This document shows positions 1 through 64,000 of a stretch of 64,000 nucleotides of DNA, piece after piece. Both the position numbers and the translations under genes were made by a program. A model generated the notes under the pieces. It saw only the letters and a list, made by a program, of their open reading frames with translations, was not told the DNA's origin and did not search any database. Position 1 is the stretch's first letter; each line of letters starts with the position of its first letter. Source of the DNA: Halapricum hydrolyticum. GTDB taxonomy: Archaea; Halobacteriota; Halobacteria; Halobacteriales; Haloarculaceae. Where the stretch lies: positions 177,274-241,273 of the forward strand of contig JAOPKD010000003.1 in NCBI GenBank assembly GCA_025517565.1, written 5' to 3'.

Positions 1-171
1 GACGGACAAAAGATCCGAAAAGGCCCACAGGCCGTCGTCACGATCGAGCGTGGCCGGCGGACCGTCGTCGGGCACGGGACGGTCCGCGAACTCGAGAGGA
101 TGGCCACAGTCACACCGCCAGGGGCCGTCCGTGGGGTACGTCCGGCCGCAGTCGGAGCAGACCAGTTCCAT
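1..171 (-). CDS. Threonine synthase-like PLP enzyme, N-terminal fragment
   Basis: Only the first 57 residues lie in the window; the gene continues off the left edge. The protein opens MELVCSDCGRTYP and has a small zinc-ribbon pattern (C5, C8, C20, C22) followed by a stretch ending DDGLWAFSDLLSV. This N-terminal layout is typical of archaeal threonine synthase and related PLP-dependent beta-family enzymes, which carry a rubredoxin-like knuckle before the catalytic domain. The catalytic lysine would lie outside the window, so function within the family is not certain. A second paralogue of the same family lies at 42557-43747. Confidence 0.7.
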   Translation of the reverse strand, partial: MELVCSDCGRTYPTDGPWRCDCGHPLEFADRPVPDDGPPATLDRDDGLWAFSDLLSV

Positions 172-254
172 GGCGGCGCTACCCCGGCCAGGCACACGGA
201 TCTGTCGGTCCGCGTCGTCTCTGTGCCGGATCAGCGTCGAAAAAGTGGGCCGCT

Positions 255-1295
255 CTAGGGCGTGATGACGGCGCGCCCGTCGATTTCACGGTGTTCGAGT
301 TTCTCTGCGACCGTGTTGACCTCCTCGAGGTCGTAGCGGCTGGTGTGCAAGTCGACGTCGCCCTGTTCGACCAGCGCGACCAGTTCCTGGAGTTCAGTGT
401 ACTGGCCGACGATGTTACCCACGTAGGAGAACTCTCCGTTGACCAGCGCCTGTGCCGGTTCGTGGATGTGACCGCCGTAGCCGATGATGTGGTGGTCGCC
501 ACCGGCAGCGGTGATGTCCGGCGCGTATTCCGTGGTCACGTCGGCCCCGACGAAGTCCAGTACCTGTGCGGCACCTTTCCCGTCGGTGACGCTGTCGACG
601 AACTCCCGGACGTCTTCTTGTTCGGGGTTGACGAGATGGTCGGCCCCGCCTTCCTCGGCCAGTTCGAGCGCGGAATCCTTGAGATCGACGGCCGTGATCT
701 GCGCGGCACTCATTGCGTCGACGACCTGGACGCCGATGTGGCCCAGGCCACCGATCCCGACGATGACGGCGTGATCGCCCGGATTCAGCTTCCGGACGGC
801 CTTCTTGGCGGCGTGGTAGGCCGTGATCCCCGCGTCGGCGTGTGGTGCGATGTCGATCGGCTCGACGCCGTCCGGCAGCGGGATGACCGCGCGCTCGTTT
901 GTTAACAGGTAGTCCGCGAAACCACCGTCGGTCGTCAGTCCGTTGAACGCATCGTTCTCGCAATACATCGTCTCGCCCTGCCGGCAGGCTCGACAGGTCC
1001 CGCAGGTCTGTACCGGATGGCAGATTACCGGGTCACCCTCCTCGACGATCTCGACTTCCTCGCCCGTCTCGATAACCGTCCCGGCGTTCTCGTGGCCGAG
1101 CGTCATTGGCAACGGCTGGGGTACGTACGGCTCCCACATTCCCTCGATGATGTGGTTGTCCGTCTGGCACCAGCCCGCGCCCTCGACTTCGACGATCACC
1201 TCGTCCGATCGTGTGATCTCCGGACGATCGATCTCCTCGATCGCCAGCCCCTCGCTCATGTCGTCTGTATACTCGTGAAGTCGTGCTGCTCTCAT
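255..1295 (-). CDS. Zinc-dependent NAD(P) alcohol dehydrogenase
   Basis: 346 residues, medium-chain dehydrogenase/reductase family; oxidises alcohols or reduces aldehydes with NAD(P). Catalytic zinc ligands are visible at C43 and H68-E69 (GHE), the structural zinc site at C98, C101, C104 and C112, and the Rossmann motif GIGGLG at about 180-185. The usual third catalytic Cys is an Asp here (PHADAG, about 154). The start MRAARLHEY is chosen because an in-frame longer start would overlap the TATA box upstream. It faces the same way as the downstream-located glycerol dehydrogenase gene but has its own promoter. The physiological substrate cannot be read from sequence. Confidence 0.9.
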   Translation of the reverse strand: MRAARLHEYTDDMSEGLAIEEIDRPEITRSDEVIVEVEGAGWCQTDNHIIEGMWEPYVPQPLPMTLGHENAGTVIETGEEVEIVEEGDPVICHPVQTCGTCRACRQGETMYCENDAFNGLTTDGGFADYLLTNERAVIPLPDGVEPIDIAPHADAGITAYHAAKKAVRKLNPGDHAVIVGIGGLGHIGVQVVDAMSAAQITAVDLKDSALELAEEGGADHLVNPEQEDVREFVDSVTDGKGAAQVLDFVGADVTTEYAPDITAAGGDHHIIGYGGHIHEPAQALVNGEFSYVGNIVGQYTELQELVALVEQGDVDLHTSRYDLEEVNTVAEKLEHREIDGRAVITP

Positions 1296-1322
1296 AACCC
1301 ACCATATATTATGATCTAATGT

Positions 1323-1330
1323 GATAAATA
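1323..1330 (-). promoter_or_regulatory. TATA box of the alcohol dehydrogenase gene
   Basis: On the minus strand the sequence TATTTATC lies about 28-35 bases before the ATG at 1295, the spacing expected for an archaeal TATA box of a leaderless transcript. A second AT-rich run lies closer to the start and is less well placed. Confidence 0.5.
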
Positions 1331-1393
1331 GATACGTGGGTTCGGGCACTTTCGTGACAAAAGAGTATCCGAAAACAGAGGGATCTAGCCTGA

Positions 1394-2488
1394 TTATCGG
1401 ACGCGTTCGGCGATTTCGTCGACGGCCTTCAGCGCGTCACGGACCATCGGCGGGGTGACTTCGAAGGGCTGGTTGTGGATCGTCTCTTCGGGGTCACAGG
1501 CGGCTTCGGCGACGACGTCGAGCTGCTCGTCGGTTGGATCTTCCAGGCCGATGTCGGACAGTGCGACCGGCAGCCCGATCTCCCGGGAGAACTCGACGTA
1601 GTCCTCGATGAAGGCGTCGTCGCGCCCCTCCAGAACGAGTTGCGTGATCGTGCCGATGTTGACCTTCTCGCCGTGAGTGGCGTCGTGGGTGGCTTCGAGC
1701 TGTGTCAGTCCGTTGTGGATCGAGTGGGCCGCGGCGAGCCCGCCGCTCTCGAACCCGAGCCCGCTCAGTAGCGTGTTCGCCTCGGTGACGGCCTCGACGC
1801 TCTCGGTGACGGCGTCACGCTCGACCGCGTCGACCGCGGATCGGCCGTGTTCGCGCAGCGTCTCGTAGCAGAGTCGAGCCAGCCGGTGGCCGGCGCGCGT
1901 GGGCTTGCCGCCGACGACGTTGTCGCCGTCCGAGCGATAGGTGGCGTCGGCCTCGAACCACGTGGCGAGGCCGTCGGCGATCCCCGACCGGAAGAACCGC
2001 GTCGGCGCGTCCGCGACGATGTCGGTGTCGACCAGCACGAGGTCGGGATGCTCGTTGTAGAACCAGTACTCTTCGAACTCGCCGTGCTCGCTGTAAATGA
2101 CCGATAGTGCGCTGGTCGGCGCGTCCGTCGAGGCGACGGTCGGCATCGAAACCATCGCTCCGCCATCGAGGTTCTCCCGGACGGCCTTGGCGGTGTCCAG
2201 GGCCTTGCCGCCGCCTGCACCGATGACGACGTCAGCACCGCGGTCGCGGACGACCTCGGTGATCCGGTCGACCTCGGCCTCGGAAGACTCGCCCTGGAAC
2301 TCGACCGAACTCGCGTCCATCCCCGCGTCCTCGAGGCTGGCCAGCACGCGATCCTCGACGAGTCCGAGGACGACCTCGTCAGCGAGCAACAGCGCGTGCT
2401 CGCCCAGCGAAGCCGCGTGTGTACCGATCTCGTCGGCAACGCCGCGTCCCTGTACGTACGCCGCCGGCGACTTGAATATCTGAGACAT
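1394..2488 (-). CDS. gldA: Glycerol dehydrogenase (iron-containing ADH family)
   Basis: 364 residues. Converts glycerol and NAD to dihydroxyacetone and NADH in the cytoplasm; in haloarchaea GldA-type enzymes act in glycerol use, alongside glycerol kinase. Visible features are the nucleotide-binding GAGGGKALDTAK stretch in the N-terminal half, a PTVASTDAPTSALSVIY segment typical of GldA, and metal-ligand histidines in the C-terminal helical domain (AAAHSIHNGL and ATHDATHGEKV). The ATG at 2488 was chosen; a GTG six bases upstream is an alternative. Length and motif order match the family. Confidence 0.88.
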   Translation of the reverse strand: MSQIFKSPAAYVQGRGVADEIGTHAASLGEHALLLADEVVLGLVEDRVLASLEDAGMDASSVEFQGESSEAEVDRITEVVRDRGADVVIGAGGGKALDTAKAVRENLDGGAMVSMPTVASTDAPTSALSVIYSEHGEFEEYWFYNEHPDLVLVDTDIVADAPTRFFRSGIADGLATWFEADATYRSDGDNVVGGKPTRAGHRLARLCYETLREHGRSAVDAVERDAVTESVEAVTEANTLLSGLGFESGGLAAAHSIHNGLTQLEATHDATHGEKVNIGTITQLVLEGRDDAFIEDYVEFSREIGLPVALSDIGLEDPTDEQLDVVAEAACDPEETIHNQPFEVTPPMVRDALKAVDEIAERVR

Positions 2489-2531
2489 AGTCACCTATAA
2501 TTATTTACTCAGATCGTAATAACTCTTTCGA

Positions 2532-3791
2532 CTATTGTGTTTCCGGGCCGTTTCGCACGACGAACTGCGGGCCATGCTTGCGACGGCGCTGGAGCAGACA
2601 CGCGCCGAGTATCACGAGCACACCCATCAAGCCAGGTGTCACGAAAGTAAACACCGGACGTACCACCGTTTCGAGCAACTGGGGGGACTCGCCGGCCATC
2701 TCGAACCCAGTCAGAACGTCGTCGTATCGGACCGCGACCGAAGAAACCAGCGCCCCGGCGAGCAACAGCTGTCGCGGTCGGCCGCTTTCGAGCAAGTACA
2801 GCAGGGGAATCAGCGGGAAGTAGAGGATCACGAAGTAGATGGGGAACGACGGGAAAAATACCAGGACAGCGGCCATCGTCCCCATAATCGAGACGAGACG
2901 GTCCTCGCGGTCCTCGATCGTCCGGTAGAGATACACCACCGGAGGGGCGAGCACGAGGCCTGCCAACAGCCCGTAGAGCGGCGGATCGACGGTCGGCAAC
3001 AGTACCGAGATCGGTCGTCGGATCGTCAGGTACGTTTCCCCAGGATCGAGCCCGCCCGCGAAGGCCTCCGGCGAGAACCGCGGGATGATCGCACGCTCGA
3101 CGTACGCGACCGTCAGTTCCGGGCCGAAGACGGCCAGCCCGGCCGCAAAGCCGACGGCCGCGAAGCCAACGGCAGCGGCGATCGCCCGCCAGGCCCGTCT
3201 GCGGAGCAACCAGAGCCCGACGGCCGCCGGGAACACCTTGAGAAACGCCGCGAACGCGAACGCAGCGCCCGCGAGCGTCTCTCGATCGGTGTCGAGCGCG
3301 ACGAAGCCCACTACCAGCGCAGCCACGAGGTGGTGGTTGACCTGCCCGAAGAACAGCGACGACATCGAGTGGACCGAGCCGACGACGAACGCCCCGATCA
3401 ATCCTCGATCGAGCCAGGGCAGGCGACCGTCGCCAACCCGCTCGAGATACCGGACGAGCAGCCACGCCGCGGCCAGTCCGACGAGTACGGTCTGTGCCGT
3501 GTGGACAGCGAACCCGATCGTTTCGCTACCCAAAAGCGCCAGCGGGACGAATCCGAGGACGGTAATCGGCGGGTAGACGTAGTGGAAGTATCCCGGCAGT
3601 CCGTCGGGGACGGCCTGGTAGAAGTTCCCGCCCTCGAGAGCAACGTTGCCCGCGAGGTGGTAGACCCGGTAGTCGATCCCGACGTGCACGGGACTGGCGA
3701 CGAAAACGTACACGAGATTGACGAGTCCGATCACGACGCCCACCAGCAAGACGAGTCGGACGTCCCGGTTGTCGTCGTCGAGGTCCAGCAC
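2532..3791 (-). CDS. GT87/DUF2029-type polytopic membrane glycosyltransferase
   Basis: 419 residues with roughly ten hydrophobic segments. The first transmembrane helix is followed by a loop with DYRVYH and a YFHYVYPP motif, the arrangement seen in GT87 (DUF2029) polyprenol-phosphate-mannose-dependent transferases, where the loop acidic residue is thought to be catalytic. A basic C-terminus (QRRRKHG) faces the cytoplasm. No other cell-envelope gene lies next to it, so the acceptor glycan is unknown. Family call is good, substrate is inference. Confidence 0.75.
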   Translation of the reverse strand: MLDLDDDNRDVRLVLLVGVVIGLVNLVYVFVASPVHVGIDYRVYHLAGNVALEGGNFYQAVPDGLPGYFHYVYPPITVLGFVPLALLGSETIGFAVHTAQTVLVGLAAAWLLVRYLERVGDGRLPWLDRGLIGAFVVGSVHSMSSLFFGQVNHHLVAALVVGFVALDTDRETLAGAAFAFAAFLKVFPAAVGLWLLRRRAWRAIAAAVGFAAVGFAAGLAVFGPELTVAYVERAIIPRFSPEAFAGGLDPGETYLTIRRPISVLLPTVDPPLYGLLAGLVLAPPVVYLYRTIEDREDRLVSIMGTMAAVLVFFPSFPIYFVILYFPLIPLLYLLESGRPRQLLLAGALVSSVAVRYDDVLTGFEMAGESPQLLETVVRPVFTFVTPGLMGVLVILGACLLQRRRKHGPQFVVRNGPETQ

Positions 3792-3861
3792 GTCTGGGGG
3801 ACACGACTAGCACTGTGAAAAACTGTCTGATCCAGTCTGTGTCGCCCGCCTCTCGGACCGG

Positions 3862-4160
3862 TCACTCGGGAAGCAAGACGCCGTCGATCGCGTGGAGGAC
3901 GCCGTTGGACGCCTCGAAGTCCGTCGCGACGATCGTCGCCTGTCCGTCGTTCAGAACGCCGCCGTCCTGGGTAATGAAGTCGCGATTGAGCATCCGGAGC
4001 TGCGGCGCGGCGAGGACCGACTTCGCGTAGCGGCGACCGCGAGGGCGAGTTCGACGAGCGTCGGCTCGGCACTCCCACCCTGTTTCCGTCGTGCACTCGC
4101 GGTTCCGACGCCCCCGAGTGCGAACGCCGCTCCCACCGCTCCGATCGTCTTCAGTGCAGT
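3862..4160 (-). pseudogene. Fasciclin-domain protein remnant
   Basis: Two reading frames of the minus strand hold the two ends of one protein. About 4030-4160 encodes a Tat/Sec-like hydrophobic start and the beginning of a fasciclin domain (TIGAVGAAFALGGVGTASA, then PTLVELALAVA). 3862-4025 in another frame encodes the domain end (RMLNRDFITQDGG, then ASNGVLHAIDGVLLPE and stop). The middle of the domain is gone and the frame is broken, and no start codon precedes the first part. This is a decayed secreted adhesion-type gene with an internal deletion. Confidence 0.7.
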
Positions 4161-4266
4161 TCGTCAGAGAGCGGAACAGCACTACCGGGTGTCGATTTCG
4201 GTTCCTGCTGTGGCTCTTCGGGCGGAGAACGTCAGTCCTTTTGTCGCCGCTCGACTCAGTCGACAT

Positions 4267-5163
4267 ATGGCGATCGGCGACGTCTCAGCAGTCACGACCG
4301 ACGAGAACATTCACTACGTCGACACCGGCATGTACGATTCCGCGGAGTACGGGTCGGTGTATCTGATCGACGACGACCGTCCCGCGCTGATCGACACCGG
4401 TATCGGCACGAACTACGAGCGGATTCTCGACCTCCTGGACGCCGTCGGCGTCGATCCCGGGGAGCTTTCGGTGATCGCGCTGACGCACGTCCACCTCGAT
4501 CACGCCGGCGGGGCCGGATTCCTCGCCGAGGCGTGTCCGAACGCCGGGGTGTACGTCCACGAGATCGGCGCGCCCCATCTCGCGGATCCCGCGCGGCTCT
4601 GGGAGGGGACCAAGGGAGCAGTCGGCGAGCAGATCGTCTTCTACACCGAGCCGAAGCCGATTCCCGAAGACCGGATCGAGTCGATCACTGACGGCGACGA
4701 GATCGATCTCGGCACCCACACACTGCGGGCCCATCACGCGCCCGGCCACGCACCGCATCAGGTCGTCTTCGAGGTCCCCGAGAGCGACGCCGTCTTCACC
4801 GGTGACGCCGCTGGCGTCTACACGCCCTCTATCGATCGGCTTCACGCCACGAGCCCGCCACCGCAGTTCGATCTCGAGGGTGCGCTCGAGGACGTTGAGA
4901 TGATCCGGGCGCTCGATCCCGAGACGCTGCTGTACGCCCATTTCGGGCCAGCACCGGCAGACGGGCGGCTGGACACGTACGCCGATCGGCTCGAATCGTG
5001 GGTCGCGGACGTTCGGGACGCCCGCGAACGATTCGAAGAGACGGACGAGATCGTCGACCAGCTGTGGAATCGAGCGGACGCTCCGGACGTCTGGGACGAG
5101 CGCAAGACCCGGGGCGAACTCGCGATGAACGTCCGCGGCGTGCTCGCGTATCTCGATTCCTGA
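4267..5163 (+). CDS. MBL-fold metallo-hydrolase
   Basis: 298 residues. Metallo-beta-lactamase fold hydrolase with the di-metal motif THVHLDHAGG at about residue 78-87, a later histidine in HHAPGHAPHQ, the metal-bridging Asp in FTGDAAG and a C-terminal histidine (YAHFGP). The start ATG follows a TA-rich stretch and is preferred to a much longer in-frame extension that runs antisense over the fasciclin remnant and has no family similarity. Substrate is unknown; glyoxalase-II-like or related thioester hydrolysis is common in this clade. Confidence 0.85.
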   Translation: MAIGDVSAVTTDENIHYVDTGMYDSAEYGSVYLIDDDRPALIDTGIGTNYERILDLLDAVGVDPGELSVIALTHVHLDHAGGAGFLAEACPNAGVYVHEIGAPHLADPARLWEGTKGAVGEQIVFYTEPKPIPEDRIESITDGDEIDLGTHTLRAHHAPGHAPHQVVFEVPESDAVFTGDAAGVYTPSIDRLHATSPPPQFDLEGALEDVEMIRALDPETLLYAHFGPAPADGRLDTYADRLESWVADVRDARERFEETDEIVDQLWNRADAPDVWDERKTRGELAMNVRGVLAYLDS

Positions 5164-5204
5164 CCGAGAAGACACTCACGTATCTCGAACTACCAGTCGG
5201 GCCG

Positions 5205-6299
5205 TCACTCGGCATCCCGTGGACTGGCTGACAGGTCCGGGACTTCTTCGACCGGCTCGTGCGCCACCGCGTAGCCGTTCCCGGTCCTGTACACGTCTCT
5301 AACCTCGTAGAACGTGATCGCTCGCTCCTGTTTCGTCCGGACGGGAAATCCGTATCGGTCGGCCTCGTACTCGAAGGTCTCGCCGTCGGCACGGTGCTGG
5401 GAGACGAACTCGAGATGGGCGCGGAGGCGACGATCGATCACGTCACGGGAGCGTTCGGGGAGACCCTGGACGCGCTCGTCGAACACCGTTCGAAACTCCT
5501 CGTTCAACTCGTAGCCGATCGAGTTCCGCCCGGCGACCATCGCCGCCATCGAGGTGGTTCCCGTCCCCCAGAACGGGTCGAGCACGGTGTCGCCGTAGAC
5601 CGAATACATGTTGATCAGCCGGTAGGGGATCTCGAAGGGAAAGGCAGCGGACCGATCCCGGAGGTCGTCGCCGTCGGACCCTTCGCTGTCGAGCGTCTGC
5701 AAGGCCCCGCGCACGTCGGTCCAGACGTCGGAGAACCACCGGTTGCGCTCTTCCCAGAAGTACGCAGCATCGTAGCGTCGCTCGGCCCGCGGTTCGAACT
5801 CGCGGCTGTCCGCGCCGTTGCGAAAGACCAGCACGTACTCGTGTTCGAGCGTGACGTACGCGTTCGGTGGCACCATCCCCGAGCCCATGAACTTCGCCCC
5901 CGAGTTGGCGGGCTTTCGCCAGAGGATCTCCGGCAACGGGTCGAACCCGAGTGCTTCGAAGGCGTCGCTGATCCGGTCGTGATTCCGGAAGACGCGAAAC
6001 CGCCCGCCGATAGATCGCGTTGCGTCGCCGACGTTGACACACGCGATCCCGCCGTCGACCAGCACCCGGCGCAGTTCCCCCCAGACCGCATCGAGCTGTT
6101 CGTGCATCCGCTCGAAGGCCGCTTCACCGTCGCCCGCTTCGAGGTGAGTGGCGACCTCCGGATCGAGGTCGGCGAACAGCTCGTCCCACATCTCGATCAT
6201 GGGATACGGGGGCGAGGTGACCACCAGCTCGACTGAATCGTCCTCGACCGTCTCGAGCGACCGCGCGTCGCCGGTCACGATCCGGTGGCTGGTCTCCAT
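5205..6299 (-). CDS. zim: Orphan N4-cytosine DNA methyltransferase, probable CTAG-specific Zim
   Basis: 364 residues. The catalytic motif TSPPYP (residues 28-33) precedes the SAM-binding motif DPFWGTGTT (about residue 245), the order of beta-class amino-methyltransferases; TSPPY favours N4-cytosine. No restriction endonuclease is adjacent. Haloarchaea share a conserved orphan m4C methyltransferase, Zim, that modifies CTAG, and the following gene pairing with DUF5797 agrees with my memory of that locus. The start ATG overlaps the TAA stop of the upstream DUF5797 gene (TAATG), so the two are translationally coupled. Family is sure; the CTAG specificity is inferred. Confidence 0.75.
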   Translation of the reverse strand: METSHRIVTGDARSLETVEDDSVELVVTSPPYPMIEMWDELFADLDPEVATHLEAGDGEAAFERMHEQLDAVWGELRRVLVDGGIACVNVGDATRSIGGRFRVFRNHDRISDAFEALGFDPLPEILWRKPANSGAKFMGSGMVPPNAYVTLEHEYVLVFRNGADSREFEPRAERRYDAAYFWEERNRWFSDVWTDVRGALQTLDSEGSDGDDLRDRSAAFPFEIPYRLINMYSVYGDTVLDPFWGTGTTSMAAMVAGRNSIGYELNEEFRTVFDERVQGLPERSRDVIDRRLRAHLEFVSQHRADGETFEYEADRYGFPVRTKQERAITFYEVRDVYRTGNGYAVAHEPVEEVPDLSASPRDAE

Positions 6300-6790
6300 T
6301 ACTCCAGTTCGTCGACTGCGAGCTCCGATCGTTCGACAGCGAGCCGGAACGTCGGGACAGTCTTGCGGACGCGTTCGAGGACACCCTTCTCGACGAGGCT
6401 GTGCAGAGCCGATCGAACGTCGTCGACCTCGTAGTCGCCGTGGCCCGCGTCTTCGAGCGCGTGATAGACCGACACGACGCTCTGGGTCTCTTCGTCGGGA
6501 CCTGCGATCACGTCGAGGATTCTGGCCTGGATCGGGGGGACGGTGACGTGCTGGTCGTCATCGGTCCCGTCGACGAGTCCCGCGTCCTGGACGAGCTGGC
6601 GGCCCTCGGGCGTCGCACAGATCAGGCTGTCCTCGTTGCGGTAGTAGTAGTCTTTGAGTTCCGATTCGAGGAACTGGTGGACCTCGCTGCCGCTGTCCAT
6701 GTCCCACCGGTCCTGGAGTTCGCGGTTTTTCGTCGGCGCGAGCGCCACGATATCGGCCAGGCGCCGCTTCGCCGTCTCGTCGAGCGTCAT
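6299..6790 (-). CDS. DUF5797 family protein (winged-helix-like)
   Basis: 163 residues. The N-terminal part (PTKNRELQDRWDMDSGSEVH) and the central part (QARILDVIAGPDEETQSVVS) match my recollection of haloarchaeal DUF5797. The predicted helix-turn-helix character and a likely dimer interface suggest a DNA-binding regulator, but no function is established. It is the first gene of a two-gene unit with the methyltransferase, overlapping it by the bases of a TAATG junction. Confidence 0.75.
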   Translation of the reverse strand: MTLDETAKRRLADIVALAPTKNRELQDRWDMDSGSEVHQFLESELKDYYYRNEDSLICATPEGRQLVQDAGLVDGTDDDQHVTVPPIQARILDVIAGPDEETQSVVSVYHALEDAGHGDYEVDDVRSALHSLVEKGVLERVRKTVPTFRLAVERSELAVDELE

Positions 6791-6848
6791 CGCCCGTGGC
6801 TACGCACGGCCGGGAACAATGGTGTTGTGATTCGCCACGCGGCGTCGA

Positions 6849-7316
6849 TCACAGCTGTGAGAGCGTCTCGGCGACGTCGTCCCAGTGACTGCCGCGCCAG
6901 AAGTGCTGGCCACACTCCCGACAGCGCCAGACGGCCTCGTAGTCGGGTTCGGGCGCGTAATCCGGCGTCGGCTCCTCCGGCGCGACCCTGGTCAGGGGCG
7001 CGTTGCAGGCACCACACCGGGAGGGCTCGTCCTCGAGTTCGAGTTCGAATCCGGCGTCGCGGAACTCGCGCAACTGATCGACCGTATCCCGGGACTCGAT
7101 CAGCACCGCCTCTGAGGCCTTCCTGGCCAGGGCGACGTCTCTGGTCACGACGGTTCGGCCCTCGGTTCGGGCGAGCGCAACGATCTCGTCGTCGTCCTCG
7201 ACGCCGCGGCTCAGCGTGTAGGCGGCGTCGTACCCACACATTCGCAGATACGTCCCGAGCTTGCCGAGCATCGTATCCAGCAACAGTGCCGGACGCCGGT
7301 CGGTCTCTCGGCTCAT
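6849..7316 (-). CDS. Mut7-C RNase domain protein with zinc ribbon
   Basis: 155 residues. The N-terminal PIN-like Mut7-C fold shows LLLDTMLGKLGTYLRMCGYD and DDEIVALARTEGRTVVTRD, with conserved acidic residues of the predicted nuclease site. The C-terminal part has CGAC and CREC pairs forming a zinc ribbon. Such proteins are predicted RNases. The ATG overlaps the stop of polX by 4 bases, so it is the last gene of a DUF5788-polX-Mut7-C operon. Confidence 0.85.
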   Translation of the reverse strand: MSRETDRRPALLLDTMLGKLGTYLRMCGYDAAYTLSRGVEDDDEIVALARTEGRTVVTRDVALARKASEAVLIESRDTVDQLREFRDAGFELELEDEPSRCGACNAPLTRVAPEEPTPDYAPEPDYEAVWRCRECGQHFWRGSHWDDVAETLSQL

Positions 7317-9052
7317 GCCAGGAACCTCCTGATCCCGTCGGCGTCACGCGTGTTGAGCACGTCGTCCGCCTCGGCCCAGCCGCGACGCGCAGTGTGCACC
7401 CCGTAGCGCATGTACTCGTAGCTCACCGGCCGGTGGGCGTCCGTATCGATCGCGATCGTCGCCCCGGCCTCGACCGCCGCGCGAACGGCCTGTCCGCCGA
7501 GGTCAAGCCGTCGAGGGTTGGCGTTGACTTCCAGCGCCGTCCCCGCGTCGGCTGCCGCCGACGCCAGCCGATCGTATTCGATCGTCAGTCCCGGGCGCTG
7601 GTTGAGATATCGTCCCGTCGGATGCCCGATGATGTCGACCTGTGGGTGCTCGGCCGCGGCGATCAACCGGTCTGTCCCGTCGCCGGACAGCCCTGCATGG
7701 GGCGAAGCGACGACCAGATCCAGCTCGGCCAGGATCTCGTCGGCGACCGAGATCGAGCCGTCCCCGGCGATGTTCGCCTCGACGCCCGCGAAGACCTCGA
7801 TATCGGCGTCGTCGGCAGCAGCCCGGATCTCCCCGACCTGCTCGCGTAGCGTCTCGTCGTCGATCCCGACCCCGCCGACCATCCCCGGGCCGGTAGCGTG
7901 GTCGGTGATCGCGACGTACTCGTGACCGAACGCCGCTGCGCCCTCGATCATCTCCGCGATCGAGTTGCCGCCGTCCGACCAGTCCGTGTGCGTGTGAAGG
8001 TCCCCGCGAACGTCCGCCTCGGCGAGCAAGTCGGGCAGTGCGCCCGCCGCAGCGGCCTCGATCTCGCCACGTCCCTCGCGCAGTTCCGGCGGAATGAGCG
8101 GCAGGTCCAGCGCCATATACATCGACTCCTCGGTCTCGCCGCCGATCCGGTCGCCGACGCGCTGGCCGGCGTCCGGATCCTCGACTTCCGAAACGTCGAA
8201 GACGCCGTACTCGTTCATCTTCAGGTCGCGCTCGATCGCGCGGTTCCGCAGCGCGACGTTGTGATCGCGACTCCCGGTGAAATACTGGAGCGCGGCCCCG
8301 AACTCCCCGGGAGCGACGACCCGGAGATCGACCCGGACCGACCCGACGCGCAGGCTCGCCTTCGTCTCGCCGGCCTCGATGACCGTCTCGGCCTCGTCCC
8401 AGTCGGTGAACGCTTTCACGACCCGCTCGCCGTCGTCGCTGCCGACCAGTACGTCGACGTCGCCGATCGTCGGTTTCCAGCGCCGCAGCGAGCCTGCGAC
8501 CTCGACGGCTTCGACCGAGGGCTGGTCGGCGAGATACGAGCGCGCGGCTTCGCCGAGCGGGACAGCTTCGCCCAGCAACTGTCGCTCGTGGGCCTGCCTG
8601 GCGAACTCGATGCCCTCCAGGATGTTCTGTTCGGTCTTGGCACCGAAACCCTTGATCTCCTGGATCTCCCCGGCCGCTGCGGCGTCTTCCAGGTCGTCGA
8701 GCGTCCGGATCCCCAGGGCCTCATAGAGCGTGCCGACGGTCTTCGGGCCGACTCCCTCGACGCTGGTCAGCGCGTCGATCTCGACGGGTAACTCCTCGCG
8801 GAGCTCCTCGAGTTCGTCGATCGAGCCCGTCTCGACGTACTCGACGACTTTCGACGCGATGGCGTCGCCGACGCCGTCGATCTCCCCGACGGCCTCGGGA
8901 CCCTGGCCTGCGAGTCGCTCGATCGGCTCGGGATATTCGCGGACGTTCTCGGCCGCCCGACGGTAGGCCCGCGGCTTGTACTCGACGTCCATCGCGTCGA
9001 GCCGATCGGCCATCTCCTCCAGCCGGTCGGCGGCAGCGTCGTTGCGTGTCAT
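7313..9052 (-). CDS. polX: DNA polymerase X family protein with PHP domain
   Basis: 579 residues. Helix-hairpin-helix motifs (EIDGVGDAIASK, SVEGVGPKTV, IKGFGAKTE) occupy the first third. The family-X nucleotidyltransferase core follows with GSLRRWKPTIGDVDVLV (catalytic Asp pair) and a later RVDLRVV. The C-terminal PHP phosphoesterase domain has DLHTHTDWSDG, AITDHA, HPTGRY and DTDAHR metal ligands. The enzyme fills gaps in DNA repair and the PHP domain can supply 3'-end processing. Start MTRNDAAADRLEE overlaps the upstream DUF5788 stop by 4 bases. Confidence 0.92.
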   Translation of the reverse strand: MTRNDAAADRLEEMADRLDAMDVEYKPRAYRRAAENVREYPEPIERLAGQGPEAVGEIDGVGDAIASKVVEYVETGSIDELEELREELPVEIDALTSVEGVGPKTVGTLYEALGIRTLDDLEDAAAAGEIQEIKGFGAKTEQNILEGIEFARQAHERQLLGEAVPLGEAARSYLADQPSVEAVEVAGSLRRWKPTIGDVDVLVGSDDGERVVKAFTDWDEAETVIEAGETKASLRVGSVRVDLRVVAPGEFGAALQYFTGSRDHNVALRNRAIERDLKMNEYGVFDVSEVEDPDAGQRVGDRIGGETEESMYMALDLPLIPPELREGRGEIEAAAAGALPDLLAEADVRGDLHTHTDWSDGGNSIAEMIEGAAAFGHEYVAITDHATGPGMVGGVGIDDETLREQVGEIRAAADDADIEVFAGVEANIAGDGSISVADEILAELDLVVASPHAGLSGDGTDRLIAAAEHPQVDIIGHPTGRYLNQRPGLTIEYDRLASAAADAGTALEVNANPRRLDLGGQAVRAAVEAGATIAIDTDAHRPVSYEYMRYGVHTARRGWAEADDVLNTRDADGIRRFLA

Positions 9053-9525
9053 CGATCTCCTCCGTGCGACCCGCGCGGGCCGCCATCGTGGTCCTCGTGG
9101 CCGAGCGCCTGCCTGAGAAACGACATCCATCGTTTCTGGTCGGCCGCCTCCTTGGCTTGCTTTTCGCTTTCGATGTCCGTCGGCCCCAGCGACTCCAGCG
9201 CTTCCAGCGCGCGGTCGATACCGACGATCGCCTCCGCGAGCCGCTCGCCCTCCTGATAGGAGATCGATTCCGATTCGAGACGCCGACGGCGCTTTCGGCG
9301 TTCGCGCCGGAGATTGCGCTTCGCCCGCTCGACGCGCTCGCGCTCGCCGGCCGGAACCGTCTCCCGGCGCTTGATCTCGAAGACGAACGACCGGAGGTCG
9401 ATCGTCTCCCCTTGCACGTCGACCTGTTCGGGGATGGCGGTCCCGACCGTCGCCCCCTCACGCTTGACGCGTTCGAGCAGTTGCTTGCGCTGGTACTCTT
9501 GCACGTTCACTCGTCGGAACCGCAT
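9049..9525 (-). CDS. DUF5788 family protein
   Basis: 158 residues. Highly charged protein with QEYQRKQLLERVKREGATVG at the start, a predicted basic helix (RNLRRERRKRRRR) and a Gly/His-rich tail. It matches my memory of haloarchaeal DUF5788, whose function is unknown. It opens the operon with polX and the Mut7-C gene through an ATGA overlap, hinting at a role in nucleic-acid repair or processing. The start MRFRRVNVQEY was chosen over a longer in-frame extension that runs antisense to the rhomboid gene. Confidence 0.7.
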   Translation of the reverse strand: MRFRRVNVQEYQRKQLLERVKREGATVGTAIPEQVDVQGETIDLRSFVFEIKRRETVPAGERERVERAKRNLRRERRKRRRRLESESISYQEGERLAEAIVGIDRALEALESLGPTDIESEKQAKEAADQKRWMSFLRQALGHEDHDGGPRGSHGGDR

Positions 9526-9633
9526 CGAGAAAAATCCACGCGTCCGTGCGCGGTTTCGACTACGGGTCGCGCACGATCCGGTCAGGACGTCCAAGCACAA
9601 TCCATTTGCCCGGGCGGTCCGAAACAGGTGATA

Positions 9634-10572
9634 ATGGCGACCTGCGACGTGTGTGGCAAGCAGACGAACATGCCGTATCACTGCCGACACTGCGGCGGGA
9701 CGTTCTGTGCCGATCATCGCCTGCCGGAGAACCACGACTGCCCGGGGCTCGACGACTGGGGCGACCCCGGCGGGGTCTTCGACAGCGGCTTCGACACCAG
9801 CGTCGATACGTCCAGCACGACCCAGTCAGACGGAATCGCCGGCCGTCTCGGTATCAACACCGGGCCGGGCAGCTTCTTCGGCTACTTCCGGGGGAATATG
9901 ACCTACGCGTTCCTCGGGCTGATGTGGCTCACGTTCATTCTCCAGGCGATCGTTCTGACGATCGGCGACAACCAGCTCCATCGGACGCTGTTCGTCCTCA
10001 CGCCACAGCACCCCGAATACGTCTGGACGTGGGTGACGTCCATCTTCGCGCACGGCGACTTCGGCCACATCGCAGTCAACAGTATCGTGATCTTCTTCTT
10101 CGGCCGTCTCGTCGAGGATTACGTCGGATCCCGTGACTTCAGCGCCCTGTTCATCGCGAGTGGCGCGATAGCCGGCCTCGGCCAGGTTGCCCTCCAGATC
10201 TACGAGGGGTTCGGCGCCATTCCGAGTGCTGGCGGCGTCGTTGGTGCCAGCGGGGCCGGGCTCGCCATCATGGGCGTGTTGACGATCCTCAATCCCAACC
10301 TTCGCGTCTACCTGTACTTCCTGATCCCGATCCCGATCTGGGTTCTCACGGCCGGGTTTGCGGTCGTGAGCGCGCTCGGCGTCTTCGGTCCGAGTCTCAC
10401 TGGCAGCAACGTCGCTAACCTGGCACATCTGCTCGGGCTCGTGATCGGGCTCGCATACGGCCAGCGAGTCAAAAACCGGGTGCGCGCGCCCCAGCAGTTG
10501 CAGTTCGGCGGGGGCGGCCCCGGCGGTCCCGGCGGCCCGGGCGGTCCCGGTAGACGGCGCGGTCCGTTCTGA
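9634..10572 (+). CDS. Rhomboid intramembrane serine protease with AN1-type zinc finger
   Basis: 312 residues. Residues 1-45 form an AN1-like zinc finger (CDVCGKQ, CRHCGG, FCADHRLPENHDC). Six or so transmembrane helices follow from about residue 90. Catalytic Ser lies in VVGASGAG and catalytic His in NLAHLLGL. A Gly/Pro-rich tail closes the protein. Rhomboids cleave membrane proteins within the bilayer. The start ATG sits just after a TGATA sequence. The gene ends 2 bases before endonuclease V, so they may be co-transcribed. The same zinc-finger signature heads a different membrane protein at 38502-39551. Confidence 0.92.
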   Translation: MATCDVCGKQTNMPYHCRHCGGTFCADHRLPENHDCPGLDDWGDPGGVFDSGFDTSVDTSSTTQSDGIAGRLGINTGPGSFFGYFRGNMTYAFLGLMWLTFILQAIVLTIGDNQLHRTLFVLTPQHPEYVWTWVTSIFAHGDFGHIAVNSIVIFFFGRLVEDYVGSRDFSALFIASGAIAGLGQVALQIYEGFGAIPSAGGVVGASGAGLAIMGVLTILNPNLRVYLYFLIPIPIWVLTAGFAVVSALGVFGPSLTGSNVANLAHLLGLVIGLAYGQRVKNRVRAPQQLQFGGGGPGGPGGPGGPGRRRGPF

Positions 10573-10574
10573 GC

Positions 10575-11360
10575 ATGCAGCCCGTCCGCCCCGAGTTCGT
10601 TCCGGACGCGAGCCTCACCCGCGAAGAAATGGAATCGCTGCAGGACGAGATCGCCGAGGCCGCGGTCTTCGAGGACGACCTCGGGTTCGATCCTGAGGAC
10701 GTCACGGTCGGCCGGGACAGCGGACAGCGATCACTCGTCGAGGCCGACCCCCCGGTCATCGCCGGCGTCGACCAGGCGTTTCTCGAAGACGATCGGGCCG
10801 TCAGCGCCGCCGTCGCGCTCCGCGCTGGCGAGGTGATCGACGAGGCCACGGCCGTCGCGGAGACGGAGATCCCCTACATCCCGGGACTGTTGAGTTTCCG
10901 GGAGGGCAACGCCGTCCTCGCAGCCCTGGAAGCGCTGTCGGTCTCGCCGGACCTGACAGTCGTCGACGGGAGCGGCCGGATCCACTTCCGGCAGGCCGGA
11001 CTGGCGACACACGTCGGCGTCACGCTCGATCACCCGACGGTCGGCGTCGCGAAGAACCTCCTCTGTGGGACGCCACGGGAGCCGATCCCGGATCGGTTGC
11101 CCGAGGGCGCACGGATCCCGATCGAGGCCAACGGTGACGTGACCGCGCCGGACGGGACCGTGATCGGCTACGCCTACCAGAGCCGCCAGTACGAGCGCGG
11201 CTCGACCAGCATTAATCCGCTATATGTCAGTTCTGGCCACCGGATCAGCGCCGAGGCGGCCGTCGCCGTCGTCGAGCGGACCTGCGACGGCTACAAGCTT
11301 CCGGAACCGACGCGACTGGCCGACGCGCTCGCCGACGAGGCCAAGTCCGAGTTCAGGTGA
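10575..11360 (+). CDS. nfi: Endonuclease V
   Basis: 261 residues. Endonuclease V cleaves near deaminated bases such as hypoxanthine in DNA. Conserved elements are visible: IAGVDQAF (first catalytic Asp), ETEIPYIPGLLSFREG, the VVDGSGRIHFRQAGLATHVGV block and VGVAKNLLCG. Length is slightly above the bacterial enzyme because of an N-terminal helical extension, which is common in haloarchaea. It follows the rhomboid gene with a 2-base gap. Confidence 0.9.
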   Translation: MQPVRPEFVPDASLTREEMESLQDEIAEAAVFEDDLGFDPEDVTVGRDSGQRSLVEADPPVIAGVDQAFLEDDRAVSAAVALRAGEVIDEATAVAETEIPYIPGLLSFREGNAVLAALEALSVSPDLTVVDGSGRIHFRQAGLATHVGVTLDHPTVGVAKNLLCGTPREPIPDRLPEGARIPIEANGDVTAPDGTVIGYAYQSRQYERGSTSINPLYVSSGHRISAEAAVAVVERTCDGYKLPEPTRLADALADEAKSEFR

Positions 11361-11420
11361 CGCTCGGCCGTCCCGAGCGAACCACAACGTTAGACTATCT
11401 GTGGTCCTCACCACCGGTCG

Positions 11421-11693
11421 ATGACCACGTCCGTCACCGAGAACGGGATCACGGCACGCTACGAGGAAACCGAGACCGAGCGCCTGCTCACCTTCGAGCG
11501 CGAGGGGGCGACGGCCGCCATCGCCCAGAACATCGACGGCTACGTCATGCTGAAGGTACGCCCGAGAGCCGACGGCGACGAACTCGAACGCTACTACGGG
11601 TTCGACATGGCGCTCGATCACGCCGCGGAACTGCTCGGCGTCTCGCCCCACGACCTGCCAGTCCCCGAGCCGGCCGAAGACATGGGGATGTGA
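11421..11693 (+). CDS. Conserved haloarchaeal small protein
   Basis: 90 residues, acidic, starting MTTSVTENGITARYEE. It has beta-strand-rich character in the first half and an amphipathic helix near FDMALDHAAELLG. I do not recognise a characterised family; the composition and codon use are those of a genuine haloarchaeal gene. It stands alone between endonuclease V and the convergent alpha/beta hydrolase. Confidence 0.6.
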   Translation: MTTSVTENGITARYEETETERLLTFEREGATAAIAQNIDGYVMLKVRPRADGDELERYYGFDMALDHAAELLGVSPHDLPVPEPAEDMGM

Positions 11694-11706
11694 CACTGGC
11701 GAAACG

Positions 11707-12630
11707 CTAGTCCTCGACCAGTAGCTCGGCGAACTGCTCGGGATGCTCGACGTGGGGCAGGAGGGTCGCCTCGTCGAAAACGACCAGCTTCGCGTCGCTG
11801 GCGTCCGCGAGCGATCGTCCCGCCGACAGCGGCGTCGTCGAGGCGTCCCGACCCCAGACGAGGGTCACGGGGGCATCGACGTCCGGGAGCGCCTCTTCGA
11901 GGGATTCGTCGGGATCGAGGAACCCACCGAGGAACGACGCCGGGGCGAACCGGGCGCCCTCCTGATGGGCCGAATGCCACTCGTAATCGAGTCTCTCCTC
12001 GGTGAGATTGTCCATATCGTAGTAGCCGTGATCGGCGTGGAAGTGACGCATCGAGGGTTTGCTGACGAGCGCGTTGAACAGTGCCTGCCCGACCAGCGGC
12101 GAGCGCAGCAGCGACCGGACCCAGGTTCGCTTGCCATCCCCGCCCATGGTCGTACCAGTCGGGCAGATCAACACCAGCTCCGAGACGTCGAGATCGCGGG
12201 CCGCGAGGGTGACGTACGCCCCGGAGAGGCCTGAAGCGACGACGGTCGGTTCGTCAGTCAGGTCCTCGAGGAAGTCCACGAGGAACTGCTCGTACAGCGG
12301 CGCCGAGTACAGAAGCGGCGGCCGATCGGTGGTGCCGAACCCGGGCAGATCCGGTGCGAGCACGTGATACTCTTCGGCCAGCGACTCGAAAACGGTCTCG
12401 AACTCGCGACTGGTCGCGGCGGCGTTGATCCCGTGGACCAACACGAGCTCCGGGTCTTGCGGGTCGCCGGCTTTCGTGTATCCGACGTTGAAACCGCGCC
12501 AGCGATACGACCGGAGCTCGCCCGGCAGTGGCGCCTCCAGATCGCTGGCTCTCGATTGCAGGAGGCGGTTGCTCGCGGCAGCGAAACCGAGTCCACCGAC
12601 GCCGGCGGCGAGGACGTTTCGAAGCTTCAT
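11707..12630 (-). CDS. Alpha/beta-hydrolase fold protein
   Basis: 307 residues from MKLRNVLAAGVGG; an upstream ATG in frame would add nine residues. The N-terminus is a hydrophobic segment that may be a membrane anchor. The oxyanion region LVHGIN, the nucleophile elbow SGLSGAY (degenerate relative to G-x-S-x-G), the Asp in VWGRDAST and the His in LLPHVEHPEQF give a full predicted triad. Substrate unknown. It converges on the small gene at 11421. Confidence 0.82.
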   Translation of the reverse strand: MKLRNVLAAGVGGLGFAAASNRLLQSRASDLEAPLPGELRSYRWRGFNVGYTKAGDPQDPELVLVHGINAAATSREFETVFESLAEEYHVLAPDLPGFGTTDRPPLLYSAPLYEQFLVDFLEDLTDEPTVVASGLSGAYVTLAARDLDVSELVLICPTGTTMGGDGKRTWVRSLLRSPLVGQALFNALVSKPSMRHFHADHGYYDMDNLTEERLDYEWHSAHQEGARFAPASFLGGFLDPDESLEEALPDVDAPVTLVWGRDASTTPLSAGRSLADASDAKLVVFDEATLLPHVEHPEQFAELLVED

Positions 12631-12699
12631 GCTCGCGTCTTGGAGCGAGACCGACATATAATGACCGGCGGCTGTTACGGTCCGTCCCCCCGCGCGATA

Positions 12700-13884
12700 T
12701 CAATCGGACGGGGAGACCGTCACGGACAGATCGAGTTTCCGCGCTGACCGAACCGCGTAGACGATACTGCCGGCGAACAGGAGCAGACTCCCGACGACGA
12801 ACAGCGCGCTGAGCGGCGACATCGGGTCGACGAAGACCCAGTACAGCGGGGCGGCGATCGCGGGGCCGGCTACCAGTCCGGCGATCTTCGCGACCAGGGG
12901 GCCACAGCAGCCGCAGGTACACGTGCCGACGATGGCGGCGCTCCCGGCCGTCCCCTCGGTCAGACCAGCCTCCTGTTCGGCACGCCACTGACGGGCGATG
13001 AGCGCCCCGTTCAGTCCGATGAGCGCACTCAGCGTCCCGAGGATCAAGAGCTGCCCGGGTGAGACAGCCAGAAACAGCGGGATGTGCGGGATCGCGATTT
13101 CGAGCGTCGGCCAGGACACCAGCTGATAGATCGTCGGCAGAACAGCGACGGTGATCTCGTGTGGCGCGCCTTCCTCCGGGAAAAACGAGAGGTACCCGGT
13201 CACGCCGAAGAAAAACAGGAGCAAGACGACAGCAGTGCCGATCCCGAACCGCCGGGCGACGCGGTCACGAAGCACAGCTCGAATGGCGTCGCCGGCGTCG
13301 ACCCAGAGGACGTACCCGACAAAGACTGGCGTCGTGAGGACAATCGCGTACCCGAGCGGGTGCGTATCGCTGGCCGGCCCGGGAATCAGGTAGGGATAGA
13401 CGATCCACAGCCCCATCAGGACGCCGAGCAGCGCGTACCGCGGACGGTTCGGCCAGCGAAGGCGGCCGACGAGGACGCTCCCGGCGACGATAGCGGTACC
13501 GACCGACAGCGCCACCGGCTGATACCACGATCGGGAGAACGGCATCGACTGTGCGGTATAGGTCGGATCCGGAGACAACCCCTCGAAGAGGACCGTCCCG
13601 AGTGCGGTGAGTGAAATGCCGATGAAGACACCGTAGAGTGCAAGCGTCGGCGCGAAGTGGTTCGTGCGTTTGAGCAGGGCACTGGCGACGAGGACGACGA
13701 CGCCGACCAGCGCGAGCGCGATCCCGTGCCCTTGCGTGATCCCGCCGGTCGCAGTCGCCTCGTGGGCGGAGACGACCGGGATCTGCGCGAGGGCGACGAC
13801 ACCCACGAACGCTGTGAGGGTGGTGCGGAGACCGCCAGTGTCCGGACGCGGGGGCCGGGCTGGACCACTCGAATCCGATGACAT
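12700..13884 (-). CDS. Polytopic membrane protein with a Cys-rich loop
   Basis: 394 residues with about ten hydrophobic segments after an N-terminal region that resembles a signal anchor (VGVVALAQIPVVSA, then HEATATGG). A loop near residue 325 carries CTCGCCGP, four cysteines in six residues, which could bind a metal or undergo redox chemistry. I do not recognise the family. It lies head-away from neighbours and has its own TATA box. Confidence 0.75.
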   Translation of the reverse strand: MSSDSSGPARPPRPDTGGLRTTLTAFVGVVALAQIPVVSAHEATATGGITQGHGIALALVGVVVLVASALLKRTNHFAPTLALYGVFIGISLTALGTVLFEGLSPDPTYTAQSMPFSRSWYQPVALSVGTAIVAGSVLVGRLRWPNRPRYALLGVLMGLWIVYPYLIPGPASDTHPLGYAIVLTTPVFVGYVLWVDAGDAIRAVLRDRVARRFGIGTAVVLLLFFFGVTGYLSFFPEEGAPHEITVAVLPTIYQLVSWPTLEIAIPHIPLFLAVSPGQLLILGTLSALIGLNGALIARQWRAEQEAGLTEGTAGSAAIVGTCTCGCCGPLVAKIAGLVAGPAIAAPLYWVFVDPMSPLSALFVVGSLLLFAGSIVYAVRSARKLDLSVTVSPSD

Positions 13885-13909
13885 TGCACCACGTTACAGC
13901 CGAAGGTAC

Positions 13910-13917
13910 ATTTATAT
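13910..13917 (-). promoter_or_regulatory. TATA box of the Cys-loop membrane protein gene
   Basis: Minus-strand ATATAAAT lies 26-33 bases before the ATG at 13884, the canonical archaeal TATA position for a leaderless mRNA. Confidence 0.55.
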
Positions 13918-14003
13918 GACTGTAGCGGAACTCTGGTCGAGAAGAATCGGCAGGCGTCCCGGCAGTCGACGCGATAATAACGCTACACGCCTAACAGTAG
14001 CTG

Positions 14004-14375
14004 ATGACTCCACATGCGCCGTCGGACGTACCGATCTACGAGAGTGATGCCGAGCGACAGATGCTCTGGGAACGCGACGCCGGCAACGATCAGCCAGTCG
14101 TCGCGATCCGGAACGCCCGTCGTGGCTGGATCGTCCGGTACGACCTCGCACATCTCGACGCCGAGTTGCGCCCCGAAACTCTGCAGCGACTTCGCGACTC
14201 GGTGGGTGACCGACGGCCCTACCCAACCGGCACAGACCCGATCTCACAGGCGGAGGGCGTCGGCGGCGAGGCAGGACCGGTCTCCGGGGACTTGCACGAA
14301 TCGAGCGAGGAAGCGGCGCGCGAGCTGGCAGCACACGTCTCGACGTTCGTCTTCGACCGCTCTAAATGGGCGTGA
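14004..14375 (+). CDS. Haloarchaeal hypothetical protein
   Basis: 123 residues starting MTPHAPSDVPIYESDAERQ. There is a well-conserved-looking core VVAIRNARRGWIVRYDLAHL and a helical C-terminus ending FDRSKWA. No characterised domain is recognised. Codon use fits the chromosome. It precedes the zinc-ribbon gene by about 50 bases. Confidence 0.55.
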   Translation: MTPHAPSDVPIYESDAERQMLWERDAGNDQPVVAIRNARRGWIVRYDLAHLDAELRPETLQRLRDSVGDRRPYPTGTDPISQAEGVGGEAGPVSGDLHESSEEAARELAAHVSTFVFDRSKWA

Positions 14376-14422
14376 ATTCGAACGGCTCGTCCTTTTTACC
14401 GCCCGGAGCCGTATGCTCGGGC

Positions 14423-14584
14423 ATGACCGTCGATCGAGCAACGTGTCCACACTGTGAGTCGTCGATCAGCGGCGACGAACTCGAAAAACTCGAAGTCAGC
14501 AGCGACAGGATCGCACCGATGGGTGCGGGCAAGCGCAGCGACACGCTCTACGTCTGCCCGTCGTGTAACACGATCCTGGGCTGA
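14423..14584 (+). CDS. Small zinc-ribbon protein
   Basis: 53 residues. CPHC near residue 8 and CPSC near residue 46 form a four-cysteine zinc ribbon separated by an acidic helix. Such mini-proteins are abundant in haloarchaea, usually without known function. Start MTVDRATCPHC is chosen over a longer in-frame start that overlaps the upstream gene. Confidence 0.65.
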   Translation: MTVDRATCPHCESSISGDELEKLEVSSDRIAPMGAGKRSDTLYVCPSCNTILG

Positions 14585-14644
14585 CTGGACAGTGCGACGG
14601 AGAGGCCGACGCCGCCCGACCAGTGTGAAAGGCCGTCCCGATGC

Positions 14645-15826
14645 TCAGTTCGCCGTCGAGACGATCTTGATCACGTCGCCCTCTTCGAGCTCTTGGTCGT
14701 CGCTGATCCGCATGTCCTTGCGGGCGTCGACGGCGTGGAGATAGCCGTCGCCGATGTCGCTGTGGACCGCGTACGCGAGGTCTTTCGGGGTCGATCCACT
14801 CGGCAGGAGGAACGCGTCGGGCAGGACGTTGCCCTGGCCGTCAGTCCAGTGGGTCGCGTCCTGGACGGGATAGGCCGTGATGTGATCGAGCAGATCGTAG
14901 ACGGCGTAATCGAGCGCCTCCTGAATTCCGGTTCCACCCCATTCAGTCATGACACCCCGGATCCGTTCGAGACCCTGCTGTTGCTGGTCGCTCACGTCGC
15001 CGACGATATCGAAGTCCGCGTCTCCGGGATCGTATTCGATCACGCCCGCCTCGGCGGCCTTCCGGAGTGCCAGTTCGCCGTCCGCCGTTGCGGGAACGAC
15101 TGCGTCGGCGGCCTCCCGCAGTCGTTGCAGGTTCTGTTCGGGCGCGATGTCCGCCTTGTTGGCCACGACGACGATCGGCTTCGTTCGCGTGCGGATGTCC
15201 TCGGCCAGTGCCTCGCGGTGGTCGTCGGTCCACTGGAGCGGATCCTCGGGATGGTCGAGTTCGCGCAACGTCCGGGAGACGTCGAGTTCGCTCGCGCCGA
15301 CGCCACTGAGCAGATCGACCAGCGCCTCGTCCAGTTCGAAGTCCGGCGATCGGGAGGCGCGCTCGACCGACTCCCAGTTGCGATCGACGATGCTGGCCAG
15401 CCACAGATCCAGTTCCGTCTCGATGAAATCCAGGTCAGAGAGTGGATCGTGCTCGCCGACCTCGATCGGTTCGCCCTCCTTGTCGGTCGCGCCCGCCGCG
15501 TCGACGACGTGGAGGATGACGTCGGCGTTCGAGAGTTCGTCCAGGAACTGATTTCCCAATCCCCGACCCTCGTGTGCCCCGGGGACCAGTCCCGCGACGT
15601 CCAGCAACTCGACGGGAACGTATCGCTTGCCGTCGTGACAGTGTTCGTTCCCGCAGCGCTCATCGAGGTCGAGACAGGGACAGTCCGTCCGGACGTGGGT
15701 GACGCCCCGGTTGGCGTCGATCGTCGTGAACGGGTAGTTGCCCACGTCGACCTCGGCCATCGTCGCCGCCGTGTAGAAGGTTGACTTGCCGGCGTTGGGT
15801 TTCCCGGCAAGCGCGATCGAGAGCAT
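14645..15826 (-). CDS. ychF: Redox-regulated ATPase/GTPase YchF (Obg family)
   Basis: 393 residues. P-loop GKPNAGKST at residues 7-15, switch/Walker B region LLDVAGLVPGAHEGRG, the NKAD specificity element, and a C-terminal TGS-like domain (PDAFLLPSGSTPKDLAYAVH). YchF proteins associate with ribosomes and prefer ATP over GTP. A Cys-rich insert CPCLDLDERCGNEHC after the first strand is seen in archaeal members. Start MLSIALAGKPNAGK is placed directly before the P-loop as in homologues. Confidence 0.92.
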   Translation of the reverse strand: MLSIALAGKPNAGKSTFYTAATMAEVDVGNYPFTTIDANRGVTHVRTDCPCLDLDERCGNEHCHDGKRYVPVELLDVAGLVPGAHEGRGLGNQFLDELSNADVILHVVDAAGATDKEGEPIEVGEHDPLSDLDFIETELDLWLASIVDRNWESVERASRSPDFELDEALVDLLSGVGASELDVSRTLRELDHPEDPLQWTDDHREALAEDIRTRTKPIVVVANKADIAPEQNLQRLREAADAVVPATADGELALRKAAEAGVIEYDPGDADFDIVGDVSDQQQQGLERIRGVMTEWGGTGIQEALDYAVYDLLDHITAYPVQDATHWTDGQGNVLPDAFLLPSGSTPKDLAYAVHSDIGDGYLHAVDARKDMRISDDQELEEGDVIKIVSTAN

Positions 15827-15954
15827 ACCTTCGAGTGGGTGACCCCGGTCCAAGGGGATTTCGATCGTGTGAGTCCTGCAGTCGCGGCCCGCCGGCCAGC
15901 GGAGAGGGACCTGTCGACCCCAATATTCATTCCTGATCCGACAAATATGTCGGC

Positions 15955-16287
15955 ATGGACAGACGACTCACGATCGGCGTCCTCACGGGGGCGTTTCTGG
16001 GGCTGTTCTGCATCGCCGGAGTCGGTCTCCGGATCGGCTTCGAGGGCAACGAACTGTTTCTGTTTTCGATGTGGTACAATCGAGTCGTCATGGGACTGCT
16101 GATCGGGCTCGCGGGCGGGCTCCAGATCGTCGACTCGGAGTACAACGTCATCGTCAGGGGCTTGCTGCTGGGGCTGGTGGTCACTACGGCGATCACACTC
16201 ACCAGTGAGTTCCGCGACTGGCCGAGCTTCTTCGCCGGCGTGGCCTACGGCGTCATCATCGACTGGGTCGCGACTCGATATAGCTGA
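15955..16287 (+). CDS. Small polytopic membrane protein
   Basis: 110 residues, four predicted transmembrane helices (for example GVLTGAFLGLFCIAGVGL, MGLLIGLAGGLQIV, GLLLGLVVTTAITL and SFFAGVAYGVIIDW). No catalytic motif. It is divergent from ychF with 130 bases between, so both promoters share that gap. Family not recognised. Confidence 0.65.
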   Translation: MDRRLTIGVLTGAFLGLFCIAGVGLRIGFEGNELFLFSMWYNRVVMGLLIGLAGGLQIVDSEYNVIVRGLLLGLVVTTAITLTSEFRDWPSFFAGVAYGVIIDWVATRYS

Positions 16288-16430
16288 CTGACCCAACAAG
16301 GTGTACCGCTGGCCTGCGGTTTGGGCGAGAACGTAAAAAACCAACAGGGGACGGAGACATAAATACCCTGGTACACAATAGCAAATAACCATTGACTTGG
16401 TGTCTGTATGTGCATGTGGGTGGAGGGGTT

Positions 16431-16544
16431 ATGGAACAGCACCCAAACGCTGCAATGGGGGGGTCCACACAGCGCGACCGTGCACAAGCCCATCTCTATG
16501 AGGCCCTTCAGGCGGATTCGGCGGCGGCCAAAAACAGCAGTTGA
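16431..16544 (+). CDS. Possible short or truncated ORF
   Basis: 37 codons, MEQHPNAAMGGSTQ then RDRAQAHLYEALQADSAAAKN. The second part resembles the start of small haloarchaeal helical proteins that run on through a longer helix pair, so this may be a truncated relative. A TATA-like AT-rich run lies about 65 bases upstream. Weak case; it could be non-coding. Confidence 0.25.
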   Translation: MEQHPNAAMGGSTQRDRAQAHLYEALQADSAAAKNSS

Positions 16545-16693
16545 TCATCGCACCAATCCGTGGCATATCACAGCCAAGGCGGATCGGCCAGTGCCGCGGA
16601 ACCCGCTGCCCCACCTACATTCGCTGCTCCACCTACTTCAGTTTGATACAGATCGTGTCGAATACGAGCCGTTGATACGGCGTTAGCTATCCA

Positions 16694-16810
16694 TTTGCCC
16701 GTCTGCACTGCCAGATTTTGCCCGTCTGCGCTGCCAGATGGTTCACGTTGCCACTGTGAGAAGTTATACCGTTCTCGGTTCACGTTATGAGAAGTCCCAT
16801 ACGGTTCTCG
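16694..16810. repeat. Two adjacent short tandem duplications
   Basis: A 23-base unit, TTTGCCCGTCTGC followed by ACTGCCAGAT, occurs twice back to back (16694-16716 and 16717-16739) with one mismatch. Immediately after, a unit beginning GGTTCACGTT and ending GTTCTC occurs twice (about 16740-16776 and 16777-16809) with small internal gaps; both contain GAGAAGT. The repeats end about 90 bases before the SDR start codon. Confidence 0.7.
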
Positions 16811-16898
16811 CGATTGACGGAAACACGTCAGACAGCGCCGATCGGGAATATTTGCCATAGCCGCCATTGTTTTGCAGCGATAGGGAGTCAGTCCACAC

Positions 16899-17636
16899 AT
16901 GGCGGCAAAAACCTGTGTAGTGACGGGATCCTCGAGCGGGATCGGGCGGGCCATCGCCGAGCGGTTCGGCGAAGAAGGACACAACGTCGTGGTAAATTAC
17001 AGGAGCTCCAGAGAGGGTGCCGAGCAGACGGCCACCGCCGTCGAAGCTGCGGGTGGCTCGGCACTGATCGTCCAGGCCGACGTGACCGATATGGACGCGG
17101 TACAGCGGATGGGTGACAAAGTCCACAGGGAATTCGGACAGGTGGACGTACTGGTGAACAACGCCGGCATCAACCAGGACGTCAAGTTTACCGAGATGTC
17201 CCACGAAGAGTGGGATACCGTTCTCGACGTGCATCTCGACGGTGCGTTCCACGCCACTCAGACGTTCTACGACGATCTGGCCGCTGCCGACGAGGGTCGT
17301 CTGATAAACATCTCCAGTATCATCGGCAAGGGTGGCAACTTCGGGCAAGCAAACTACGCGACGGCCAAGGCGGGAATGTTCGGATTCACGCGGACGCTTG
17401 CACTCGAACTTGCTCCGAACGGATCGACTGCCAATTGTATCGCGCCCGGCTTCATCTCCACCAGGATGGTCGAAGACCTTCCGGAGCACATCAAAGACCA
17501 GATCCGGGAAGATACGCCGCTCGGCCGACTGGGCACTCCCGAAGAAATCGCAGAGATCGTCGCGTTTCTGGCGAGTGACCGGTCGTCGTTCATTACCGGC
17601 GAGGTCATCGACGCCAACGGCGGCAAAGATCTGTAA
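16899..17636 (+). CDS. SDR reductase, acetoacetyl-CoA/3-oxoacyl reductase type
   Basis: 245 residues. NAD(P)-binding TGSSSGIG at 9-16, NNAG near 88, catalytic Ser in INISSI, and Tyr/Lys in QANYATAKAG. The NVVVNYRSS segment after the first beta-alpha unit favours NADPH and is typical of PhaB/FabG enzymes. The haloarchaeal homologues closest in motif are the PhaB acetoacetyl-CoA reductases of polyhydroxyalkanoate synthesis, but no other pha gene is adjacent, so FabG-like roles remain possible. It is preceded by tandem repeats that could bind a regulator. Confidence 0.85.
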   Translation: MAAKTCVVTGSSSGIGRAIAERFGEEGHNVVVNYRSSREGAEQTATAVEAAGGSALIVQADVTDMDAVQRMGDKVHREFGQVDVLVNNAGINQDVKFTEMSHEEWDTVLDVHLDGAFHATQTFYDDLAAADEGRLINISSIIGKGGNFGQANYATAKAGMFGFTRTLALELAPNGSTANCIAPGFISTRMVEDLPEHIKDQIREDTPLGRLGTPEEIAEIVAFLASDRSSFITGEVIDANGGKDL

Positions 17637-17672
17637 GACCCCGCACCCGACGACAGCCGAGACCGCGTTCGA

Positions 17673-18788
17673 TCACGTCGCCGGGTCGGGGTGATCGCCG
17701 TCGGGACCGTCCCCGGCTGGCCCGGGTGGCTCCGTAACTGCGCCGTCGTCGGATTCGCCCCCGGTTTTGTCTTCGGATCCGTCGCCAGTTTCGCCTTCGG
17801 ATTCGTGGTCGCTGGATTCGTCGGCAGCAAGCGCGTCTGTGTCGACCTCGCCTTCGACGGGGTCTGGGACTGGATCCGATTCGCCTTCCATTTCGGCGGC
17901 CATCTCGGCCATCGCTTCGGCGTCCTCGTCGGGTTCGTCCAGCACATCCTCGGTGTGTAGCTCGATCTCGCCGCCGGCACGGATCGTCCCGTCGACGGTC
18001 GCGTTCTCGTGGAGCCGGACGTTCTCGGCGGCGACGTCCCCCCAGATCTTGACGCCCGGCCCGATCTCGAGATCGCCGTTGCGGGTCGTGACGTTCCCTT
18101 TGATCTCCGAACCCCGGCCGACGATGATGTCGTCTTTCCCCCGGAGGCTCCCGAAGAGGACGTTGTCTCGGCCGACGGTCACCGATTCAGCGCGGATGTT
18201 GCCATGGATCCGGCAGTCGTCGCCCATCCGTGCTGGCGTCGACACGCGCCAGGAGTCGTCGCTGACGGTCGCACCGCGCGGGATGACGACCGGTTCGTCG
18301 TCGCGATCACTGTCGAGCAACTGCGAGAGGGCGTCCTCGGCGGCCTCTTGCTCGCCGATCCGCAACAGCTGGCCCAGGTAGACGAACAGGAAGACGATCG
18401 TCGGCATGGGGTTGCGGATGACGATCCAGCCGTTGGCCTCGAAGCCCTCCTCGATGTCGACGTCGTCGCCGATGTCGATGTCGCCCGCGACCTTGAGCTG
18501 GCCGCCGACGTGGACGCGCTCGCCCAGATAGGCGTCCTCACCGACGAGCACGTTGTCCGCGACGTCACACCACATGTCCAGCCGACAGTCACCCTCGGCT
18601 TCGATGTGTCCGCCGAAACGAACGCGCTCGCCGGCGATGACGTTCCGCCCGCGGACGCCGAACTCCACGGTCGACTGGCCGCCGACAAGCACGTCGCCGT
18701 CGGTGACGAGGTCGTGCTCCTCGACGGTCGTCCCGTCGGGGATCGTCAGTTCCTCAAGCGGGTCCGATCGAAACAGCACACGTATCAT
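17673..18788 (-). CDS. Bactofilin-like polymer-forming protein
   Basis: 371 residues. Most of the protein is a run of short beta-helix turns (for example VRGRNVIAGERVRFGGHIEAE and MGDDCRIHGNIRAESVTVG), the right-handed beta-helix signature of bactofilins and polymer-forming cytoskeletal proteins, interrupted near residue 135 by one hydrophobic helix (MPTIVFLFVYLGQLL). The last 80 residues are an acidic low-complexity tail. It probably forms a membrane-attached scaffold. The start MIRVLFRSDPLEEL is preferred to an upstream extension that covers the divergent promoter. Confidence 0.78.
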   Translation of the reverse strand: MIRVLFRSDPLEELTIPDGTTVEEHDLVTDGDVLVGGQSTVEFGVRGRNVIAGERVRFGGHIEAEGDCRLDMWCDVADNVLVGEDAYLGERVHVGGQLKVAGDIDIGDDVDIEEGFEANGWIVIRNPMPTIVFLFVYLGQLLRIGEQEAAEDALSQLLDSDRDDEPVVIPRGATVSDDSWRVSTPARMGDDCRIHGNIRAESVTVGRDNVLFGSLRGKDDIIVGRGSEIKGNVTTRNGDLEIGPGVKIWGDVAAENVRLHENATVDGTIRAGGEIELHTEDVLDEPDEDAEAMAEMAAEMEGESDPVPDPVEGEVDTDALAADESSDHESEGETGDGSEDKTGGESDDGAVTEPPGPAGDGPDGDHPDPAT

Positions 18789-18900
18789 ACGTCGATCGTC
18801 CGTATTAAAGCCATAGCACGTGTCTGCCGGGCGTCTGCCGGGCGTCTGACGCCCATCGCGATCGGGCTCGTTTTGAGGCTCCGGGACCAATACGCTGGCA

Positions 18901-19098
18901 ATGACAGTGCTGTCGTTCGACGAGCAGGGTGTGGACGTGATCTACGAGGGTCACGAGTTCCGCCTGGAGAAGTCTCTCATCGAGGACGCGATCGAAAAGC
19001 CCTATCCCGACGTGACCGACCACGAAGTGCTCAAGATCGTCGAGAAAAACCCGAACCTCTCGGGCGAGCCACAGCGGATCGGTGAAGTACTCAAGTAA
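18901..19098 (+). CDS. DUF5800 family protein
   Basis: 65 residues, MTVLSFDEQGVDVIYEGHEF then a helical half ending SGEPQRIGEVLK. This matches my recollection of haloarchaeal DUF5800, a single-domain family with no assigned function. It is divergent from the bactofilin-like gene with a 112-base gap. Confidence 0.72.
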   Translation: MTVLSFDEQGVDVIYEGHEFRLEKSLIEDAIEKPYPDVTDHEVLKIVEKNPNLSGEPQRIGEVLK

Positions 19099-19112
19099 AC
19101 GTTCTACCGGGA

Positions 19113-19451
19113 TCAGAACTGGTATCGGCGGTCGTCCGGATCGCCCTGGGTGGCGCCGCCAATGCCGCCCGTCCCGCCAGTCATCTCGTCGAAGGTCATG
19201 CCGGAGAGATATTCGTCGTAGGTCACGTCGTACTGATCGCGGAGCTGGAAGTCGAGCCGTCCGGTATCGACCTGCTGCTGGAAGAACGCGTGGACGGCCC
19301 GCCGGACGAGTTCGTCGGGGTCGGTCGGTCCGAGCGCAGCGGTCAGCATCGCCAGTTCGGTTCGCGTCTCCCGATCGAGGGTGACGTCGATCGACTCGCC
19401 GAGTTCGCCTGCCACGTCAGTGATGTCTTCGTCGAGATCATCGAGGCTCAT
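19113..19451 (-). CDS. Conserved haloarchaeal acidic protein
   Basis: 112 residues from MSLDDLDEDITDVAG. A central part (DVTLDRETRTELAMLTAALG, then DELVRRAVHAFF) has the pattern of a ribbon-helix-helix or related regulator core. The C-terminus is Gly-rich. No characterised family recognised. It converges on DUF5800 with a 14-base gap. Confidence 0.6.
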   Translation of the reverse strand: MSLDDLDEDITDVAGELGESIDVTLDRETRTELAMLTAALGPTDPDELVRRAVHAFFQQQVDTGRLDFQLRDQYDVTYDEYLSGMTFDEMTGGTGGIGGATQGDPDDRRYQF

Positions 19452-19556
19452 ACGCGGTGATACTCCGGGACCGGGAAACACCTTTCGACGACTGGTCGAA
19501 GCGAGGACACCAGCGCCCAGTAATTATAGGTTTCCTGGCAGAGTACTCCCAGGGGT

Positions 19557-20585
19557 ATGGAGTATACGACACTCGGGGCGACGGGCACGCGCGTCTCGCA
19601 GCTGTGTTTCGGCACGTGGCGATTCGGTCGCGAGACCGGCGGCGTCGTCGAAACTGACCGCGAACAGGCACACGAGTTACTCGACGCGGCCTGGGAGCAC
19701 GGGATCAACTTCATCGACACGGCCAACGTCTACGGGACACCACACGGGACAAGCGAGGAGTACGTCGGCGAGTGGCTGGCCAGCCGCGACCGCGAGGACG
19801 TCGTCATCGCCTCGAAGGTGTACTTCCCGTTCGACGGCTGGGGCGAACCCGGGCCGAACGACCGGGGTCTGGGTCGGAAGCACATCCGCGCACAGATCGA
19901 GGGGACGCTGGAACGACTGGGAACGGACTACCTCGACCTGTACTACATCCATCGCTGGGACGAGGAGACGCCGATCGAGAAGACCCTTCGGACGTTGAAC
20001 GACCTCGTCCGGGAGGGGAAAGTCAACTATCTCGGCGCGTCGACGATGGCGGGCTGGCAGTTGACGAAAGCGCTCTGGAAGAGCGACGTCGAGGATCTCG
20101 CCCGGTTCGACGTGACACAGCCGCTCTTCCACGCGGGATATCGCGACGACGTGAAAGACTATCTCGACGTCTGTGCCGACCAGGATCTGGCAGTGTGTCC
20201 GTACTCGCCGCTCGCGGGCGGATTTCTGACGGGCAAATACGAGCGCGTCGACGAGGACGATCCCACGGCGTTCGAGGGGCCGGACGGAGCCCGCGGAAGT
20301 CTCGACGGCAGGTTCGAGGACTATTACCTCTCCGAACGAGGCTGGCACGTACTGGACGAGATCCGTGCGATCTCGGACGAACTCGACGCGACGCCCGCAC
20401 AGGTGGCACTGCGCTGGCTGATCGAACAGCCCGATTTCACGACGATCCCGATCGTCGGTGCCCGAACGACCGAACAACTTGAGGAGAACGTCGGCGCGGT
20501 GGACATCTCGCTGTCCGACGACCAATTCAACCGCATCGTGGATGCGAGATACGCCGAGGAGGGGAAGCGCTGGGGGCATCGGTGA
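19557..20585 (+). CDS. Aldo/keto reductase
   Basis: 342 residues. TIM-barrel oxidoreductase using NADPH. Family motifs are visible: FIDTANVYG (catalytic Asp and Tyr), VVIASKVYFP (catalytic Lys), DYLDLYYIHRWD (catalytic His), a Ser/Gln pair further on and the cofactor-binding segment IPIVGARTTEQLEENV. Substrate is unknown; sugar or quinone aldehydes are common for this branch. It is monocistronic. Confidence 0.88.
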   Translation: MEYTTLGATGTRVSQLCFGTWRFGRETGGVVETDREQAHELLDAAWEHGINFIDTANVYGTPHGTSEEYVGEWLASRDREDVVIASKVYFPFDGWGEPGPNDRGLGRKHIRAQIEGTLERLGTDYLDLYYIHRWDEETPIEKTLRTLNDLVREGKVNYLGASTMAGWQLTKALWKSDVEDLARFDVTQPLFHAGYRDDVKDYLDVCADQDLAVCPYSPLAGGFLTGKYERVDEDDPTAFEGPDGARGSLDGRFEDYYLSERGWHVLDEIRAISDELDATPAQVALRWLIEQPDFTTIPIVGARTTEQLEENVGAVDISLSDDQFNRIVDARYAEEGKRWGHR

Positions 20586-20812
20586 ACTGATCGGCCGGTT
20601 TCGGGCAGGTCGTCGTCCAGCCGATCGGATCCGGTGGGGCCATCGGCAGTCCAGCCGATCAGCGCCAACAACGCCTTCTCGAATAGTCGGCCAACCGGAC
20701 ATTCAGATATCTCCAGATGAAACGCCGATAGACCGCGAGAGACCTGCAACGCCGCGCTGATACAGCGAACACAATATTTAATCCCATGCAAAACAAACGG
20801 TCAAAATGATCT

Positions 20813-21442
20813 ATGCAGGACCGGCTCCGGACCGGGATCGACGTCCTCGATAGAAAGCTCGACGGAGGGATCCCGGCCGGAAGCATCGTCGTGTTGAACG
20901 CCAATCCAGCGAGCCAGGCGGAGTTATTTCTCTACGAATTGACGGCAACTCGGGGGACGCTGTACCTGTCGCTGGACCGTTCCGAGCAGGCGATCAGAGA
21001 CAGTCTCAAAAACTCGCCGACGAACACTGGCGAACCGACGATTCGACACGTCTCCGGCGAAGCGCCCCTCGACAACGCCAGCAAGCTCGTCAGCGCACTC
21101 CCGGAAACCTCGAATCTCATCATCGACCCGCTGAACGTACTCGAAGAGCAGGAACCACCGTCCCGCTTTCGCAGCTTCATGAACGACCTGCAGAACCACA
21201 TCTTCAATACCGGGAGCCTCGCGGTGCTGCACTGCCTGGACGGGCGGTCAGTGCCGCCGCTCCGAGATACGACCGAGCACTTCGCGGACGTCATCTTCCA
21301 GATGGACACGGCGATCGAGGGCGACGAGGTCGAAAACAGGATGGCAATTCCCAAGTTCCGTGGCGGCCGCGCGCCGACGAACGTCATCAAACTCAACCTC
21401 GTCGAAGAAGTTTCGATCGACACGAGTCGGGACATCGCCTGA
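20813..21442 (+). CDS. RAD55-like RecA-superfamily protein with a degenerate P-loop
   Basis: 209 residues. The start TGIDVLDRKLDGGIPAGSIVV is that of KaiC/RAD55 proteins, but the P-loop position reads NANPASQAELFLYEL without the GKT lysine/threonine. A Walker-B-like NLIIDPLNVL follows. Haloarchaea encode several such ATPase-like proteins lacking the P-loop lysine; a regulatory role is guessed. A TATA-like ATATTTAA lies about 35 bases upstream. It lies convergent with radB, another RecA relative. Confidence 0.75.
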   Translation: MQDRLRTGIDVLDRKLDGGIPAGSIVVLNANPASQAELFLYELTATRGTLYLSLDRSEQAIRDSLKNSPTNTGEPTIRHVSGEAPLDNASKLVSALPETSNLIIDPLNVLEEQEPPSRFRSFMNDLQNHIFNTGSLAVLHCLDGRSVPPLRDTTEHFADVIFQMDTAIEGDEVENRMAIPKFRGGRAPTNVIKLNLVEEVSIDTSRDIA

Positions 21443-21541
21443 TACGGATTGTTGGACGTCTGTTCCAGCCGATATGGGGCGGCCGAAACGGTAAATAGGC
21501 ACAATAATCGGTATGAGATGCCCCTCCTCTCGAACGGCGTT

Positions 21542-22264
21542 TCAGAATTCCTCGACAGCTTCCAGCCCATCGCCAGTGATCTGGAAGGTCACCGTGTCGC
21601 CAGCGGCTTTGGACTGGTGTTTTTCGAGCGTCCCACGCCTGTTGCCGCTCCGGAAGCGGTCGAGCCGGAGGATGATCGCCGACCAGTGGTTGAGGGTGTG
21701 GCCGCCAAGCGCGCGCGTCCCGTCGCTTTCGGGGTCCGTGTAGACCTGGTTCGTGAATACGACCGAGAGATCGTGTTTGCGGGCCTGTGCGAGCAGATGC
21801 GTGATCTGGCGCGCGACCGCCCGGAGAGCTTCACCCTCCTCCTGTTCGGTGCGCTCCAGCCGGTAGAACCCGGTCGCGCTGTCCAGGACGATCAACTCGA
21901 CCTGGCTCGCGAGGTCAGCGGCGTCTTTGACCGCCTGCTCCTGTTCCTCGAAGGTCGTCGCCTCCGAGACGATGATGTTCGAGGCGATAGTCTCGACCTC
22001 GCCACGAGCCGACGCCAGTTGTTCCATCCGATCAGCGGAGACACCTTCGGTGTCGATGAACAGCGCCGACGAGCCACGTGCGGCGACTTCGACAGCAGCG
22101 CCGAGTGCGAGATTCGTCTTACCGGAGGCTGGCTGGCCGTAAATCTGGGTCGCAGCACCGCGCGGAAAGCCACCGTCAAGGAGGTCGTCGATGGGCGAAC
22201 AGCCCGTCGGAATCGGCTCTGACACGCTCGCCAGTTCGTCGGCGACGCTCAAAAACGCTCGCAT
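21542..22264 (-). CDS. radB: DNA repair and recombination protein RadB
   Basis: 240 residues. RadB is the archaeal RadA paralogue that assists recombination. STGC-like start PIPTGCSPIDDLLDGGFPRG, Walker A GQPASGKTN, Walker B ELIVLDSATG, and the L1/L2-type segment VVFTNQVYTDPESDGTRALGG are all in place. The start MRAFLSVADELASV adds about 15 residues relative to the shortest relatives; the alternative upstream start at 22324 is unlikely. It is divergent from the prenyltransferase gene. Confidence 0.9.
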   Translation of the reverse strand: MRAFLSVADELASVSEPIPTGCSPIDDLLDGGFPRGAATQIYGQPASGKTNLALGAAVEVAARGSSALFIDTEGVSADRMEQLASARGEVETIASNIIVSEATTFEEQEQAVKDAADLASQVELIVLDSATGFYRLERTEQEEGEALRAVARQITHLLAQARKHDLSVVFTNQVYTDPESDGTRALGGHTLNHWSAIILRLDRFRSGNRRGTLEKHQSKAAGDTVTFQITGDGLEAVEEF

Positions 22265-22370
22265 GATCGGCAGGGTACTCCGAGGCCGAGGCCGAGGCCG
22301 CTGCTGGGTGCGTGCCAGCAACATTTGGGAACGTCACACAGACTTTGTGATTAGATACCAAGACACGTCT

Positions 22371-23546
22371 ATGGCAATCGCCCGCCACCAGACCGGAATC
22401 GTCCCCGCGATCAGGGCGCTGGCGTCGCAGGTCCACCCGGTGTTTATGCTGCCGCCTGTCGCGGTTTCGCTGACGGGGTCACTTCTCGCTGCCCGGTCGA
22501 CGGGTACGTTCGCGCCGACCGTCGCCGCGCTGCACGCGCTGGCGATCTTCGCGGCCGTCTACACGGCCCATGTCAAGGACGGCTACGTCGATTTCTTCGT
22601 CCGCGGCGAGGACGACGACCACCCGCTCTCGGTGACGGGCTGTCGTGTCGCACTGGTCGGTGCCAGCGCGGTGTTTGCGGCCGCTATCGCGGGACTGTGG
22701 TCGACGGCCGGACTCGTAGCCGTCGCGCTGACAGCGCCGACCTGGGCGCTTGGATACTTCCACGCACCCCAGCTGGACACCGGCCCCATCTCGGCGACAG
22801 GCGGGTATCCTGCCGGGATCGGACTCGCACTGCTCGGCGGCCACGTCGCCCAGGGGGCCCCGTTCGGACCGACCGTCTTCGGGCTGGCAAGCGTGCTGGT
22901 CGTGGTTCTGTTGGGCATCAAAGTGATCGACGACGCGCAGGACCTGGCGTACGACCGTTCGATCGACAAGCGGACCGTCGCGGTCGTTCTCGGGCCGGTC
23001 CGCGCCCGTCAGGTGGCGTACGCACTGCTGGCGGCAGGTGCCGGCCTGCTGGTCGCCCTGGCGGCAGTCGGCGTGTTCCCCACCGGGACCGTCCTGGCAG
23101 CGTTCGCGTTCGGTGCCGTCGCGGCGATCAGCCGACGCGCCGGGCCGCGGGTGGCGACGATGCTGCTGGTCCGTGGCGCGTACGTCCTCCTCGCGTTGCT
23201 GCTCGTCGCACTGTGGTATCGGCCGTTCGCCGGCCCGCCCCCCATCGACATCAGTGTGCTGGGACCGTACACGTACCTCGCGACCGAGGTCCTCTTCGGC
23301 AGCGTGGCGCTCGCGCTGCTGGTCCGTGCCGACGCACTGGCCCAAGCGGCCCGGACCATCGCAGTCCTGTACCCCATCGCGTATCTCTGGGACTGGTACA
23401 CGCTCGAAGTCGGCGTGTTCGCCATCAGGCTGCACACGGGAGTCGATCTTCTGGGAATCCCCATCGAAGAGCACCTCTTCATGCTCGTCGTGCCCGCTCT
23501 GGTGCTCGGCATCCACGAAACGTTGACAGAGAACGACCGGCAGTGA
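22371..23546 (+). CDS. UbiA prenyltransferase fused to a lycopene-cyclase-like domain
   Basis: 391 residues, about ten or more transmembrane helices. Residues 1-270 look like UbiA: first Asp-rich motif region KDGYVDFFVRGEDDDHPLS and second motif DDAQDLAYDRSIDKRT. Residues 280-391 look like one repeat of the CrtYc/CrtYd-type lycopene beta-cyclase family, with WDWYTLEVGVFAI and the signature GIPIEEHLFMLVVPALVLG. UbiA enzymes transfer isoprenyl groups and include the carotenoid elongase LyeJ, so a role in C50 carotenoid or related terpenoid synthesis is likely. The fused arrangement and the single cyclase repeat are unusual. Confidence 0.75.
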   Translation: MAIARHQTGIVPAIRALASQVHPVFMLPPVAVSLTGSLLAARSTGTFAPTVAALHALAIFAAVYTAHVKDGYVDFFVRGEDDDHPLSVTGCRVALVGASAVFAAAIAGLWSTAGLVAVALTAPTWALGYFHAPQLDTGPISATGGYPAGIGLALLGGHVAQGAPFGPTVFGLASVLVVVLLGIKVIDDAQDLAYDRSIDKRTVAVVLGPVRARQVAYALLAAGAGLLVALAAVGVFPTGTVLAAFAFGAVAAISRRAGPRVATMLLVRGAYVLLALLLVALWYRPFAGPPPIDISVLGPYTYLATEVLFGSVALALLVRADALAQAARTIAVLYPIAYLWDWYTLEVGVFAIRLHTGVDLLGIPIEEHLFMLVVPALVLGIHETLTENDRQ

Positions 23547-23669
23547 CAGCTGTCATGCCCTCATCGCGATACAGGATCTTGGTCTGTAGCGGCTGCTATC
23601 GTTGCGTCTTGCGGGTGCATCCCATCGAAGAATCAGGCCGTCCCGGGCGATCCCGAGTTCAGGAACCGC

Positions 23670-23699
23670 TCAGTTCCACTCTGTGTAGCCGCACTTTTC
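23670..23699 (-). pseudogene. Displaced 3' end of rps27ae at the left end of the element
   Basis: The minus strand reads ...EKCGYTEWN then stop, matching the last residues of S27ae (KCGYTRWD) encoded at 40072-40206. No upstream part of the gene is present here. This is the former chromosomal gene end, separated from its gene by insertion of the element, and contains the left attachment core. Confidence 0.8.
23682..23696. other. Attachment site core, left (attL)
   Basis: TGTGTAGCCGCACTT is identical to 40084-40098. Both copies are inside the last codons of rps27ae sequence, and further partial identity extends outward to the stop codon. The integrase gene starts about 60 bases to the right. 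Confidence 0.8.
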
Positions 23700-23754
23700 G
23701 ATATGGTTCACTTGGGTAAGTAGATTCAAGTGGATGGGCTATAGTGGTATCAAT

Positions 23755-25065
23755 ATGGCCCGGTCTGATAGCTATCGTACCCGGTTGGAACGCCGCCGGT
23801 CGAAAATCCTTGACTCGAAGCAACTTACGAACCGCGAGAAAAAACACATCCTGCAAATGAGCTTCGGGATTGACGAAAGCGACCTACGCCACACATCCCC
23901 TATCGGTACTAAGTCCGAAGCGACCACTGAGAACTATACCACGCGGCTCCGGCGACTGGCTGAGGCATATGACGGTGAGTTTCAGACAATCACGCAGCGG
24001 GAGTTACAACGGCTTCTAAGCCAGTTTGCGAACGGAAAACACCCCGATGTGAAAGACGACGGGTTTGCGACGGGCACAATGGTACAGTTCCAGAGTGCAG
24101 CGAAGGCGTTTATTCGCCACCACAAGATGGATCTTGATGCTGACGACATTCCCGTGAGCCAGCCACCGAAGGGGAGCCAGTCGGTTGATGAACGGGATAT
24201 GTTCGACAATTCCGATATCGAGGCAATGCGTGATGTGATTGATAACCCGCGTGACGAAGCCCTGTTTGAACTACTCTTGAACACTGGCCAGCGCGTCCGG
24301 GCGATTCAGACACTTCGAGTGAAAGACGTGGATGTGAAAGAAGGCGTTTACTGGTTGAACACAGACGCCAACGGACTCAAGGGAGCCGATAAAGTCGGTA
24401 AGAAGCGTCCGTTGTTGGGTGCTGCTGGCCCGGTCAAGAACTGGCTTGACTTTCACCCGACCGGGAACCCCGAGGACTACCTGATAACCGCGACTGTGAA
24501 CAACAACAAGGCTACGCCGGGCGAACAAATGGCTCAACAGACGATCCGGCAGCGATTACGGAAGATAGGCGAGAAAGCCGGGGTTGACAAGCCAGTGAAT
24601 CCCCACAACTTCCGCCATTCGTTCGTGACGATGTGCAAGCGGGATTACAACATGGATGATTCGACTATCAAATTCCTCATTGGCCATTCAAGCGACTCGA
24701 CAGTGATGGAAACGACGTATCAGCACTTGACGGATGAAGATTACATCGCTGACGCCGAGGTAGCTATGGGACGCCGTGAGCCTGACGATACCCCGGCAGT
24801 TGGACGCCGTGAATGCCCGAATCCCGACTGTCTGAACGAATTAGACCCGTCAGACAAAGCCTGTCCGTCGTGTGGGACTGTCGTTGCACCGGACGCGAAA
24901 CAGGCACAGGACCAGATAGAAGAGCAAACCCGTGAAGCGAAAGAAGAGGCAGACACCCTCGAAGAGTACAAGGACGCCGATAAGATAGCACAGGCAGTGA
25001 ACGACGATCCGAAACTAGCCGCCGATTTGATGAACAAGCTGGAAATGCTGGCCGAAGACGAATAG
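23755..25065 (+). CDS. int: Tyrosine recombinase (integrase) with C-terminal zinc ribbon
   Basis: 436 residues. N-terminal SAM-like core-binding domain (about 60-150) and catalytic domain (about 160-340) with Arg in NTGQRVRAIQTLR, HNFRHS (H-x-x-R), GHSS and the nucleophilic Tyr in TTYQHL. A four-Cys zinc ribbon (CPNPDC and CPSCG) near residue 360-380 and a charged coiled tail follow. It catalyses insertion and excision at the rps27ae att site. Start MARSDSYRTRLERRR was chosen; an ATG seven codons upstream exists. Located just inside attL, as expected for the element's own integrase. Confidence 0.92.
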   Translation: MARSDSYRTRLERRRSKILDSKQLTNREKKHILQMSFGIDESDLRHTSPIGTKSEATTENYTTRLRRLAEAYDGEFQTITQRELQRLLSQFANGKHPDVKDDGFATGTMVQFQSAAKAFIRHHKMDLDADDIPVSQPPKGSQSVDERDMFDNSDIEAMRDVIDNPRDEALFELLLNTGQRVRAIQTLRVKDVDVKEGVYWLNTDANGLKGADKVGKKRPLLGAAGPVKNWLDFHPTGNPEDYLITATVNNNKATPGEQMAQQTIRQRLRKIGEKAGVDKPVNPHNFRHSFVTMCKRDYNMDDSTIKFLIGHSSDSTVMETTYQHLTDEDYIADAEVAMGRREPDDTPAVGRRECPNPDCLNELDPSDKACPSCGTVVAPDAKQAQDQIEEQTREAKEEADTLEEYKDADKIAQAVNDDPKLAADLMNKLEMLAEDE

Positions 25066-25299
25066 CGCATTGACCGATTAGACGGTATCCTGTGTGCTCT
25101 CCCCCCTTCCTCTGACGACCTCCACCGAAACCTAGTCCTGGGAGAACTACGCTACCACCCGTGTTTCGGCGCGAGAATGGCTAATCTACGATGTCAGTCA
25201 TTGTCCGAAAGACTCCTGTCTGGCTATTTTCTCTTGTCCGTTTGGATACCGTCTTCGTGTCTGGATTAGTTTTATTGTCAAACGAGTCTGTGTTCATAT

Positions 25300-26142
25300 A
25301 TGGACAGACGATCATTCTTACTGTCCGGGGCTACAGTGCTTGGTACAACGATTGCCGGATGCAATTCTGACGGACCAAGCCAAAATGAATACAAGACTGT
25401 TCAGCAGCGACTTTCAGCTGCGCAGTCGCAATTGACTGAGGTTGAAAATGAGCTGAGTCAGGCGAAGGGATCGCTTGCAGACGCCCGTTCAGAATTAAAC
25501 GCAAGTGAAGATGATTTGGCAGCCGCCCGGCAGACGATTACAGAGTATGAGGAGCAAGTTGGGGACTTGGAGAGTGAATTAACGGCGGTCCAGTCCGCTC
25601 TTAATTCGAAGAACCAGACGATACAGGATCTTGAGTCAGTACTTGAATCGAGAAATCAGTCCGTACAGAATCTCGAAGAATCACTGACGACCCAAAAGAC
25701 TACTACTGAAGACCAAAAGAAAAGACTCGTGATTTGGTTCTACGGATATGGAATCACTCTCCAAAATGCTGCTGTCTCGTCGTATAACAATGGCTATGAT
25801 AACTTTGTTAATGAGGACTATATTTTAGCAGCAGAGTCGTTCGCAACCGCATTCGGCCAATATGATGGATCCGCTGTCTTATTTAACAATGCATATGATC
25901 GTGCGAGTGAGTTTGGATATACAGATATTCTGTCCTACTTCAGCGACGCTGAGCGCGCGATGGATCTGATGGCAAGTGCTAATCGGCAGTACGAGATTGC
26001 AGCACGGTTGTTAGCGCAGGGTGAGTCTGCTGATCAATATATTTCAGACGGCGACGAATACTATAATGAAAGTCAAAATTATACTGTTGTTCGTCGGTCC
26101 GTAATCGAAGATGAACTTGGCGTTTCTATTTCGACTGAGTGA
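25300..26142 (+). CDS. Tat-exported lipoprotein with a long coiled coil
   Basis: 280 residues. The twin-arginine-like start MDRRSFLLSG and lipobox TIAGC (Cys21) indicate a Tat lipoprotein anchored outside the cell. Residues 30-145 are a heptad-rich coiled coil (repeated QSQLTEVENELSQA-like units), and the rest is a helical, Tyr/Asn-rich globular part. TTTTAT about 25-31 bases upstream of the ATG is a plausible TATA box. Function unknown; surface location suggests adhesion, exclusion or sensing. AT-richer than chromosomal genes. Confidence 0.75.
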   Translation: MDRRSFLLSGATVLGTTIAGCNSDGPSQNEYKTVQQRLSAAQSQLTEVENELSQAKGSLADARSELNASEDDLAAARQTITEYEEQVGDLESELTAVQSALNSKNQTIQDLESVLESRNQSVQNLEESLTTQKTTTEDQKKRLVIWFYGYGITLQNAAVSSYNNGYDNFVNEDYILAAESFATAFGQYDGSAVLFNNAYDRASEFGYTDILSYFSDAERAMDLMASANRQYEIAARLLAQGESADQYISDGDEYYNESQNYTVVRRSVIEDELGVSISTE

Positions 26143-26216
26143 TTTTGTACTCTGGCCCTCGCTTATCCCCGTTCGCTTTAATTAGACCGGGTCTTCGTGC
26201 CTCCAAGATACCATAG

Positions 26217-26666
26217 ATACAGCCGCAGCACATCAAACGAACAGACGACGGAGAACACTACCGCCTGCGCGTGCCGGAAGGCAAAGATACGACAGGTAAC
26301 GGTGGCAAGCCACGGGACGCTTACTTGTTACCGTCAACCGAGCGGGATCTACACCAATACCAACAGGCGAACGATCTACGCTCGTCTGATCCGTTCATAG
26401 ACCTGTCTGAGAGTGGCGTCAGAGCCGTTGTGAAGCGCGTGGCAGAACGCACAGCCGAAGCGACCGGCGAAGAGGATTACCAGTATGTCTCAAGCCACGA
26501 CCTACGCAGGCAGTATGCACAGCGGTTGCTGGTTGACGAGAGTATGAACCCGCGTGTGGTGATGGCAGTAAGTGGCTGGGATAGCTGGCAGGCGATTGAA
26601 CCGTATCTGAATGCACCCTCTGAGCAAGTGATAAACGACGCCTTCGAGGGTGTGAGTTTCGCCTGA
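26217..26666 (+). pseudogene. C-terminal remnant of a second tyrosine recombinase
   Basis: Open from just after a TAG at 26214. It encodes the distal catalytic part of a different integrase family: SSHDLRRQYAQRLL (H-x-L-R), VVMAVSGWDSWQAIEP and the putative Tyr in IEPYLNAP. The N-terminal domain and first catalytic Arg are missing. A GTG at 26271 could start a 131-residue protein, but without the core-binding domain it would not be a complete recombinase. Confidence 0.65.
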
Positions 26667-26716
26667 AATCCCCCTGGCCCTGTCGTTCTATTTGAATATC
26701 TACCGTATCCAAGGAT

Positions 26717-27127
26717 ATGGGACGGCAGACAGCCAGCGACGACGAAATGCGAACACGGCAGCAGTTGGTTGACCGTGTGGACGCTGCACTTTCGCGGCAC
26801 GAACAGGAAACGACGATGCAATGCTTTGGAGACGCCGACCGATTCCAGATTACCACGTATAGCCCCACAATGGTCCGGTCATTGCTGGAACACGCATACG
26901 CGGAAATCGAGTGGTTGTATCTCGGTGTCCCCGAAGGACGGAACAAGAGGGTGCAGGAACCCTCGGAAGTGCTACGCTCGGATAGCCAAGAGCGTATCGA
27001 GGGGATTTGCGCCACGCTGCCGCTCGGTACGTTGTCGATCAAAGGCTCACCCAGGAACAAAGACCAGCACAGTGGGGTTGTGACGACACCGGCAGACGTT
27101 GAAGGACTGGCGGATGTGTTCGCCTAA
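26717..27127 (+). CDS. Hypothetical protein of the integrated element
   Basis: 136 residues starting MGRQTASDDEMRTRQQLVDR. No recognised motif; mixed alpha/beta with a helical middle (SPTMVRSLLEHAYAEIEWL). It follows the integrase remnant by 50 bases in the same orientation. TATA-like TATTTGAATA lies about 27 bases upstream. Confidence 0.5.
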   Translation: MGRQTASDDEMRTRQQLVDRVDAALSRHEQETTMQCFGDADRFQITTYSPTMVRSLLEHAYAEIEWLYLGVPEGRNKRVQEPSEVLRSDSQERIEGICATLPLGTLSIKGSPRNKDQHSGVVTTPADVEGLADVFA

Positions 27128-27276
27128 GGCTCTTGGTGTTATTTACGTTCCATTGGTACTTATTGGCGTGCAAGATAGATAGCGCGTATCTCGCACACCG
27201 CCGGAGTCAGCTCTGTCGATAGAATCGGCCAGTACAGCTGATACATCAACGCAGAAGCTCCAGTTTCCCACTCGTA

Positions 27277-27849
27277 TCATGCCGCGTTCAATTTTTTCTT
27301 TTCACGTTTCTTGAAAAAGTATCCAATTGCCGCTACCACGATCGCAAGGAGGAAAAACACGAACCCCCAAATCACAAGCCCCATTACACCCCCAATAGCC
27401 ATCCCGACCTCCTCAGCGGTTTGGGGATCTTCGTCCACGTTCGCGAGCATTCCGCCATAAAAAAGAATCGGGACCAGAATCATGATGAGTGCTGACACGT
27501 AGAGTCCGCTCCCGATCGCGCCTGTTGCCGTTCGCTTTTGCCAGAGGTACAATGTCCCACCAATTAAACCGATGAGGAATCCAATCCCACTCCCACCGAT
27601 CTCGGCGAGCGCCCATGCGACGAGGAATCCAATTAGCAATCCGAATACGACTCCAGTTATCCCGATTCGCCATGATTGAGGCAGATATTGTTTCCACCCT
27701 TCTACATCGTCGTCTGGCTCAATGCTGCCACTCTGCGCTTCGAATTCCTCTGTCGAACTGGATGCGTCTTCTATTTCGGCGCCACAATTGCTACAGAATG
27801 ATGCGTCTTCAGCCAGTTCTTCGCCGCAGGAGGGGCAATATGGGACCAT
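27277..27849 (-). CDS. Zinc-ribbon membrane protein
   Basis: 190 residues. N-terminal zinc ribbon CPSCGEEL and CSNCGAEI, an acidic linker, then four transmembrane helices (about residues 62-80, 84-100, 112-130 and 152-178) and a basic tail KKREKKK. The architecture is widespread in haloarchaea without known function. It is transcribed against the surrounding lipoprotein genes. Confidence 0.7.
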   Translation of the reverse strand: MVPYCPSCGEELAEDASFCSNCGAEIEDASSSTEEFEAQSGSIEPDDDVEGWKQYLPQSWRIGITGVVFGLLIGFLVAWALAEIGGSGIGFLIGLIGGTLYLWQKRTATGAIGSGLYVSALIMILVPILFYGGMLANVDEDPQTAEEVGMAIGGVMGLVIWGFVFFLLAIVVAAIGYFFKKREKKKLNAA

Positions 27850-28202
27850 AGTTGAATATCCTACAGCTTATACAATAAATCCCGTTCACGGTTTACGGGG
27901 CTTGAAAAGATTACCCAGCGATTCGCTCAATACACTCTCTAAGTCGGTCACAGTGATTTTGACAGAGAATAGGGAGATCAATAGCGCCCGTACAAGATGG
28001 AGGGCGCGAGTCTCGCACCCCCAGACGACGTGTGTAGAGCGATATCTAGAACCGAAGCGTGCGCTTCGTTCATTCGGTTTGCAAGGCAGGCAAGCCAATG
28101 AGCGTTTGCACCGAGGAGTCAGTCGGGGACATCCTAGTGACTTGAATATGTCGCGCCGGTACTGCCTCCATTACTAACTATGATTATATATGTATACTCC
28201 AT
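27850..28202. other. Intergenic stretch with a hairpin
   Basis: No convincing gene in 353 bases. It contains overlapping inverted repeats at 28050-28079: GAAGCG/CGCTTC separated by two bases, and outer arms AACCGAA/TTCGGTT. A strong AT-rich run (GATTATATATG) lies just before the lipoprotein start at 28203. Confidence 0.45.
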
Positions 28203-29060
28203 ATGGATCGTCGAAGATTTATTGTGGCTGGGGCTTGGATTGGCGCGGCAGCTCTCACCGGATGTTCGGAGGGGGACATTGGTAGAACGACAACAGACAG
28301 TGAGACGACCACGACCGAGACAGAGGGTGAAAGGACCACGACCGAGACAGAGGGTGAAAAGACCACGACCGAGACAGAGGGTGAAAAGACCACGACCGAG
28401 ACTGAGACCGAGACCGAGACTGAGACCGAGACCGAGACTGAGACCGAGACCGAGACCGAGACTGAGACCGAGACGACCACGACACCAATCGATATTGAGC
28501 CGAAAATCTACTCGGGGACCGGGACGAAAGTAATCCGGAACCAGCAAATCCACAGCGGGCTTGTCGTCGCTGAAGTCACGTACTCGAATCTTGAATACGA
28601 CTTCAGCAACATACAAGTCACACTCCGAAACATCGAATCCGGACGGACCACTCAACTGTACGGCGACTCTGGCCCCGTCGAAAACGGGGAAGGAGCAAAC
28701 GTGGTCGATGAAACCGGCGCATACCACATCGACATCGAAAGCCAAGGTGACTGGGAGATAACGATCAGCCAACCCCGAGCAACCCGGGCCGACGCGGATA
28801 CCCCGCCAATCGACGTTTCAGGTACCGGACAAACCGTCACTGGGCCGTACTACATTGAAAGAACCAGGGTTATTACCGCGACAAACGACGCCGAAGGCGA
28901 TTTCATCGTTACTCTCTGGCCGATGAAAGCACCATGGGCGGACTTTGCAATGCCCTTACTGGAAGCCGGACCGGGCGAATACGAATCAAGTTTCACATTC
29001 GACGGCATCGGGTATTTGCACGTTAATTCTGACGGGAATTGGACCATACAGATAGAGTAA
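28203..29060 (+). CDS. Tat lipoprotein with Thr-Glu repeat linker
   Basis: 285 residues. Twin-arginine start MDRRRFIVAGAWIG, lipobox ALTGC (Cys21). Residues about 35-95 are a repeat linker: three copies of a nine-residue unit TTTETEGE(R/K) then a run of Thr-Glu dipeptides. Residues 100-285 are a beta-rich extracellular domain with no recognised family. The linker would hold the domain away from the membrane, and its repeats make length variation likely. Located in the cargo part of the integrated element. Confidence 0.75.
   Translation: MDRRRFIVAGAWIGAAALTGCSEGDIGRTTTDSETTTTETEGERTTTETEGEKTTTETEGEKTTTETETETETETETETETETETETETETTTTPIDIEPKIYSGTGTKVIRNQQIHSGLVVAEVTYSNLEYDFSNIQVTLRNIESGRTTQLYGDSGPVENGEGANVVDETGAYHIDIESQGDWEITISQPRATRADADTPPIDVSGTGQTVTGPYYIERTRVITATNDAEGDFIVTLWPMKAPWADFAMPLLEAGPGEYESSFTFDGIGYLHVNSDGNWTIQIE
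28307..28480 (+). repeat. In-frame tandem repeat tract within a lipoprotein gene
   Basis: Three near-identical 27-base units (GACCACGACCGAGACAGAGG plus GTGAAA and A or G; 28307-28387) are followed by about 90 bases of GAGACC/GAGACT hexamers. All units are multiples of three, so changes in copy number keep the frame. Confidence 0.85.
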
Positions 29061-29069
29061 AACACCGAC

Positions 29070-29128
29070 TACGCCATACGAACCGATAAACTACCGACCA
29101 AATATACAGCCACCTTATTCCTCGATGA
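29070..29128 (+). pseudogene. Integrase C-terminal remnant, copy A
   Basis: 59 bases aligned without gaps to 29663-29721. In the same frame it reads LRHTNR, stop, TTDQIYSHLIPR, stop, the end of a tyrosine recombinase containing the nucleophilic Tyr, with an in-frame stop. The central 20 bases GACCAAATATACAGCCACCT are identical in both copies. Confidence 0.7.
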
Positions 29129-29147
29129 GTCGAAATAATATATACCA

Positions 29148-29561
29148 ATGACAGATAAATCAACAATTGAGCGAGTTTCCCGACGCCAGGTGATTGGCGT
29201 TGTGGGTGCTACGGCCGTGGTTTCACTTTCGGGGTGCTCGGACGATGGGGATGGCGCCTCGGGACCGAACGGCGGAGCCAGCAATCAAAAACGGATTGAA
29301 CTATCCAACATTGAGCACAAAACCGAGGCCAATGTACTGCACTACCTTGCCGGCGAGGCGACGAACCTCACTGATCGAGATCTAAAATTCCAGGTTAGAA
29401 TTGACTGGTTCGATTCCGATGATACGCTACTCGGGGAATCATTCACTCAGATCCGAGCCGATATAGAAGCGGGGCAAACCCGGGTTTGGGATTCTACCTA
29501 TTATAATGAGCGTGAACACGGCCCGCCCGATCACTATGAAATTGAGGTCCATATCTACTAA
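29148..29561 (+). CDS. Small Tat lipoprotein with FxLYD-like domain
   Basis: 137 residues. Start contains RRQVIGVVGATAVVSLSGC, a twin-arginine signal ending in a lipobox. Residues 50-137 form a beta-sandwich-like domain with LHYLAGEATNLTDRDLKFQVRI, which fits the FxLYD/DUF3426-type fold found in haloarchaeal lipoproteins. The gene is bracketed by two copies of the same integrase tail sequence (29070-29128 and 29565-29721). Confidence 0.72.
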   Translation: MTDKSTIERVSRRQVIGVVGATAVVSLSGCSDDGDGASGPNGGASNQKRIELSNIEHKTEANVLHYLAGEATNLTDRDLKFQVRIDWFDSDDTLLGESFTQIRADIEAGQTRVWDSTYYNEREHGPPDHYEIEVHIY

Positions 29562-29564
29562 CCG

Positions 29565-29721
29565 GCGATCCCAGGGACACACCCTTCACACCCTCCGCCA
29601 CTCGGTCGCCTACCGGATTATCCAGGTCGACGGCGGCCGCCTCGAGGACGTGCAACTCCGGTTACGCCATGCGAACCGACAGACTGCCGACCAAATATAC
29701 AGCCACCTCGTCCCGAGATGA
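29565..29721 (+). pseudogene. Integrase C-terminal remnant, copy B
   Basis: Open frame ending at 29721 that encodes HTLRHSVAYRIIQVDGG, then RLRHANRQTADQIYSHLVPR and stop. This is the last third of a tyrosine recombinase (H-x-x-R box, degenerate LGH box, Tyr). The front of the gene is absent, replaced by the lipoprotein gene. Confidence 0.72.
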
Positions 29722-30393
29722 CACGAGAATCAAACCATGTAGTTGAGGTCGGTCGCCATTTCCTCTGTTTCGCTGTACTCGGTAAGAACATCGCCTAAAA
29801 CCACCCTGGCCCCGTCCGGGCGAAGCGTTCGACTTTGACCCATTCAAGGGATAATCGCAAGCAGAAAATCGAATCCGACACTCTCACTCCTACACTTGAC
29901 AGGGAGCAAACCACCTTCCAGAACGAATCCGCAAAATAGCGTCTGAGCATACAGATATCAAGCAGTACAGGACTTGTATCACATCGTTAGTAACGGTGTT
30001 GCGTTATTCTGGAGCCAGTCCTGCTTTCTTCGCGTGTTGTACCAACGTATGACAGCGGTCATAATCCGCAGCGACCACGCAGACTGTGATATTGACTGGA
30101 GAGACGACTCATAGCCTTAGGCGTATAGAATGAGTGGGTAGCGTAGTGTTCACGACTGGTTTCCCGGTGCTATCACTCTCTGTTGAAGCTCACAAGCGCC
30201 GATCTTGGTTGTCGTCGATATTTTGGAGTTGAACAGACCGGGGGTCACGCATAGTACGATACGTACAGTACACCTGTGTGTCCCCCTGGTGTGTACGTAG
30301 TGGCGTTGTATGGCGATTTGTTCCGTCACAGAGAACAACGACTAACCGGAGAGTGGTGGAACGCTTCGAGAGACGCGCACGGGCATTATGCCC
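29722..30393. other. Gene-poor region in the element
   Basis: About 670 bases with no well-supported gene. A minus-strand stretch around 30005-30110 could encode VNITVCVVAADYDRC and HTLVQHAKKAGLAPE before a stop, but has no ATG and may be a remnant. A 62-codon minus-strand frame at 30150-30338 is Cys/Thr-rich and unlike the neighbours; I do not call it. Confidence 0.4.
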
Positions 30394-30702
30394 CTAGAGA
30401 AGGAACACGGACGCGGCGAACGCCACACTGCCAATGAGCAACCCCACTATGAGCAATAGCCCGACTATGCCAATGACAAATGAGACTGTATCCCACGGAA
30501 TCCGGCTTTTCTGGCTGTCTGACGCCGATTCCTCAGTCTGCACTTGGGCAACAGCAACCCGCGAAAGTGTGGCTAGTTTCTCACCTTCGGACGCGTCACT
30601 GTCGATCTTCCCACGTTCTTCGAGCGTCCGGACAGCCTGGGTGTAACTCTCTGCCTGTTCCGACTGATACATAGCAACTGTTTTTTCGGCGCGTGAAGGC
30701 AT
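30394..30702 (-). CDS. Small single-membrane-span protein
   Basis: 102 residues. The first 65 residues are soluble and helical (EKTVAMYQSEQAESYTQAVR, a likely coiled segment) and the last 35 form one long hydrophobic span (VSFVIGIVGLLLIVGLLIGS). It is the last gene of a minus-strand operon of tiny genes from 31311 down. No family recognised. Confidence 0.6.
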   Translation of the reverse strand: MPSRAEKTVAMYQSEQAESYTQAVRTLEERGKIDSDASEGEKLATLSRVAVAQVQTEESASDSQKSRIPWDTVSFVIGIVGLLLIVGLLIGSVAFAASVFLL

Positions 30703-30723
30703 TGTATCACCTAAATTCTGGCA

Positions 30724-30861
30724 TTATGCCGGATTTGAGACGCCACTGATTGCAGTCAGGAACGCCAGAGCGAACAGCACGATACCCCACAGTCCGCCCT
30801 GAGCCATGACGATAAGTGCGAACAGAGCCAGCACAAGGGCCGCGAATAGGCCGGTAATCAT
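30724..30861 (-). CDS. 45-residue membrane peptide
   Basis: MITGLFAALVLALFALIV then AQGGLWGIVLFALAFLTA: two hydrophobic helices. Its ATG overlaps the stop of the upstream gene as ATGA, which supports it as a real translated gene. Function unknown. Confidence 0.6.
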   Translation of the reverse strand: MITGLFAALVLALFALIVMAQGGLWGIVLFALAFLTAISGVSNPA

Positions 30862-31028
30862 TCTTCCCACCGTAAGACCCGATCAACTGACTGCGTGATT
30901 CGGTCAATATGCTCATCGAATGGTTCCGCCGGATCGTCGTCCGGCGTTGCTATGTCACTGTCTCTGGCGACGATCTCCGGCACAATGTCAAGGTCGTCTG
31001 GCACAATGTCGTCAGGGTCTTCGATCAT
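30858..31028 (-). CDS. 56-residue acidic protein
   Basis: MIEDPDDIVPDDLDIVPEIV at the start, then a C-terminal helix ending DRVLRWEE. It contains a repeated DDxDIVP-like motif. Both ends overlap neighbouring genes by four bases (ATGA), so translation is coupled along the operon. No family recognised. Confidence 0.6.
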   Translation of the reverse strand: MIEDPDDIVPDDLDIVPEIVARDSDIATPDDDPAEPFDEHIDRITQSVDRVLRWEE

Positions 31029-31135
31029 GGCGTATCACCTGTGAGTCCGAAGTCTTCCGGCGCGTGTGCTTCGCGGATGTGTGTGGCAAGGTCGTTCAGT
31101 CCTGTCTCTCCGCAAATAGGACAGGTTTTACTCAT
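31025..31135 (-). CDS. 36-residue C2H2-type zinc-finger peptide
   Basis: MSKTCPICGETGLNDLATHI then REAHAPEDFG. The pattern C-x2-C-x10-H-x4-H is a complete single zinc finger. ATGA overlaps on both sides. Such micro zinc fingers are typical of haloarchaeal viruses and plasmids and probably bind DNA, RNA or protein. Confidence 0.68.
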   Translation of the reverse strand: MSKTCPICGETGLNDLATHIREAHAPEDFGLTGDTP

Positions 31136-31311
31136 TCTTCACCCCTCGATAGTGGCCCGTCATATCCCACGTAAGCAGCACAGATTTCCGCGAGGACTTC
31201 TCCCTCTCTGGCGTTTCCCGCGCTATACTTATCCCGAACGACTTTCTCGGCTTGTTCCCACTGCACCTCCTCTGCTGGATCGTACAGGGCGATATGCTTG
31301 GGATTGTCCAT
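31132..31311 (-). CDS. 59-residue hypothetical protein, first gene of the micro-gene operon
   Basis: MDNPKHIALYDPAEEVQWEQ followed by AEKVVRDKYSAGNAREGEVL and an acidic end. Mostly helical. It opens the operon 31132-30394 and overlaps the zinc-finger gene by ATGA. An AT-rich run TTAATATAG lies 15-23 bases upstream, slightly close for a TATA box. Confidence 0.58.
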   Translation of the reverse strand: MDNPKHIALYDPAEEVQWEQAEKVVRDKYSAGNAREGEVLAEICAAYVGYDGPLSRGEE

Positions 31312-31931
31312 ATGCTAGATAGGAACTATATTAACAAAAAGCAAGAAGGCCAGGGGCTACGTAGTACGTCCACCCGCCGACAGACGATAGACGCCTGCTG
31401 TGTCTCTGTGTGAGTCGCCACGGGCGTATAGAGTGGCCGGTGAAGAGCTGAATACTCCACAACGAGGTATCTCCCCACCGCGCGTTTAGTACGTAGGTAT
31501 AGACTGGTTGTTGCTGTGATTCAACTCCGCCTCGCACGTTCCTAACCCAACTGTAGTCCCCGATACCGTGTATGTACTAGAGAGAACGTTAGGATTCCAC
31601 TGCTGTCTTGCCTTTCGCGTGTTGTCCTTTATAGGGTTGCTTAATCGATTCACTCATAGCTTCCTAATCGCCGGACAGTAGCCGATTCACTGGCCGAAGA
31701 TATGACCCTGCCGCCAGTCCCACCCTGCACCCACTACAACTTGGGTACCATTCCGGTCTATACGTTATATTGATACATTGTATGCCGCTTGCTTGTGGTA
31801 GTCGTTCGTTCTGGATTTCTGTTCTGTGAAGTCTGTGCCGCCCGTATTACCCTGTCCTGGTAGAATCCCCTCTATCCATACATCGGGGAGTGGTGTCTAC
31901 TACGTGATAGTCTAAAGTGCCGAAAAGAACA
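31312..31931. other. Gene-poor region between two minus-strand operons
   Basis: About 620 bases. It holds the promoter area of the operon ending at 31311 and the 3' end area of the operon ending at 31932. I see no clear terminator, palindrome or gene; a 68-codon minus-strand frame at 31331-31537 has non-haloarchaeal composition and is not called. Confidence 0.4.
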
Positions 31932-32369
31932 CTACCAAGAGTCGTTGATCGGATTGGTACCCGACACATCCACATCAGCATTGACGTTTCCGGTCGGTTT
32001 GTCGTCTGCCTCGAAGGTGTAGCGAATGGTATCACGGAAGATTGGGAACTGTGCTTGCTCCCTGTTATCGACGCCTACGTAGTCCCACACGTCGAATGGT
32101 TCCCCGCATTCGGGGCAGTACCACTTGCCGTCCGGTAGCTCGATAGTGTCGCCACTCTCAGTCTCGAACCAGTCGCGTAAGTCGTCGCTGCCACACTCAG
32201 GACACTCTTCGACGTTTTCCAGAATCACCGTAAACCAGCGTAGCAGCAGCCGTAGCGCCTTTGGGAACCCGCCCGTCACTTCGGCACCGTTCAACCGTTC
32301 GGCCAGTTGGTACACCCTGTCTCTCTCTTCACGGGCAAGTCGCGGGCGAAAAGTCCGATCTCGACTCAT
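31932..32369 (-). CDS. Zinc-ribbon protein with helical N-terminus
   Basis: 145 residues. N-terminal RPRLAREERDRVYQLAERL and a helix GGFPKALRLLLRWFTVI resemble a small DNA-binding or coiled module; the middle has CPECGSDDL and CPECGEPF, a zinc ribbon. Last gene of the operon 33758-31932. Its ATG overlaps the upstream stop as ATGA. Confidence 0.62.
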   Translation of the reverse strand: MSRDRTFRPRLAREERDRVYQLAERLNGAEVTGGFPKALRLLLRWFTVILENVEECPECGSDDLRDWFETESGDTIELPDGKWYCPECGEPFDVWDYVGVDNREQAQFPIFRDTIRYTFEADDKPTGNVNADVDVSGTNPINDSW

Positions 32370-32596
32370 TGGTATCCACTCCAGATGGAATACGCGACAA
32401 CGCCGAGAATGGCAAGCACGGGCATTAGGACGCCTAATATCAGATACCAGCCTTCAACTGTGCCAGTCCGGTCTACCCTTGATAACTCACCCAACACACT
32501 GTTCGCAATCCAGCCAACGAACACAAGAATCCCGGCGAAGGTTGACAACGCCAGGGCTAGGTCCACGCGGTCGGTTCTGCCGTGGGTTCCACTCAT
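32366..32596 (-). CDS. Small two-helix membrane protein
   Basis: 76 residues from MSGTHGRTDRVDLALA. Two transmembrane helices (LSTFAGILVFVGWIANSVLG and GWYLILGVLMPVLAILGVVA). The longer upstream frame overlaps the next gene and is rejected. Overlaps the zinc-ribbon gene by four bases. Confidence 0.6.
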   Translation of the reverse strand: MSGTHGRTDRVDLALALSTFAGILVFVGWIANSVLGELSRVDRTGTVEGWYLILGVLMPVLAILGVVAYSIWSGYQ

Positions 32597-32600
32597 AGTT

Positions 32601-32747
32601 TCAGACCCTCTTCTTGACCGCTCTGCCGTTTGCGCCTCTTTTACGGTTCGGACAGTTTGGACAAGCTTGCGGTTGCCCACCGTCCGGTGTGAACACGCGA
32701 GCGTAGTGCTCTGAGACGTGGCTACCACAGTTAGCACACTCAGGCAT
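32601..32747 (-). CDS. DUF7563-like zinc-ribbon mini-protein
   Basis: 48 residues, MPECANCGSHVSEHYARVFT then CPNCPNRKRG. The MPECxNCGSxVxxxYxRVFTP start matches what I recall of DUF7563, common in haloarchaeal chromosomes and elements. Function unknown. It overlaps the upstream RHH-like gene by 8 bases. Confidence 0.7.
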   Translation of the reverse strand: MPECANCGSHVSEHYARVFTPDGGQPQACPNCPNRKRGANGRAVKKRV

Positions 32748-33036
32748 GGCTCTCACCTTCTATCTCCCAATCGTCCGTGGTTTGATAGCCGACATACGCG
32801 CCTGCCGTCGTTTTCAGCAAGCCACGAAGCGATACCTCTTCGGGATCAACGCCATGATCCTTAGCCACCGCTTCCCGCGCTTCTTGAATCCGTTTGTCTT
32901 CTCGAAGCCGCCGGAGCTGATAGGACTCAATGAGTCTGTCGAGAAGGTCCGACTGGCTAAGGTCGGTCCCCTGACGGATTTCCTCGAAGGCGTCTTTACT
33001 ATCTTCGCGGATCGACAGCGTAGTGTAGTCACTCAT
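32740..33036 (-). CDS. Predicted ribbon-helix-helix-like protein
   Basis: 98 residues. MSDYTTLSIREDSKDAFEEI then LSQSDLLDRLIESYQLRR: a short strand followed by two helices, as in MetJ/Arc DNA-binding proteins and antitoxin-like regulators. C-terminal part is a separate small domain. Overlaps the preceding and following genes by 8 bases each. Possibly a repressor of the element. Confidence 0.6.
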   Translation of the reverse strand: MSDYTTLSIREDSKDAFEEIRQGTDLSQSDLLDRLIESYQLRRLREDKRIQEAREAVAKDHGVDPEEVSLRGLLKTTAGAYVGYQTTDDWEIEGESHA

Positions 33037-33160
33037 TGTCTAACCCTCGCCGGAGTAGGTCACGGATCGCTTGAGAATGATTCTCGAAACCGTGTTCCTG
33101 GCGGTGTTCTTCAACTGATTCATACATCGGCGGCGGAACCATAGCTTCTACCCGTTCCAT
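33029..33160 (-). CDS. Small ribbon-helix-helix protein
   Basis: 43 residues, MERVEAMVPPPMYESVEEHR then ENHSQAIRDLLRRGL. This is the typical VapB/CopG-type core (strand, helix, NHSQAIRDLLRRGL helix). No toxin partner is recognised next to it. It may regulate the operon. Confidence 0.68.
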   Translation of the reverse strand: MERVEAMVPPPMYESVEEHRQEHGFENHSQAIRDLLRRGLDNE

Positions 33161-33215
33161 ACACGGATATAAGGTAGATAATCCCAAAAATGCGGTAGGC
33201 CAGGCGAAAAAGGCG

Positions 33216-33758
33216 CTATTCAGGCCAAGCAGATTCAAATATCCTACGAGCTTCGCGTTTTGATATATCTGCATCCTTCGCTGCTTCGCCAAACTGTCTA
33301 AAATGCCGAGTTAAGAATTGCTCAGCATTCCCTTGTGCTGCTGCTTCTAACATCGCTTGTGTTTCATCATCTGAATCCACGCCATCAGGGCCTTCTGCGT
33401 TCTCTCTGTGCAACTCGTCAAAGAGATAGTTGGTAACGGACTCGTCTGTTGTGGCGTCCGAAGCAAACCGCAACAGCCCTTGAATCAGGTGCTCTCTGAC
33501 TTGGGTGCGAAAAATAGGGGGGTCAATGTCTGTCTGCACGATCCTATCAGTGAAGCCATTGGAACCGTGCTTCTGTAACAAAGCAAAATCTGCCAGCGCG
33601 TGACGTGTTCTCACCGCGATTTCGTTTTCTTTGGATTTCTCCTGTTGGTCATCACGGCCTTGCCACTCCCCGAGCAGGTACTCTCTTTCAGTTTTAGTCA
33701 GGAAACCACACGACCTATCCACATCATCATGTTCTATCCCCTGTGATTCGCACCTCAT
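33216..33758 (-). CDS. Haloarchaeal element protein with conserved N-terminal helical domain
   Basis: 180 residues. RSCGFLTKTEREYLLGEWQG followed by a basic stretch and RTRHALADFALLQKHG matches a recurring N-terminal module in haloarchaeal hypothetical proteins, often on plasmids and proviruses (from memory). The rest is helical and acidic. It is the first gene of the minus-strand operon and faces the divergent replication operon, so it may be a regulator of both. Confidence 0.6.
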   Translation of the reverse strand: MRCESQGIEHDDVDRSCGFLTKTEREYLLGEWQGRDDQQEKSKENEIAVRTRHALADFALLQKHGSNGFTDRIVQTDIDPPIFRTQVREHLIQGLLRFASDATTDESVTNYLFDELHRENAEGPDGVDSDDETQAMLEAAAQGNAEQFLTRHFRQFGEAAKDADISKREARRIFESAWPE

Positions 33759-33952
33759 AATACATGAGTATGAATTGTCATCTCATAAAACCCCGGCATT
33801 CGTAGGGTTATGATGTGAACGCGGCACCCTGAGCTAATCGGGGAGAAGAACGCCGGAGAAAGCCCGACGCACCCTGAACAAGTGTGTATTGGGGCTATTC
33901 TCTCTTAGTTGGTTCGGTCAGGCGTTCACCGTGTTCGCAGGAGTACACAGAC

Positions 33953-34267
33953 ATGGCAACGAACGCCTTTCCGGGCAACTCGGCGCACCCTACCAAAGAC
34001 ACACCGAGTTACCCGAAGCGGGACGGTCGCAAGACCGCCCAAGACGACAGTAGCACAGGCGCGGGCAATAGTCTTGACGCAAGCCAAGGAGAGCCACCGA
34101 ATCACGGACTCCCCACACACGGCAGCGCCAGATTCCTTCTCTGGATCGGCCAACGCCGTGACCGCGAAGACGGCTTTGATCCGGACCTATCGGACCTGCC
34201 GGAACTGTTCGAGCAGTGGCAGGGCGATACAAGCGAACAGACGATGCTTGTGGGGTGGTCGGAATGA
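33953..34267 (+). CDS. Hypothetical protein, first gene of the replication operon
   Basis: 104 residues from MATNAFPGNSAHPTKD. The first 60 residues are a disordered Ser/Gly/Asn-rich region; the end (ARFLLWIGQRRDREDGFDPD) looks folded. Overlaps the next gene by ATGA. Family unknown. Confidence 0.5.
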   Translation: MATNAFPGNSAHPTKDTPSYPKRDGRKTAQDDSSTGAGNSLDASQGEPPNHGLPTHGSARFLLWIGQRRDREDGFDPDLSDLPELFEQWQGDTSEQTMLVGWSE

Positions 34268-34467
34268 GCCAGGCGAATTACGACTGTCCACAGTGTGGCG
34301 GTCGCCTAGAGTCGCTGGATGTGGACGCCTTCGAGTGCCGAAAGTGTGGGCGCGAGATTCGGGAAGTGGTGGTTGAAGGCATGGACGCCTTCGAGAGAGT
34401 GGCTGAAGACGACGAGAATCCGCTACAGGAAGTTGCCCAAGCCGCGCTTGAGGGGGTTCGGGAATGA
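34264..34467 (+). CDS. Small zinc-ribbon protein in the replication operon
   Basis: 67 residues. CPQCGGRLE and CRKCGREIRE make a complete zinc ribbon, followed by an acidic helix. ATGA overlaps at both ends place it between the first gene and the micro-ORF before the primase. Likely nucleic-acid or protein binding. Confidence 0.65.
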   Translation: MSQANYDCPQCGGRLESLDVDAFECRKCGREIREVVVEGMDAFERVAEDDENPLQEVAQAALEGVRE

Positions 34468-34562
34468 TCCAGGATCGGCAGCTACGCCGCGAGTCGAGTC
34501 CATCGGCAGGGTGGAAAGCCACCTATCGGACCATGCACGTCGGGGTGGTCCAACATGGGTGA
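34464..34562 (+). CDS. 32-residue micro-ORF before the primase
   Basis: MIQDRQLRRESSPSAGWKAT and a short tail. It starts at an ATGA overlap with the zinc-ribbon gene and its end overlaps the primase start by 8 bases. This placement suggests it is translated, possibly only to couple the genes. Confidence 0.45.
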   Translation: MIQDRQLRRESSPSAGWKATYRTMHVGVVQHG

Positions 34563-37233
34563 GATACCGGCCAAGTCCGCTGTTCCGGACTGGATGAAAG
34601 GACGGAACCAGTGGCGGTTGTGGTCCTATGACAAGGACAAAATGCCGCTTGACGAAAACAAAACAGGGAAAGAGTGGAATGATCCCGGTTGCTGGCTGTC
34701 CTTTGAAGGGGCATACGAACTAGCGAAAACAGACAGCCGGTTTGACGGAATCGGCTTTGTCGTGAGTAAGGCCGATCCGTATTTCGGGATCGACGTAGAT
34801 AGTGCCTTGCGGGAACCCAACACTGAGAAACCGAAAGATTGGGTTCCGAGTCCAGAGTTGTTTGTTGACACGGCCTATGCTCAGTTTTCGACCTCTGGAA
34901 CTGGTTTCCACTTGTTCGGTAAGGGCAATCTCCCCGAATGGTGGTCAAATGAGCATTTTGACGACCGCGAACACGAAGGCGTAGAAGCTTATGAAGAAAA
35001 GTTCTTCATTGTCACCGGGAATGAACTGTCTATCTCTGCCGGTGAACCACAAGAGGTTGATCCGACGCCGTGGCTGTTGAAGGCGTATCAAGAGTTGTAT
35101 GGTCGTCTTCCCCGCGAATTGTCGTCTTCCGATAGTGACAGGGGAGATTACGACGGGGACAGTGACCTCTCGAAGGAATCGGTTGAGGACGCGCTAAGCA
35201 AACTTGACCCGAGTATGGTCCATGATGAATGGGTCCGTGTTGGGTTCGCTGTCCATGCGTGGGACAGTGGCTCAACAGGAAAGTCTGTCTTCGAGAGTTG
35301 GTCACGAGGCAGTTCCAAGTACGACAACGCTGCACAGAACACGATTGACTGGATCTGGTCGAATGCCGACGATAATGGGGATGTGAGTGTTGGCACGTTA
35401 GTCCACAAAGCGAAGAAAGAAGGGTGGTCCTATCCCAAGAAAACCACAGACGGTGGGGCAACGACCACAACAGGCGGGGGTACATCGGACACGTCGATTA
35501 GTGACACTTCCGATATCCATGAGACGTTTCGAAACGCCTGTGCTTACTACCAGATAGAAGCAGGCAAGATTGCTACCCGGACCTTTGACGGTGAAAAGCA
35601 GTATGTCGGTGTCGGTGATATCCTGCCGACGACTGGAATAGACGACGCTGTAATGCTGTTCAACAGGGAAGCCGACAATCTTGACGGCACGGACAAGCAA
35701 GCCGTGATTGGTCGAGTTGTCTTCACCGATCTCCAAGATTCGGGCGAGTTCTTCAAAACCGACGACGGACGCCTGTACTACTTCTTTGACGATGAAACCG
35801 AAGTGTATCGGGTTGACCCACAATTGAAGAACCGAACCCTAAGCGAAGAGTTTCAGGGTATGGTGTGGGAACGGTACAATCTCTTCTCGGGGAGTTTCAG
35901 CCGGAACTTGGGTAAGGACTTGAAGAGTCAAGCACGGCGAGCGGCCCCCAAGAAAGACGTGTACCAGTTTGCTCACTACAACGACTCAGAGGGTGAGCTG
36001 TATCTGACTGATTGGGGGAACGGGTACTATGCGGTGTCTCCCACTGCAATCGAATGGCGACCGAACGGTACCGATGTGTACTTTCTCCCTGACGATAGAG
36101 CGGAACCTTTCGAGTACCTGCCGCCAGAAGAACGTGAATCACTCCCCCAGCAAATCCCAGGGGAACGCCCGATGTGGGGCGGTTCCGGTGATCCGATTAT
36201 GCGACTGTTCGGAAACCGGATTAACTACGATGAAAACGCGACTCTCGGGCCGACAGAACAGCGAAAGCAGTTGTATCTACACCTACATACGCTACCCTTC
36301 ATTGATGTGTTGAACGCTCGTCCGATCATGGCGTGGGTCGGAAAGAAGGGAAGTGGGAAATCTATGATACAGCGGTCGATTGGCCGCTTTCTGTATGGCG
36401 ACGGCTATAAGGAGAGCGTTATGCCTGATAGCAAAGACGACTTTCTGGCGAAAGTCACGAATCAGGCACTCGCCTTTGTCGATAACTACGACGACGGGGT
36501 TGATTGGGCCAATGACCTCTTGGCTGCTATCGCTACAGGTGCCGGGATCGACAAACGGGAACTGTATACCACGAACACGCTACGCCGTGAGACACCACGC
36601 TGCTGGCTATCGTTGACGAGTCGAGATCCACCGTTCCGACGTGACGACGTAGCCGATAGACTGCTAGTCTTCCGTGTGCAACGCTTCTCTGATAACGAAT
36701 TCATCGGAGAAGGCGTGTTTCAGCGACAAGTCACACAGTACCGGGACACACTGTGGTCTACCTATCTCGACAACATTCAGCAGGTGCTTGCTGAATACGA
36801 ACGTCGAGATATGGGTACGATGTCGTCAAGTCACCGTATGGCAGATTGGGCAATCTTTGCTCAGGCGACGGCTGACGCCCTTGATGTGTCCGGGGTTGAC
36901 AACCTTCTCGAAACGATGGAAACGGAACGCGCGAGCTTTGCCCTTGAAAACGAACCCTGGGCGGCTACTATTGACGAATGGATAGACGACGATCCCAACG
37001 ACGCCAGTACATGGCGTTCGGCTAGTTCGCTTGTGGATCGACTGAATGAGGTTGCTGATAGTCACAATCTATCTTTCACATACAGTCGGCCCCAGGGCCT
37101 TGGCGGCAAACTCAGCCAGTATGAGAGCGAACTAAGCGAACTGTATAACCTCGAAATTCACGAAGGTCACACGAACGAATATCGGTTCAATGTGACCGAT
37201 GAAACGACCGCAACCGGACTAGGCCGGTATTAA
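34555..37233 (+). CDS. Primase-polymerase/helicase fusion replication protein
   Basis: 892 residues. The N-terminal third looks like an archaeo-eukaryotic-type PrimPol: YFGIDVDSAL near residue 79 supplies the catalytic Asp pair and FSTSGTGFHLFG near 112 the following Ser/His motif. Residues 205-290 resemble a PriCT-like helical domain. From about residue 560 a P-loop helicase domain follows with Walker A VGKKGSGKS near 597, Walker B-like ALAFVDNYDD and SLTSRDPPFRRDDVADRLL (sensor and Arg residues). It would prime and unwind DNA for the element's own replication. Last gene of the coupled operon from 33953. Confidence 0.82.
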   Translation: MGEIPAKSAVPDWMKGRNQWRLWSYDKDKMPLDENKTGKEWNDPGCWLSFEGAYELAKTDSRFDGIGFVVSKADPYFGIDVDSALREPNTEKPKDWVPSPELFVDTAYAQFSTSGTGFHLFGKGNLPEWWSNEHFDDREHEGVEAYEEKFFIVTGNELSISAGEPQEVDPTPWLLKAYQELYGRLPRELSSSDSDRGDYDGDSDLSKESVEDALSKLDPSMVHDEWVRVGFAVHAWDSGSTGKSVFESWSRGSSKYDNAAQNTIDWIWSNADDNGDVSVGTLVHKAKKEGWSYPKKTTDGGATTTTGGGTSDTSISDTSDIHETFRNACAYYQIEAGKIATRTFDGEKQYVGVGDILPTTGIDDAVMLFNREADNLDGTDKQAVIGRVVFTDLQDSGEFFKTDDGRLYYFFDDETEVYRVDPQLKNRTLSEEFQGMVWERYNLFSGSFSRNLGKDLKSQARRAAPKKDVYQFAHYNDSEGELYLTDWGNGYYAVSPTAIEWRPNGTDVYFLPDDRAEPFEYLPPEERESLPQQIPGERPMWGGSGDPIMRLFGNRINYDENATLGPTEQRKQLYLHLHTLPFIDVLNARPIMAWVGKKGSGKSMIQRSIGRFLYGDGYKESVMPDSKDDFLAKVTNQALAFVDNYDDGVDWANDLLAAIATGAGIDKRELYTTNTLRRETPRCWLSLTSRDPPFRRDDVADRLLVFRVQRFSDNEFIGEGVFQRQVTQYRDTLWSTYLDNIQQVLAEYERRDMGTMSSSHRMADWAIFAQATADALDVSGVDNLLETMETERASFALENEPWAATIDEWIDDDPNDASTWRSASSLVDRLNEVADSHNLSFTYSRPQGLGGKLSQYESELSELYNLEIHEGHTNEYRFNVTDETTATGLGRY

Positions 37234-37471
37234 CGATTGGCGCTTTTTCGTCGGTGGAAAGTTGGTTCACTTGTTCCAACTTGGCTCTTCCCGAACGCAG
37301 TGAAACCGATGTGTCATGAAGTTAGGGAAACACCCAGTGCAAGATATAGAGAGTGTATACAGCAGAAGCCAAATAGGCTCAGCGAGATTGGAACGACTCC
37401 TGTAAATAATCAGGATGAGATTAATTCGGGGAGGATGCTGACGCTGATTGCTCGGGCTGAGATGGTCTCAG
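37234..37471. other. Spacer after the primase gene
   Basis: No gene supported in this stretch. A plus-strand frame through it overlaps the next minus-strand gene and has no family resemblance. Confidence 0.4.
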
Positions 37472-37651
37472 TTATCGATGATCTGCCAGCGAAGTGAGAT
37501 CACTCTGTATTGCTCGAATCCACATTGTTCTGAGTTCCTCGTCGGTCGCGTCTGCCGGATAGCACACGTAGATGTTGGCTCTGGTTTTCCGTTTGATCAG
37601 CGTGCCTTCCAACCCACACCGTTCGGCCATGTCTTTGAAGGTGATTGACAT
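37472..37651 (-). CDS. Small hypothetical protein downstream of UPF0058
   Basis: 59 residues, MSITFKDMAERCGLEGTLIK, then RKTRANIYVCYPADATDEEL and a helical end. Alpha/beta pattern. It begins two bases after the stop of the UPF0058 gene, so the two form an operon. Not recognised. Confidence 0.5.
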   Translation of the reverse strand: MSITFKDMAERCGLEGTLIKRKTRANIYVCYPADATDEELRTMWIRAIQSDLTSLADHR

Positions 37652-37653
37652 TA

Positions 37654-37905
37654 CTATGAGGGCGTCGTTCCGGGACTGGCAGTCTGTGTGTGCTGGTGGA
37701 ATGCGCGAATGGCTCGGGAGCATCCACACAGTAGATGAGTGATTGCAGTTCTATGGGCGTCTTTGCCTCGATGGACGTGGTGCGGTCGCGTTGGCTGGGA
37801 CTCATACCGGGCAAAAATATCAGCGTGACTCGTGTCTTCGCGCTTGATATACGCACTCACTTTGAATAGCAACGCGTGAATATGGAGAAGCTCCTGGTGT
37901 TTCAT
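37654..37905 (-). CDS. UPF0058 family protein
   Basis: 83 residues from MKHQELLHIHALLFKVSAYI. The start and a later RPHHVHRGKDAHRTAITHLL match UPF0058, a haloarchaeal family of helical proteins usually found on chromosomes, often as multiple paralogues. The tail is longer than usual and Ser/Thr/Pro-rich. Here it is cargo of the element. Function unknown, a regulator or metal-binding role can be imagined from its many histidines. Confidence 0.68.
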   Translation of the reverse strand: MKHQELLHIHALLFKVSAYIKREDTSHADIFARYESQPTRPHHVHRGKDAHRTAITHLLCGCSRAIRAFHQHTQTASPGTTPS

Positions 37906-38501
37906 GCGTCTCACTGTCTCTCTGTAGGGAAAGTAATTTTCTGCCATATCGGAATAATCCGAAATTACGGTTTTGTAAGTGTCTCGTACACAGCTGATGC
38001 TCCGAAACCATCGTGCGGTATCTCTCCCCAAAAAGGGATGCTTACAGGGCTGTGTTTGGGATACTCCGTAACACAGGATCTTCGTTATCTTATTCCCTGT
38101 ACTGATCGATTCGACCAGGGACGATCTGCAAAGTACGTGGTGCCGTATATGCGCTTTCCATCTTGCACGTTACTCTGTGATAATCTCACTATTTTGATAT
38201 CTGTTTCACTCAGATAGATAAGATCCTCCAACTAACTATATTCTGTCGCTTCTATAACAACAGTATGTAAGGGTATAGCGATATAGCCCGACTTTCCCGC
38301 GCGCTCGCGCGACCCCTCGAACCACAAGAGAGCAGTTTATTCTTCATGGTTTTAATCGAGGGTCCCCAGGGGACGCTGCTTATCCCGCGCGGGCGTACAC
38401 GCGGGCGGGATAAAGCCAAAATCGGGGGGACCCTTGAACCCTTGTGCTGTCTTGCGGTTATGTGTATACTCCTAATTAGCAGCTTGCTATGTGGCGGAAT
38501 G
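37906..38501. other. Gene-poor region with palindromes, candidate origin
   Basis: About 600 bases without a supported gene. The right half contains a self-complementary run near 38299-38311 and nested inverted repeats at 38359-38434 described separately. It lies downstream of the replication operon. Confidence 0.45.
38359..38434. repeat. Nested inverted repeats
   Basis: Outer perfect 9-base arms AGGGTCCCC (38359-38367) and GGGGACCCT (38426-38434). Inner perfect 9-base arms TTATCCCGC (38380-38388) and GCGGGATAA (38405-38413). The left outer arm is also part of a 13-base palindrome GTCCCCAGGGGAC (38362-38374). The region could form a cruciform or bind a replication initiator. Confidence 0.75.
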
Positions 38502-39551
38502 CTAGCAGAAATTCTGTGTGGCATAGACTTTCGTCTTCCCGTTGTCATCCGCGATGTAGACACCGATTCCCTCTGCTTGCCAGTATGGCCGTAAGATATT
38601 CTCTCGGTGGCCAGGGGAGTTCATCCACTGGCTGACTAGTCCCTCAGCAATTTGTGTTTCGTCATAATCGTGATCGACAACTGAACCGTCTTCTCGCTCA
38701 ACATCGGACCCGGCAAAGGTATACGCGATATTTTCACCTCCACTTGTGATTATCCCGTCCGCTGTCTCAATACGGCAGTTATAGTTGAACCTCTGATAGC
38801 GGTCTTCGAGAGTTTCTCCATCGGGTGCTTCATGGGCAAAATACCCGTTCTGAGCCATATCTTCGCTATGGTAGCGGGCAATATCTCGTAATTCAGTGTC
38901 CCATTCTAAAGGGCGCAATCCATGTTCTCCCCGTCGTTCATTGATTTCGCGGTGGATTTCACGTTCTACTTCCGTCCGGTTCACGCTTGTATCGGCAAAA
39001 TCAGAGATACCAGAGGCAAGGTCTTGGGACGGCCCGTCGATTATAGGAATTCCAGTGCCTACAGTCGCACCAACAAGGAGCAGCAAGCCGGCGACGATTA
39101 GGCCGACAAGAATTAGGCGAAAGCCGATCGAAATACCCTTTCGGGTATAGATTTTCGTGTCAATCCACAGTTTTCGCCAGTCAATCACACCGCTTTCATC
39201 TGACTGGGGGTTTGACACCCTTCCCGATGTTGGTCCCTTGATTGATCCATCACTAGCAACATCGGGACTTGATTCTCCGAAATCCTGCCTCGAAGAACTA
39301 CCTACCCGACCAGGATTATCCACAGTACGTCGCTCTGTAGTCTCGTTACTATCTTGTGCAGACGTGTCTGTATCGCTTGTTTCCTGAATCCAGCCCGATC
39401 CTGGCCCATTCCCGCCAAAAGAGAGTTCTGAAATGAGTTCCGGACAGTTGTGGTTTTCTGGTAAGCGGTGCTCACTACAGTGAGTCTCGCCACAGTAGTT
39501 ACACGTATAGGAGTGGGCTACAGACTCACCACAGACGGAACATTCTTTCAT
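38502..39551 (-). CDS. AN1-type zinc finger, membrane-anchored CAP-domain protein
   Basis: 349 residues. Residues 1-40 are an AN1-like finger ([25 protein letters not shown]). A disordered linker follows, then one transmembrane helix (about 148-170, [20 protein letters not shown]) and a CAP/SCP-PR1 domain (about 195-349) with [31 protein letters not shown] and [13 protein letters not shown] carrying the family's conserved His and Glu residues. The finger is cytoplasmic and the CAP domain extracellular. Located at the right end of the integrated element. Confidence 0.85.
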
Positions 39552-39717
39552 TACCTGTTCTTGTCACGCACTCACAATAAAAATCGGTCCTTATTCTGGC
39601 GCAATTGCGAAGGAATTATACCCCCCGACAGTGCATTTGCCGGTGCCACCCTCAAGTGGCTATCCCCCAAACGGATCGATCCTTTCCCCACGCTTTTCTA
39701 ACGTACTACCAACCACT

Positions 39718-39822
39718 TCAAAACGGACCGACGCCTGCGGCTATCATCGCAACAGCCCACACTATGATCACAAATAACGCTATTCCTGTGCGATAGAGGA
39801 ATTTTCTGAATTGCTTGCTCAT
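39718..39822 (-). CDS. 34-residue single-span membrane peptide
   Basis: MSKQFRKFLYRTGIALFVII then a short hydrophobic end: a basic start followed by one membrane helix. TTTATTTTA lies about 30-38 bases upstream as a possible TATA box, which favours a real gene. Function unknown. Confidence 0.45.
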   Translation of the reverse strand: MSKQFRKFLYRTGIALFVIIVWAVAMIAAGVGPF

Positions 39823-40071
39823 GGCTACACATTTGTCTGTTCAAAAATAAAATAAAGGGGTAGACCCATTTTGCCGCACACAGTAGGACAGAATACCAAT
39901 CCAAAATACCACTGATGGCAATTTGCGCGCCGAACCTATCATTTGATAGAGAGGTGGGGGGTGTCTCAAGACCTATCAGGTTTCAGATAGTGATATAGCA
40001 ATCCCTACGCCATGTTGCGATTCGGGAGAATAGCCGTTTCCCGGTGTTCAACCGGATTTTCTACTTACCGC

Positions 40072-40206
40072 TTAGTCCCATCTTGTGTAGCCGCACTTGC
40101 CGCAGTGGAGCCGGTCGCCGTGATCAGCCAGGAACGCGTCGCCACACCGAGGGCACTGTTCGTGGTCGGTCGTCCCGTCCTCGTCGTAGAGTTCGTAGCG
40201 CGCCAT
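40072..40206 (-). CDS. rps27ae: 30S ribosomal protein S27ae
   Basis: 44 residues, [18 protein letters not shown] and a four-Cys zinc ribbon (CPRCG, CGKCG) ending YTRWD. It is a small-subunit protein of archaea and eukaryotes. Its last codons come from the attachment site of the integrated element, so the terminal residues (RWD) differ from those of the displaced original end (EWN at 23670-23681). It follows rps24e with no gap, the usual archaeal order. Confidence 0.93.
40084..40098. other. Attachment site core, right (attR)
   Basis: TGTGTAGCCGCACTT, identical to 23682-23696, inside codons for CGYT near the end of rps27ae. Confidence 0.8.
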
Positions 40207-40518
40207 CTATGCCTCCTCCGCGGTGGCTTCCTCGCCGTCGACGGCGATCTTGTTCCGTTCGAGCATGTGCTTCTGTTCGACCTCCAGGGCGGCCTCGGGC
40301 TCGTCGTAGACCTTGGCGTAGCCGATGGTCTTTCGCATGCCGAATTTCGTGTCGAGCTTGTGGACGACGACCTCCTCGGCGTCCTTGTTCAGCTTGGCCG
40401 CGAGCGAATCACGGACCGACAGCCGCGACGGCGTCGCTTCCTCGTGAGTGATCTCGAACCGGATGTCCGTCCTGTGCAGCATGGGGTTCTCTTCTTCCTC
40501 GATAATGTCGACGTCCAT
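40207..40518 (-). CDS. rps24e: 30S ribosomal protein S24e
   Basis: 103 residues from MDVDIIEEEENPMLHRTD. The S24e signature KLDTKFGMRKTIGYAKVYD is complete and the C-terminal tail is acidic as in other haloarchaea. The stop TAG directly abuts the ATG of rps27ae, so both are on one transcript. Confidence 0.95.
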   Translation of the reverse strand: MDVDIIEEEENPMLHRTDIRFEITHEEATPSRLSVRDSLAAKLNKDAEEVVVHKLDTKFGMRKTIGYAKVYDEPEAALEVEQKHMLERNKIAVDGEEATAEEA

Positions 40519-40625
40519 AGTTCGTTGCTCATATCTTCCCTCCGAAATACCTAAAAGGATTTCGAACCGGCAGACGTTCCGTGTCCGCCCAAACACCCAA
40601 GTGTCGTGGCAACAAATATCAATGT

Positions 40626-40898
40626 ATGCCGGGAGCCTGGATCTGGATCCTGGTGTACGTGCTGGCGTTTGCCCTGTTTCAGCTGTTGCTCTATCGCTAT
40701 CTCCAGGGCGAAGAGCAGCCTCCGCTCGAACAGGCGACGCCGGATTACGGTGACACCGAACTCGCCCGCCCCCGGGCCGCCGCCACGAGCATCGAGGCCG
40801 AAGACGGAGAGCTGGTCCGCTGTCCGCGCTGTGGCGCCTACAACGAGCGCGACCCAGCCTACACCTATTGCCAGGAGTGTGTCCAGCGACTGCAGTAG
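40626..40898 (+). CDS. Single-span membrane protein with C-terminal zinc ribbon
   Basis: 90 residues. MPGAWIWILVYVLAFALFQL forms a membrane helix, an acidic Pro-containing linker follows, and CPRCGAYNE with CQECVQ closes the protein as a zinc ribbon. A haloarchaeal family without known role. It is divergent from rps24e. Confidence 0.65.
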   Translation: MPGAWIWILVYVLAFALFQLLLYRYLQGEEQPPLEQATPDYGDTELARPRAAATSIEAEDGELVRCPRCGAYNERDPAYTYCQECVQRLQ

Positions 40899-41125
40899 CT
40901 GGAGAGACGCTCGCGCGCAGTCTACCAGTCGACAGCGAGAGTACCCCTTCGTTTCGCGACCCCCTCGCTCGGTGGTGATTTAACTTGTGCAGGCTAAGTC
41001 CCCGTCCTCAAGGAGCAACGCAACGAACGGAGCGAGTGAGTAGCGCAGTAGGGCGGGGATACAGCCGTAAGCCATTGTCACTCTCCACCGAAACGCATAA
41101 ATATATACTCAATATATACTCGTAT

Positions 41126-41281
41126 ATGGACACGTTCGAACTGGAAGGCCAAGAAATCATCGACCGGGAAGCGAAGGAGTTCGGTGGGAGTGCCCACGTT
41201 ACCGTCCCCAAAGACTGGCGTGGCGCAGACGTGAAAGTCATCCGCGTCACCGACCCCGACGAAACCGACGACGAAGAGTAA
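41126..41281 (+). CDS. DUF2080-type transposon-associated protein
   Basis: 51 residues, MDTFELEGQEIIDREAKEFG, then SAHVTVPKDWRGADVKVIRV and an acidic end. An AbrB/SpoVT-like swapped-hairpin pattern. This family is regularly found just before IS1341-type tnpB in haloarchaea. It ends 4 bases before the tnpB start. TATA-like ATATATACTC lies directly upstream. Confidence 0.75.
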   Translation: MDTFELEGQEIIDREAKEFGGSAHVTVPKDWRGADVKVIRVTDPDETDDEE

Positions 41282-41285
41282 CACG

Positions 41286-42545
41286 ATGAACTACAACTAC
41301 AGGTATCGCATCGAGCCTGACGAAGCCGTCGAAGTCGAGTTAGAACGGCACATAGATACCTGTAGGCAACTCTACAACCACTACCTGTACGAACTTCGCA
41401 ACACCGACGAGTACCTGTCGTACACCGCGATGCAGAATATGCTCCCCGACCTGAAAGACTGGTGGGGCGACCTCAACGACGTGTACTCGAAAGTGTTGCA
41501 GATGGTCGCCCGTCGCGTCAGCGACAATCTCGACCGCCTCAAAGTCCAGAAAGACAACGGGCGAAAGGTCGGGATGCTCACGTGGAAGTCGCCGCAGGAG
41601 TATCAGAGTCTTACCTACAACCAGTCTGGTTTCGAACTCAAGAACACGAGTGACCAGACACTCCTTTCTCTTTCCAAGATTGGTGAGATTCCGATACACC
41701 TCCACCGCGACATCCCCGACGACGCCCGCGTGAAACAAGTCACGGTCAAGCAAGAGAAAACGGGTGATTGGTACGCCATCTTCGGCATCGAAACCGAAGA
41801 CGATGCGCCCGAAAAAGCCGCGTTAGACAAGGTTGACCGTGAGGATATGGTTGGCATCGACGTGGGCATCATCAAATACGCTCACGACACCGACAGCACG
41901 ATGGTCGGCAGTCTCGACCTCGACGCCGAGTACGAGCGGCTCGAACGCGAGCAACGAGCGTTGAGTCGCAAGGAGAAGGGGTCGCAAAACTGGCACGAGC
42001 AACGCCGCCGCGTGGCCCGTATCCACACTCGTATTGTGCGGAAGCGCCGCGACTTCCTGCACAAGCTCTCGAACTACTACGTTCGAGAGTATGACCTTGT
42101 GGCCGTCGAAGACCTCGACGTTCACGGGATGATGCAACTGCCGTCGAACAGTCGGAACCGAGCGTCGGCGTCGTGGCGGACGTTCATCGACTTCCTCGAA
42201 TACAAGTGCGACCGCGAGGGCAGGCACTTCGTCAAAGTCGAACCAGAGGGCACGACGCAAGAGTGTGCCGAGTGCGGGGTTGAGGTTGAGAAAGAACTGT
42301 GGGTACGCGAACATTCCTGCCCGACGTGTGGGTTCGAGACTGACCGTGACGAGAACGCCGCGTACAACGTGCTACAACGCGGTCTTCAGGAGTTAGGCGT
42401 GGGACACGCCGAAGTGACGCCTGCGGAGACTGCACTCCCTACGTCCGCGACTGATGGTTCGTCCACCGTTGTGGATGCAAAGTGCGTCGTTGAAACAGGA
42501 AGCCCCACCCTCAAGGAGCGAGCCGCGACAGCGGTGAGCGAGTAG
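41286..42545 (+). CDS. tnpB: TnpB RNA-guided endonuclease, IS1341 type
   Basis: 419 residues. N-terminal helix-turn-helix/OrfB domain (TCRQLYNHYLYELRN-like start), RuvC-like core with D191 in GIDVGI, E275 in VAVEDLD, zinc finger CAECGVE and CPTCG near 320-345, and D355 in DRDENAAYNV. All three catalytic acidic residues are present, so the protein looks active. TnpB proteins use an RNA from their own right end to cut DNA matching the flanking sequence. Length is normal for haloarchaea. Confidence 0.9.
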   Translation: MNYNYRYRIEPDEAVEVELERHIDTCRQLYNHYLYELRNTDEYLSYTAMQNMLPDLKDWWGDLNDVYSKVLQMVARRVSDNLDRLKVQKDNGRKVGMLTWKSPQEYQSLTYNQSGFELKNTSDQTLLSLSKIGEIPIHLHRDIPDDARVKQVTVKQEKTGDWYAIFGIETEDDAPEKAALDKVDREDMVGIDVGIIKYAHDTDSTMVGSLDLDAEYERLEREQRALSRKEKGSQNWHEQRRRVARIHTRIVRKRRDFLHKLSNYYVREYDLVAVEDLDVHGMMQLPSNSRNRASASWRTFIDFLEYKCDREGRHFVKVEPEGTTQECAECGVEVEKELWVREHSCPTCGFETDRDENAAYNVLQRGLQELGVGHAEVTPAETALPTSATDGSSTVVDAKCVVETGSPTLKERAATAVSE

Positions 42546-42556
42546 GGTGGGGTAGT
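42440..42556 (+). ncRNA. Putative omegaRNA at the TnpB right end
   Basis: TnpB guide RNAs overlap the 3' end of tnpB and run to the element's right end; sense-overlapping transcripts of IS1341 tnpB genes are known in haloarchaea. A perfect 9-base stem CCCCACCCT/AGGGTGGGG (42503-42511 and 42544-42552) closes a hairpin containing smaller GC-rich repeats. The 5' boundary is a guess. The guide would be the flank after about 42556, which is the 3' end of the thrC-like gene. Confidence 0.5.
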
Positions 42557-43747
42557 TCACATCCCCTTGCTCATCAAATGGCTCCGAAGCACATCTGACT
42601 CCTTGTTCCCCGCCGCGGGGTTGACGATCACGACAGTCTCGCTGTCGCCGAAGACGCCGCGTTCGGCGAGTTCGAGCGCGCCGCTCGCGGCCGCCCCACC
42701 GGCCGTCCCGACCTCGACACCCGCAGACTGGGCAACATCGGCTGCGGCTTCCAGAATCGCTGCGTCCGGCGTCGCGACGGCCGACCCGTCGCTCTCCCGG
42801 ACGGCGTCGAGCATGAGCCGGCTCGCCGGCGGATCGGCGACTTCGAGTCCGCCACAGATCGTGTCGGGGTACTCGACCGGCTCGTGTTTGGCGTGGCCGT
42901 CTTCGAACGCCTCGACGATCGGCGCGCAACCCTCCGGCTGCACGGCGTGGATGGTCGGCGCGGTATCGATCCACCCCAGCTCACGGAGTTCGCGGACCGC
43001 CCTGGCCAGCCCGACGAATCCGACACCGTTGCCGGTCGGATAGACGACGTGGTCGGGGGCGCGCCAGTCCAGCTGTTCGGCGATCTCGTAGCCGATCGTC
43101 TTCACGCCGTCCTGGCGATAGGGCGTTTCGAACGCCGCGAGCGAGTACCACTGCTCGTCCGCGACTGCCTCCTCGAACGCGTCGATCGCGTCGGCGAGCC
43201 GGCCGCCGACGACGGACATCTCGCCGCCGTGGACGTTGATCATCGCCTTGGCGTCGAAGATCGCGCGCGACGGAACGAACGCCTCGACGTCGAGACCCGC
43301 GCGGGCGGCGTAGGCGCTCACGGCCTGCGCGGCGTTGCCGGTCGAGGGCAGCGCGACTGTCGCTGCGCCGTGTCGCTTCGCTGCGGTCACCGCGAGGGTT
43401 GCACCGCGGTCCGCGATCGACCCGGTCGGGTTCGCGCCCTCGTCTTTGAGCAGGACGCGTTCGACGCCCAGTCGTTCGGCCCAGTCGGAGGCTCCGACCA
43501 GCGGCGTCGTCCCCTCGCCGATCGTCACGAGCGTTTCCCGGGGAAACGGCAAGAGCTCGGCGTACCGGCCGAGCCCGTCGAAAGGTCGGGCTCGCAGCCC
43601 CACGGGATCAAGATCGAGCACCGAGTAGTCGTAGGTGAGTTCGAGGACGCCACCACAGCCCGGACAGCGATGCGTCGCCGCGTCCAGTTCGTGTGTCGCC
43701 CCGCAGTCCGTACAGCGGAGTCCGCTGCAGGCCGCCGTCGTCTCCAT
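42557..43747 (-). CDS. Threonine synthase homologue lacking the PLP lysine
   Basis: 396 residues from METTAACSGLRCTDCGATHE. N-terminal zinc knuckle (C12, C15, C28, C31) and a fold-type-II PLP enzyme body: GEGTTPLVGASDW, LLKDEGANPTGSIADRG, LPSTGNAAQAVSAYAARAG, YPTGNGVGFVG and VGTAGGAAASG. In active threonine synthases the segment reads TGSFKDRG, with Lys forming the Schiff base; here that position is Ala112. The rest looks intact, so the protein may have lost catalysis or use another chemistry. It ends at the right boundary of the TnpB element. Confidence 0.82.
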   Translation of the reverse strand: METTAACSGLRCTDCGATHELDAATHRCPGCGGVLELTYDYSVLDLDPVGLRARPFDGLGRYAELLPFPRETLVTIGEGTTPLVGASDWAERLGVERVLLKDEGANPTGSIADRGATLAVTAAKRHGAATVALPSTGNAAQAVSAYAARAGLDVEAFVPSRAIFDAKAMINVHGGEMSVVGGRLADAIDAFEEAVADEQWYSLAAFETPYRQDGVKTIGYEIAEQLDWRAPDHVVYPTGNGVGFVGLARAVRELRELGWIDTAPTIHAVQPEGCAPIVEAFEDGHAKHEPVEYPDTICGGLEVADPPASRLMLDAVRESDGSAVATPDAAILEAAADVAQSAGVEVGTAGGAAASGALELAERGVFGDSETVVIVNPAAGNKESDVLRSHLMSKGM

Positions 43748-43856
43748 GCCTCGCCCTCCGGGAGCCACCGACAAAGCCCTGTCCGTCGCCGGTGGAGCTT
43801 CCGAGAGTGCCCGACCCGTCGCAGTCGTTTTGTGCCCGCCGCTCGCAGGTAGTGCC

Positions 43857-45116
43857 ATGACTGATTTCGCCGTGGCTGGCGGTGGCCTGGCCGGGCTGGT
43901 CGCCGCGCGCCATCTCGCAGACGGCGGCCACGACGTGGTGCTGTTCGAACGCGAGGAGACGGTCGGTGGTCGAGTGCGAACGAGTCGCGAGGACGGACTG
44001 ACGCTCGACCGGGGCTTTCAGGTGCTCTTTACCGCGTATCCGGCGGTCCAGCGGGAACTCGACCTGGACGCGCTCGATCTCCGATCGTTCGCGCCGGGCG
44101 CGACTATCGCACGGCCTGGCCACCGGTCGGTCCTGTCCGATCCGTTCCGCAACCCTCGGGACGGGCTTGAGACGCTGTTCAATCGCGACGTTCGGACTGG
44201 GGACAAGCTCCGGACGTTCCGGCTCCAGCGCGAACTCGCCCGGACGAATCCGGACGAGATCCTCGACCCGAATCGTCCGGCGACGACGATCCGCGAATTC
44301 CTCGCAGATCGGGGCTTCTCGAAGGCGTACGTCGAACGGTTCGTCGCCCCCTTCTACGGCGGAATCACGCTCGACCGGTCGCTGTCGACCGACTCGCGCG
44401 TGTTCGAGTACACGTTCAAGATGGCCTCGGAGGGATCTACTGTCGTCCCGGCCGCGGGGATGGGCGCGATCGGCGAACAACTGTCCCGCCGCGCCGAGGC
44501 GGCCGGCGCGCGGATCGAGACCGGGCGGGAGGTGACAGCCGTCGGCGACGGCACGGTCGAACTCTCCGGAGAGACAGTCGACGCGGACGCCGTCGTCGTC
44601 GCCACCGACCCCCACACTGCACGGGAACTGACCGGCGTCGAATCGATCCCGACCGGTGCGAAAGGCTGTGTCACACAGTATTACACGCTCGACAGCTACG
44701 CCGAGCTCGACACCGGGACCAAGCTCCTGCTCAACGCTGCGGACGACCGTCCCAACCAGATCGCGCCGCTATCGGCCGTCGCGCCGGAGTACGCGCCCGA
44801 GGGGACGCAGTTGCTGAGCGCGACCTTTCTCGGCGACCAGGCGGAGAGCGACGAGCAACTGGCCGCGGAGACGCGCGAGGCACTCTCCGCGTGGTATCCC
44901 GAGCGCGATCTTGGCGGACTCGAATTGCGCCACACCGACCGGATCGAATTCGCACAGTTCCCTCAGCCGCCGGGATTTCTGTCGTCACTCCCTGACCCGG
45001 ACGCACCCGACGGCCCGGTCGTCCTCGCCGGCGACTACACGCGCTGGTGTTCGATCCAGGGGGCACTCGAAAGCGGCCGCCGTGCAGCCGAACTCGCCAG
45101 AGGAGAGCGACAGTGA
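43857..45116 (+). CDS. FAD-dependent amine-oxidase-like oxidoreductase
   Basis: 419 residues. N-terminal dinucleotide motif [19 protein letters not shown], then [20 protein letters not shown], and a C-terminal FAD-binding end with [20 protein letters not shown]. This is the layout of protoporphyrinogen oxidase, phytoene desaturase and amine oxidase relatives. Substrate unknown; carotenoid or porphyrin work is possible. The stop overlaps the acetyltransferase start by 4 bases (GTGA). Confidence 0.82.
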
Positions 45117-45673
45117 CCACCGAGAAAGAGAAGATGCTCGCCGGCGAGGCCTACGATCCGATGGACCCGCAGTTGCGTGCCGAACGCCGAGCCGCCCGTC
45201 AGTTGACGCGCCTGTTCAACGAGACCGACCCGACTGCAGACGAGCGTCGACGGACGGTGCTTGCCGCGCTCTTCGGCTCCGGTGGTGAGACGGCCAACGT
45301 CGTGCCCCCGTTTCGCTGTGACTACGGCGGGCAGATCCACGTCGGCGAGGACTTCTTCGCGAACTTCGGCTGCGTGTTTCTGGACGTCTGTGAGATCCGC
45401 TTCGGCGATCAGTGTATGCTCGGGCCGAGCGTCCACGTGTACACGGCGACACACCCACTCGACGCGACCGCACGCACCAGCGGTACGGAGTTCGGCAAAC
45501 CAGTCGAGATCGGCGACCGAGCATGGATCGGCGGGCAGGCCGTGATCAATCCCGGCGTGACGATCGGCGACGACGTCGTCGTGGCGGCAGGGGCGGTCGT
45601 CATCGAGGACGTGCCCGACGGCGTGGTCGTGGGCGGGAATCCGGCACGCGTGATTCGGGAAATCGACGAGTAG
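45113..45673 (+). CDS. Maltose O-acetyltransferase-type hexapeptide acetyltransferase
   Basis: 186 residues starting at a GTG that overlaps the upstream stop (GTGA); an ATG seven codons later is an alternative. N-terminal Mac domain ([20 protein letters not shown]) and a left-handed beta-helix with catalytic His in TATHPLD, then [21 protein letters not shown]. It transfers acetyl from acetyl-CoA to sugar or similar hydroxyls. Coupled to the FAD oxidoreductase. Confidence 0.88.
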
Positions 45674-45700
45674 CCCCCGATCGAACCGCGACACGCGGCG

Positions 45701-46702
45701 CTAGTCGATCTCGCGGGGGAGATCGATCGGAACGGAACCGTGGGTGTAGCCGTCGAGCCGGCCGTCGGGGCGGGCACGGAAGACGACAGCGGGGCGATGA
45801 CCGACCTCCGGTCGGTTTCGCGCGATCTCGGCCCACCCGTCGTCGGTAAACGACGAGCAGTCGACGAAGAGCGTCACGCCGCCGCCGTGTTCCTGCAACT
45901 GTCCCGAGGTCTTGTTCCCGGCAGTCTGGCGGATCGCCGCGACCGCGGAGTCGGCCACCCGGTCGTCCGGGGGCACGGGGCGGGTCACTTCGACCAGCGT
46001 CGTCTCGGCGTCGGCCCGATCGATCCGGAAATCGATGGAGTGGCCCGTCGAGATTTCGATTTCGGGTGTGACTGTATAGCCCTGTTCGAACAGGATCTTC
46101 GCGACGGTGAATTCGCTCATCGCCGCTGCCATCCGGGCGTGATGGACTGTCTCGGAGGTCCCCAGTTTCGAGGCCATCACATACCGGTGGCCGTCGAGTG
46201 CCCCAGTCGCAAGAAAGTCCTCGTAGAAAGACAGTGCCGTATCTCGGTCGGCGTCCGGAAAGCCCGCAGCGTGCTCACGGAAGAACGCTCGCGTGCTCTC
46301 GCGCCCGTCCTTCGAGAGAAAGACTGGCAGGAAAAACCACGCCAGCTTCGGGGTCGTTTCGAGCCACGGATCCTCCTCGTACAGCTGGGCGAGCAGTTCG
46401 CGCTGTGCCCACTCCGAGACCGGATCCGGCGCCTCCTCGAAGGTCACCTTGTTCGTTCCCCACAGCGTTTTCGGGGTCTCGGTATTACCGAGCCAGTACC
46501 CCCCGTCGTCGTTCCAGCAGAACAGCGCCACGTCGCCGTTGTCCATCTCGAACCGCCTGGCGTCGTACCCGTCGGGTGGCTTGTACCACGGTGTGGACAT
46601 CTCCGCGCCAAGGTTCTGATCGAGTGACTGATAGATCTCCGCACGGACTCGTCCCTCCGTCCAGTTAGCGTTCGACCGACGGAACCGAAGCGGTGTTGCC
46701 AC
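45701..46702 (-). CDS. DUF5784 family protein
   Basis: 333 residues. MATPLRFRRSNANWTEGRVR, LFCWNDDGGYWLGNTETPKT and KLGTSETVHHARMAAAMSEF match my memory of haloarchaeal DUF5784. The C-terminal third holds STGHSIDFRI followed by TLVEVTRP, spacing that resembles the D-x(n)-E-x-V pattern of PD-(D/E)XK nuclease folds. No function is established. Convergent with the acetyltransferase. Confidence 0.78.
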   Translation of the reverse strand: MATPLRFRRSNANWTEGRVRAEIYQSLDQNLGAEMSTPWYKPPDGYDARRFEMDNGDVALFCWNDDGGYWLGNTETPKTLWGTNKVTFEEAPDPVSEWAQRELLAQLYEEDPWLETTPKLAWFFLPVFLSKDGRESTRAFFREHAAGFPDADRDTALSFYEDFLATGALDGHRYVMASKLGTSETVHHARMAAAMSEFTVAKILFEQGYTVTPEIEISTGHSIDFRIDRADAETTLVEVTRPVPPDDRVADSAVAAIRQTAGNKTSGQLQEHGGGVTLFVDCSSFTDDGWAEIARNRPEVGHRPAVVFRARPDGRLDGYTHGSVPIDLPREID

Positions 46703-46850
46703 GCGAATCAGTAGACCGCCACCGCCTATATGTGTTCGGTGCTGGTGCCCGTTCTATCGGCCTCATATCTAGATTGGCTCCAAAACACTTACATATTAGA
46801 CGTATCTAAATCTCTCCAATGGGACGGAGCCGATCAGGAGAGGGAGAGTC

Positions 46851-47564
46851 ATGTCAGATTTTCTTATAGTCGTGTTCGTCGCTGCGACGGCACAACTGGC
46901 GGTCCTCCCGGGGGAGAAGGTACAGTTCATCATCGCGGGCCTCTCGACGCGATACCACCCGTTGATTGTGGTCTCGGCTGCCGGAGCCGCCTTCGCGGGC
47001 TGGACGGCGCTGGAGATCCTCTTCGGCAACGCGTTGCAGGGCGCGCTCCCGGAGCTTTACCTGAATCTCTTTACCGCGATCCTGTTCGCGGTGTTTGCGG
47101 TCTTGCTCCTCCGGTCGGCCCCCGCGAAGCAGACCCATCCGACCGCGACCGACGGCGGCGCGTTCGGCGCGGAGGGCAATCTGGACGTCGAGATCTTCGG
47201 TCGCGAGGTCCCGAACGCGCTCGGCGGCTGGCTGCCGATCTTCGCGATGATGAGCGCCGGTGAGTTCGGCGACAAGACTCAGCTGATCACGATCACGCTG
47301 GCCGCTCAGTACGGCGCCCATCCCGGGATCTGGATCGGCGAGATGCTCGCCATCATCCCCGTGAGCCTCGCGAACGCGTACTTCTTCCACACGTTCTCGC
47401 ACCGGTTCGACATCCGGAAGGCTCACTTCGTCGGCGCGGCGATCTTCGCCTTCTTCGCCGCCGACACTGTACTGGCGATCACGACCGGCTTCTCCGTCTG
47501 GGAAACCGTCGTGAACGCGGTCGGATCGACGCTGCTCGATCTGCTCACTACTGTCGGGATCTAG
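46851..47564 (+). CDS. GDT1/TMEM165-like cation transporter
   Basis: 237 residues, about six transmembrane helices in two repeats. The second repeat has the family motif GEFGDKTQL. The first repeat has LPGEKVQFI, where the usual E-x-G-D-K-T/S is degenerate. The family exchanges Ca2+ or Mn2+ for protons. An acidic loop (GNLDVEIFGREVP) joins the repeats. Confidence 0.8.
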   Translation: MSDFLIVVFVAATAQLAVLPGEKVQFIIAGLSTRYHPLIVVSAAGAAFAGWTALEILFGNALQGALPELYLNLFTAILFAVFAVLLLRSAPAKQTHPTATDGGAFGAEGNLDVEIFGREVPNALGGWLPIFAMMSAGEFGDKTQLITITLAAQYGAHPGIWIGEMLAIIPVSLANAYFFHTFSHRFDIRKAHFVGAAIFAFFAADTVLAITTGFSVWETVVNAVGSTLLDLLTTVGI

Positions 47565-47570
47565 GCGATG

Positions 47571-47864
47571 TCAGTCCAGCCGGTCGGTGTCGACTGATAC
47601 ACCCGGTGGAGCGACGATCAGGAACCCTCTGAAGTGAACCAGCTCGCCGCCCATGTCCCGGACGTCGCGGGCGAACCCGGCTGCGAGTTCGTTGACGTTC
47701 CCATCGACGCTGAGAACGAGGACTGCGTCGTCTTCGAGCAACTCGATCCATTCCGCGTCGGGAGTGGATCCGTCGAGAATGTCCAGCACGATCCGGCTGT
47801 CTCTCTCTTCGCCCCCCTCTAGCTTGTCCTCGACAGCCTGCAGATCGAGATCGAACTCGGCCAT
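47571..47864 (-). CDS. DUF5779 family protein
   Basis: 97 residues from MAEFDLDLQAVEDKLEGG. DAEWIELLEDDAVLVLSVDG and FLIVAPPGVSVDTDRL match haloarchaeal DUF5779 as I recall it. Compact alpha/beta. Function unknown. Convergent with the transporter, 6 bases apart. Confidence 0.7.
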   Translation of the reverse strand: MAEFDLDLQAVEDKLEGGEERDSRIVLDILDGSTPDAEWIELLEDDAVLVLSVDGNVNELAAGFARDVRDMGGELVHFRGFLIVAPPGVSVDTDRLD

Positions 47865-48029
47865 ACGTCTCCTCTCGGCGGCCACCGACAAAAATGGTGC
47901 ATATGAGCGTCCGAATCTGACACCCGTCCATCTCCGGGACGGTAGCAGCTACCGGGACTGACGAACGTCCACTGACACTTTGTCACAATACGATTCCTAA
48001 AGGCGGGCCGATCACGGGAGAACAACCTT

Positions 48030-48036
48030 TTTATAT
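48030..48036 (+). promoter_or_regulatory. TATA box of leuA
   Basis: TTTATAT sits 21-27 bases before the ATG at 48057 and 27-33 before the ATG at 48063, pointing to a leaderless transcript that starts at one of these codons. Confidence 0.6.
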
Positions 48037-48056
48037 CGCGAGTGACCTTGATTCGG

Positions 48057-49290
48057 ATGCAAATGACCCAACACACCGAGGGCACGTCGGAGTCTCCGGC
48101 GGATCGAGTTCTTCCAGGGCACACTCGATAGCACCTCTGAAATCGACGAGGCACGAATTTTCGACACGACGCTCCGCGACGGGGAGCAGTCGCCTGGTAC
48201 GTCGTTCAGTTACGAAGACAAACGCGAGATAGCCGCGCTGCTCGACGAGATGGGGACCCACGTCATCGAGGCCGGGTTCCCGGTCAACTCCGACGCGGAG
48301 TTCGAGGCGGTCCGGGACATCGCCGCCTCGACGTCCACGACCGTCTGTGGACTGGCCCGCGTCGTCGAGGACGACGTCGAAGCGGCGCTCGATTCGGGCG
48401 TCGAACTGGTCCACGTGTTCGTCTCGACCAGCGACGTCCAGCTGCAGGATAGCATGCACGCCACCCGTGAAGACGCACTCAGCCGTGCGGTCGAGTCGGT
48501 CGAACGCGTCAAAGAGGCGGGCGTCGAGTGCATGTTCTCACCGATGGACGCGACGCGCACCGACGAGTCGTTCCTGATCGAGGTCGTCGAGGCCGTCTCC
48601 GAGGGAGGCACCGACTGGATCAACATCCCGGACACCACGGGCGTCGCAACCCCCGGCCGGTTCGAGGACCTGGTCGGGACGGTCCTCGAGCACACGGACG
48701 CCCGCGTGGACGTTCACACCCACGACGACTTCGGGCTGGCGACGGCCAACGCCCTGTCGGGCTACGAGGCCGGTGCCGCCCAGTCGCAGGTGTCGGTCAA
48801 CGGCATCGGCGAGCGGGCGGGCAACGCCGCCTACGAGGAAGTCGTGATGGCACTGGAGAGCCTCTACGACGTCGATACCGGGATCGACACGACGAAGATT
48901 ACCGAACTGTCGAGGCTGATCGAGGAGAAGAGTTCGATCGCCGTACCCGGCAACAAGCCGGTCGTCGGCGCCAACGCCTTCTCCCATGAAAGTGGTATCC
49001 ACGCCGCCGGCGTCATCGAGAACGCCGACACCTTCGAGCCGGGCGTGATGACCCCCGAGATGGTGGGGGCCGAACGCGAACTGGTTCTGGGCAAACACAC
49101 CGGCACCCACTCCGTTCGCGAGCGGCTGACCGAGGCCGGGTACAACCCGACCGACGAGGAAGTCCGGCAGGTGACCCGTCGCGTCAAGGACTACGGCGCC
49201 GAGAAACGACAGGTCACGCTGGACGTCCTCGAACGGTTCGCCGACGAAGTCGGCGTCGACCGCACGCGAGTCGAGGAGGTCAGCGTCTGA
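48057..49290 (+). CDS. leuA: 2-isopropylmalate (or citramalate) synthase, with apparent 5' frameshift
   Basis: LeuA/CimA-family enzyme that condenses acetyl-CoA with a 2-keto acid. The main frame runs from RRIEFFQGTL through the catalytic ARIFDTTLRDGEQ, AGFPVNSDAEFEAV, HTHDDFGLATANAL and NKPVVGANAFSHESGIHAAG to 49290. That frame has no ATG, GTG or TTG before the catalytic motif. The well-placed start codons (48057, 48063) are in another frame that ends after 24 codons. Removing one base of the CC in TCTCCGGCGG near 48093-48096 would join MTQHTEGTSES to RRIEFF. So the gene shows a one-base frameshift, a sequencing error or an unusual start. First gene of the leu-ilv cluster. Confidence 0.82.
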
Positions 49291-49292
49291 TC

Positions 49293-49464
49293 ATGTCGCC
49301 GACCGCGATCGAGCCCCCCGGTCAGCAGCGGCTGCCGTACGCGAGGGCGTTACAGGACGCGAGCCGGCGACCGTCTCGTTCGACACCCACAGGACGACGA
49401 CCGTCACCTCGCCAGCCGCTCTCACGGAACCTTTATTACCCGGGACGGACAGATTCACGTACTG
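49293..49464. other. Spacer between leuA and the ilv leader
   Basis: No gene seen. It ends with a TATA box TTTATTA at 49432-49438, 27-33 bases before the leader-peptide ATG at 49465, so the ilvBNC-leuCD part can be transcribed from its own promoter. Confidence 0.5.
49432..49438 (+). promoter_or_regulatory. TATA box of the ilv operon
   Basis: TTTATTA within CCTTTATTACCC, 27-33 bases before the ATG of the leader peptide and about 215 bases before ilvB. The position predicts a transcript that begins at or next to the leader ATG. Confidence 0.6.
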
Positions 49465-49548
49465 ATGATACAGCCCGCTGGCGCTCGGGATCGCCCCGTC
49501 ACCAGCGGCGCGCTCGTCCTTCTCGGCGGTATTGTAGGGGCCCGTTAG
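49465..49548 (+). CDS. Candidate leader peptide of the ilv operon
   Basis: 27 codons, MIQPAGARDRPVTSG followed by ALVLLGGIVGAR and stop. The end contains Leu-Val-Leu-Leu and Ile-Val, the three products of the pathway encoded downstream. The ATG is at TATA-to-start distance, so the mRNA is leaderless for this peptide. The stop codon lies inside a hairpin (49537-49553). Together these suggest translation-coupled regulation of ilvB by branched-chain amino acid supply, like bacterial attenuators. Not proven. Confidence 0.5.
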   Translation: MIQPAGARDRPVTSGALVLLGGIVGAR

Positions 49549-49553
49549 GCCCC
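49537..49553 (+). promoter_or_regulatory. Hairpin overlapping the leader stop codon
   Basis: GGGGCC, loop CGTTA, GGCCCC: a perfect six-pair GC stem whose loop and second arm contain the TAG stop. No T-run follows, so it is not a classical terminator; it could act as a pause or anti-structure element about 95 bases before ilvB. Confidence 0.55.
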
Positions 49554-49648
49554 GCTATCACACGCTCTCGTTCCGGCCGGTATCGTTCTCGAACACCAAC
49601 CCAGCAACCAGCAATGCAGACACGACACCCAACACACAGTGATCGATC

Positions 49649-51412
49649 ATGAGTGAACGCGCATCGATTCCCAAACGGGACCCAGAAGAAGTTCCCGAAC
49701 GAGAGAACGGCATCGAAGAGGTCACAACCGGCTCCCAATCGGTGATCGCCGCGCTCGAACAGGCCGGCGTCGAGCACGCCTTCGGCGTCCAGGGCGGCGC
49801 GATCATGCCCGTCTACGACGCCCTGTACGACTCCTCGATTAGCCACATCACGATGGCGCACGAGCAGGGCGCGGCTCACGCGGCCGACGCCTACGGGATC
49901 GTCACCGGCGAACCCGGTCTGGCGATGGCCACCTCCGGCCCCGGCGCGACGAACCTGGTGACGGGTATCGCCGACGCGGCGATGGACTCCGATCCGTTGA
50001 TCGCGCTGACCGGCCAGGTCGCGACCGATTTCGTCGGTAACGACGCCTTCCAGGAGACCGACACGACCGGCATCACGATGCCGATCACCAAGCAGAACTA
50101 CTTCGCCGATCACTCGGACACGGTCGGTGACGACGTCAGCGAGGCGTTCGCGCTGGCGGAAAAGGGCCGGCAGGGCCCGACGCTGGTCGACCTCCCGAAG
50201 GACATCACCAAAGGCGAGACCGACCAGTGGCCGAATCCCCCGAAGACGCCTGAAACCCACGACGAGCCGGTCGAGGCCGACGAATCGGCAGTCGAAGCAG
50301 CCGCGACGGCACTGAAAGAGGCCGACCGCCCGCTGATCCTTTCCGGTGGCGGTGTCGTGAAAAGCGAGGCCAGCGACGATCTCCGATCGTTCGCTCGCGA
50401 GTACGAGATCCCCGTCATCACGACGATGCCCGGGCTGGGGACGTTCCCGGAGACCGACGACCTCTCGCTGGGGATGGCCGGGATGCACGGGACCGGTGCG
50501 GCGAACATGGCCGTTACCAACTGTGACGTGCTGCTGGGCGTCGGCACCCGCTTCGACGACCGGCTGACCGGCGGCGTCGAGTCGTTCGCACCAGACGCGG
50601 ACGTCATCCACGTCGAGATCGATCCGGCGGAAATTTCCAAGAACATCGAGGCTGACCATCCGCTAATCGGCGACGCCGAGCGCGTGCTGGAACAGCTGGA
50701 CGACGCGATGACACGTGCGCCGGAGGCCGACGAGTGGCGCGAGCAGTGCCAGACCTGGACCGAGGAGTATCCGCTGACCTACGAGATGCCCGAGGACGAG
50801 CCGCTCAAGCCACAGTACGTCGTCGAGAAGTTCGACGAACTGGCCGACGACGACGCGATCGTCACGACCGGCGTCGGGCAACACCAGATGTGGGCCGCCC
50901 AGTTCTGGACCTACGAATACCCGCGAACGTGGGTCTCATCGAACGGCCTGGGGACGATGGGATACGGTGTCCCGTCGGCCATCGGTGCGAAGATCGGCGC
51001 ACCCGACAAGGAAGTCGTCACCTTCGACGGAGACGGATCCTTCCTGATGACGATGCAGGAGCTGTCGGTGGCGGTCCGGGAGAACCTCGACGTCACCTAC
51101 GTCATACTCAACAACGAGGCGATCGGGATGGTCCGCCAGTGGCAGGACGGCTTCTACGAGGGGCGTCGGATGGCCTCCGAATACCCCTGGGTGCCGGAGT
51201 TCGACAAGCTCGCGGAAGCGTTCGGCGCGCGCGGGTTCCGGCTGGAAGAGCCCGAGGACGTCGAGGAGACCATCCAGGCCGCCCGCGAGTACGACGGACC
51301 GGCCGTGATCGACGCGATCATCGATCCCGCCGAGAACGTCTTCCCGATGGTCCCCTCCGGTGGCGACAACGGACTGTTTGCCCTGAACGAGCAACACCTG
51401 GAGATGATCTGA
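49649..51412 (+). CDS. ilvB: Acetolactate synthase, catalytic subunit
   Basis: 587 residues. Thiamine-diphosphate enzyme that condenses two pyruvates, or pyruvate and 2-oxobutyrate, the first step of Val/Ile synthesis. Catalytic Glu in MAHEQGAAHAADAYG, FAD/central domain LSLGMAGMHGTGAAN, and the ThDP-metal motif GDGSFLMTMQELSV with ILNNEAIGMVRQWQ. The acidic N-terminal extension of about 25 residues is haloarchaeal. Followed one base later by ilvN. Confidence 0.95.
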   Translation: MSERASIPKRDPEEVPERENGIEEVTTGSQSVIAALEQAGVEHAFGVQGGAIMPVYDALYDSSISHITMAHEQGAAHAADAYGIVTGEPGLAMATSGPGATNLVTGIADAAMDSDPLIALTGQVATDFVGNDAFQETDTTGITMPITKQNYFADHSDTVGDDVSEAFALAEKGRQGPTLVDLPKDITKGETDQWPNPPKTPETHDEPVEADESAVEAAATALKEADRPLILSGGGVVKSEASDDLRSFAREYEIPVITTMPGLGTFPETDDLSLGMAGMHGTGAANMAVTNCDVLLGVGTRFDDRLTGGVESFAPDADVIHVEIDPAEISKNIEADHPLIGDAERVLEQLDDAMTRAPEADEWREQCQTWTEEYPLTYEMPEDEPLKPQYVVEKFDELADDDAIVTTGVGQHQMWAAQFWTYEYPRTWVSSNGLGTMGYGVPSAIGAKIGAPDKEVVTFDGDGSFLMTMQELSVAVRENLDVTYVILNNEAIGMVRQWQDGFYEGRRMASEYPWVPEFDKLAEAFGARGFRLEEPEDVEETIQAAREYDGPAVIDAIIDPAENVFPMVPSGGDNGLFALNEQHLEMI

Positions 51413-51413
51413 G

Positions 51414-52028
51414 ATGCCCGGAGAAATGCCCGGTCCGGCCCCGGACGAACGGATGCGTCCGATCGGTCGGCGCAACACGCAAGGAATCCGCATCGATCCC
51501 GAAGCAGAGGCGACCCACGAGCCGCGGATGGCCGTGTTGTCGGCGCTGGTCAAACACGAGCCCGGCGTCCTGTCGGAAGTGTCGAGCCTGTTCAGCCGCC
51601 GACAGTTCAACATCGAGAGTCTCACTGTGGGACCGACGGCCGACGAGACGACTGCCCGGATGACGATCGTCATCGAGGAGCCCGAGCCGGGCGTCCAGCA
51701 GGCGAAAAAGCAGCTCCGCAAGCTCATCCCCGTCATCGAGGTCGAGGAACTGGAGTCGGCGGCCATGCGCCGTGAGCTGGCGCTGATCAAGGTCGCTGGC
51801 GACAAGCCCGACGACGTGCAGGCGGTCGCGCAGATGTACGGCGGCGACGCCGTCGACGCCTCGAAAGACGCAGTGACCGTCGAAATCACCGGCAGCAAGC
51901 AGAAGATCGACGCCGCGATCGAGGCGTTCGAACAGTTCGATGTGCTCGAGATCGTCCGCACCGGCGCGGCCGCCCTCGAGCGCGGCTCGAAGACGATGGA
52001 CTCGGCGACAATGGAAAGCGATAACTGA
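51414..52028 (+). CDS. ilvN: Acetolactate synthase, regulatory subunit
   Basis: 204 residues. An ACT domain (residues about 40-110, VLSALVKHEPGVLSEVSSLF and RRQFNIESLTVGP) and the C-terminal ALS_ss domain (ELALIKVAGD, AQMYGGDAVDAS). It binds branched-chain amino acids for feedback inhibition of IlvB. A Pro-rich N-terminal extension precedes the ACT domain. It lies one base after ilvB. Confidence 0.93.
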   Translation: MPGEMPGPAPDERMRPIGRRNTQGIRIDPEAEATHEPRMAVLSALVKHEPGVLSEVSSLFSRRQFNIESLTVGPTADETTARMTIVIEEPEPGVQQAKKQLRKLIPVIEVEELESAAMRRELALIKVAGDKPDDVQAVAQMYGGDAVDASKDAVTVEITGSKQKIDAAIEAFEQFDVLEIVRTGAAALERGSKTMDSATMESDN

Positions 52029-52049
52029 GCGATCCCCGACGAATCACCT

Positions 52050-53063
52050 ATGGTAGACGAATTTAGTACGGACGTATACTACGACGAGGACGCGGACGAA
52101 TCGATACTGGACGACCGGACCGTAGCCGTTCTGGGTTACGGGAGCCAGGGCCACGCCCACGCACAGAACCTCGCCGACAGCGGCGTCGACGTGGTCGTCG
52201 GCGTTCGCGAGGGGTCCCCCTCGCGAGAGGAGGCGAAAGCCGACGGGATCGAGGTCGCGACCCAGCCCGAAGCAGCGGCCCAAGGCGATATCGTGGTCAT
52301 GCTGGTCCCCGATACGGTGCAGCCGGACGTCTACGAGAACGCGGTCGAGCCGAACCTGGAGGAAGGCGACACGCTGCAGTTCGCCCACGGGTTCAACATC
52401 CACTACGGCCAGATAGAACCGCCCGAGGGCGTCGACGTGACGATGGTCGCGCCCAAGTCGCCGGGCCATCTCGTTCGACGAACGTACAAGCGCGGCGAGG
52501 GGACGCCCGGTCTGGTTGCGGTCTATCAGGACGCCACCGGCAAGGCCAAAGACGAAGCGCTGGCCTACGCGAAGGCCATCGGCTGTACCCGCGCAGGGGT
52601 CATCGAGACGACGTTCCAGGAGGAGACCGAGACGGACCTGTTCGGCGAGCAGGCCGTCCTCTGTGGCGGCGTCACAGAGATGATGAAGGTCGGATACGAG
52701 ACGCTGGTTGAGGCCGGCTACAGTCCGGAGATGGCCTATTTCGAGGTCATGAACGAGATGAAGTTGATCGTCGATCTCATCTATGAGGGTGGACTGATGG
52801 AGATGTGGGACTCGGTCTCCGATACGGCCGAATACGGCGGATTGACCCGCGGCGAGTACGTCATCGACGACTCGGCCCGCGAGGGAATGGAGCAGATACT
52901 GCAGGAGGTCCAGAACGGCGAGTTCGCCAAGGAGTGGATCTCCGAGAACCAGACGAACCGACCCAGCTACAAGCAGCTCCGGGAAGCCGAGCAGAACCAC
53001 GACATCGAAGACGTGGGCGGTCGCCTGCGCGAGCTGTTCGACTGGGACGAGAGCGCGGAATGA
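52050..53063 (+). CDS. ilvC: Ketol-acid reductoisomerase
   Basis: 337 residues. NADPH-binding [13 protein letters not shown] at about 30-42, class I length, then the knotted C-terminal domain with [14 protein letters not shown] (metal-binding Asp/Glu), a second Glu-containing helix [20 protein letters not shown] and [12 protein letters not shown]. Converts acetolactate-type intermediates to dihydroxy acids. Second Mg ligands are intact. Acidic N-terminus. Confidence 0.95.
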
Positions 53064-53156
53064 CGAGTCAGACGCACGGACAAACGGCGGCACGGCAACA
53101 AATGCAGACACGGACACAGTACGATAACAAATGCAGACACGACACGGAGACGGACA
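53064..53156. other. Spacer ilvC-leuC with short direct repeat
   Basis: AACAAATGCAGACAC occurs twice, about 30 bases apart, just before leuC. A 34-codon frame that overlaps the ilvC stop by ATGA runs through it into the leuC start, with Thr/Gln/Asp-rich low complexity; it could be a coupling ORF but I do not call it. Confidence 0.4.
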
Positions 53157-54578
53157 ATGAGTGACGGAACGCTGTACGACAAGGTATGGGAGAAACACAA
53201 GGTAACCGAACTGCCGAACGGGCAGGACCAGTTGTTCGTCGGGCTGCACCTCATCCACGAGGTCACGAGCCCGCAGGCGTTCGGGATGCTCCGCGAGCGC
53301 GACATCGAGGTCGCGCGACCGGACCTCACCCTCGCCACCGTGGACCACATCGTCCCGACGGCCGATCAGTCGCGACCCTACACCGACGACGCGGCCGAGA
53401 ACATGATGTCCGAACTCGAGGCGAACGTCCGCGACGCGGGCATCGACTTCCTGGACCCCACCACCGGGGATCAGGGGATCGTCCACGTCGTCGGCCCGGA
53501 GCAGGGGCTGACCCAGCCCGGTAAGACCATCGTCTGCGGTGACAGCCACACTTCCACGCACGGCGCGTTCGGCGCGCTGGCGTTCGGGATCGGCACGTCC
53601 CAGATCCGGGACGTCCTGGCCACCCAGACCATCGCGATGGAGAAACAGAAAGTTCGGAAGATCCAGGTCGACGGCGAACTCGGCGACGGCGTCGAGGCCA
53701 AGGACATCATCCTGGAGATCATCCGCCGCCTCGGGACCGAGGGCGGCGTCGGCTACGTCTACGAGTACGCCGGCGAGGCCATCGAGAACCTGGGCATGGA
53801 AGGTCGGATGTCGATCTGTAACATGTCCATCGAGGGCGGCGCTCGCGCGGGGTACGTCAACCCCGACGAGACCACCTTCGAATGGCTGGAGCAGACCGAC
53901 TACTTCCAGGACAACCCCGAGGAGTTCGAGAAGCTCAAACCCTACTGGGAGTCGATCCAGAGCGACGACGACGCCGAGTACGACGACGTCGTCCACATCG
54001 ACGCCTCAGAGTTGGAGCCCGTCGTCACGTGGGGGACCACACCCGGGCAGGGCATCGGTATCAACGACCCGATTCCGGCACCCGAAGATCTGGCCGAGGA
54101 CAAGCAGGACACCGCCCGCCGTGCCCAGAAGCACATGCGCGTCGAGCCTGGCGAGACGATGAACGGCTACGAGATCGACGTGGCCTTCCTGGGCTCGTGT
54201 ACCAACGCGCGCCTGCCGGACCTGCGCCGCGCGGCCCGGATCGTCGAGGGTCGTCAGGTCGACGAGGACGTCCGCGCGATGGTCGTCCCCGGCAGCCAGC
54301 GCGTCCAGCGAGCCGCCGAGGAAGAAGGCCTGAAAGACACTTTCGAGGAGGCCGGCTTCGAGTGGCGCAACGCTGGCTGTTCGATGTGTCTGGGCATGAA
54401 CGAGGACCAGCTGGAGGGTGACGAGGCCTGTGCCAGCTCCTCGAACCGGAACTTCATCGGCCGACAGGGGTCCAAGGACGGGAGAACTGTGTTGATGAAC
54501 CCGCGGATGGTCGCGGCCGCGGCCGTGACCGGCGAGGTCACTGACGTGCGCGACCTGAAGGAGGTCAACCTGGCATGA
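53157..54578 (+). CDS. leuC: 3-isopropylmalate dehydratase, large subunit
   Basis: 473 residues. Aconitase-family [4Fe-4S] enzyme of leucine synthesis. [35 protein letters not shown] and the three cluster cysteines in [10 protein letters not shown] and [10 protein letters not shown] are visible. An acidic insertion after [18 protein letters not shown] is typical for haloarchaea. Pairs with leuD downstream after a hairpin-rich spacer. Confidence 0.94.
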
Positions 54579-54583
54579 CAAGC

Positions 54584-54674
54584 GAGATGCCACGCATCTC
54601 GAACACGCGAACGGGCAGCGCCCGTGAGCGAGCCATGCGACCTCGACAGCGCAAAGCGCTGGGGGTGGTCGCAT
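54584..54674 (+). promoter_or_regulatory. Hairpin cluster between leuC and leuD
   Basis: Four perfect inverted repeats in 91 bases: GAGATGC-CAC-GCATCTC (54584-54600), ACGGGC-AGC-GCCCGT (54611-54625), CAGCGC-AAA-GCGCTG (54647-54661), and outer arms ATGCGACC (54635-54642) with GGTCGCAT (54667-54674) enclosing the third. The last arm includes the first two bases of the leuD ATG, so the start codon could be held in a stem. Confidence 0.7.
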
Positions 54675-55284
54675 GAGCGATCCCACCGAGGAGATCCCCG
54701 AGGTCGACTACGTCGAAGGCACGGGGATCCCGATCCGGGGCAACGACATCGACACCGACCAGATCATCCCGGCGCGGTTCATGAAGGTCGTCACCTTCGA
54801 CGGCCTGGGCCAGTTCTCGTTCTTCGACCAGCGCTTCGACGACGAGGACAACGAGAAGGACCACCCGATGAACGAGGACCGGTTCAAAGAGGCCTCGCTC
54901 ATGGTGGTCAACAACAACTTCGGCTGTGGCTCCTCCCGCGAGCACGCCCCCCAGGCGCTGATGCGCTGGGGCATCGACGCCATCATCGGCGAGGGCTTCG
55001 CGGAGATCTTCGCGGGCAACTGCCTCGCACTGGGCATCCCGACCGTCACGGCCGACCACGAGACGATCAACGCCCTCCAGCAGTGGGTCGACGACAACCC
55101 CGACGGCGAGATCGAGGTCGACGTCGCGGCCGAGACCGTCCGCTACGGAAGCAACGAGATCTCGGTCAGCGTCGACGACGCCCAGCGCCAGGCCCTGGTC
55201 GAAGGTATCTGGGACACGACGGCCCTGATGAAGGCCAACCAGAACGCCATCCAGCAGACGGCCGACTCGCTGCCGTATCTGTAA
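54673..55284 (+). CDS. leuD: 3-isopropylmalate dehydratase, small subunit
   Basis: 203 residues. GNDIDTDQIIPARFMK and GCGSSREHAPQALMRWG are the LeuD signatures that shape substrate specificity. Works with LeuC to isomerise 2- to 3-isopropylmalate. The start follows the hairpin cluster directly. No leuB gene follows; the next genes are ABC exporters. Confidence 0.94.
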   Translation: MSDPTEEIPEVDYVEGTGIPIRGNDIDTDQIIPARFMKVVTFDGLGQFSFFDQRFDDEDNEKDHPMNEDRFKEASLMVVNNNFGCGSSREHAPQALMRWGIDAIIGEGFAEIFAGNCLALGIPTVTADHETINALQQWVDDNPDGEIEVDVAAETVRYGSNEISVSVDDAQRQALVEGIWDTTALMKANQNAIQQTADSLPYL

Positions 55285-55535
55285 CCGCGATCGCCAACCA
55301 ATTTAAAATATCTGATAGTACCTGCAGTCTGTACTTCTCTGTCTCGTCCTCGGTCCGTGGGTCTTGTTCACTCCCACCAGAAACAGTTAACTGCGGCTTC
55401 GTGAAAGGGAACGTACGATCACAAACGACTGTCCTCGTCGGGGCGGTAAGTGACCGTTGACGAGGCGTCCTTTCCGTCCTTCGTCAGATCGTCCCGGTGA
55501 CGGCACGTCGGATTCAACGCTGAGACACTCTCGCA
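55285..55535. other. Spacer between leuD and the ABC exporter pair
   Basis: About 250 bases, AT-rich near 55300 (AATTTAAAATATC), no gene supported. Probably holds the end of the leu transcript and the exporter promoter. Confidence 0.4.
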
Positions 55536-57425
55536 ATGAGCACAGATACGCCACGTTCACGATCGACGGACGAGCAGACGCCACTCAGGCTACTGCTCTC
55601 GCGCTTTGCCCGGCCTCACAGCCGCGGTTTCACCTTCGGCCTCGTGACGCTCGTCCTCGCACGGATTCCCCAGCGGATTCCTGCGCTGCTGATCGGGGTC
55701 TCGCTGGACGCACTGTTTCTCGCGACCCAACCCTACCGCCTGCCGCTCGTCCCTCAGGGATGGATCCCGGAGACGCCGACCGGTCAGCTCTGGTTTACCG
55801 TCTTCATTCTGGCTGGGGCCGTCCTCGTCGAGAGCGGTCTCGACTGGGTTTCGCGGTGGTCGTACTATCACGCGACGGTCCACACCCTCCACGATATCCG
55901 GACGGCCACCTACGACAGCGTCGTCGCTCTGGAGATGTCCTACTTCGACGACACCCAAAGTGGCGAGGTGATGAGCATCCTCAACAACGACGTCAACAAC
56001 ATCGACAACCTCTCGGAAGGGGTCTATTCGGGGACGAACTTCGTCAGCCAGGTGCTCATCGCGCTGGCGTTTATGCTGGTGTTGAACTGGCAACTCGCGA
56101 TCGTTGCCGCACTCATCCCCGTTCTCATGGGCGTGCTGTCTCACATCTACGCCAGGCAGATCAAACAGCGCTACGAGGCCGTCCGTGAGAGCGTCGGTCA
56201 GGTCAACGCACGACTTGAGGACACCATCGACGGGATCGCGACGGTGAAAGCCAACACCCGAGAGAATCACGAACTCGACCGGGTCACCGAGCAGTCCCGC
56301 CGATACAAGGCGACGCGATGGGGGGCCATCCGCATCCGTGTCGTCTTCAGTGCGATCACCTGGTTCGTCGGCCGTGGCTCCGAACACGTCCTGTTGCTGA
56401 TCGGTGGCTACTGGATCCTCGTCGGACCACCGCCGCTGATGAGTGGGTCGCTCACGCCGGGGACGTTGCTGACGTTCTTCATGTACACTCACTCGTTCCT
56501 GATCCCGGTCCAGCAGCTCGCTGTCAACGTCATCGACCGGATCCAGAACGCGAACGCCTCGGCCAAGCGCGTCGCCGGCGTGCTGACCAATTCGGCCATC
56601 GAGGACGACGGTGACACAGATACGCTCTCGATTACGGACGGGAGCGTCAGCTACGAGGACGTCACGTTCACCTACCCGACCGCCGAGGAACCGACGCTCC
56701 GATCGATCGATCTGTCGGTCGACGACGGCGACCTCGTCGGGATCGTCGGCTCGACGGGTGCGGGCAAGTCCACCGTGCTGAAACTATTGTTCCGTTTTTA
56801 CGACCCCGACTCGGGGATGATCCGTATCGACGGGACCGACATCGGCACGGTCTCCCGACGTAGCGTTCGCGAGCACATCGGCTACGTCAGCCAGGATCCG
56901 TTCCTCTTCGACGGGACGATCCGCAGCAACATCGCTTACGCGACCCCCGGGGCCGACCAGGAGACGGTCGAACGAGCAGCACGCATCGCCGGCGCCCACG
57001 AGTTCGTCACGTCGCTGGACGACGGCTACGATACCGAGGTCGGTGAACGCGGCGTCAAACTCTCCGGTGGACAGCGCCAGCGACTCGCCATCGCTCGCGC
57101 GCTCTTGAGTGATCCCGAGATTCTGGTGCTGGACGAGGCGACCAGCCACGTCGACAACGAGACCGAACTCCAGATCCAGCAGAGCCTGGAGGCAATCGCC
57201 GGCGACCGGACGACGTTCGTCATCGCCCACCGGCTCTCGACGGTGCGTGACGCCGATGCGATCCTGGTCCTCGACGACGGACAGATCGCCGAACGCGGGA
57301 CCCACGAGGACCTGCTGGATCGCGACGGCCTGTACGCGGACCTCTGGCGGGTGCAAGTCGGCGACATCGACGCCGTCTCGGATCGGTTCCTTGGCGACGT
57401 CCCGCCCGAGGAGGTGGCTCGATGA
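55536..57425 (+). CDS. ABC exporter half-transporter (permease-ATPase fusion) 1
   Basis: 629 residues. Six transmembrane helices (about residues 40-330), then the ATPase with Walker A GSTGAGKST, signature LSGGQRQR, Walker B ILVLDEATSHVDNE and H-loop FVIAHRLS. ABC-B type exporter. Its stop overlaps the start of the second half-transporter by ATGA, and the two probably form a heterodimer. Substrate is unknown; lipid or multidrug export is common. Independent of the leu operon. Confidence 0.92.
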   Translation: MSTDTPRSRSTDEQTPLRLLLSRFARPHSRGFTFGLVTLVLARIPQRIPALLIGVSLDALFLATQPYRLPLVPQGWIPETPTGQLWFTVFILAGAVLVESGLDWVSRWSYYHATVHTLHDIRTATYDSVVALEMSYFDDTQSGEVMSILNNDVNNIDNLSEGVYSGTNFVSQVLIALAFMLVLNWQLAIVAALIPVLMGVLSHIYARQIKQRYEAVRESVGQVNARLEDTIDGIATVKANTRENHELDRVTEQSRRYKATRWGAIRIRVVFSAITWFVGRGSEHVLLLIGGYWILVGPPPLMSGSLTPGTLLTFFMYTHSFLIPVQQLAVNVIDRIQNANASAKRVAGVLTNSAIEDDGDTDTLSITDGSVSYEDVTFTYPTAEEPTLRSIDLSVDDGDLVGIVGSTGAGKSTVLKLLFRFYDPDSGMIRIDGTDIGTVSRRSVREHIGYVSQDPFLFDGTIRSNIAYATPGADQETVERAARIAGAHEFVTSLDDGYDTEVGERGVKLSGGQRQRLAIARALLSDPEILVLDEATSHVDNETELQIQQSLEAIAGDRTTFVIAHRLSTVRDADAILVLDDGQIAERGTHEDLLDRDGLYADLWRVQVGDIDAVSDRFLGDVPPEEVAR

Positions 57426-59302
57426 GCGACGAGATCGCCGAGCGCGCACCGACGGACCGTCCCCTCGCGTATCTCGTGACGACGACGGGTCGGCGGCACC
57501 TCCCGTATCTCGTCGGGGCGTTCCTCTCGACGCTGGTCGCGACGGTGCTCGACCGTGCAGACGTGTTCGTGCTCGGTATCGCCTTCGACGCGATGTTCAA
57601 CGACCAGTCCTACGTCCTTCCGCTGTTTCCGGATGGGATGATCCCGACGACACCGATGGATCAACTCTGGTTCACGGTGGGTCTGCTGCTGGTGATGAAA
57701 GCCGGTGACATCGCGGCCGCAAATATCAGCCAGGTGATGAGGGGGATCTTCTCCCAACGTGTCCTCGACAGCGTCCGCATCGACGCCTTCGACACGGCCC
57801 AGCACCTAGAACTGGGGTTCTTCAACGACAGCCAGACTGGCGACGTGATGAGTATCCTCAACAACGACGTCAACACCCTCGAGGAGTTCCTGAGTGGCGG
57901 CATCACGTGGCTGCTCCGCACCACCCTCGTGTTGGTCACGGTGTTGGTGTTCATGTCGCTGCTGAACTGGCAGCTGGCGTTGTTCGTCGTCGCCAGTGCC
58001 CCGTTGATCGCCGGTGTCAACTGGTGGTTCTCCCGAGTTCAGGAACGACTACAAAACGAGATTCGATCCGAAACGGGCGCACTCAACGCCCGTCTCGAAA
58101 CCAGTCTGAGCGGCATCGACGTCGTGAAGACCTCCACCGCTGAACCGTTCGAGTCCGAGCAGGTCGAATCGGCTTCTTACGGTCACCTCCTGGCTCGCTG
58201 GGAATCCAAACGGATCTCGGCCCGTCATCACCCGTCGATTCGGCTCATCTCCGGGAGCGCGCTCGTCGTCACGTTCCTGGTGGGTGGGTTCTGGGTCGCG
58301 ACCGGTCCGCCGTGGCCCTTCAGCGGGGCCCTCACCGCTGGGCAGTTGATCCCGTTCCTGTTTTACACCCAGCAGCTCGCCAGCCCGATGCGACAGGTCC
58401 CGACGCTCGTCGAGCAGTACAAGCGCTCTCAGGCTGCCGCCCGGCGGATTCTCGGTCTCAAGGCAACCGAGACGACCGTCGCCGATCCCGAGGACCCTTC
58501 CCCCCTCGAATCGGCCGACGGTCACGTCACCTACGATGCAGTCACCTTCAGCTACCCCAGTGCCGAGGAACGGACGATCGACGGGGTGAGCTTCGAGGTC
58601 GAGCCTGGCGAGACCGTCGGCCTGGTCGGCTCGACGGGTGCCGGCAAGTCGACACTGATCAAGCTCCTGCTGCGCTTTTACGACGTCCAGGACGGTGCGA
58701 TCACGCTGGACGGCCGTGACATCGCGTCCGTCCCGCGCAAACAACTTCGGAAGTCTATCGGCTACGTCAACCAGGACCCGTTCCTCTTCCACGGCACGGT
58801 CATGGAGAACATCGCCTACGGTGACCTCGATGCCGACGACGCGGCCATCGAAGCTGCGGCGAAGGCGGCCGGCGCCCACCGGTTCATCACCGATCTCGAC
58901 GACGGTTACGACACCGAGGTCGGCCAGCGTGGGACGAAACTCTCGGGTGGACAACGTCAGCGAATCGCCATCGCCAGGGCCATCCTCTCCGATCCACCGA
59001 TCATGGTGTTCGACGAGGCGACCAGCCACGTCGACAACGAAACTGAGGTGCTGATCCAGCGGAATCTCGACGAGTTGACCGCCGACCGGACGACGTTCGT
59101 CATCGCCCATCGGCTCTCGACGGTGCGCGACGCTGACCGCATCGTCGTCCTCGACGATGGAACGGTCGCCGAACAGGGGACACACGACGACCTCCTCGCC
59201 GCTGGCGGCACCTACGCGAACCTCTGGAACGTCCAGGTCGGCAACCTTGATGCGCTGCCGGCGGAGTTCATCGAACACGCTCGCTCGGGCGTCGTCGACT
59301 GA
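57422..59302 (+). CDS. ABC exporter half-transporter (permease-ATPase fusion) 2
   Basis: 626 residues with the same six-helix plus ATPase layout as its upstream partner: GSTGAGKST, LSGGQRQR, IMVFDEATSHVDNE, IAHRLSTVRDADRIVVLDDG. Walker B of this subunit has the normal catalytic Glu, as does the partner, so both ATP sites look competent. Paralogous to the upstream gene by tandem duplication. Confidence 0.92.
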   Translation: MSDEIAERAPTDRPLAYLVTTTGRRHLPYLVGAFLSTLVATVLDRADVFVLGIAFDAMFNDQSYVLPLFPDGMIPTTPMDQLWFTVGLLLVMKAGDIAAANISQVMRGIFSQRVLDSVRIDAFDTAQHLELGFFNDSQTGDVMSILNNDVNTLEEFLSGGITWLLRTTLVLVTVLVFMSLLNWQLALFVVASAPLIAGVNWWFSRVQERLQNEIRSETGALNARLETSLSGIDVVKTSTAEPFESEQVESASYGHLLARWESKRISARHHPSIRLISGSALVVTFLVGGFWVATGPPWPFSGALTAGQLIPFLFYTQQLASPMRQVPTLVEQYKRSQAAARRILGLKATETTVADPEDPSPLESADGHVTYDAVTFSYPSAEERTIDGVSFEVEPGETVGLVGSTGAGKSTLIKLLLRFYDVQDGAITLDGRDIASVPRKQLRKSIGYVNQDPFLFHGTVMENIAYGDLDADDAAIEAAAKAAGAHRFITDLDDGYDTEVGQRGTKLSGGQRQRIAIARAILSDPPIMVFDEATSHVDNETEVLIQRNLDELTADRTTFVIAHRLSTVRDADRIVVLDDGTVAEQGTHDDLLAAGGTYANLWNVQVGNLDALPAEFIEHARSGVVD

Positions 59303-59339
59303 TCGGCAAAAATCGGTTGTCGACTGTGCTGCGCTCGAC

Positions 59340-59984
59340 TCAGCTCTCGGATTCGCTACTAGCTGGCGTGTAGTAGCCTGCCGAGACGGACATCTCGCCG
59401 CCCTCGACGGAGACGACGGTGTCACAGAGGTGTGCGAACATCGTTTCGAGTTTCTCGTCGGGGGCGTCGTTGTCGAGGTCGTAGTAGGCGACGGCGTCGA
59501 CGTTGCGGACGCGTGCGCTGACCGCGTGCAGGAACTTGAAGACGGACTCTCGATCGACGAACTGGAGCATATCGGTGATCGAGTGGAGACAGAGCCCCAC
59601 GTGCTCGCCCTGTTCGGCGGCGGCGCTGAGTCGATCGTTGATCGCGGTCCCGAGCGATACCAGGTCGGCCGGGCTCGAGATGGTCGCGACAGGCGCAGGT
59701 GCGTCGACCGTCTCCGTCGAAGTGGCTGTCGAGCGGGTGAGCGTCTTCACGTCGATGTAGTCGATCTCCGGAAGCGTTCCAGTGACGTGTTGGGTCAATC
59801 GCGAGTGCCACTCCGTCGGTGTCTGTCCGACTGCGACAACGACGAGTCGGTCGAGGGCGTCACCACCGTCGACGAGGAGGCTCGCACACGCGTCGGCTCC
59901 TGCCCCGTCCAGCCGCGGTGCCAACACGAGTACGTTCGAGACGGTGTCGAGGTCACCGCCAGGGTCCCCGCTCACTGTCGCCAC
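59340..59984 (-). CDS. DUF7504 family RecA-like protein
   Basis: 214 residues. The core follows the RAD55/KaiC-like order (VSNVLVLAPRLDGAGADACA, LGTAINDRLSAAAEQGEHVG, LCLHSITDMLQFVDRESVFK, VAYYDLDNDAP) but has no P-loop, so ATP binding is doubtful. It matches my recollection of haloarchaeal DUF7504. It is next to the DUF7503 peptide, a pairing I recall, and to a CHAT-domain gene. Confidence 0.72.
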   Translation of the reverse strand: MATVSGDPGGDLDTVSNVLVLAPRLDGAGADACASLLVDGGDALDRLVVVAVGQTPTEWHSRLTQHVTGTLPEIDYIDVKTLTRSTATSTETVDAPAPVATISSPADLVSLGTAINDRLSAAAEQGEHVGLCLHSITDMLQFVDRESVFKFLHAVSARVRNVDAVAYYDLDNDAPDEKLETMFAHLCDTVVSVEGGEMSVSAGYYTPASSESES

Positions 59985-60196
59985 CTCGCCCGGCCCGAAT
60001 TCATTGTACTACGAGGACAAACAACCCACAATATCAAGAGTGTTTTGCAGGTGCTCGCACGCTTGGCGGCGTTGCCCCGCTCGTGCCGGCGTCCGTCTGT
60101 CGATCGTTTTCGACACTCTGACATTATCTCGCCAATTTTCTATAATAATTATTTAGAAAAATTCAATGCAGATCCCGTCGAACGCACTCATGCAAC
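59985..60196. other. Divergent promoter region of DUF7504 and DUF7503
   Basis: About 210 bases between two divergently transcribed genes. The right half is AT-rich (TATAATAATTATTTAG near 60140-60155), about 45-55 bases before the DUF7503 ATG. No gene seen. Confidence 0.45.
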
Positions 60197-60337
60197 ATGA
60201 GTCAAAGTGCGTCATCGGTACGAAGCTTCCTCAAAGAGCACCCCAAATGGATCGGCGTCCTGTTCTGGATGACTGTATTGCTTATGCAGGCCGGGACGGC
60301 TGTGGGTGGGAACGCTACGTCAACTGTTGGCCCCTAA
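60197..60337 (+). CDS. DUF7503 family membrane peptide
   Basis: 46 residues: SVRSFLKEHPKWIGVLFWMT, then a hydrophobic segment VLLMQAGTAVGG and a polar end NATSTVGP. The KEHP(K)xxGVLF start matches haloarchaeal DUF7503 as I recall it. The product is probably a single-span membrane or secreted peptide. Its stop overlaps that of the convergent CHAT gene by about 3 bases. Confidence 0.7.
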   Translation: MSQSASSVRSFLKEHPKWIGVLFWMTVLLMQAGTAVGGNATSTVGP

Positions 60338-62523
60338 TCTAAACGTTCCATAGGGAAATCCTCACTCCAGTAAATTGATCCGTTATATTCAATAGGGAAG
60401 CCGTGTTTTTGGATGAAATCCTCTAGTGAATTCATAGATAATTGATACCACCGCGTTCGGTTGCCTGTGAGATACCGGGTGGTATAACCTTTCACTCTTG
60501 GAGTGACTAATGTTTCAGGCCCATAATTTCTAGATGGGTAAAATTCATATTGTATTTTAAATTCATTGTCATCTTCTAATTTTGCTAAGTATGGGGAGCC
60601 GGTCTGGCTTTCCACTACCTGCATATTCCCATCTCCGACAATGAGATAGTGATTACTAACAATACTCTGCCGTTCGAGCAATTCTAAAGAAGTAGATAAC
60701 GAGAATCCAGCGTCGCTCAGGAAGGCGATTGTCCGTCCGAGTTTCGTTGCTGTCTTATTCAGCAAGTCCGCGACCGTCACGATTCCGCCGATCGCGCCCT
60801 TTTCGACGAGTGCTCGTCCTTGCTCGTACGATTTACACGCGTTCAACAGGAACGCGCTCACGCCCACCTCATCGAGCGTGCGAGTGTCCAGCCAGCCGTC
60901 ACTGCACCGGATTCCCTCTTCGTCGACGTGGCCGATATAGTGGAAGAAATCGGCGTCGGTCGCCAGCACGTCTCTCATTTCGTCGGTCGTGAGTTCGTGC
61001 CGGATCGTGATGTCGAAATCAATCCACTCCCGGGTCCCGTAAATCTCGGAGACGACGCTTTCGTCGGCCATCTCTTCTTCGTTGGAGACGACGATCACCT
61101 CTGTCCGGGCGTCTTCCGAGGGCTGATATCGGAGGCGTCGGTTGAACGCCTCGACGGATAGCTTGCTGGCCCGGATCGGCACCCCTTCGCCGACATACGC
61201 CTGTTCGATGCTGTCGGATTCCGGCGGTCGAAATACGTGCTCCTCGAAGGGGCCGCTGGAGTCGGAGCGGTAGGTCCGCGTCGAACGAGTCAGCGCCGAG
61301 CGGGCACTCTTCGAACCGCGGCCGAAGAAATCCTCTACGGTCGCCAGACCTTCGTGGACCGAGCGCGACCGGATCTCCGCGTCCGACAGGGTCCGGATCT
61401 TCGCCAGGTCGTTCGCCAGGAAAGGCAACGTCTCGGCGTGCTCCGGATCGGGAACGACGTCGGCGGTGAGTTTCCACCGCGGGACGGCGTCCGTGACGTC
61501 CTCGAAGGGGATCGAGAGGTACGTCCGGACCTGTTCCGCGGTCGATCGCTCGTAAAGTGCCTCGAAATCGAGATCGACGGCGTCCTCGACCACGTTCCGC
61601 TCGTGCAGGTCAACCGTATAGTATCCCTCTGTCCGGGTGACACAGTCCATGAGGAACACCTGTTCGAGCACCCGCGCGACGGTCGACTCGAAGTCGCCAT
61701 CGGCTGTCAGCGAGAACGTCTCGCCGTCTGCGTGCAATCGCGGCCGATCGCCCGGAACGACCGTCGCACCGAGGTAGTAGGCCAGCGACGCGATCGGATA
61801 GATGTACTCTCGTTCCGGCGGGACTTCGATCCGGATCCCAGTCTCGGGAACGTCGAGCACGTCCGGGATGTCGAGCTCTGTCCCGCGTTCAAGCAGGGGC
61901 GGATGTCCCCGTAGTGTCGGGAACGACCGTTCACAGGAGGTGGTTTTCAGTGCCGAGCCGAACGCCGATATCGCGGCCATCAGGTCTTCTGGGTCGTCGG
62001 TCGTCGTGATCGTCGCCGCCGGCTGTTCGTGCAGCGACCGAACACCGATCGAGATGCACTCTGTCTCGCCGAAATCGAGCCGCACTCGGTCCTCACCCGT
62101 GGCGACCTGTACGCGCCCGTTGACGGCGATGTAGAGTTTCATCTGCGCGGACGATACTTCCAGATTGTATTCCCCCGGTGGTACCGAGATTGACCCTTCG
62201 TCGGTACTCTGTGCGACCAGCTCTCCCTCTGCATCCCGAATCCAGATGTCGACCAGATACGGCGTTTCGAGTTCGTTCGTACAGATGGTGGCCGCCGTGT
62301 CGACCGGGAAGTAGAACTCGTCCAGATCGATCGCCGTCGGTTCGACTGACGTGGGTGTCAACAGCGTGAACTGCGATCCCTCGATCGGATCGATGATCTG
62401 GACACCGTCGAACAGCGGGTGTGCGCGTACTTGCGGATATGCTCCGTCTTCGCGCGCCTGCTCGCTCTCTTCTTTCGACCATTTCTCTGTCACGATCGTA
62501 GATCCCCTGTTGTATGATCGCAC
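60334..62523 (-). CDS. CHAT-domain (caspase-like) protease protein
   Basis: 729 residues. The last 250 residues carry a CHAT peptidase domain: His532 in FHYIGHVDEEG, Cys563 in FLLNACKSYEQGR and the following EKGAIGGIVTVADL, the usual order of the His/Cys dyad. The first 450 residues have beta-rich parts (YLVDIWIRDAEGELVAQS) and helical parts with no recognised domain, probably sensing or substrate binding. The final 125 residues are encoded in clearly AT-richer DNA than the rest. CHAT proteases serve in prokaryotic immunity and signalling; a role here is inferred. A long N-terminal start at 62523 is used. Confidence 0.82.
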   Translation of the reverse strand: MRSYNRGSTIVTEKWSKEESEQAREDGAYPQVRAHPLFDGVQIIDPIEGSQFTLLTPTSVEPTAIDLDEFYFPVDTAATICTNELETPYLVDIWIRDAEGELVAQSTDEGSISVPPGEYNLEVSSAQMKLYIAVNGRVQVATGEDRVRLDFGETECISIGVRSLHEQPAATITTTDDPEDLMAAISAFGSALKTTSCERSFPTLRGHPPLLERGTELDIPDVLDVPETGIRIEVPPEREYIYPIASLAYYLGATVVPGDRPRLHADGETFSLTADGDFESTVARVLEQVFLMDCVTRTEGYYTVDLHERNVVEDAVDLDFEALYERSTAEQVRTYLSIPFEDVTDAVPRWKLTADVVPDPEHAETLPFLANDLAKIRTLSDAEIRSRSVHEGLATVEDFFGRGSKSARSALTRSTRTYRSDSSGPFEEHVFRPPESDSIEQAYVGEGVPIRASKLSVEAFNRRLRYQPSEDARTEVIVVSNEEEMADESVVSEIYGTREWIDFDITIRHELTTDEMRDVLATDADFFHYIGHVDEEGIRCSDGWLDTRTLDEVGVSAFLLNACKSYEQGRALVEKGAIGGIVTVADLLNKTATKLGRTIAFLSDAGFSLSTSLELLERQSIVSNHYLIVGDGNMQVVESQTGSPYLAKLEDDNEFKIQYEFYPSRNYGPETLVTPRVKGYTTRYLTGNRTRWYQLSMNSLEDFIQKHGFPIEYNGSIYWSEDFPMERLD

Positions 62524-62698
62524 CTGACGACACTGCTCATCGGTCGCTCCCGCAATCCGCTCCGAGTGGGTCCAGTGGACCCAGCCCGATCCTTTTCGTG
62601 TACGTACGTGTGCGAGTCAAAAACGCTACCGGTAGCGGGTCAAACCAACTGTGTGTCTGACACGAAAGCCTTGAGGCGTTGCCAGCCCAGTCGTCTCT

Positions 62699-63349
62699 AT
62701 GCACCCTGATAGCGAGTCCCCTCACCAAAACCAGCCGATAGAGACTGCGGGAACGCCACTCGAGAGCGCAACTGTCGCGATGATCCTCGTTCACGGCAGG
62801 GGTGCGACAGCCCAGGGGATGGTTCGGATGGCCGATCAGTTTGCCGTCGAGGGCGTCGCGCACCTCGCCCCGCAGGCTGCTGGCAACACCTGGTATCCTA
62901 ACCCCTTCACCGCGCCGGTCGAGTCCAACGAGCCCGGCCGTACGTCGGGACTGCAGGCCGTCGACGACGCCATCTCTGTGGCCGAAGCCGCCGATATACC
63001 GATCGACCAAGTCGTGATTCTCGGGTTCTCTCAAGGTGGGTGCCTGGCCAGCGAGTTCGTCGCCAGAAACCCGGATCGCTACGGCGGACTCGTCGCACTG
63101 AGCGGCGGGCTCATCGGTGAGTCGATCGATCCCAGCGAGTACGAGGGTGACCTCGATGGCACGACGGTCTTCCTGGGTTGCAGTGATACTGATCCGCACA
63201 TCCCCGCCGAGCGCGTCCACGAGTCCGCAACCGTCTTCGAACGGCTCGGGGGAAGCGTGACGACGCGACTCTACGAGGGGATGGGGCACGATATCAACGA
63301 GGACGAAATCCAGTTCGTCTCCGAATTGCTTGCCTCGCTCGTTGGATAG
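62699..63349 (+). CDS. Phospholipase/carboxylesterase-type alpha/beta hydrolase
   Basis: 216 residues. LVHGRGATAQGM, nucleophile elbow LGFSQGGCLASE, Asp in LGCSDTDPHIPAERV and His in YEGMGHDINEDE make a full catalytic triad of the small carboxylesterase (COG0400) family. Substrate unknown. The first 20 residues are polar and probably disordered. Confidence 0.88.
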   Translation: MHPDSESPHQNQPIETAGTPLESATVAMILVHGRGATAQGMVRMADQFAVEGVAHLAPQAAGNTWYPNPFTAPVESNEPGRTSGLQAVDDAISVAEAADIPIDQVVILGFSQGGCLASEFVARNPDRYGGLVALSGGLIGESIDPSEYEGDLDGTTVFLGCSDTDPHIPAERVHESATVFERLGGSVTTRLYEGMGHDINEDEIQFVSELLASLVG

Positions 63350-63354
63350 GGTCG

Positions 63355-64000
63355 CTATTCCTCGCGGGCGCCGACGACGTCACGGTACAGGACCGCGCGT
63401 TCAGCGTCGAGCGTGACGACGGTTCCGTCCTCGATGTCGTCCGGAACCGCGGCATCGCCGATCATCGGGATGTCGAGTTCGCGTGCCAGGACGGCAGCGT
63501 GGCTGCTAGTCACGTCGCTTGCGCTGCTGACGATCCCACGGACGTGGTCGGCGTCACCAGTCAACTCGCCATCGTACGCTTCGGAAATCGCCGCAATCGC
63601 CCCGTCAGGAACTGCCGAGAGGTCGCCGTCCTCGACGCGGTGTAGCTCGCCCGTGACGAGGCCGCTGACGATAGCTTTCCCGGAAACGATGGTTTCGGCT
63701 GCAACGTGGATCTTGAGCATGTTCGAAGTCCCGATCCCATCGAGTTCAGTCATCATCCCTGAGACGACGATCAAGGTATCCCCACTCCGAGCGATCCCAG
63801 TGTCAAGCGCCGACTGGACGGAGTTCTGGATGATGGCGTCCGCCCCTTCGGTGGTGTAGGGGGTCGAAGTCGGGTGGATGCCCCAGGAGAGGGCGAGCCG
63901 CCGGCGGACCCGATCGTTCGGCGTCGAGGCGATGATCGGGATACCGGGCCGGAACTTGGCCATTTTCAGCGCGGAGTGACCCGACTCGCTGGCGGCAACG
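63355..64000 (-). CDS. pyk: Pyruvate kinase, C-terminal part (truncated by window)
   Basis: 215 codons to the right edge; the N-terminal catalytic barrel is outside the window. Visible are the PK C-terminal domain (VAASESGHSALKMAKFRPG, PIIASTPNDRVRRRLALSWG, DTLIVVSGMMTELDGIGTSN) and a final PEP-utilising-type phosphohistidine-like domain (GLVTGELHRVEDGDLSAVPD, SSHAAVLARELDIPMIGDA). The additional domain is a known extension in archaeal and some bacterial pyruvate kinases. Catalyses PEP plus ADP to pyruvate and ATP. Confidence 0.9.
   Translation of the reverse strand, partial: VAASESGHSALKMAKFRPGIPIIASTPNDRVRRRLALSWGIHPTSTPYTTEGADAIIQNSVQSALDTGIARSGDTLIVVSGMMTELDGIGTSNMLKIHVAAETIVSGKAIVSGLVTGELHRVEDGDLSAVPDGAIAAISEAYDGELTGDADHVRGIVSSASDVTSSHAAVLARELDIPMIGDAAVPDDIEDGTVVTLDAERAVLYRDVVGAREE

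Follow-up and report, generated by a model that had tools for sequence, protein, structure and literature searches.

In the 64,000-nt stretch of Halapricum hydrolyticum DNA analyzed here (the window), a 15-bp core, TGTGTAGCCGCACTT, occurs exactly twice and bounds 16,402 bp of lower-GC DNA, at one end of which lies an intact gene for a tyrosine integrase (Table 1). GC content per 1-kb bin is 0.48 to 0.57 throughout 24 to 40 kb and mostly 0.60 to 0.70 outside. The right-hand core lies within the coding sequence of rps27ae, the product of which ends CGYTRWD and scores above the NCBIfam S27ae equivalog cut-off (NF001669, 69.5 bits versus 54); a minus-strand fragment ending KCGYTEWN is stranded beside the integrase. 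Core included, the imperfect copy of the rps27ae gene end that the element carries matches over 27 of 32 nt (84%), running past the stop codon; the part outside the core accounts for 12 of 17 nt (binomial tail 1e-4 at p = 0.25). In the rebuilt gene TAA replaces TGA as the stop codon, and the length is unchanged at 44 codons. A tail-pattern search of the host's own genome found two S27ae tails separated by 16,402 bases; the matches listed include no other complete rps27ae.

Table 1. Features of the rps27ae locus and of the element within it (window positions)
Feature	Positions	Strand	Basis
Displaced native rps27ae 3' end (KCGYTEWN and stop), severed from its gene	23670..23696	-	Translation; identical end in the intact G178 gene
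Left attachment core, TGTGTAGCCGCACTT	23682..23696	.	Exact repeat, two copies in window
Tyrosine integrase, 443 aa, C-terminal zinc-ribbon-like Cys pattern	23734..25065	+	PF00589, 82 bits versus cut-off 27.1
Predicted coiled-coil lipoprotein, cargo	25300..26142	+	ORF list; Pfam, PHROGs and PADLOC give coiled-coil look-alikes only
Second integrase, C-terminal piece	26271..26666	+	PF00589, 26.7 bits, slightly below cut-off
Lipoprotein-like cargo protein with Thr/Glu repeat	28203..29060	+	No Pfam family above cut-off
Small lipoprotein-like cargo protein	29148..29561	+	ORF list, Pfam scan
Integrase C-terminus remnant	29506..29721	+	phrog_1 integrase, 2.9e-7
Primase/helicase-like replication protein, 892 aa	34555..37233	+	PF08707 PriCT_2, 53.7 bits; phrog_1829 DNA primase, 1.9e-28
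AN1 zinc finger and CAP domain cargo protein	38502..39551	-	PF00188 and PF01428 above cut-off
Element-derived end of rebuilt rps27ae (R, W, D, stop)	40072..40083	-	Unlike displaced copy and unlike G178
Right attachment core, TGTGTAGCCGCACTT, within rps27ae coding sequence	40084..40098	.	Exact repeat
Rebuilt rps27ae, 5' part from host, 3' end from element, 44 aa	40072..40206, including stop	-	NF001669, 69.5 bits; empty-site comparison

A 15-bp repeat alone is little proof of insertion, because about 0.13 such repeats are expected by chance in 17 kb (at equal base frequencies). What proves the insertion, by genome comparison, is the empty site in a congener, G178. The flanks of the window, once joined, align unbroken to G178 through the junction (88.4% over 2,329 nt), and the intact S27ae of G178 ends CGYTEWN, the left-hand, displaced version. 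Both central claims of the initial annotation are thus borne out: a 16.4-kb insertion in the rps27ae coding end via a 15-base core, since the G178 site joins exactly the two flanks, and a host S27ae with its last residues taken from the element (YTRWD versus the displaced YTEWN), since YTEWN is what the intact gene has. Empty sites matching the right copy had been named as the observation that would contradict insertion; the opposite was found, as G178 carries the left-hand end.

Of 79 haloarchaeal S27ae genes read, 78 have Glu at the swapped position; the gene of the window alone has Arg. Among the matches listed, solved archaeal S27ae chains also read CGYTEW or CGYTEF, and the YTEW motif is changed in 4 of 24 S27ae protein clusters. 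A scan of the genome-contig collection for the end YTRW[DN] plus stop matched three bacterial records only. The S27ae tail pattern is present in 172 of 391 genomes, five of which, besides the host's own, gave more than one match (G272, G129, G157, G271, and G284). The extra sites in G272, G157, and G271 were read as candidate second S27ae genes and are not S27ae genes, and the same holds for the single Arg-type tail sites of G226 and G217. An integrase match at E<=1e-100 is present in eight of the 391 genomes; only the host's own lies next to an S27ae tail. The search that the initial annotation called for, of occupied and empty rps27ae sites, yielded the empty site in G178 and, among the sites read, no second occupied one. 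In the roughly 12 kb downstream of the retrieved S27ae genes, a single weak integrase match was found (L052, 28% over 244 aa), the flank being only 1.5 kb in most of the loci retrieved first (L015 to L044). No S27ae gene was found on phages or plasmids by tblastn.

The left core precedes the intact integrase ORF, and the attachment site therefore lies outside the integrase gene. The catalytic residues R180, H284, R287, and Y322 are invariant in 16 close and 17 wider relatives. The nearest relatives are 15 metagenome proteins, 67 to 83% identical and known as proteins alone: an integrase scan of genome contigs found no DNA locus for close relatives, and scans of viral contigs with the integrase, the close-relative alignment, the primase, and the S27ae alignment found no DNA home for them. 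The wider integrase alignment recovered one relative, at 38% identity, with neighboring sequence that gave no assignment. The rps27ae target is thus seen in a single occupied case.

Between the two cores lie a predicted replication protein, several cargo genes, and two further pieces of integrase. The product of the first cargo gene is predicted from its N-terminus to be a lipoprotein. The second integrase piece has a counterpart in the host's own taw1 element (96% identity over 130 aa), and the shorter remnant shares a 73-nt repeat (81%) with positions 29061-29133. The Pfam and PHROGs scans covered ten proteins each, a part of the element's ORFs; among these there were no conjugation or mobilization genes, and PHROGs recognized no capsid or packaging genes, apart from weak coiled-coil look-alikes.

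The rps27ae element does not stand alone. Of 37 loci of the integrase family that were read, the window included, 14 have a displaced gene end together with a rebuilt gene at the other end of the element; 20 have only one recognized end or inverted copies, and 3 are unassigned (21 more matches fall outside this count). The loci with one recognized end include some at SdhA, RPA, and flavoprotein genes. The targets of the two-ended loci are the DNA polymerase D subunit DP2 (seven), taw1 (three), a GST-like gene (two), a peroxidase-like gene (one), and rps27ae (one). The 3' coding end is used in DP2 and in the GST-like and peroxidase-like genes, and the 5' end in taw1. The three DUF309 loci, counted among the 20, are unlike simple integration because their two copies are inverted. 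When the targets are mapped on the tree of 35 integrases, 15 label changes suffice, which is the minimum possible, and none of 200 shuffles was equally low; as this comparison shows, each integrase sub-clade keeps its own target gene, and the targets sort perfectly on the tree. The host itself holds three such elements, the rps27ae one and two more coding-end insertions; for its taw1 element, empty sites are present in G069, G178, and G272. Coding-end targeting reaches further than the initial annotation described, since the whole integrase family uses coding ends and two more such insertions lie in the same host. The absence of tRNA genes was rejected as evidence: tRNAs occur in 2 of 17 and 0 of 19 family loci, yet also in only 2 of 30 control-integrase loci. 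A six-frame tblastn search for element ends returned compositional noise only.

DP2 repeats the pattern of S27ae. In all seven cases the rebuilt tail differs from the displaced tail at the same place. The KQSGIADFM end gives way to a KPTSLGDFM-like sequence. A Gln in this tail is present in 28 of 30 genomes read and in none of the seven rebuilt tails. To judge from its sequence, the KQSGIADFM end looks like a PCNA-binding motif. The DP2 of G183 ends KPSTLGDFM, like the element tails, with neither an integrase nor a displaced tail in the 40 kb beyond; its tail may be a natural variant or else a scar, and this genome speaks against taking every DP2 tail of that kind for element-borne.

Could the 16.4-kb stretch have been wrongly joined to rps27ae by assembly or binning, with ends from different strains? 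The genome is known as an assembled draft, in 52 contigs. However, both junctions carry the exact core, the integrase sits at the expected end, and the flanks rejoin in frame when set against G178; moreover, the same anatomy recurs in other genomes, including the 13 other two-ended elements. We regard such an error as extremely unlikely. The YTRWD end might instead have arisen in the host gene by point mutation or drift after integration, and the likeness of the left and right ends over 32 nt does mark them as related sequences. Yet it is from the core's edge onward that the two ends differ, stop codon and sequence past it included, while the core is unchanged, and in 7 of 7 DP2 cases the rebuilt tail likewise departs from its displaced counterpart at the same place. 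Drift in place of DNA brought by the element is accordingly very improbable.

Whether the element still moves is a separate matter. It may be a dead relic of an integrative plasmid or provirus, a reading we consider quite conceivable but less likely than not. The two integrase remnants inside it point that way, and since capsid and conjugation proteins are absent among the proteins scanned, it may be decayed or need help from other elements. Against this, the integrase gene is whole, its product keeps the catalytic residues, and the two cores match exactly. Mobile or not, an element of 16.4 kb very probably occupies the 3' end of rps27ae, where its own tyrosine integrase is likely to have inserted it, and supplies the last codons of the gene, turning YTEWN into YTRWD.

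For this insertion we propose a circular form in which a mimic of the gene end adjoins the core (attP) and in which the integrase would recombine attP with the chromosomal core (attB). The rps27ae frame would stay open with its length kept, the native end would be left behind on the opposite side of the element, and excision would restore it. The likely reason for such sites is that conserved coding ends would offer landing sites in nearly every host, and the carried substitute end would probably keep the essential gene working. Related elements have likely been placed by their own recombinases in other core genes, such as that of the replicative DNA polymerase.

The initial annotation had presented a protein-gene target as an exception to the tRNA rule. 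The coding-end site stands; it is less exceptional than was supposed, given thaumarchaeal elements, virus BJ1, and streptococcal integrative and conjugative elements (ICEs), as far as the cited accounts go. In thaumarchaeal elements such as NitEve-E2, which has a 13-bp att within the 3' end of a gene for a Zn-finger protein, the gene end and stop codon are replaced (PMC6563490). The rps27ae element resembles these in its tyrosine-recombinase-type site, its short att in the 3' end of a protein gene, and its replacement of end and stop; here, too, an att repeat lies at both ends, one of them in a gene, an empty site exists, and the frame is rebuilt with the element's stop. It differs in phylum. 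For Thaumarchaeota, the part of that source drawn on here names neither a ribosomal protein nor DP2 as a target, and it describes no one integrase family whose sub-clades each have their own target (PMC6563490).

Streptococcal ICEs target rpsI, rpmG, and rplL and likewise use tyrosine integrases that act at the 3' ends of ribosomal protein genes and group by target gene; in the part of the source consulted, their tRNA and ribosomal protein products are said to be unmodified (PMC4701971), whereas a conserved residue of S27ae is changed here. The rps27ae element also differs from them in having no conjugation gene among the proteins scanned. Halorubrum virus BJ1, according to the portion of the review cited, is a haloarchaeal element that also has a protein-coding attachment gene, albeit a different one, HMG-CoA reductase (PMC8371274). 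The SSV-type suicidal integrases are, like ours, archaeal tyrosine integrases of integrative elements; the review, as cited here, places their att site inside the integrase gene, which is split on integration (PMC8371274), whereas our core lies outside an intact one. The integrases of HRTV-27 and of a Halococcus dombrowskii plasmid are homologous recombinases, about 39% identical to that of the rps27ae element. As these partial accounts have it, coding-end integration with a changed tail is already known in bacteria and Thaumarchaeota, and the single rps27ae case adds a member; what is new, as read from the genomes compared, is that a whole family swaps the ends of core genes.

An element that inserts into the coding end of an essential gene has to bring a working substitute, and the substitutes seen here differ from the host at otherwise fixed positions, the Glu of S27ae and the Gln of the DP2 tail. 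They are natural, independently arising swaps in a ribosomal protein and a replicative polymerase. It is a speculative and unlikely extension that the recombinase family might be a system for exchanging alleles of the functional ends of core proteins, which, through the Glu-to-Arg change in S27ae and the altered DP2 C-terminus, would tune host translation or replication for the elements' benefit or against rivals. The integrases with known targets (rps27ae, DP2, taw1, GST-like, and peroxidase-like genes) could be tried for gene tagging. The family also carries a warning: unusual C-termini on core archaeal proteins, whether from genomes or metagenomes, may have come with an element.

The rps27ae element begins and ends at copies of the attachment core TGTGTAGCCGCACTT whose starts lie 16,402 bases apart, and its GC content of 0.48 to 0.57 per kilobase compares with mostly 0.60 to 0.70 elsewhere in the window. 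No tRNA genes were detected within the 64-kb window. The element's own integrase has four residues, R180, H284, R287 and Y322, that we take to be catalytic; none of them varies in an alignment with 16 close relatives or in one with 17 wider relatives.

Features of the rps27ae element and its surroundings (window positions)
Feature	Position	Strand	Basis or remark
Left attachment core	23682-23696		Only two copies in window
Right attachment core	40084-40098		Only two copies in window
Integrase gene	23734-25065		PF00589, 82 bits; starts 37 bases past left core
Integrase C-terminus remnants	26271-26666, 29061-29133, 29506-29721		From two other integrases
rps27ae	40072-40206, with stop	minus	NCBIfam S27ae, 69.5 bits (cut-off 54); contains right core
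TnpB-type RNA-guided nuclease gene	41129-42545		NCBIfam guided_TnpB, 285 bits; just past rps27ae operon
GC drop	60001-61000		GC 0.49
GC drop	16001-17000		GC 0.57

The gene fragment stranded beside the integrase ends KCGYTEWN before its stop codon, whereas the present rps27ae ends YTRWD. The two gene ends are identical at 27 of 32 nt, with similarity running through the stop codon. Past the core, 12 of 17 nt agree (binomial tail 1e-4 at 25%), and this likeness therefore indicates that the element holds a diverged version of the gene end rather than unrelated DNA whose frame is open by chance. In G178, a congener with an unoccupied site, S27ae ends CGKCGYTEWN and stop; the window flanks, joined at the core by script, align unbroken with that locus (88.4% over 2329 nt). 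Thus, the native end is the displaced left copy, and YTRWD was supplied by the element. The initial annotation had proposed both an insertion in the coding end of rps27ae and an S27ae terminus derived from the element, and both observation and interpretation stand: it had looked to empty sites matching the right copy as contrary evidence, and G178 has the opposite, the left-copy end.

Host S27ae now departs from its relatives at an otherwise fixed position. Glu occupies it in 78 of 79 distinct genomes read (30 best matches and 49 others, mostly picked as being without the tail pattern), and Arg in the host; solved-structure archaeal chains with printed alignments have CGYTEW or CGYTEF. A search for S27ae at E<=1 matched 389 of the 391 genomes in the class; in one family, many of the matches lie above 1e-3 and are probably not S27ae. 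The end YTRW[DN] plus stop occurs in three stretches among 84,980 species genomes, all bacterial records, in a scan from which the host's own records are possibly absent. In public sequence collections, the YTEW motif is changed in 4 of 24 S27ae protein clusters (P0003, FTLWN; P0015, YTSWNTA; P0020, YTELET; P0023, YSESA), which, judged by sequence, may be candidates for further occupied sites. At about 6028 of locus L106 in G272, of the same genus, an AT-rich non-coding stretch is followed by codons for CGYTRWH and a stop, with the same Glu-to-Arg change, about 0.1 kb before an apparent integrase fragment and 1.1 Mb from that genome's S27ae gene; this may mark a relic site or be a coincidence.

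Integrase matches were found in 8 of 391 genomes at E<=1e-100 and in 45 of 391 at E<=1e-60; searching at family level, with E<=1e-80, yielded 12 of 146. We read 37 family loci at the DNA level, the window included, with 21 further E<=1e-60 matches outside that set. In 14 of the 37, a displaced gene end lies by the integrase, and the element's far end holds the rebuilt gene. The targets, named by profile, are rps27ae (window), taw1 (Wyosine_form; host, ~13.3 kb; G127, 9.3 kb; G136, 33.4 kb), the DNA polymerase II large subunit, DP2 (host, G332, G169, G422, G120, G119, G010), a GST-like gene (GST_C; G407, G268) and a peroxidase-related enzyme (G412). The host's DP2 element, at ~1.9 kb, is barely larger than its integrase, and the G119 integrase has internal stop codons.

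The other 23 loci comprise two (L195, L201) in which a displaced GST or DP2 end adjoins the integrase and the opposite side lies beyond the fetched contig, three unassigned (L109, L206, L209), four DUF309 loci and 14 one-ended loci, where a gene end is recognisable beside the integrase and no second copy was found. The one-ended targets are SdhA (3), RPA (2), flavoprotein (2), acidic tail (2) and single IF-2B-like, 2-hydroxyacid dehydrogenase, methyltransferase-like, phosphoesterase-like and small CDFCGD proteins; profiles support SdhA, RPA, flavoprotein, IF-2B and 2-Hacid_dh, the remaining names being our reading. A DUF309 gene adjoins the integrase in all four DUF309 loci and has an inverted second copy in three, L114, L205 and L207, where copies of a WYNYG stretch are inverted to each other. 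Simple integration does not account for these, and inversion or another insertion mode may be involved.

Elements bring a new 3' end to rps27ae, DP2, GST-like and peroxidase-like genes. In taw1, the new part is the start and first ~40 codons, and the old start remains as a stub of 45-55 codons; congeners G069, G178 and G272 have the joined, empty arrangement of the host's taw1 site. For the host's DP2 element, the match in congeners spans the gene body and displaced tail, and the empty site is weaker evidence because sequence past the tail is not conserved. The DP2 tail is presumably a PCNA-binding motif. In 28 of 30 genomes read, the natural tail has a conserved Gln (as in KQSGIADFM and similar ends), the exceptions being the host's occupied gene and that of G183, where no element was met within 40 kb. 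This Gln is absent from all seven rebuilt tails (RPTSLAEFM, KPTTIGDFM twice, KPTSLGDFM, KATSLGDFM, KPTTIADFMGGG... and KPTSLADFMGGS...). Because the DP2 integrases form one clade, these tails probably descend from a single version and did not arise seven times. Locus L212 (G010) has two DP2-tail-like copies upstream of its integrase, KNKQSGIADFM plus stop and KNRQSGIADFNTM..., which may have been left by two insertions in succession.

For a tree of 35 integrases we assigned 16 target labels from the neighbouring gene, one-ended loci and one 'unknown' among them. Mapped on the tree, the labels require 15 changes, the minimum possible; 0 of 200 label shuffles reached this score, which near-copies favour. 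DP2 (8), DUF309 (4), taw1, GST and SdhA (3 each), and RPA, flavoprotein and acidic tail (2 each) form single groups, so target choice follows integrase lineage. A careful tree of 32 grouped the window integrase with 15 metagenome relatives at 100/100.

The rps27ae element carries a primase/helicase-like protein (PriCT_2; phrog DNA primase), a CAP plus AN1 protein, zinc-ribbon proteins, three lipoprotein-like proteins and a ribbon-helix-helix-like protein (weak match); no capsid or conjugation proteins were recognised among those scanned. We infer an integrative plasmid-like element. Some of its proteins share 86-96% identity with portions of the same host's taw1 element; therefore, the elements swap cargo. 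Two integrase remnants share a 73-nt repeat (81%), each 3' of a lipoprotein-like gene, as if repeated insertions had added cargo. Outside the element, the TnpB gene may be a second strain-specific insertion because the G178 match ends at ~40896, and the two GC drops may be other acquired pieces.

The cores, empty sites, displaced and rebuilt ends and family pattern are direct observations. The best-supported mechanism is conservative site-specific recombination between the core in the gene and the core beside the carried gene-end copy. The element would pass through a circular form, the window's integrase would catalyse the recombination, excision would be possible, and the host would tolerate the changed gene ends.

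In published work, 14 of 68 thaumarchaeal elements integrate in coding ends, one of them, with a 13-bp att, replacing both the end of the gene and its stop codon (PMC6563490); virus BJ1 uses the HMG-CoA reductase gene (PMC8371274); tRNA genes are reported as the site for most haloarchaeal tailed proviruses (PMC8651126); and streptococcal ICEs use rpsI, rpmG and rplL, target choice there too going with integrase lineage (PMC4701971). Our search of literature available without subscription met no pertinent report of S27 or DP2 as a haloarchaeal integration target. Alone, the rps27ae case is of the same sort as coding-end integration already on record. What appears new, and is more interesting than that single case, is one integrase family whose elements exchange the ends of conserved genes, including that of the replicative polymerase.
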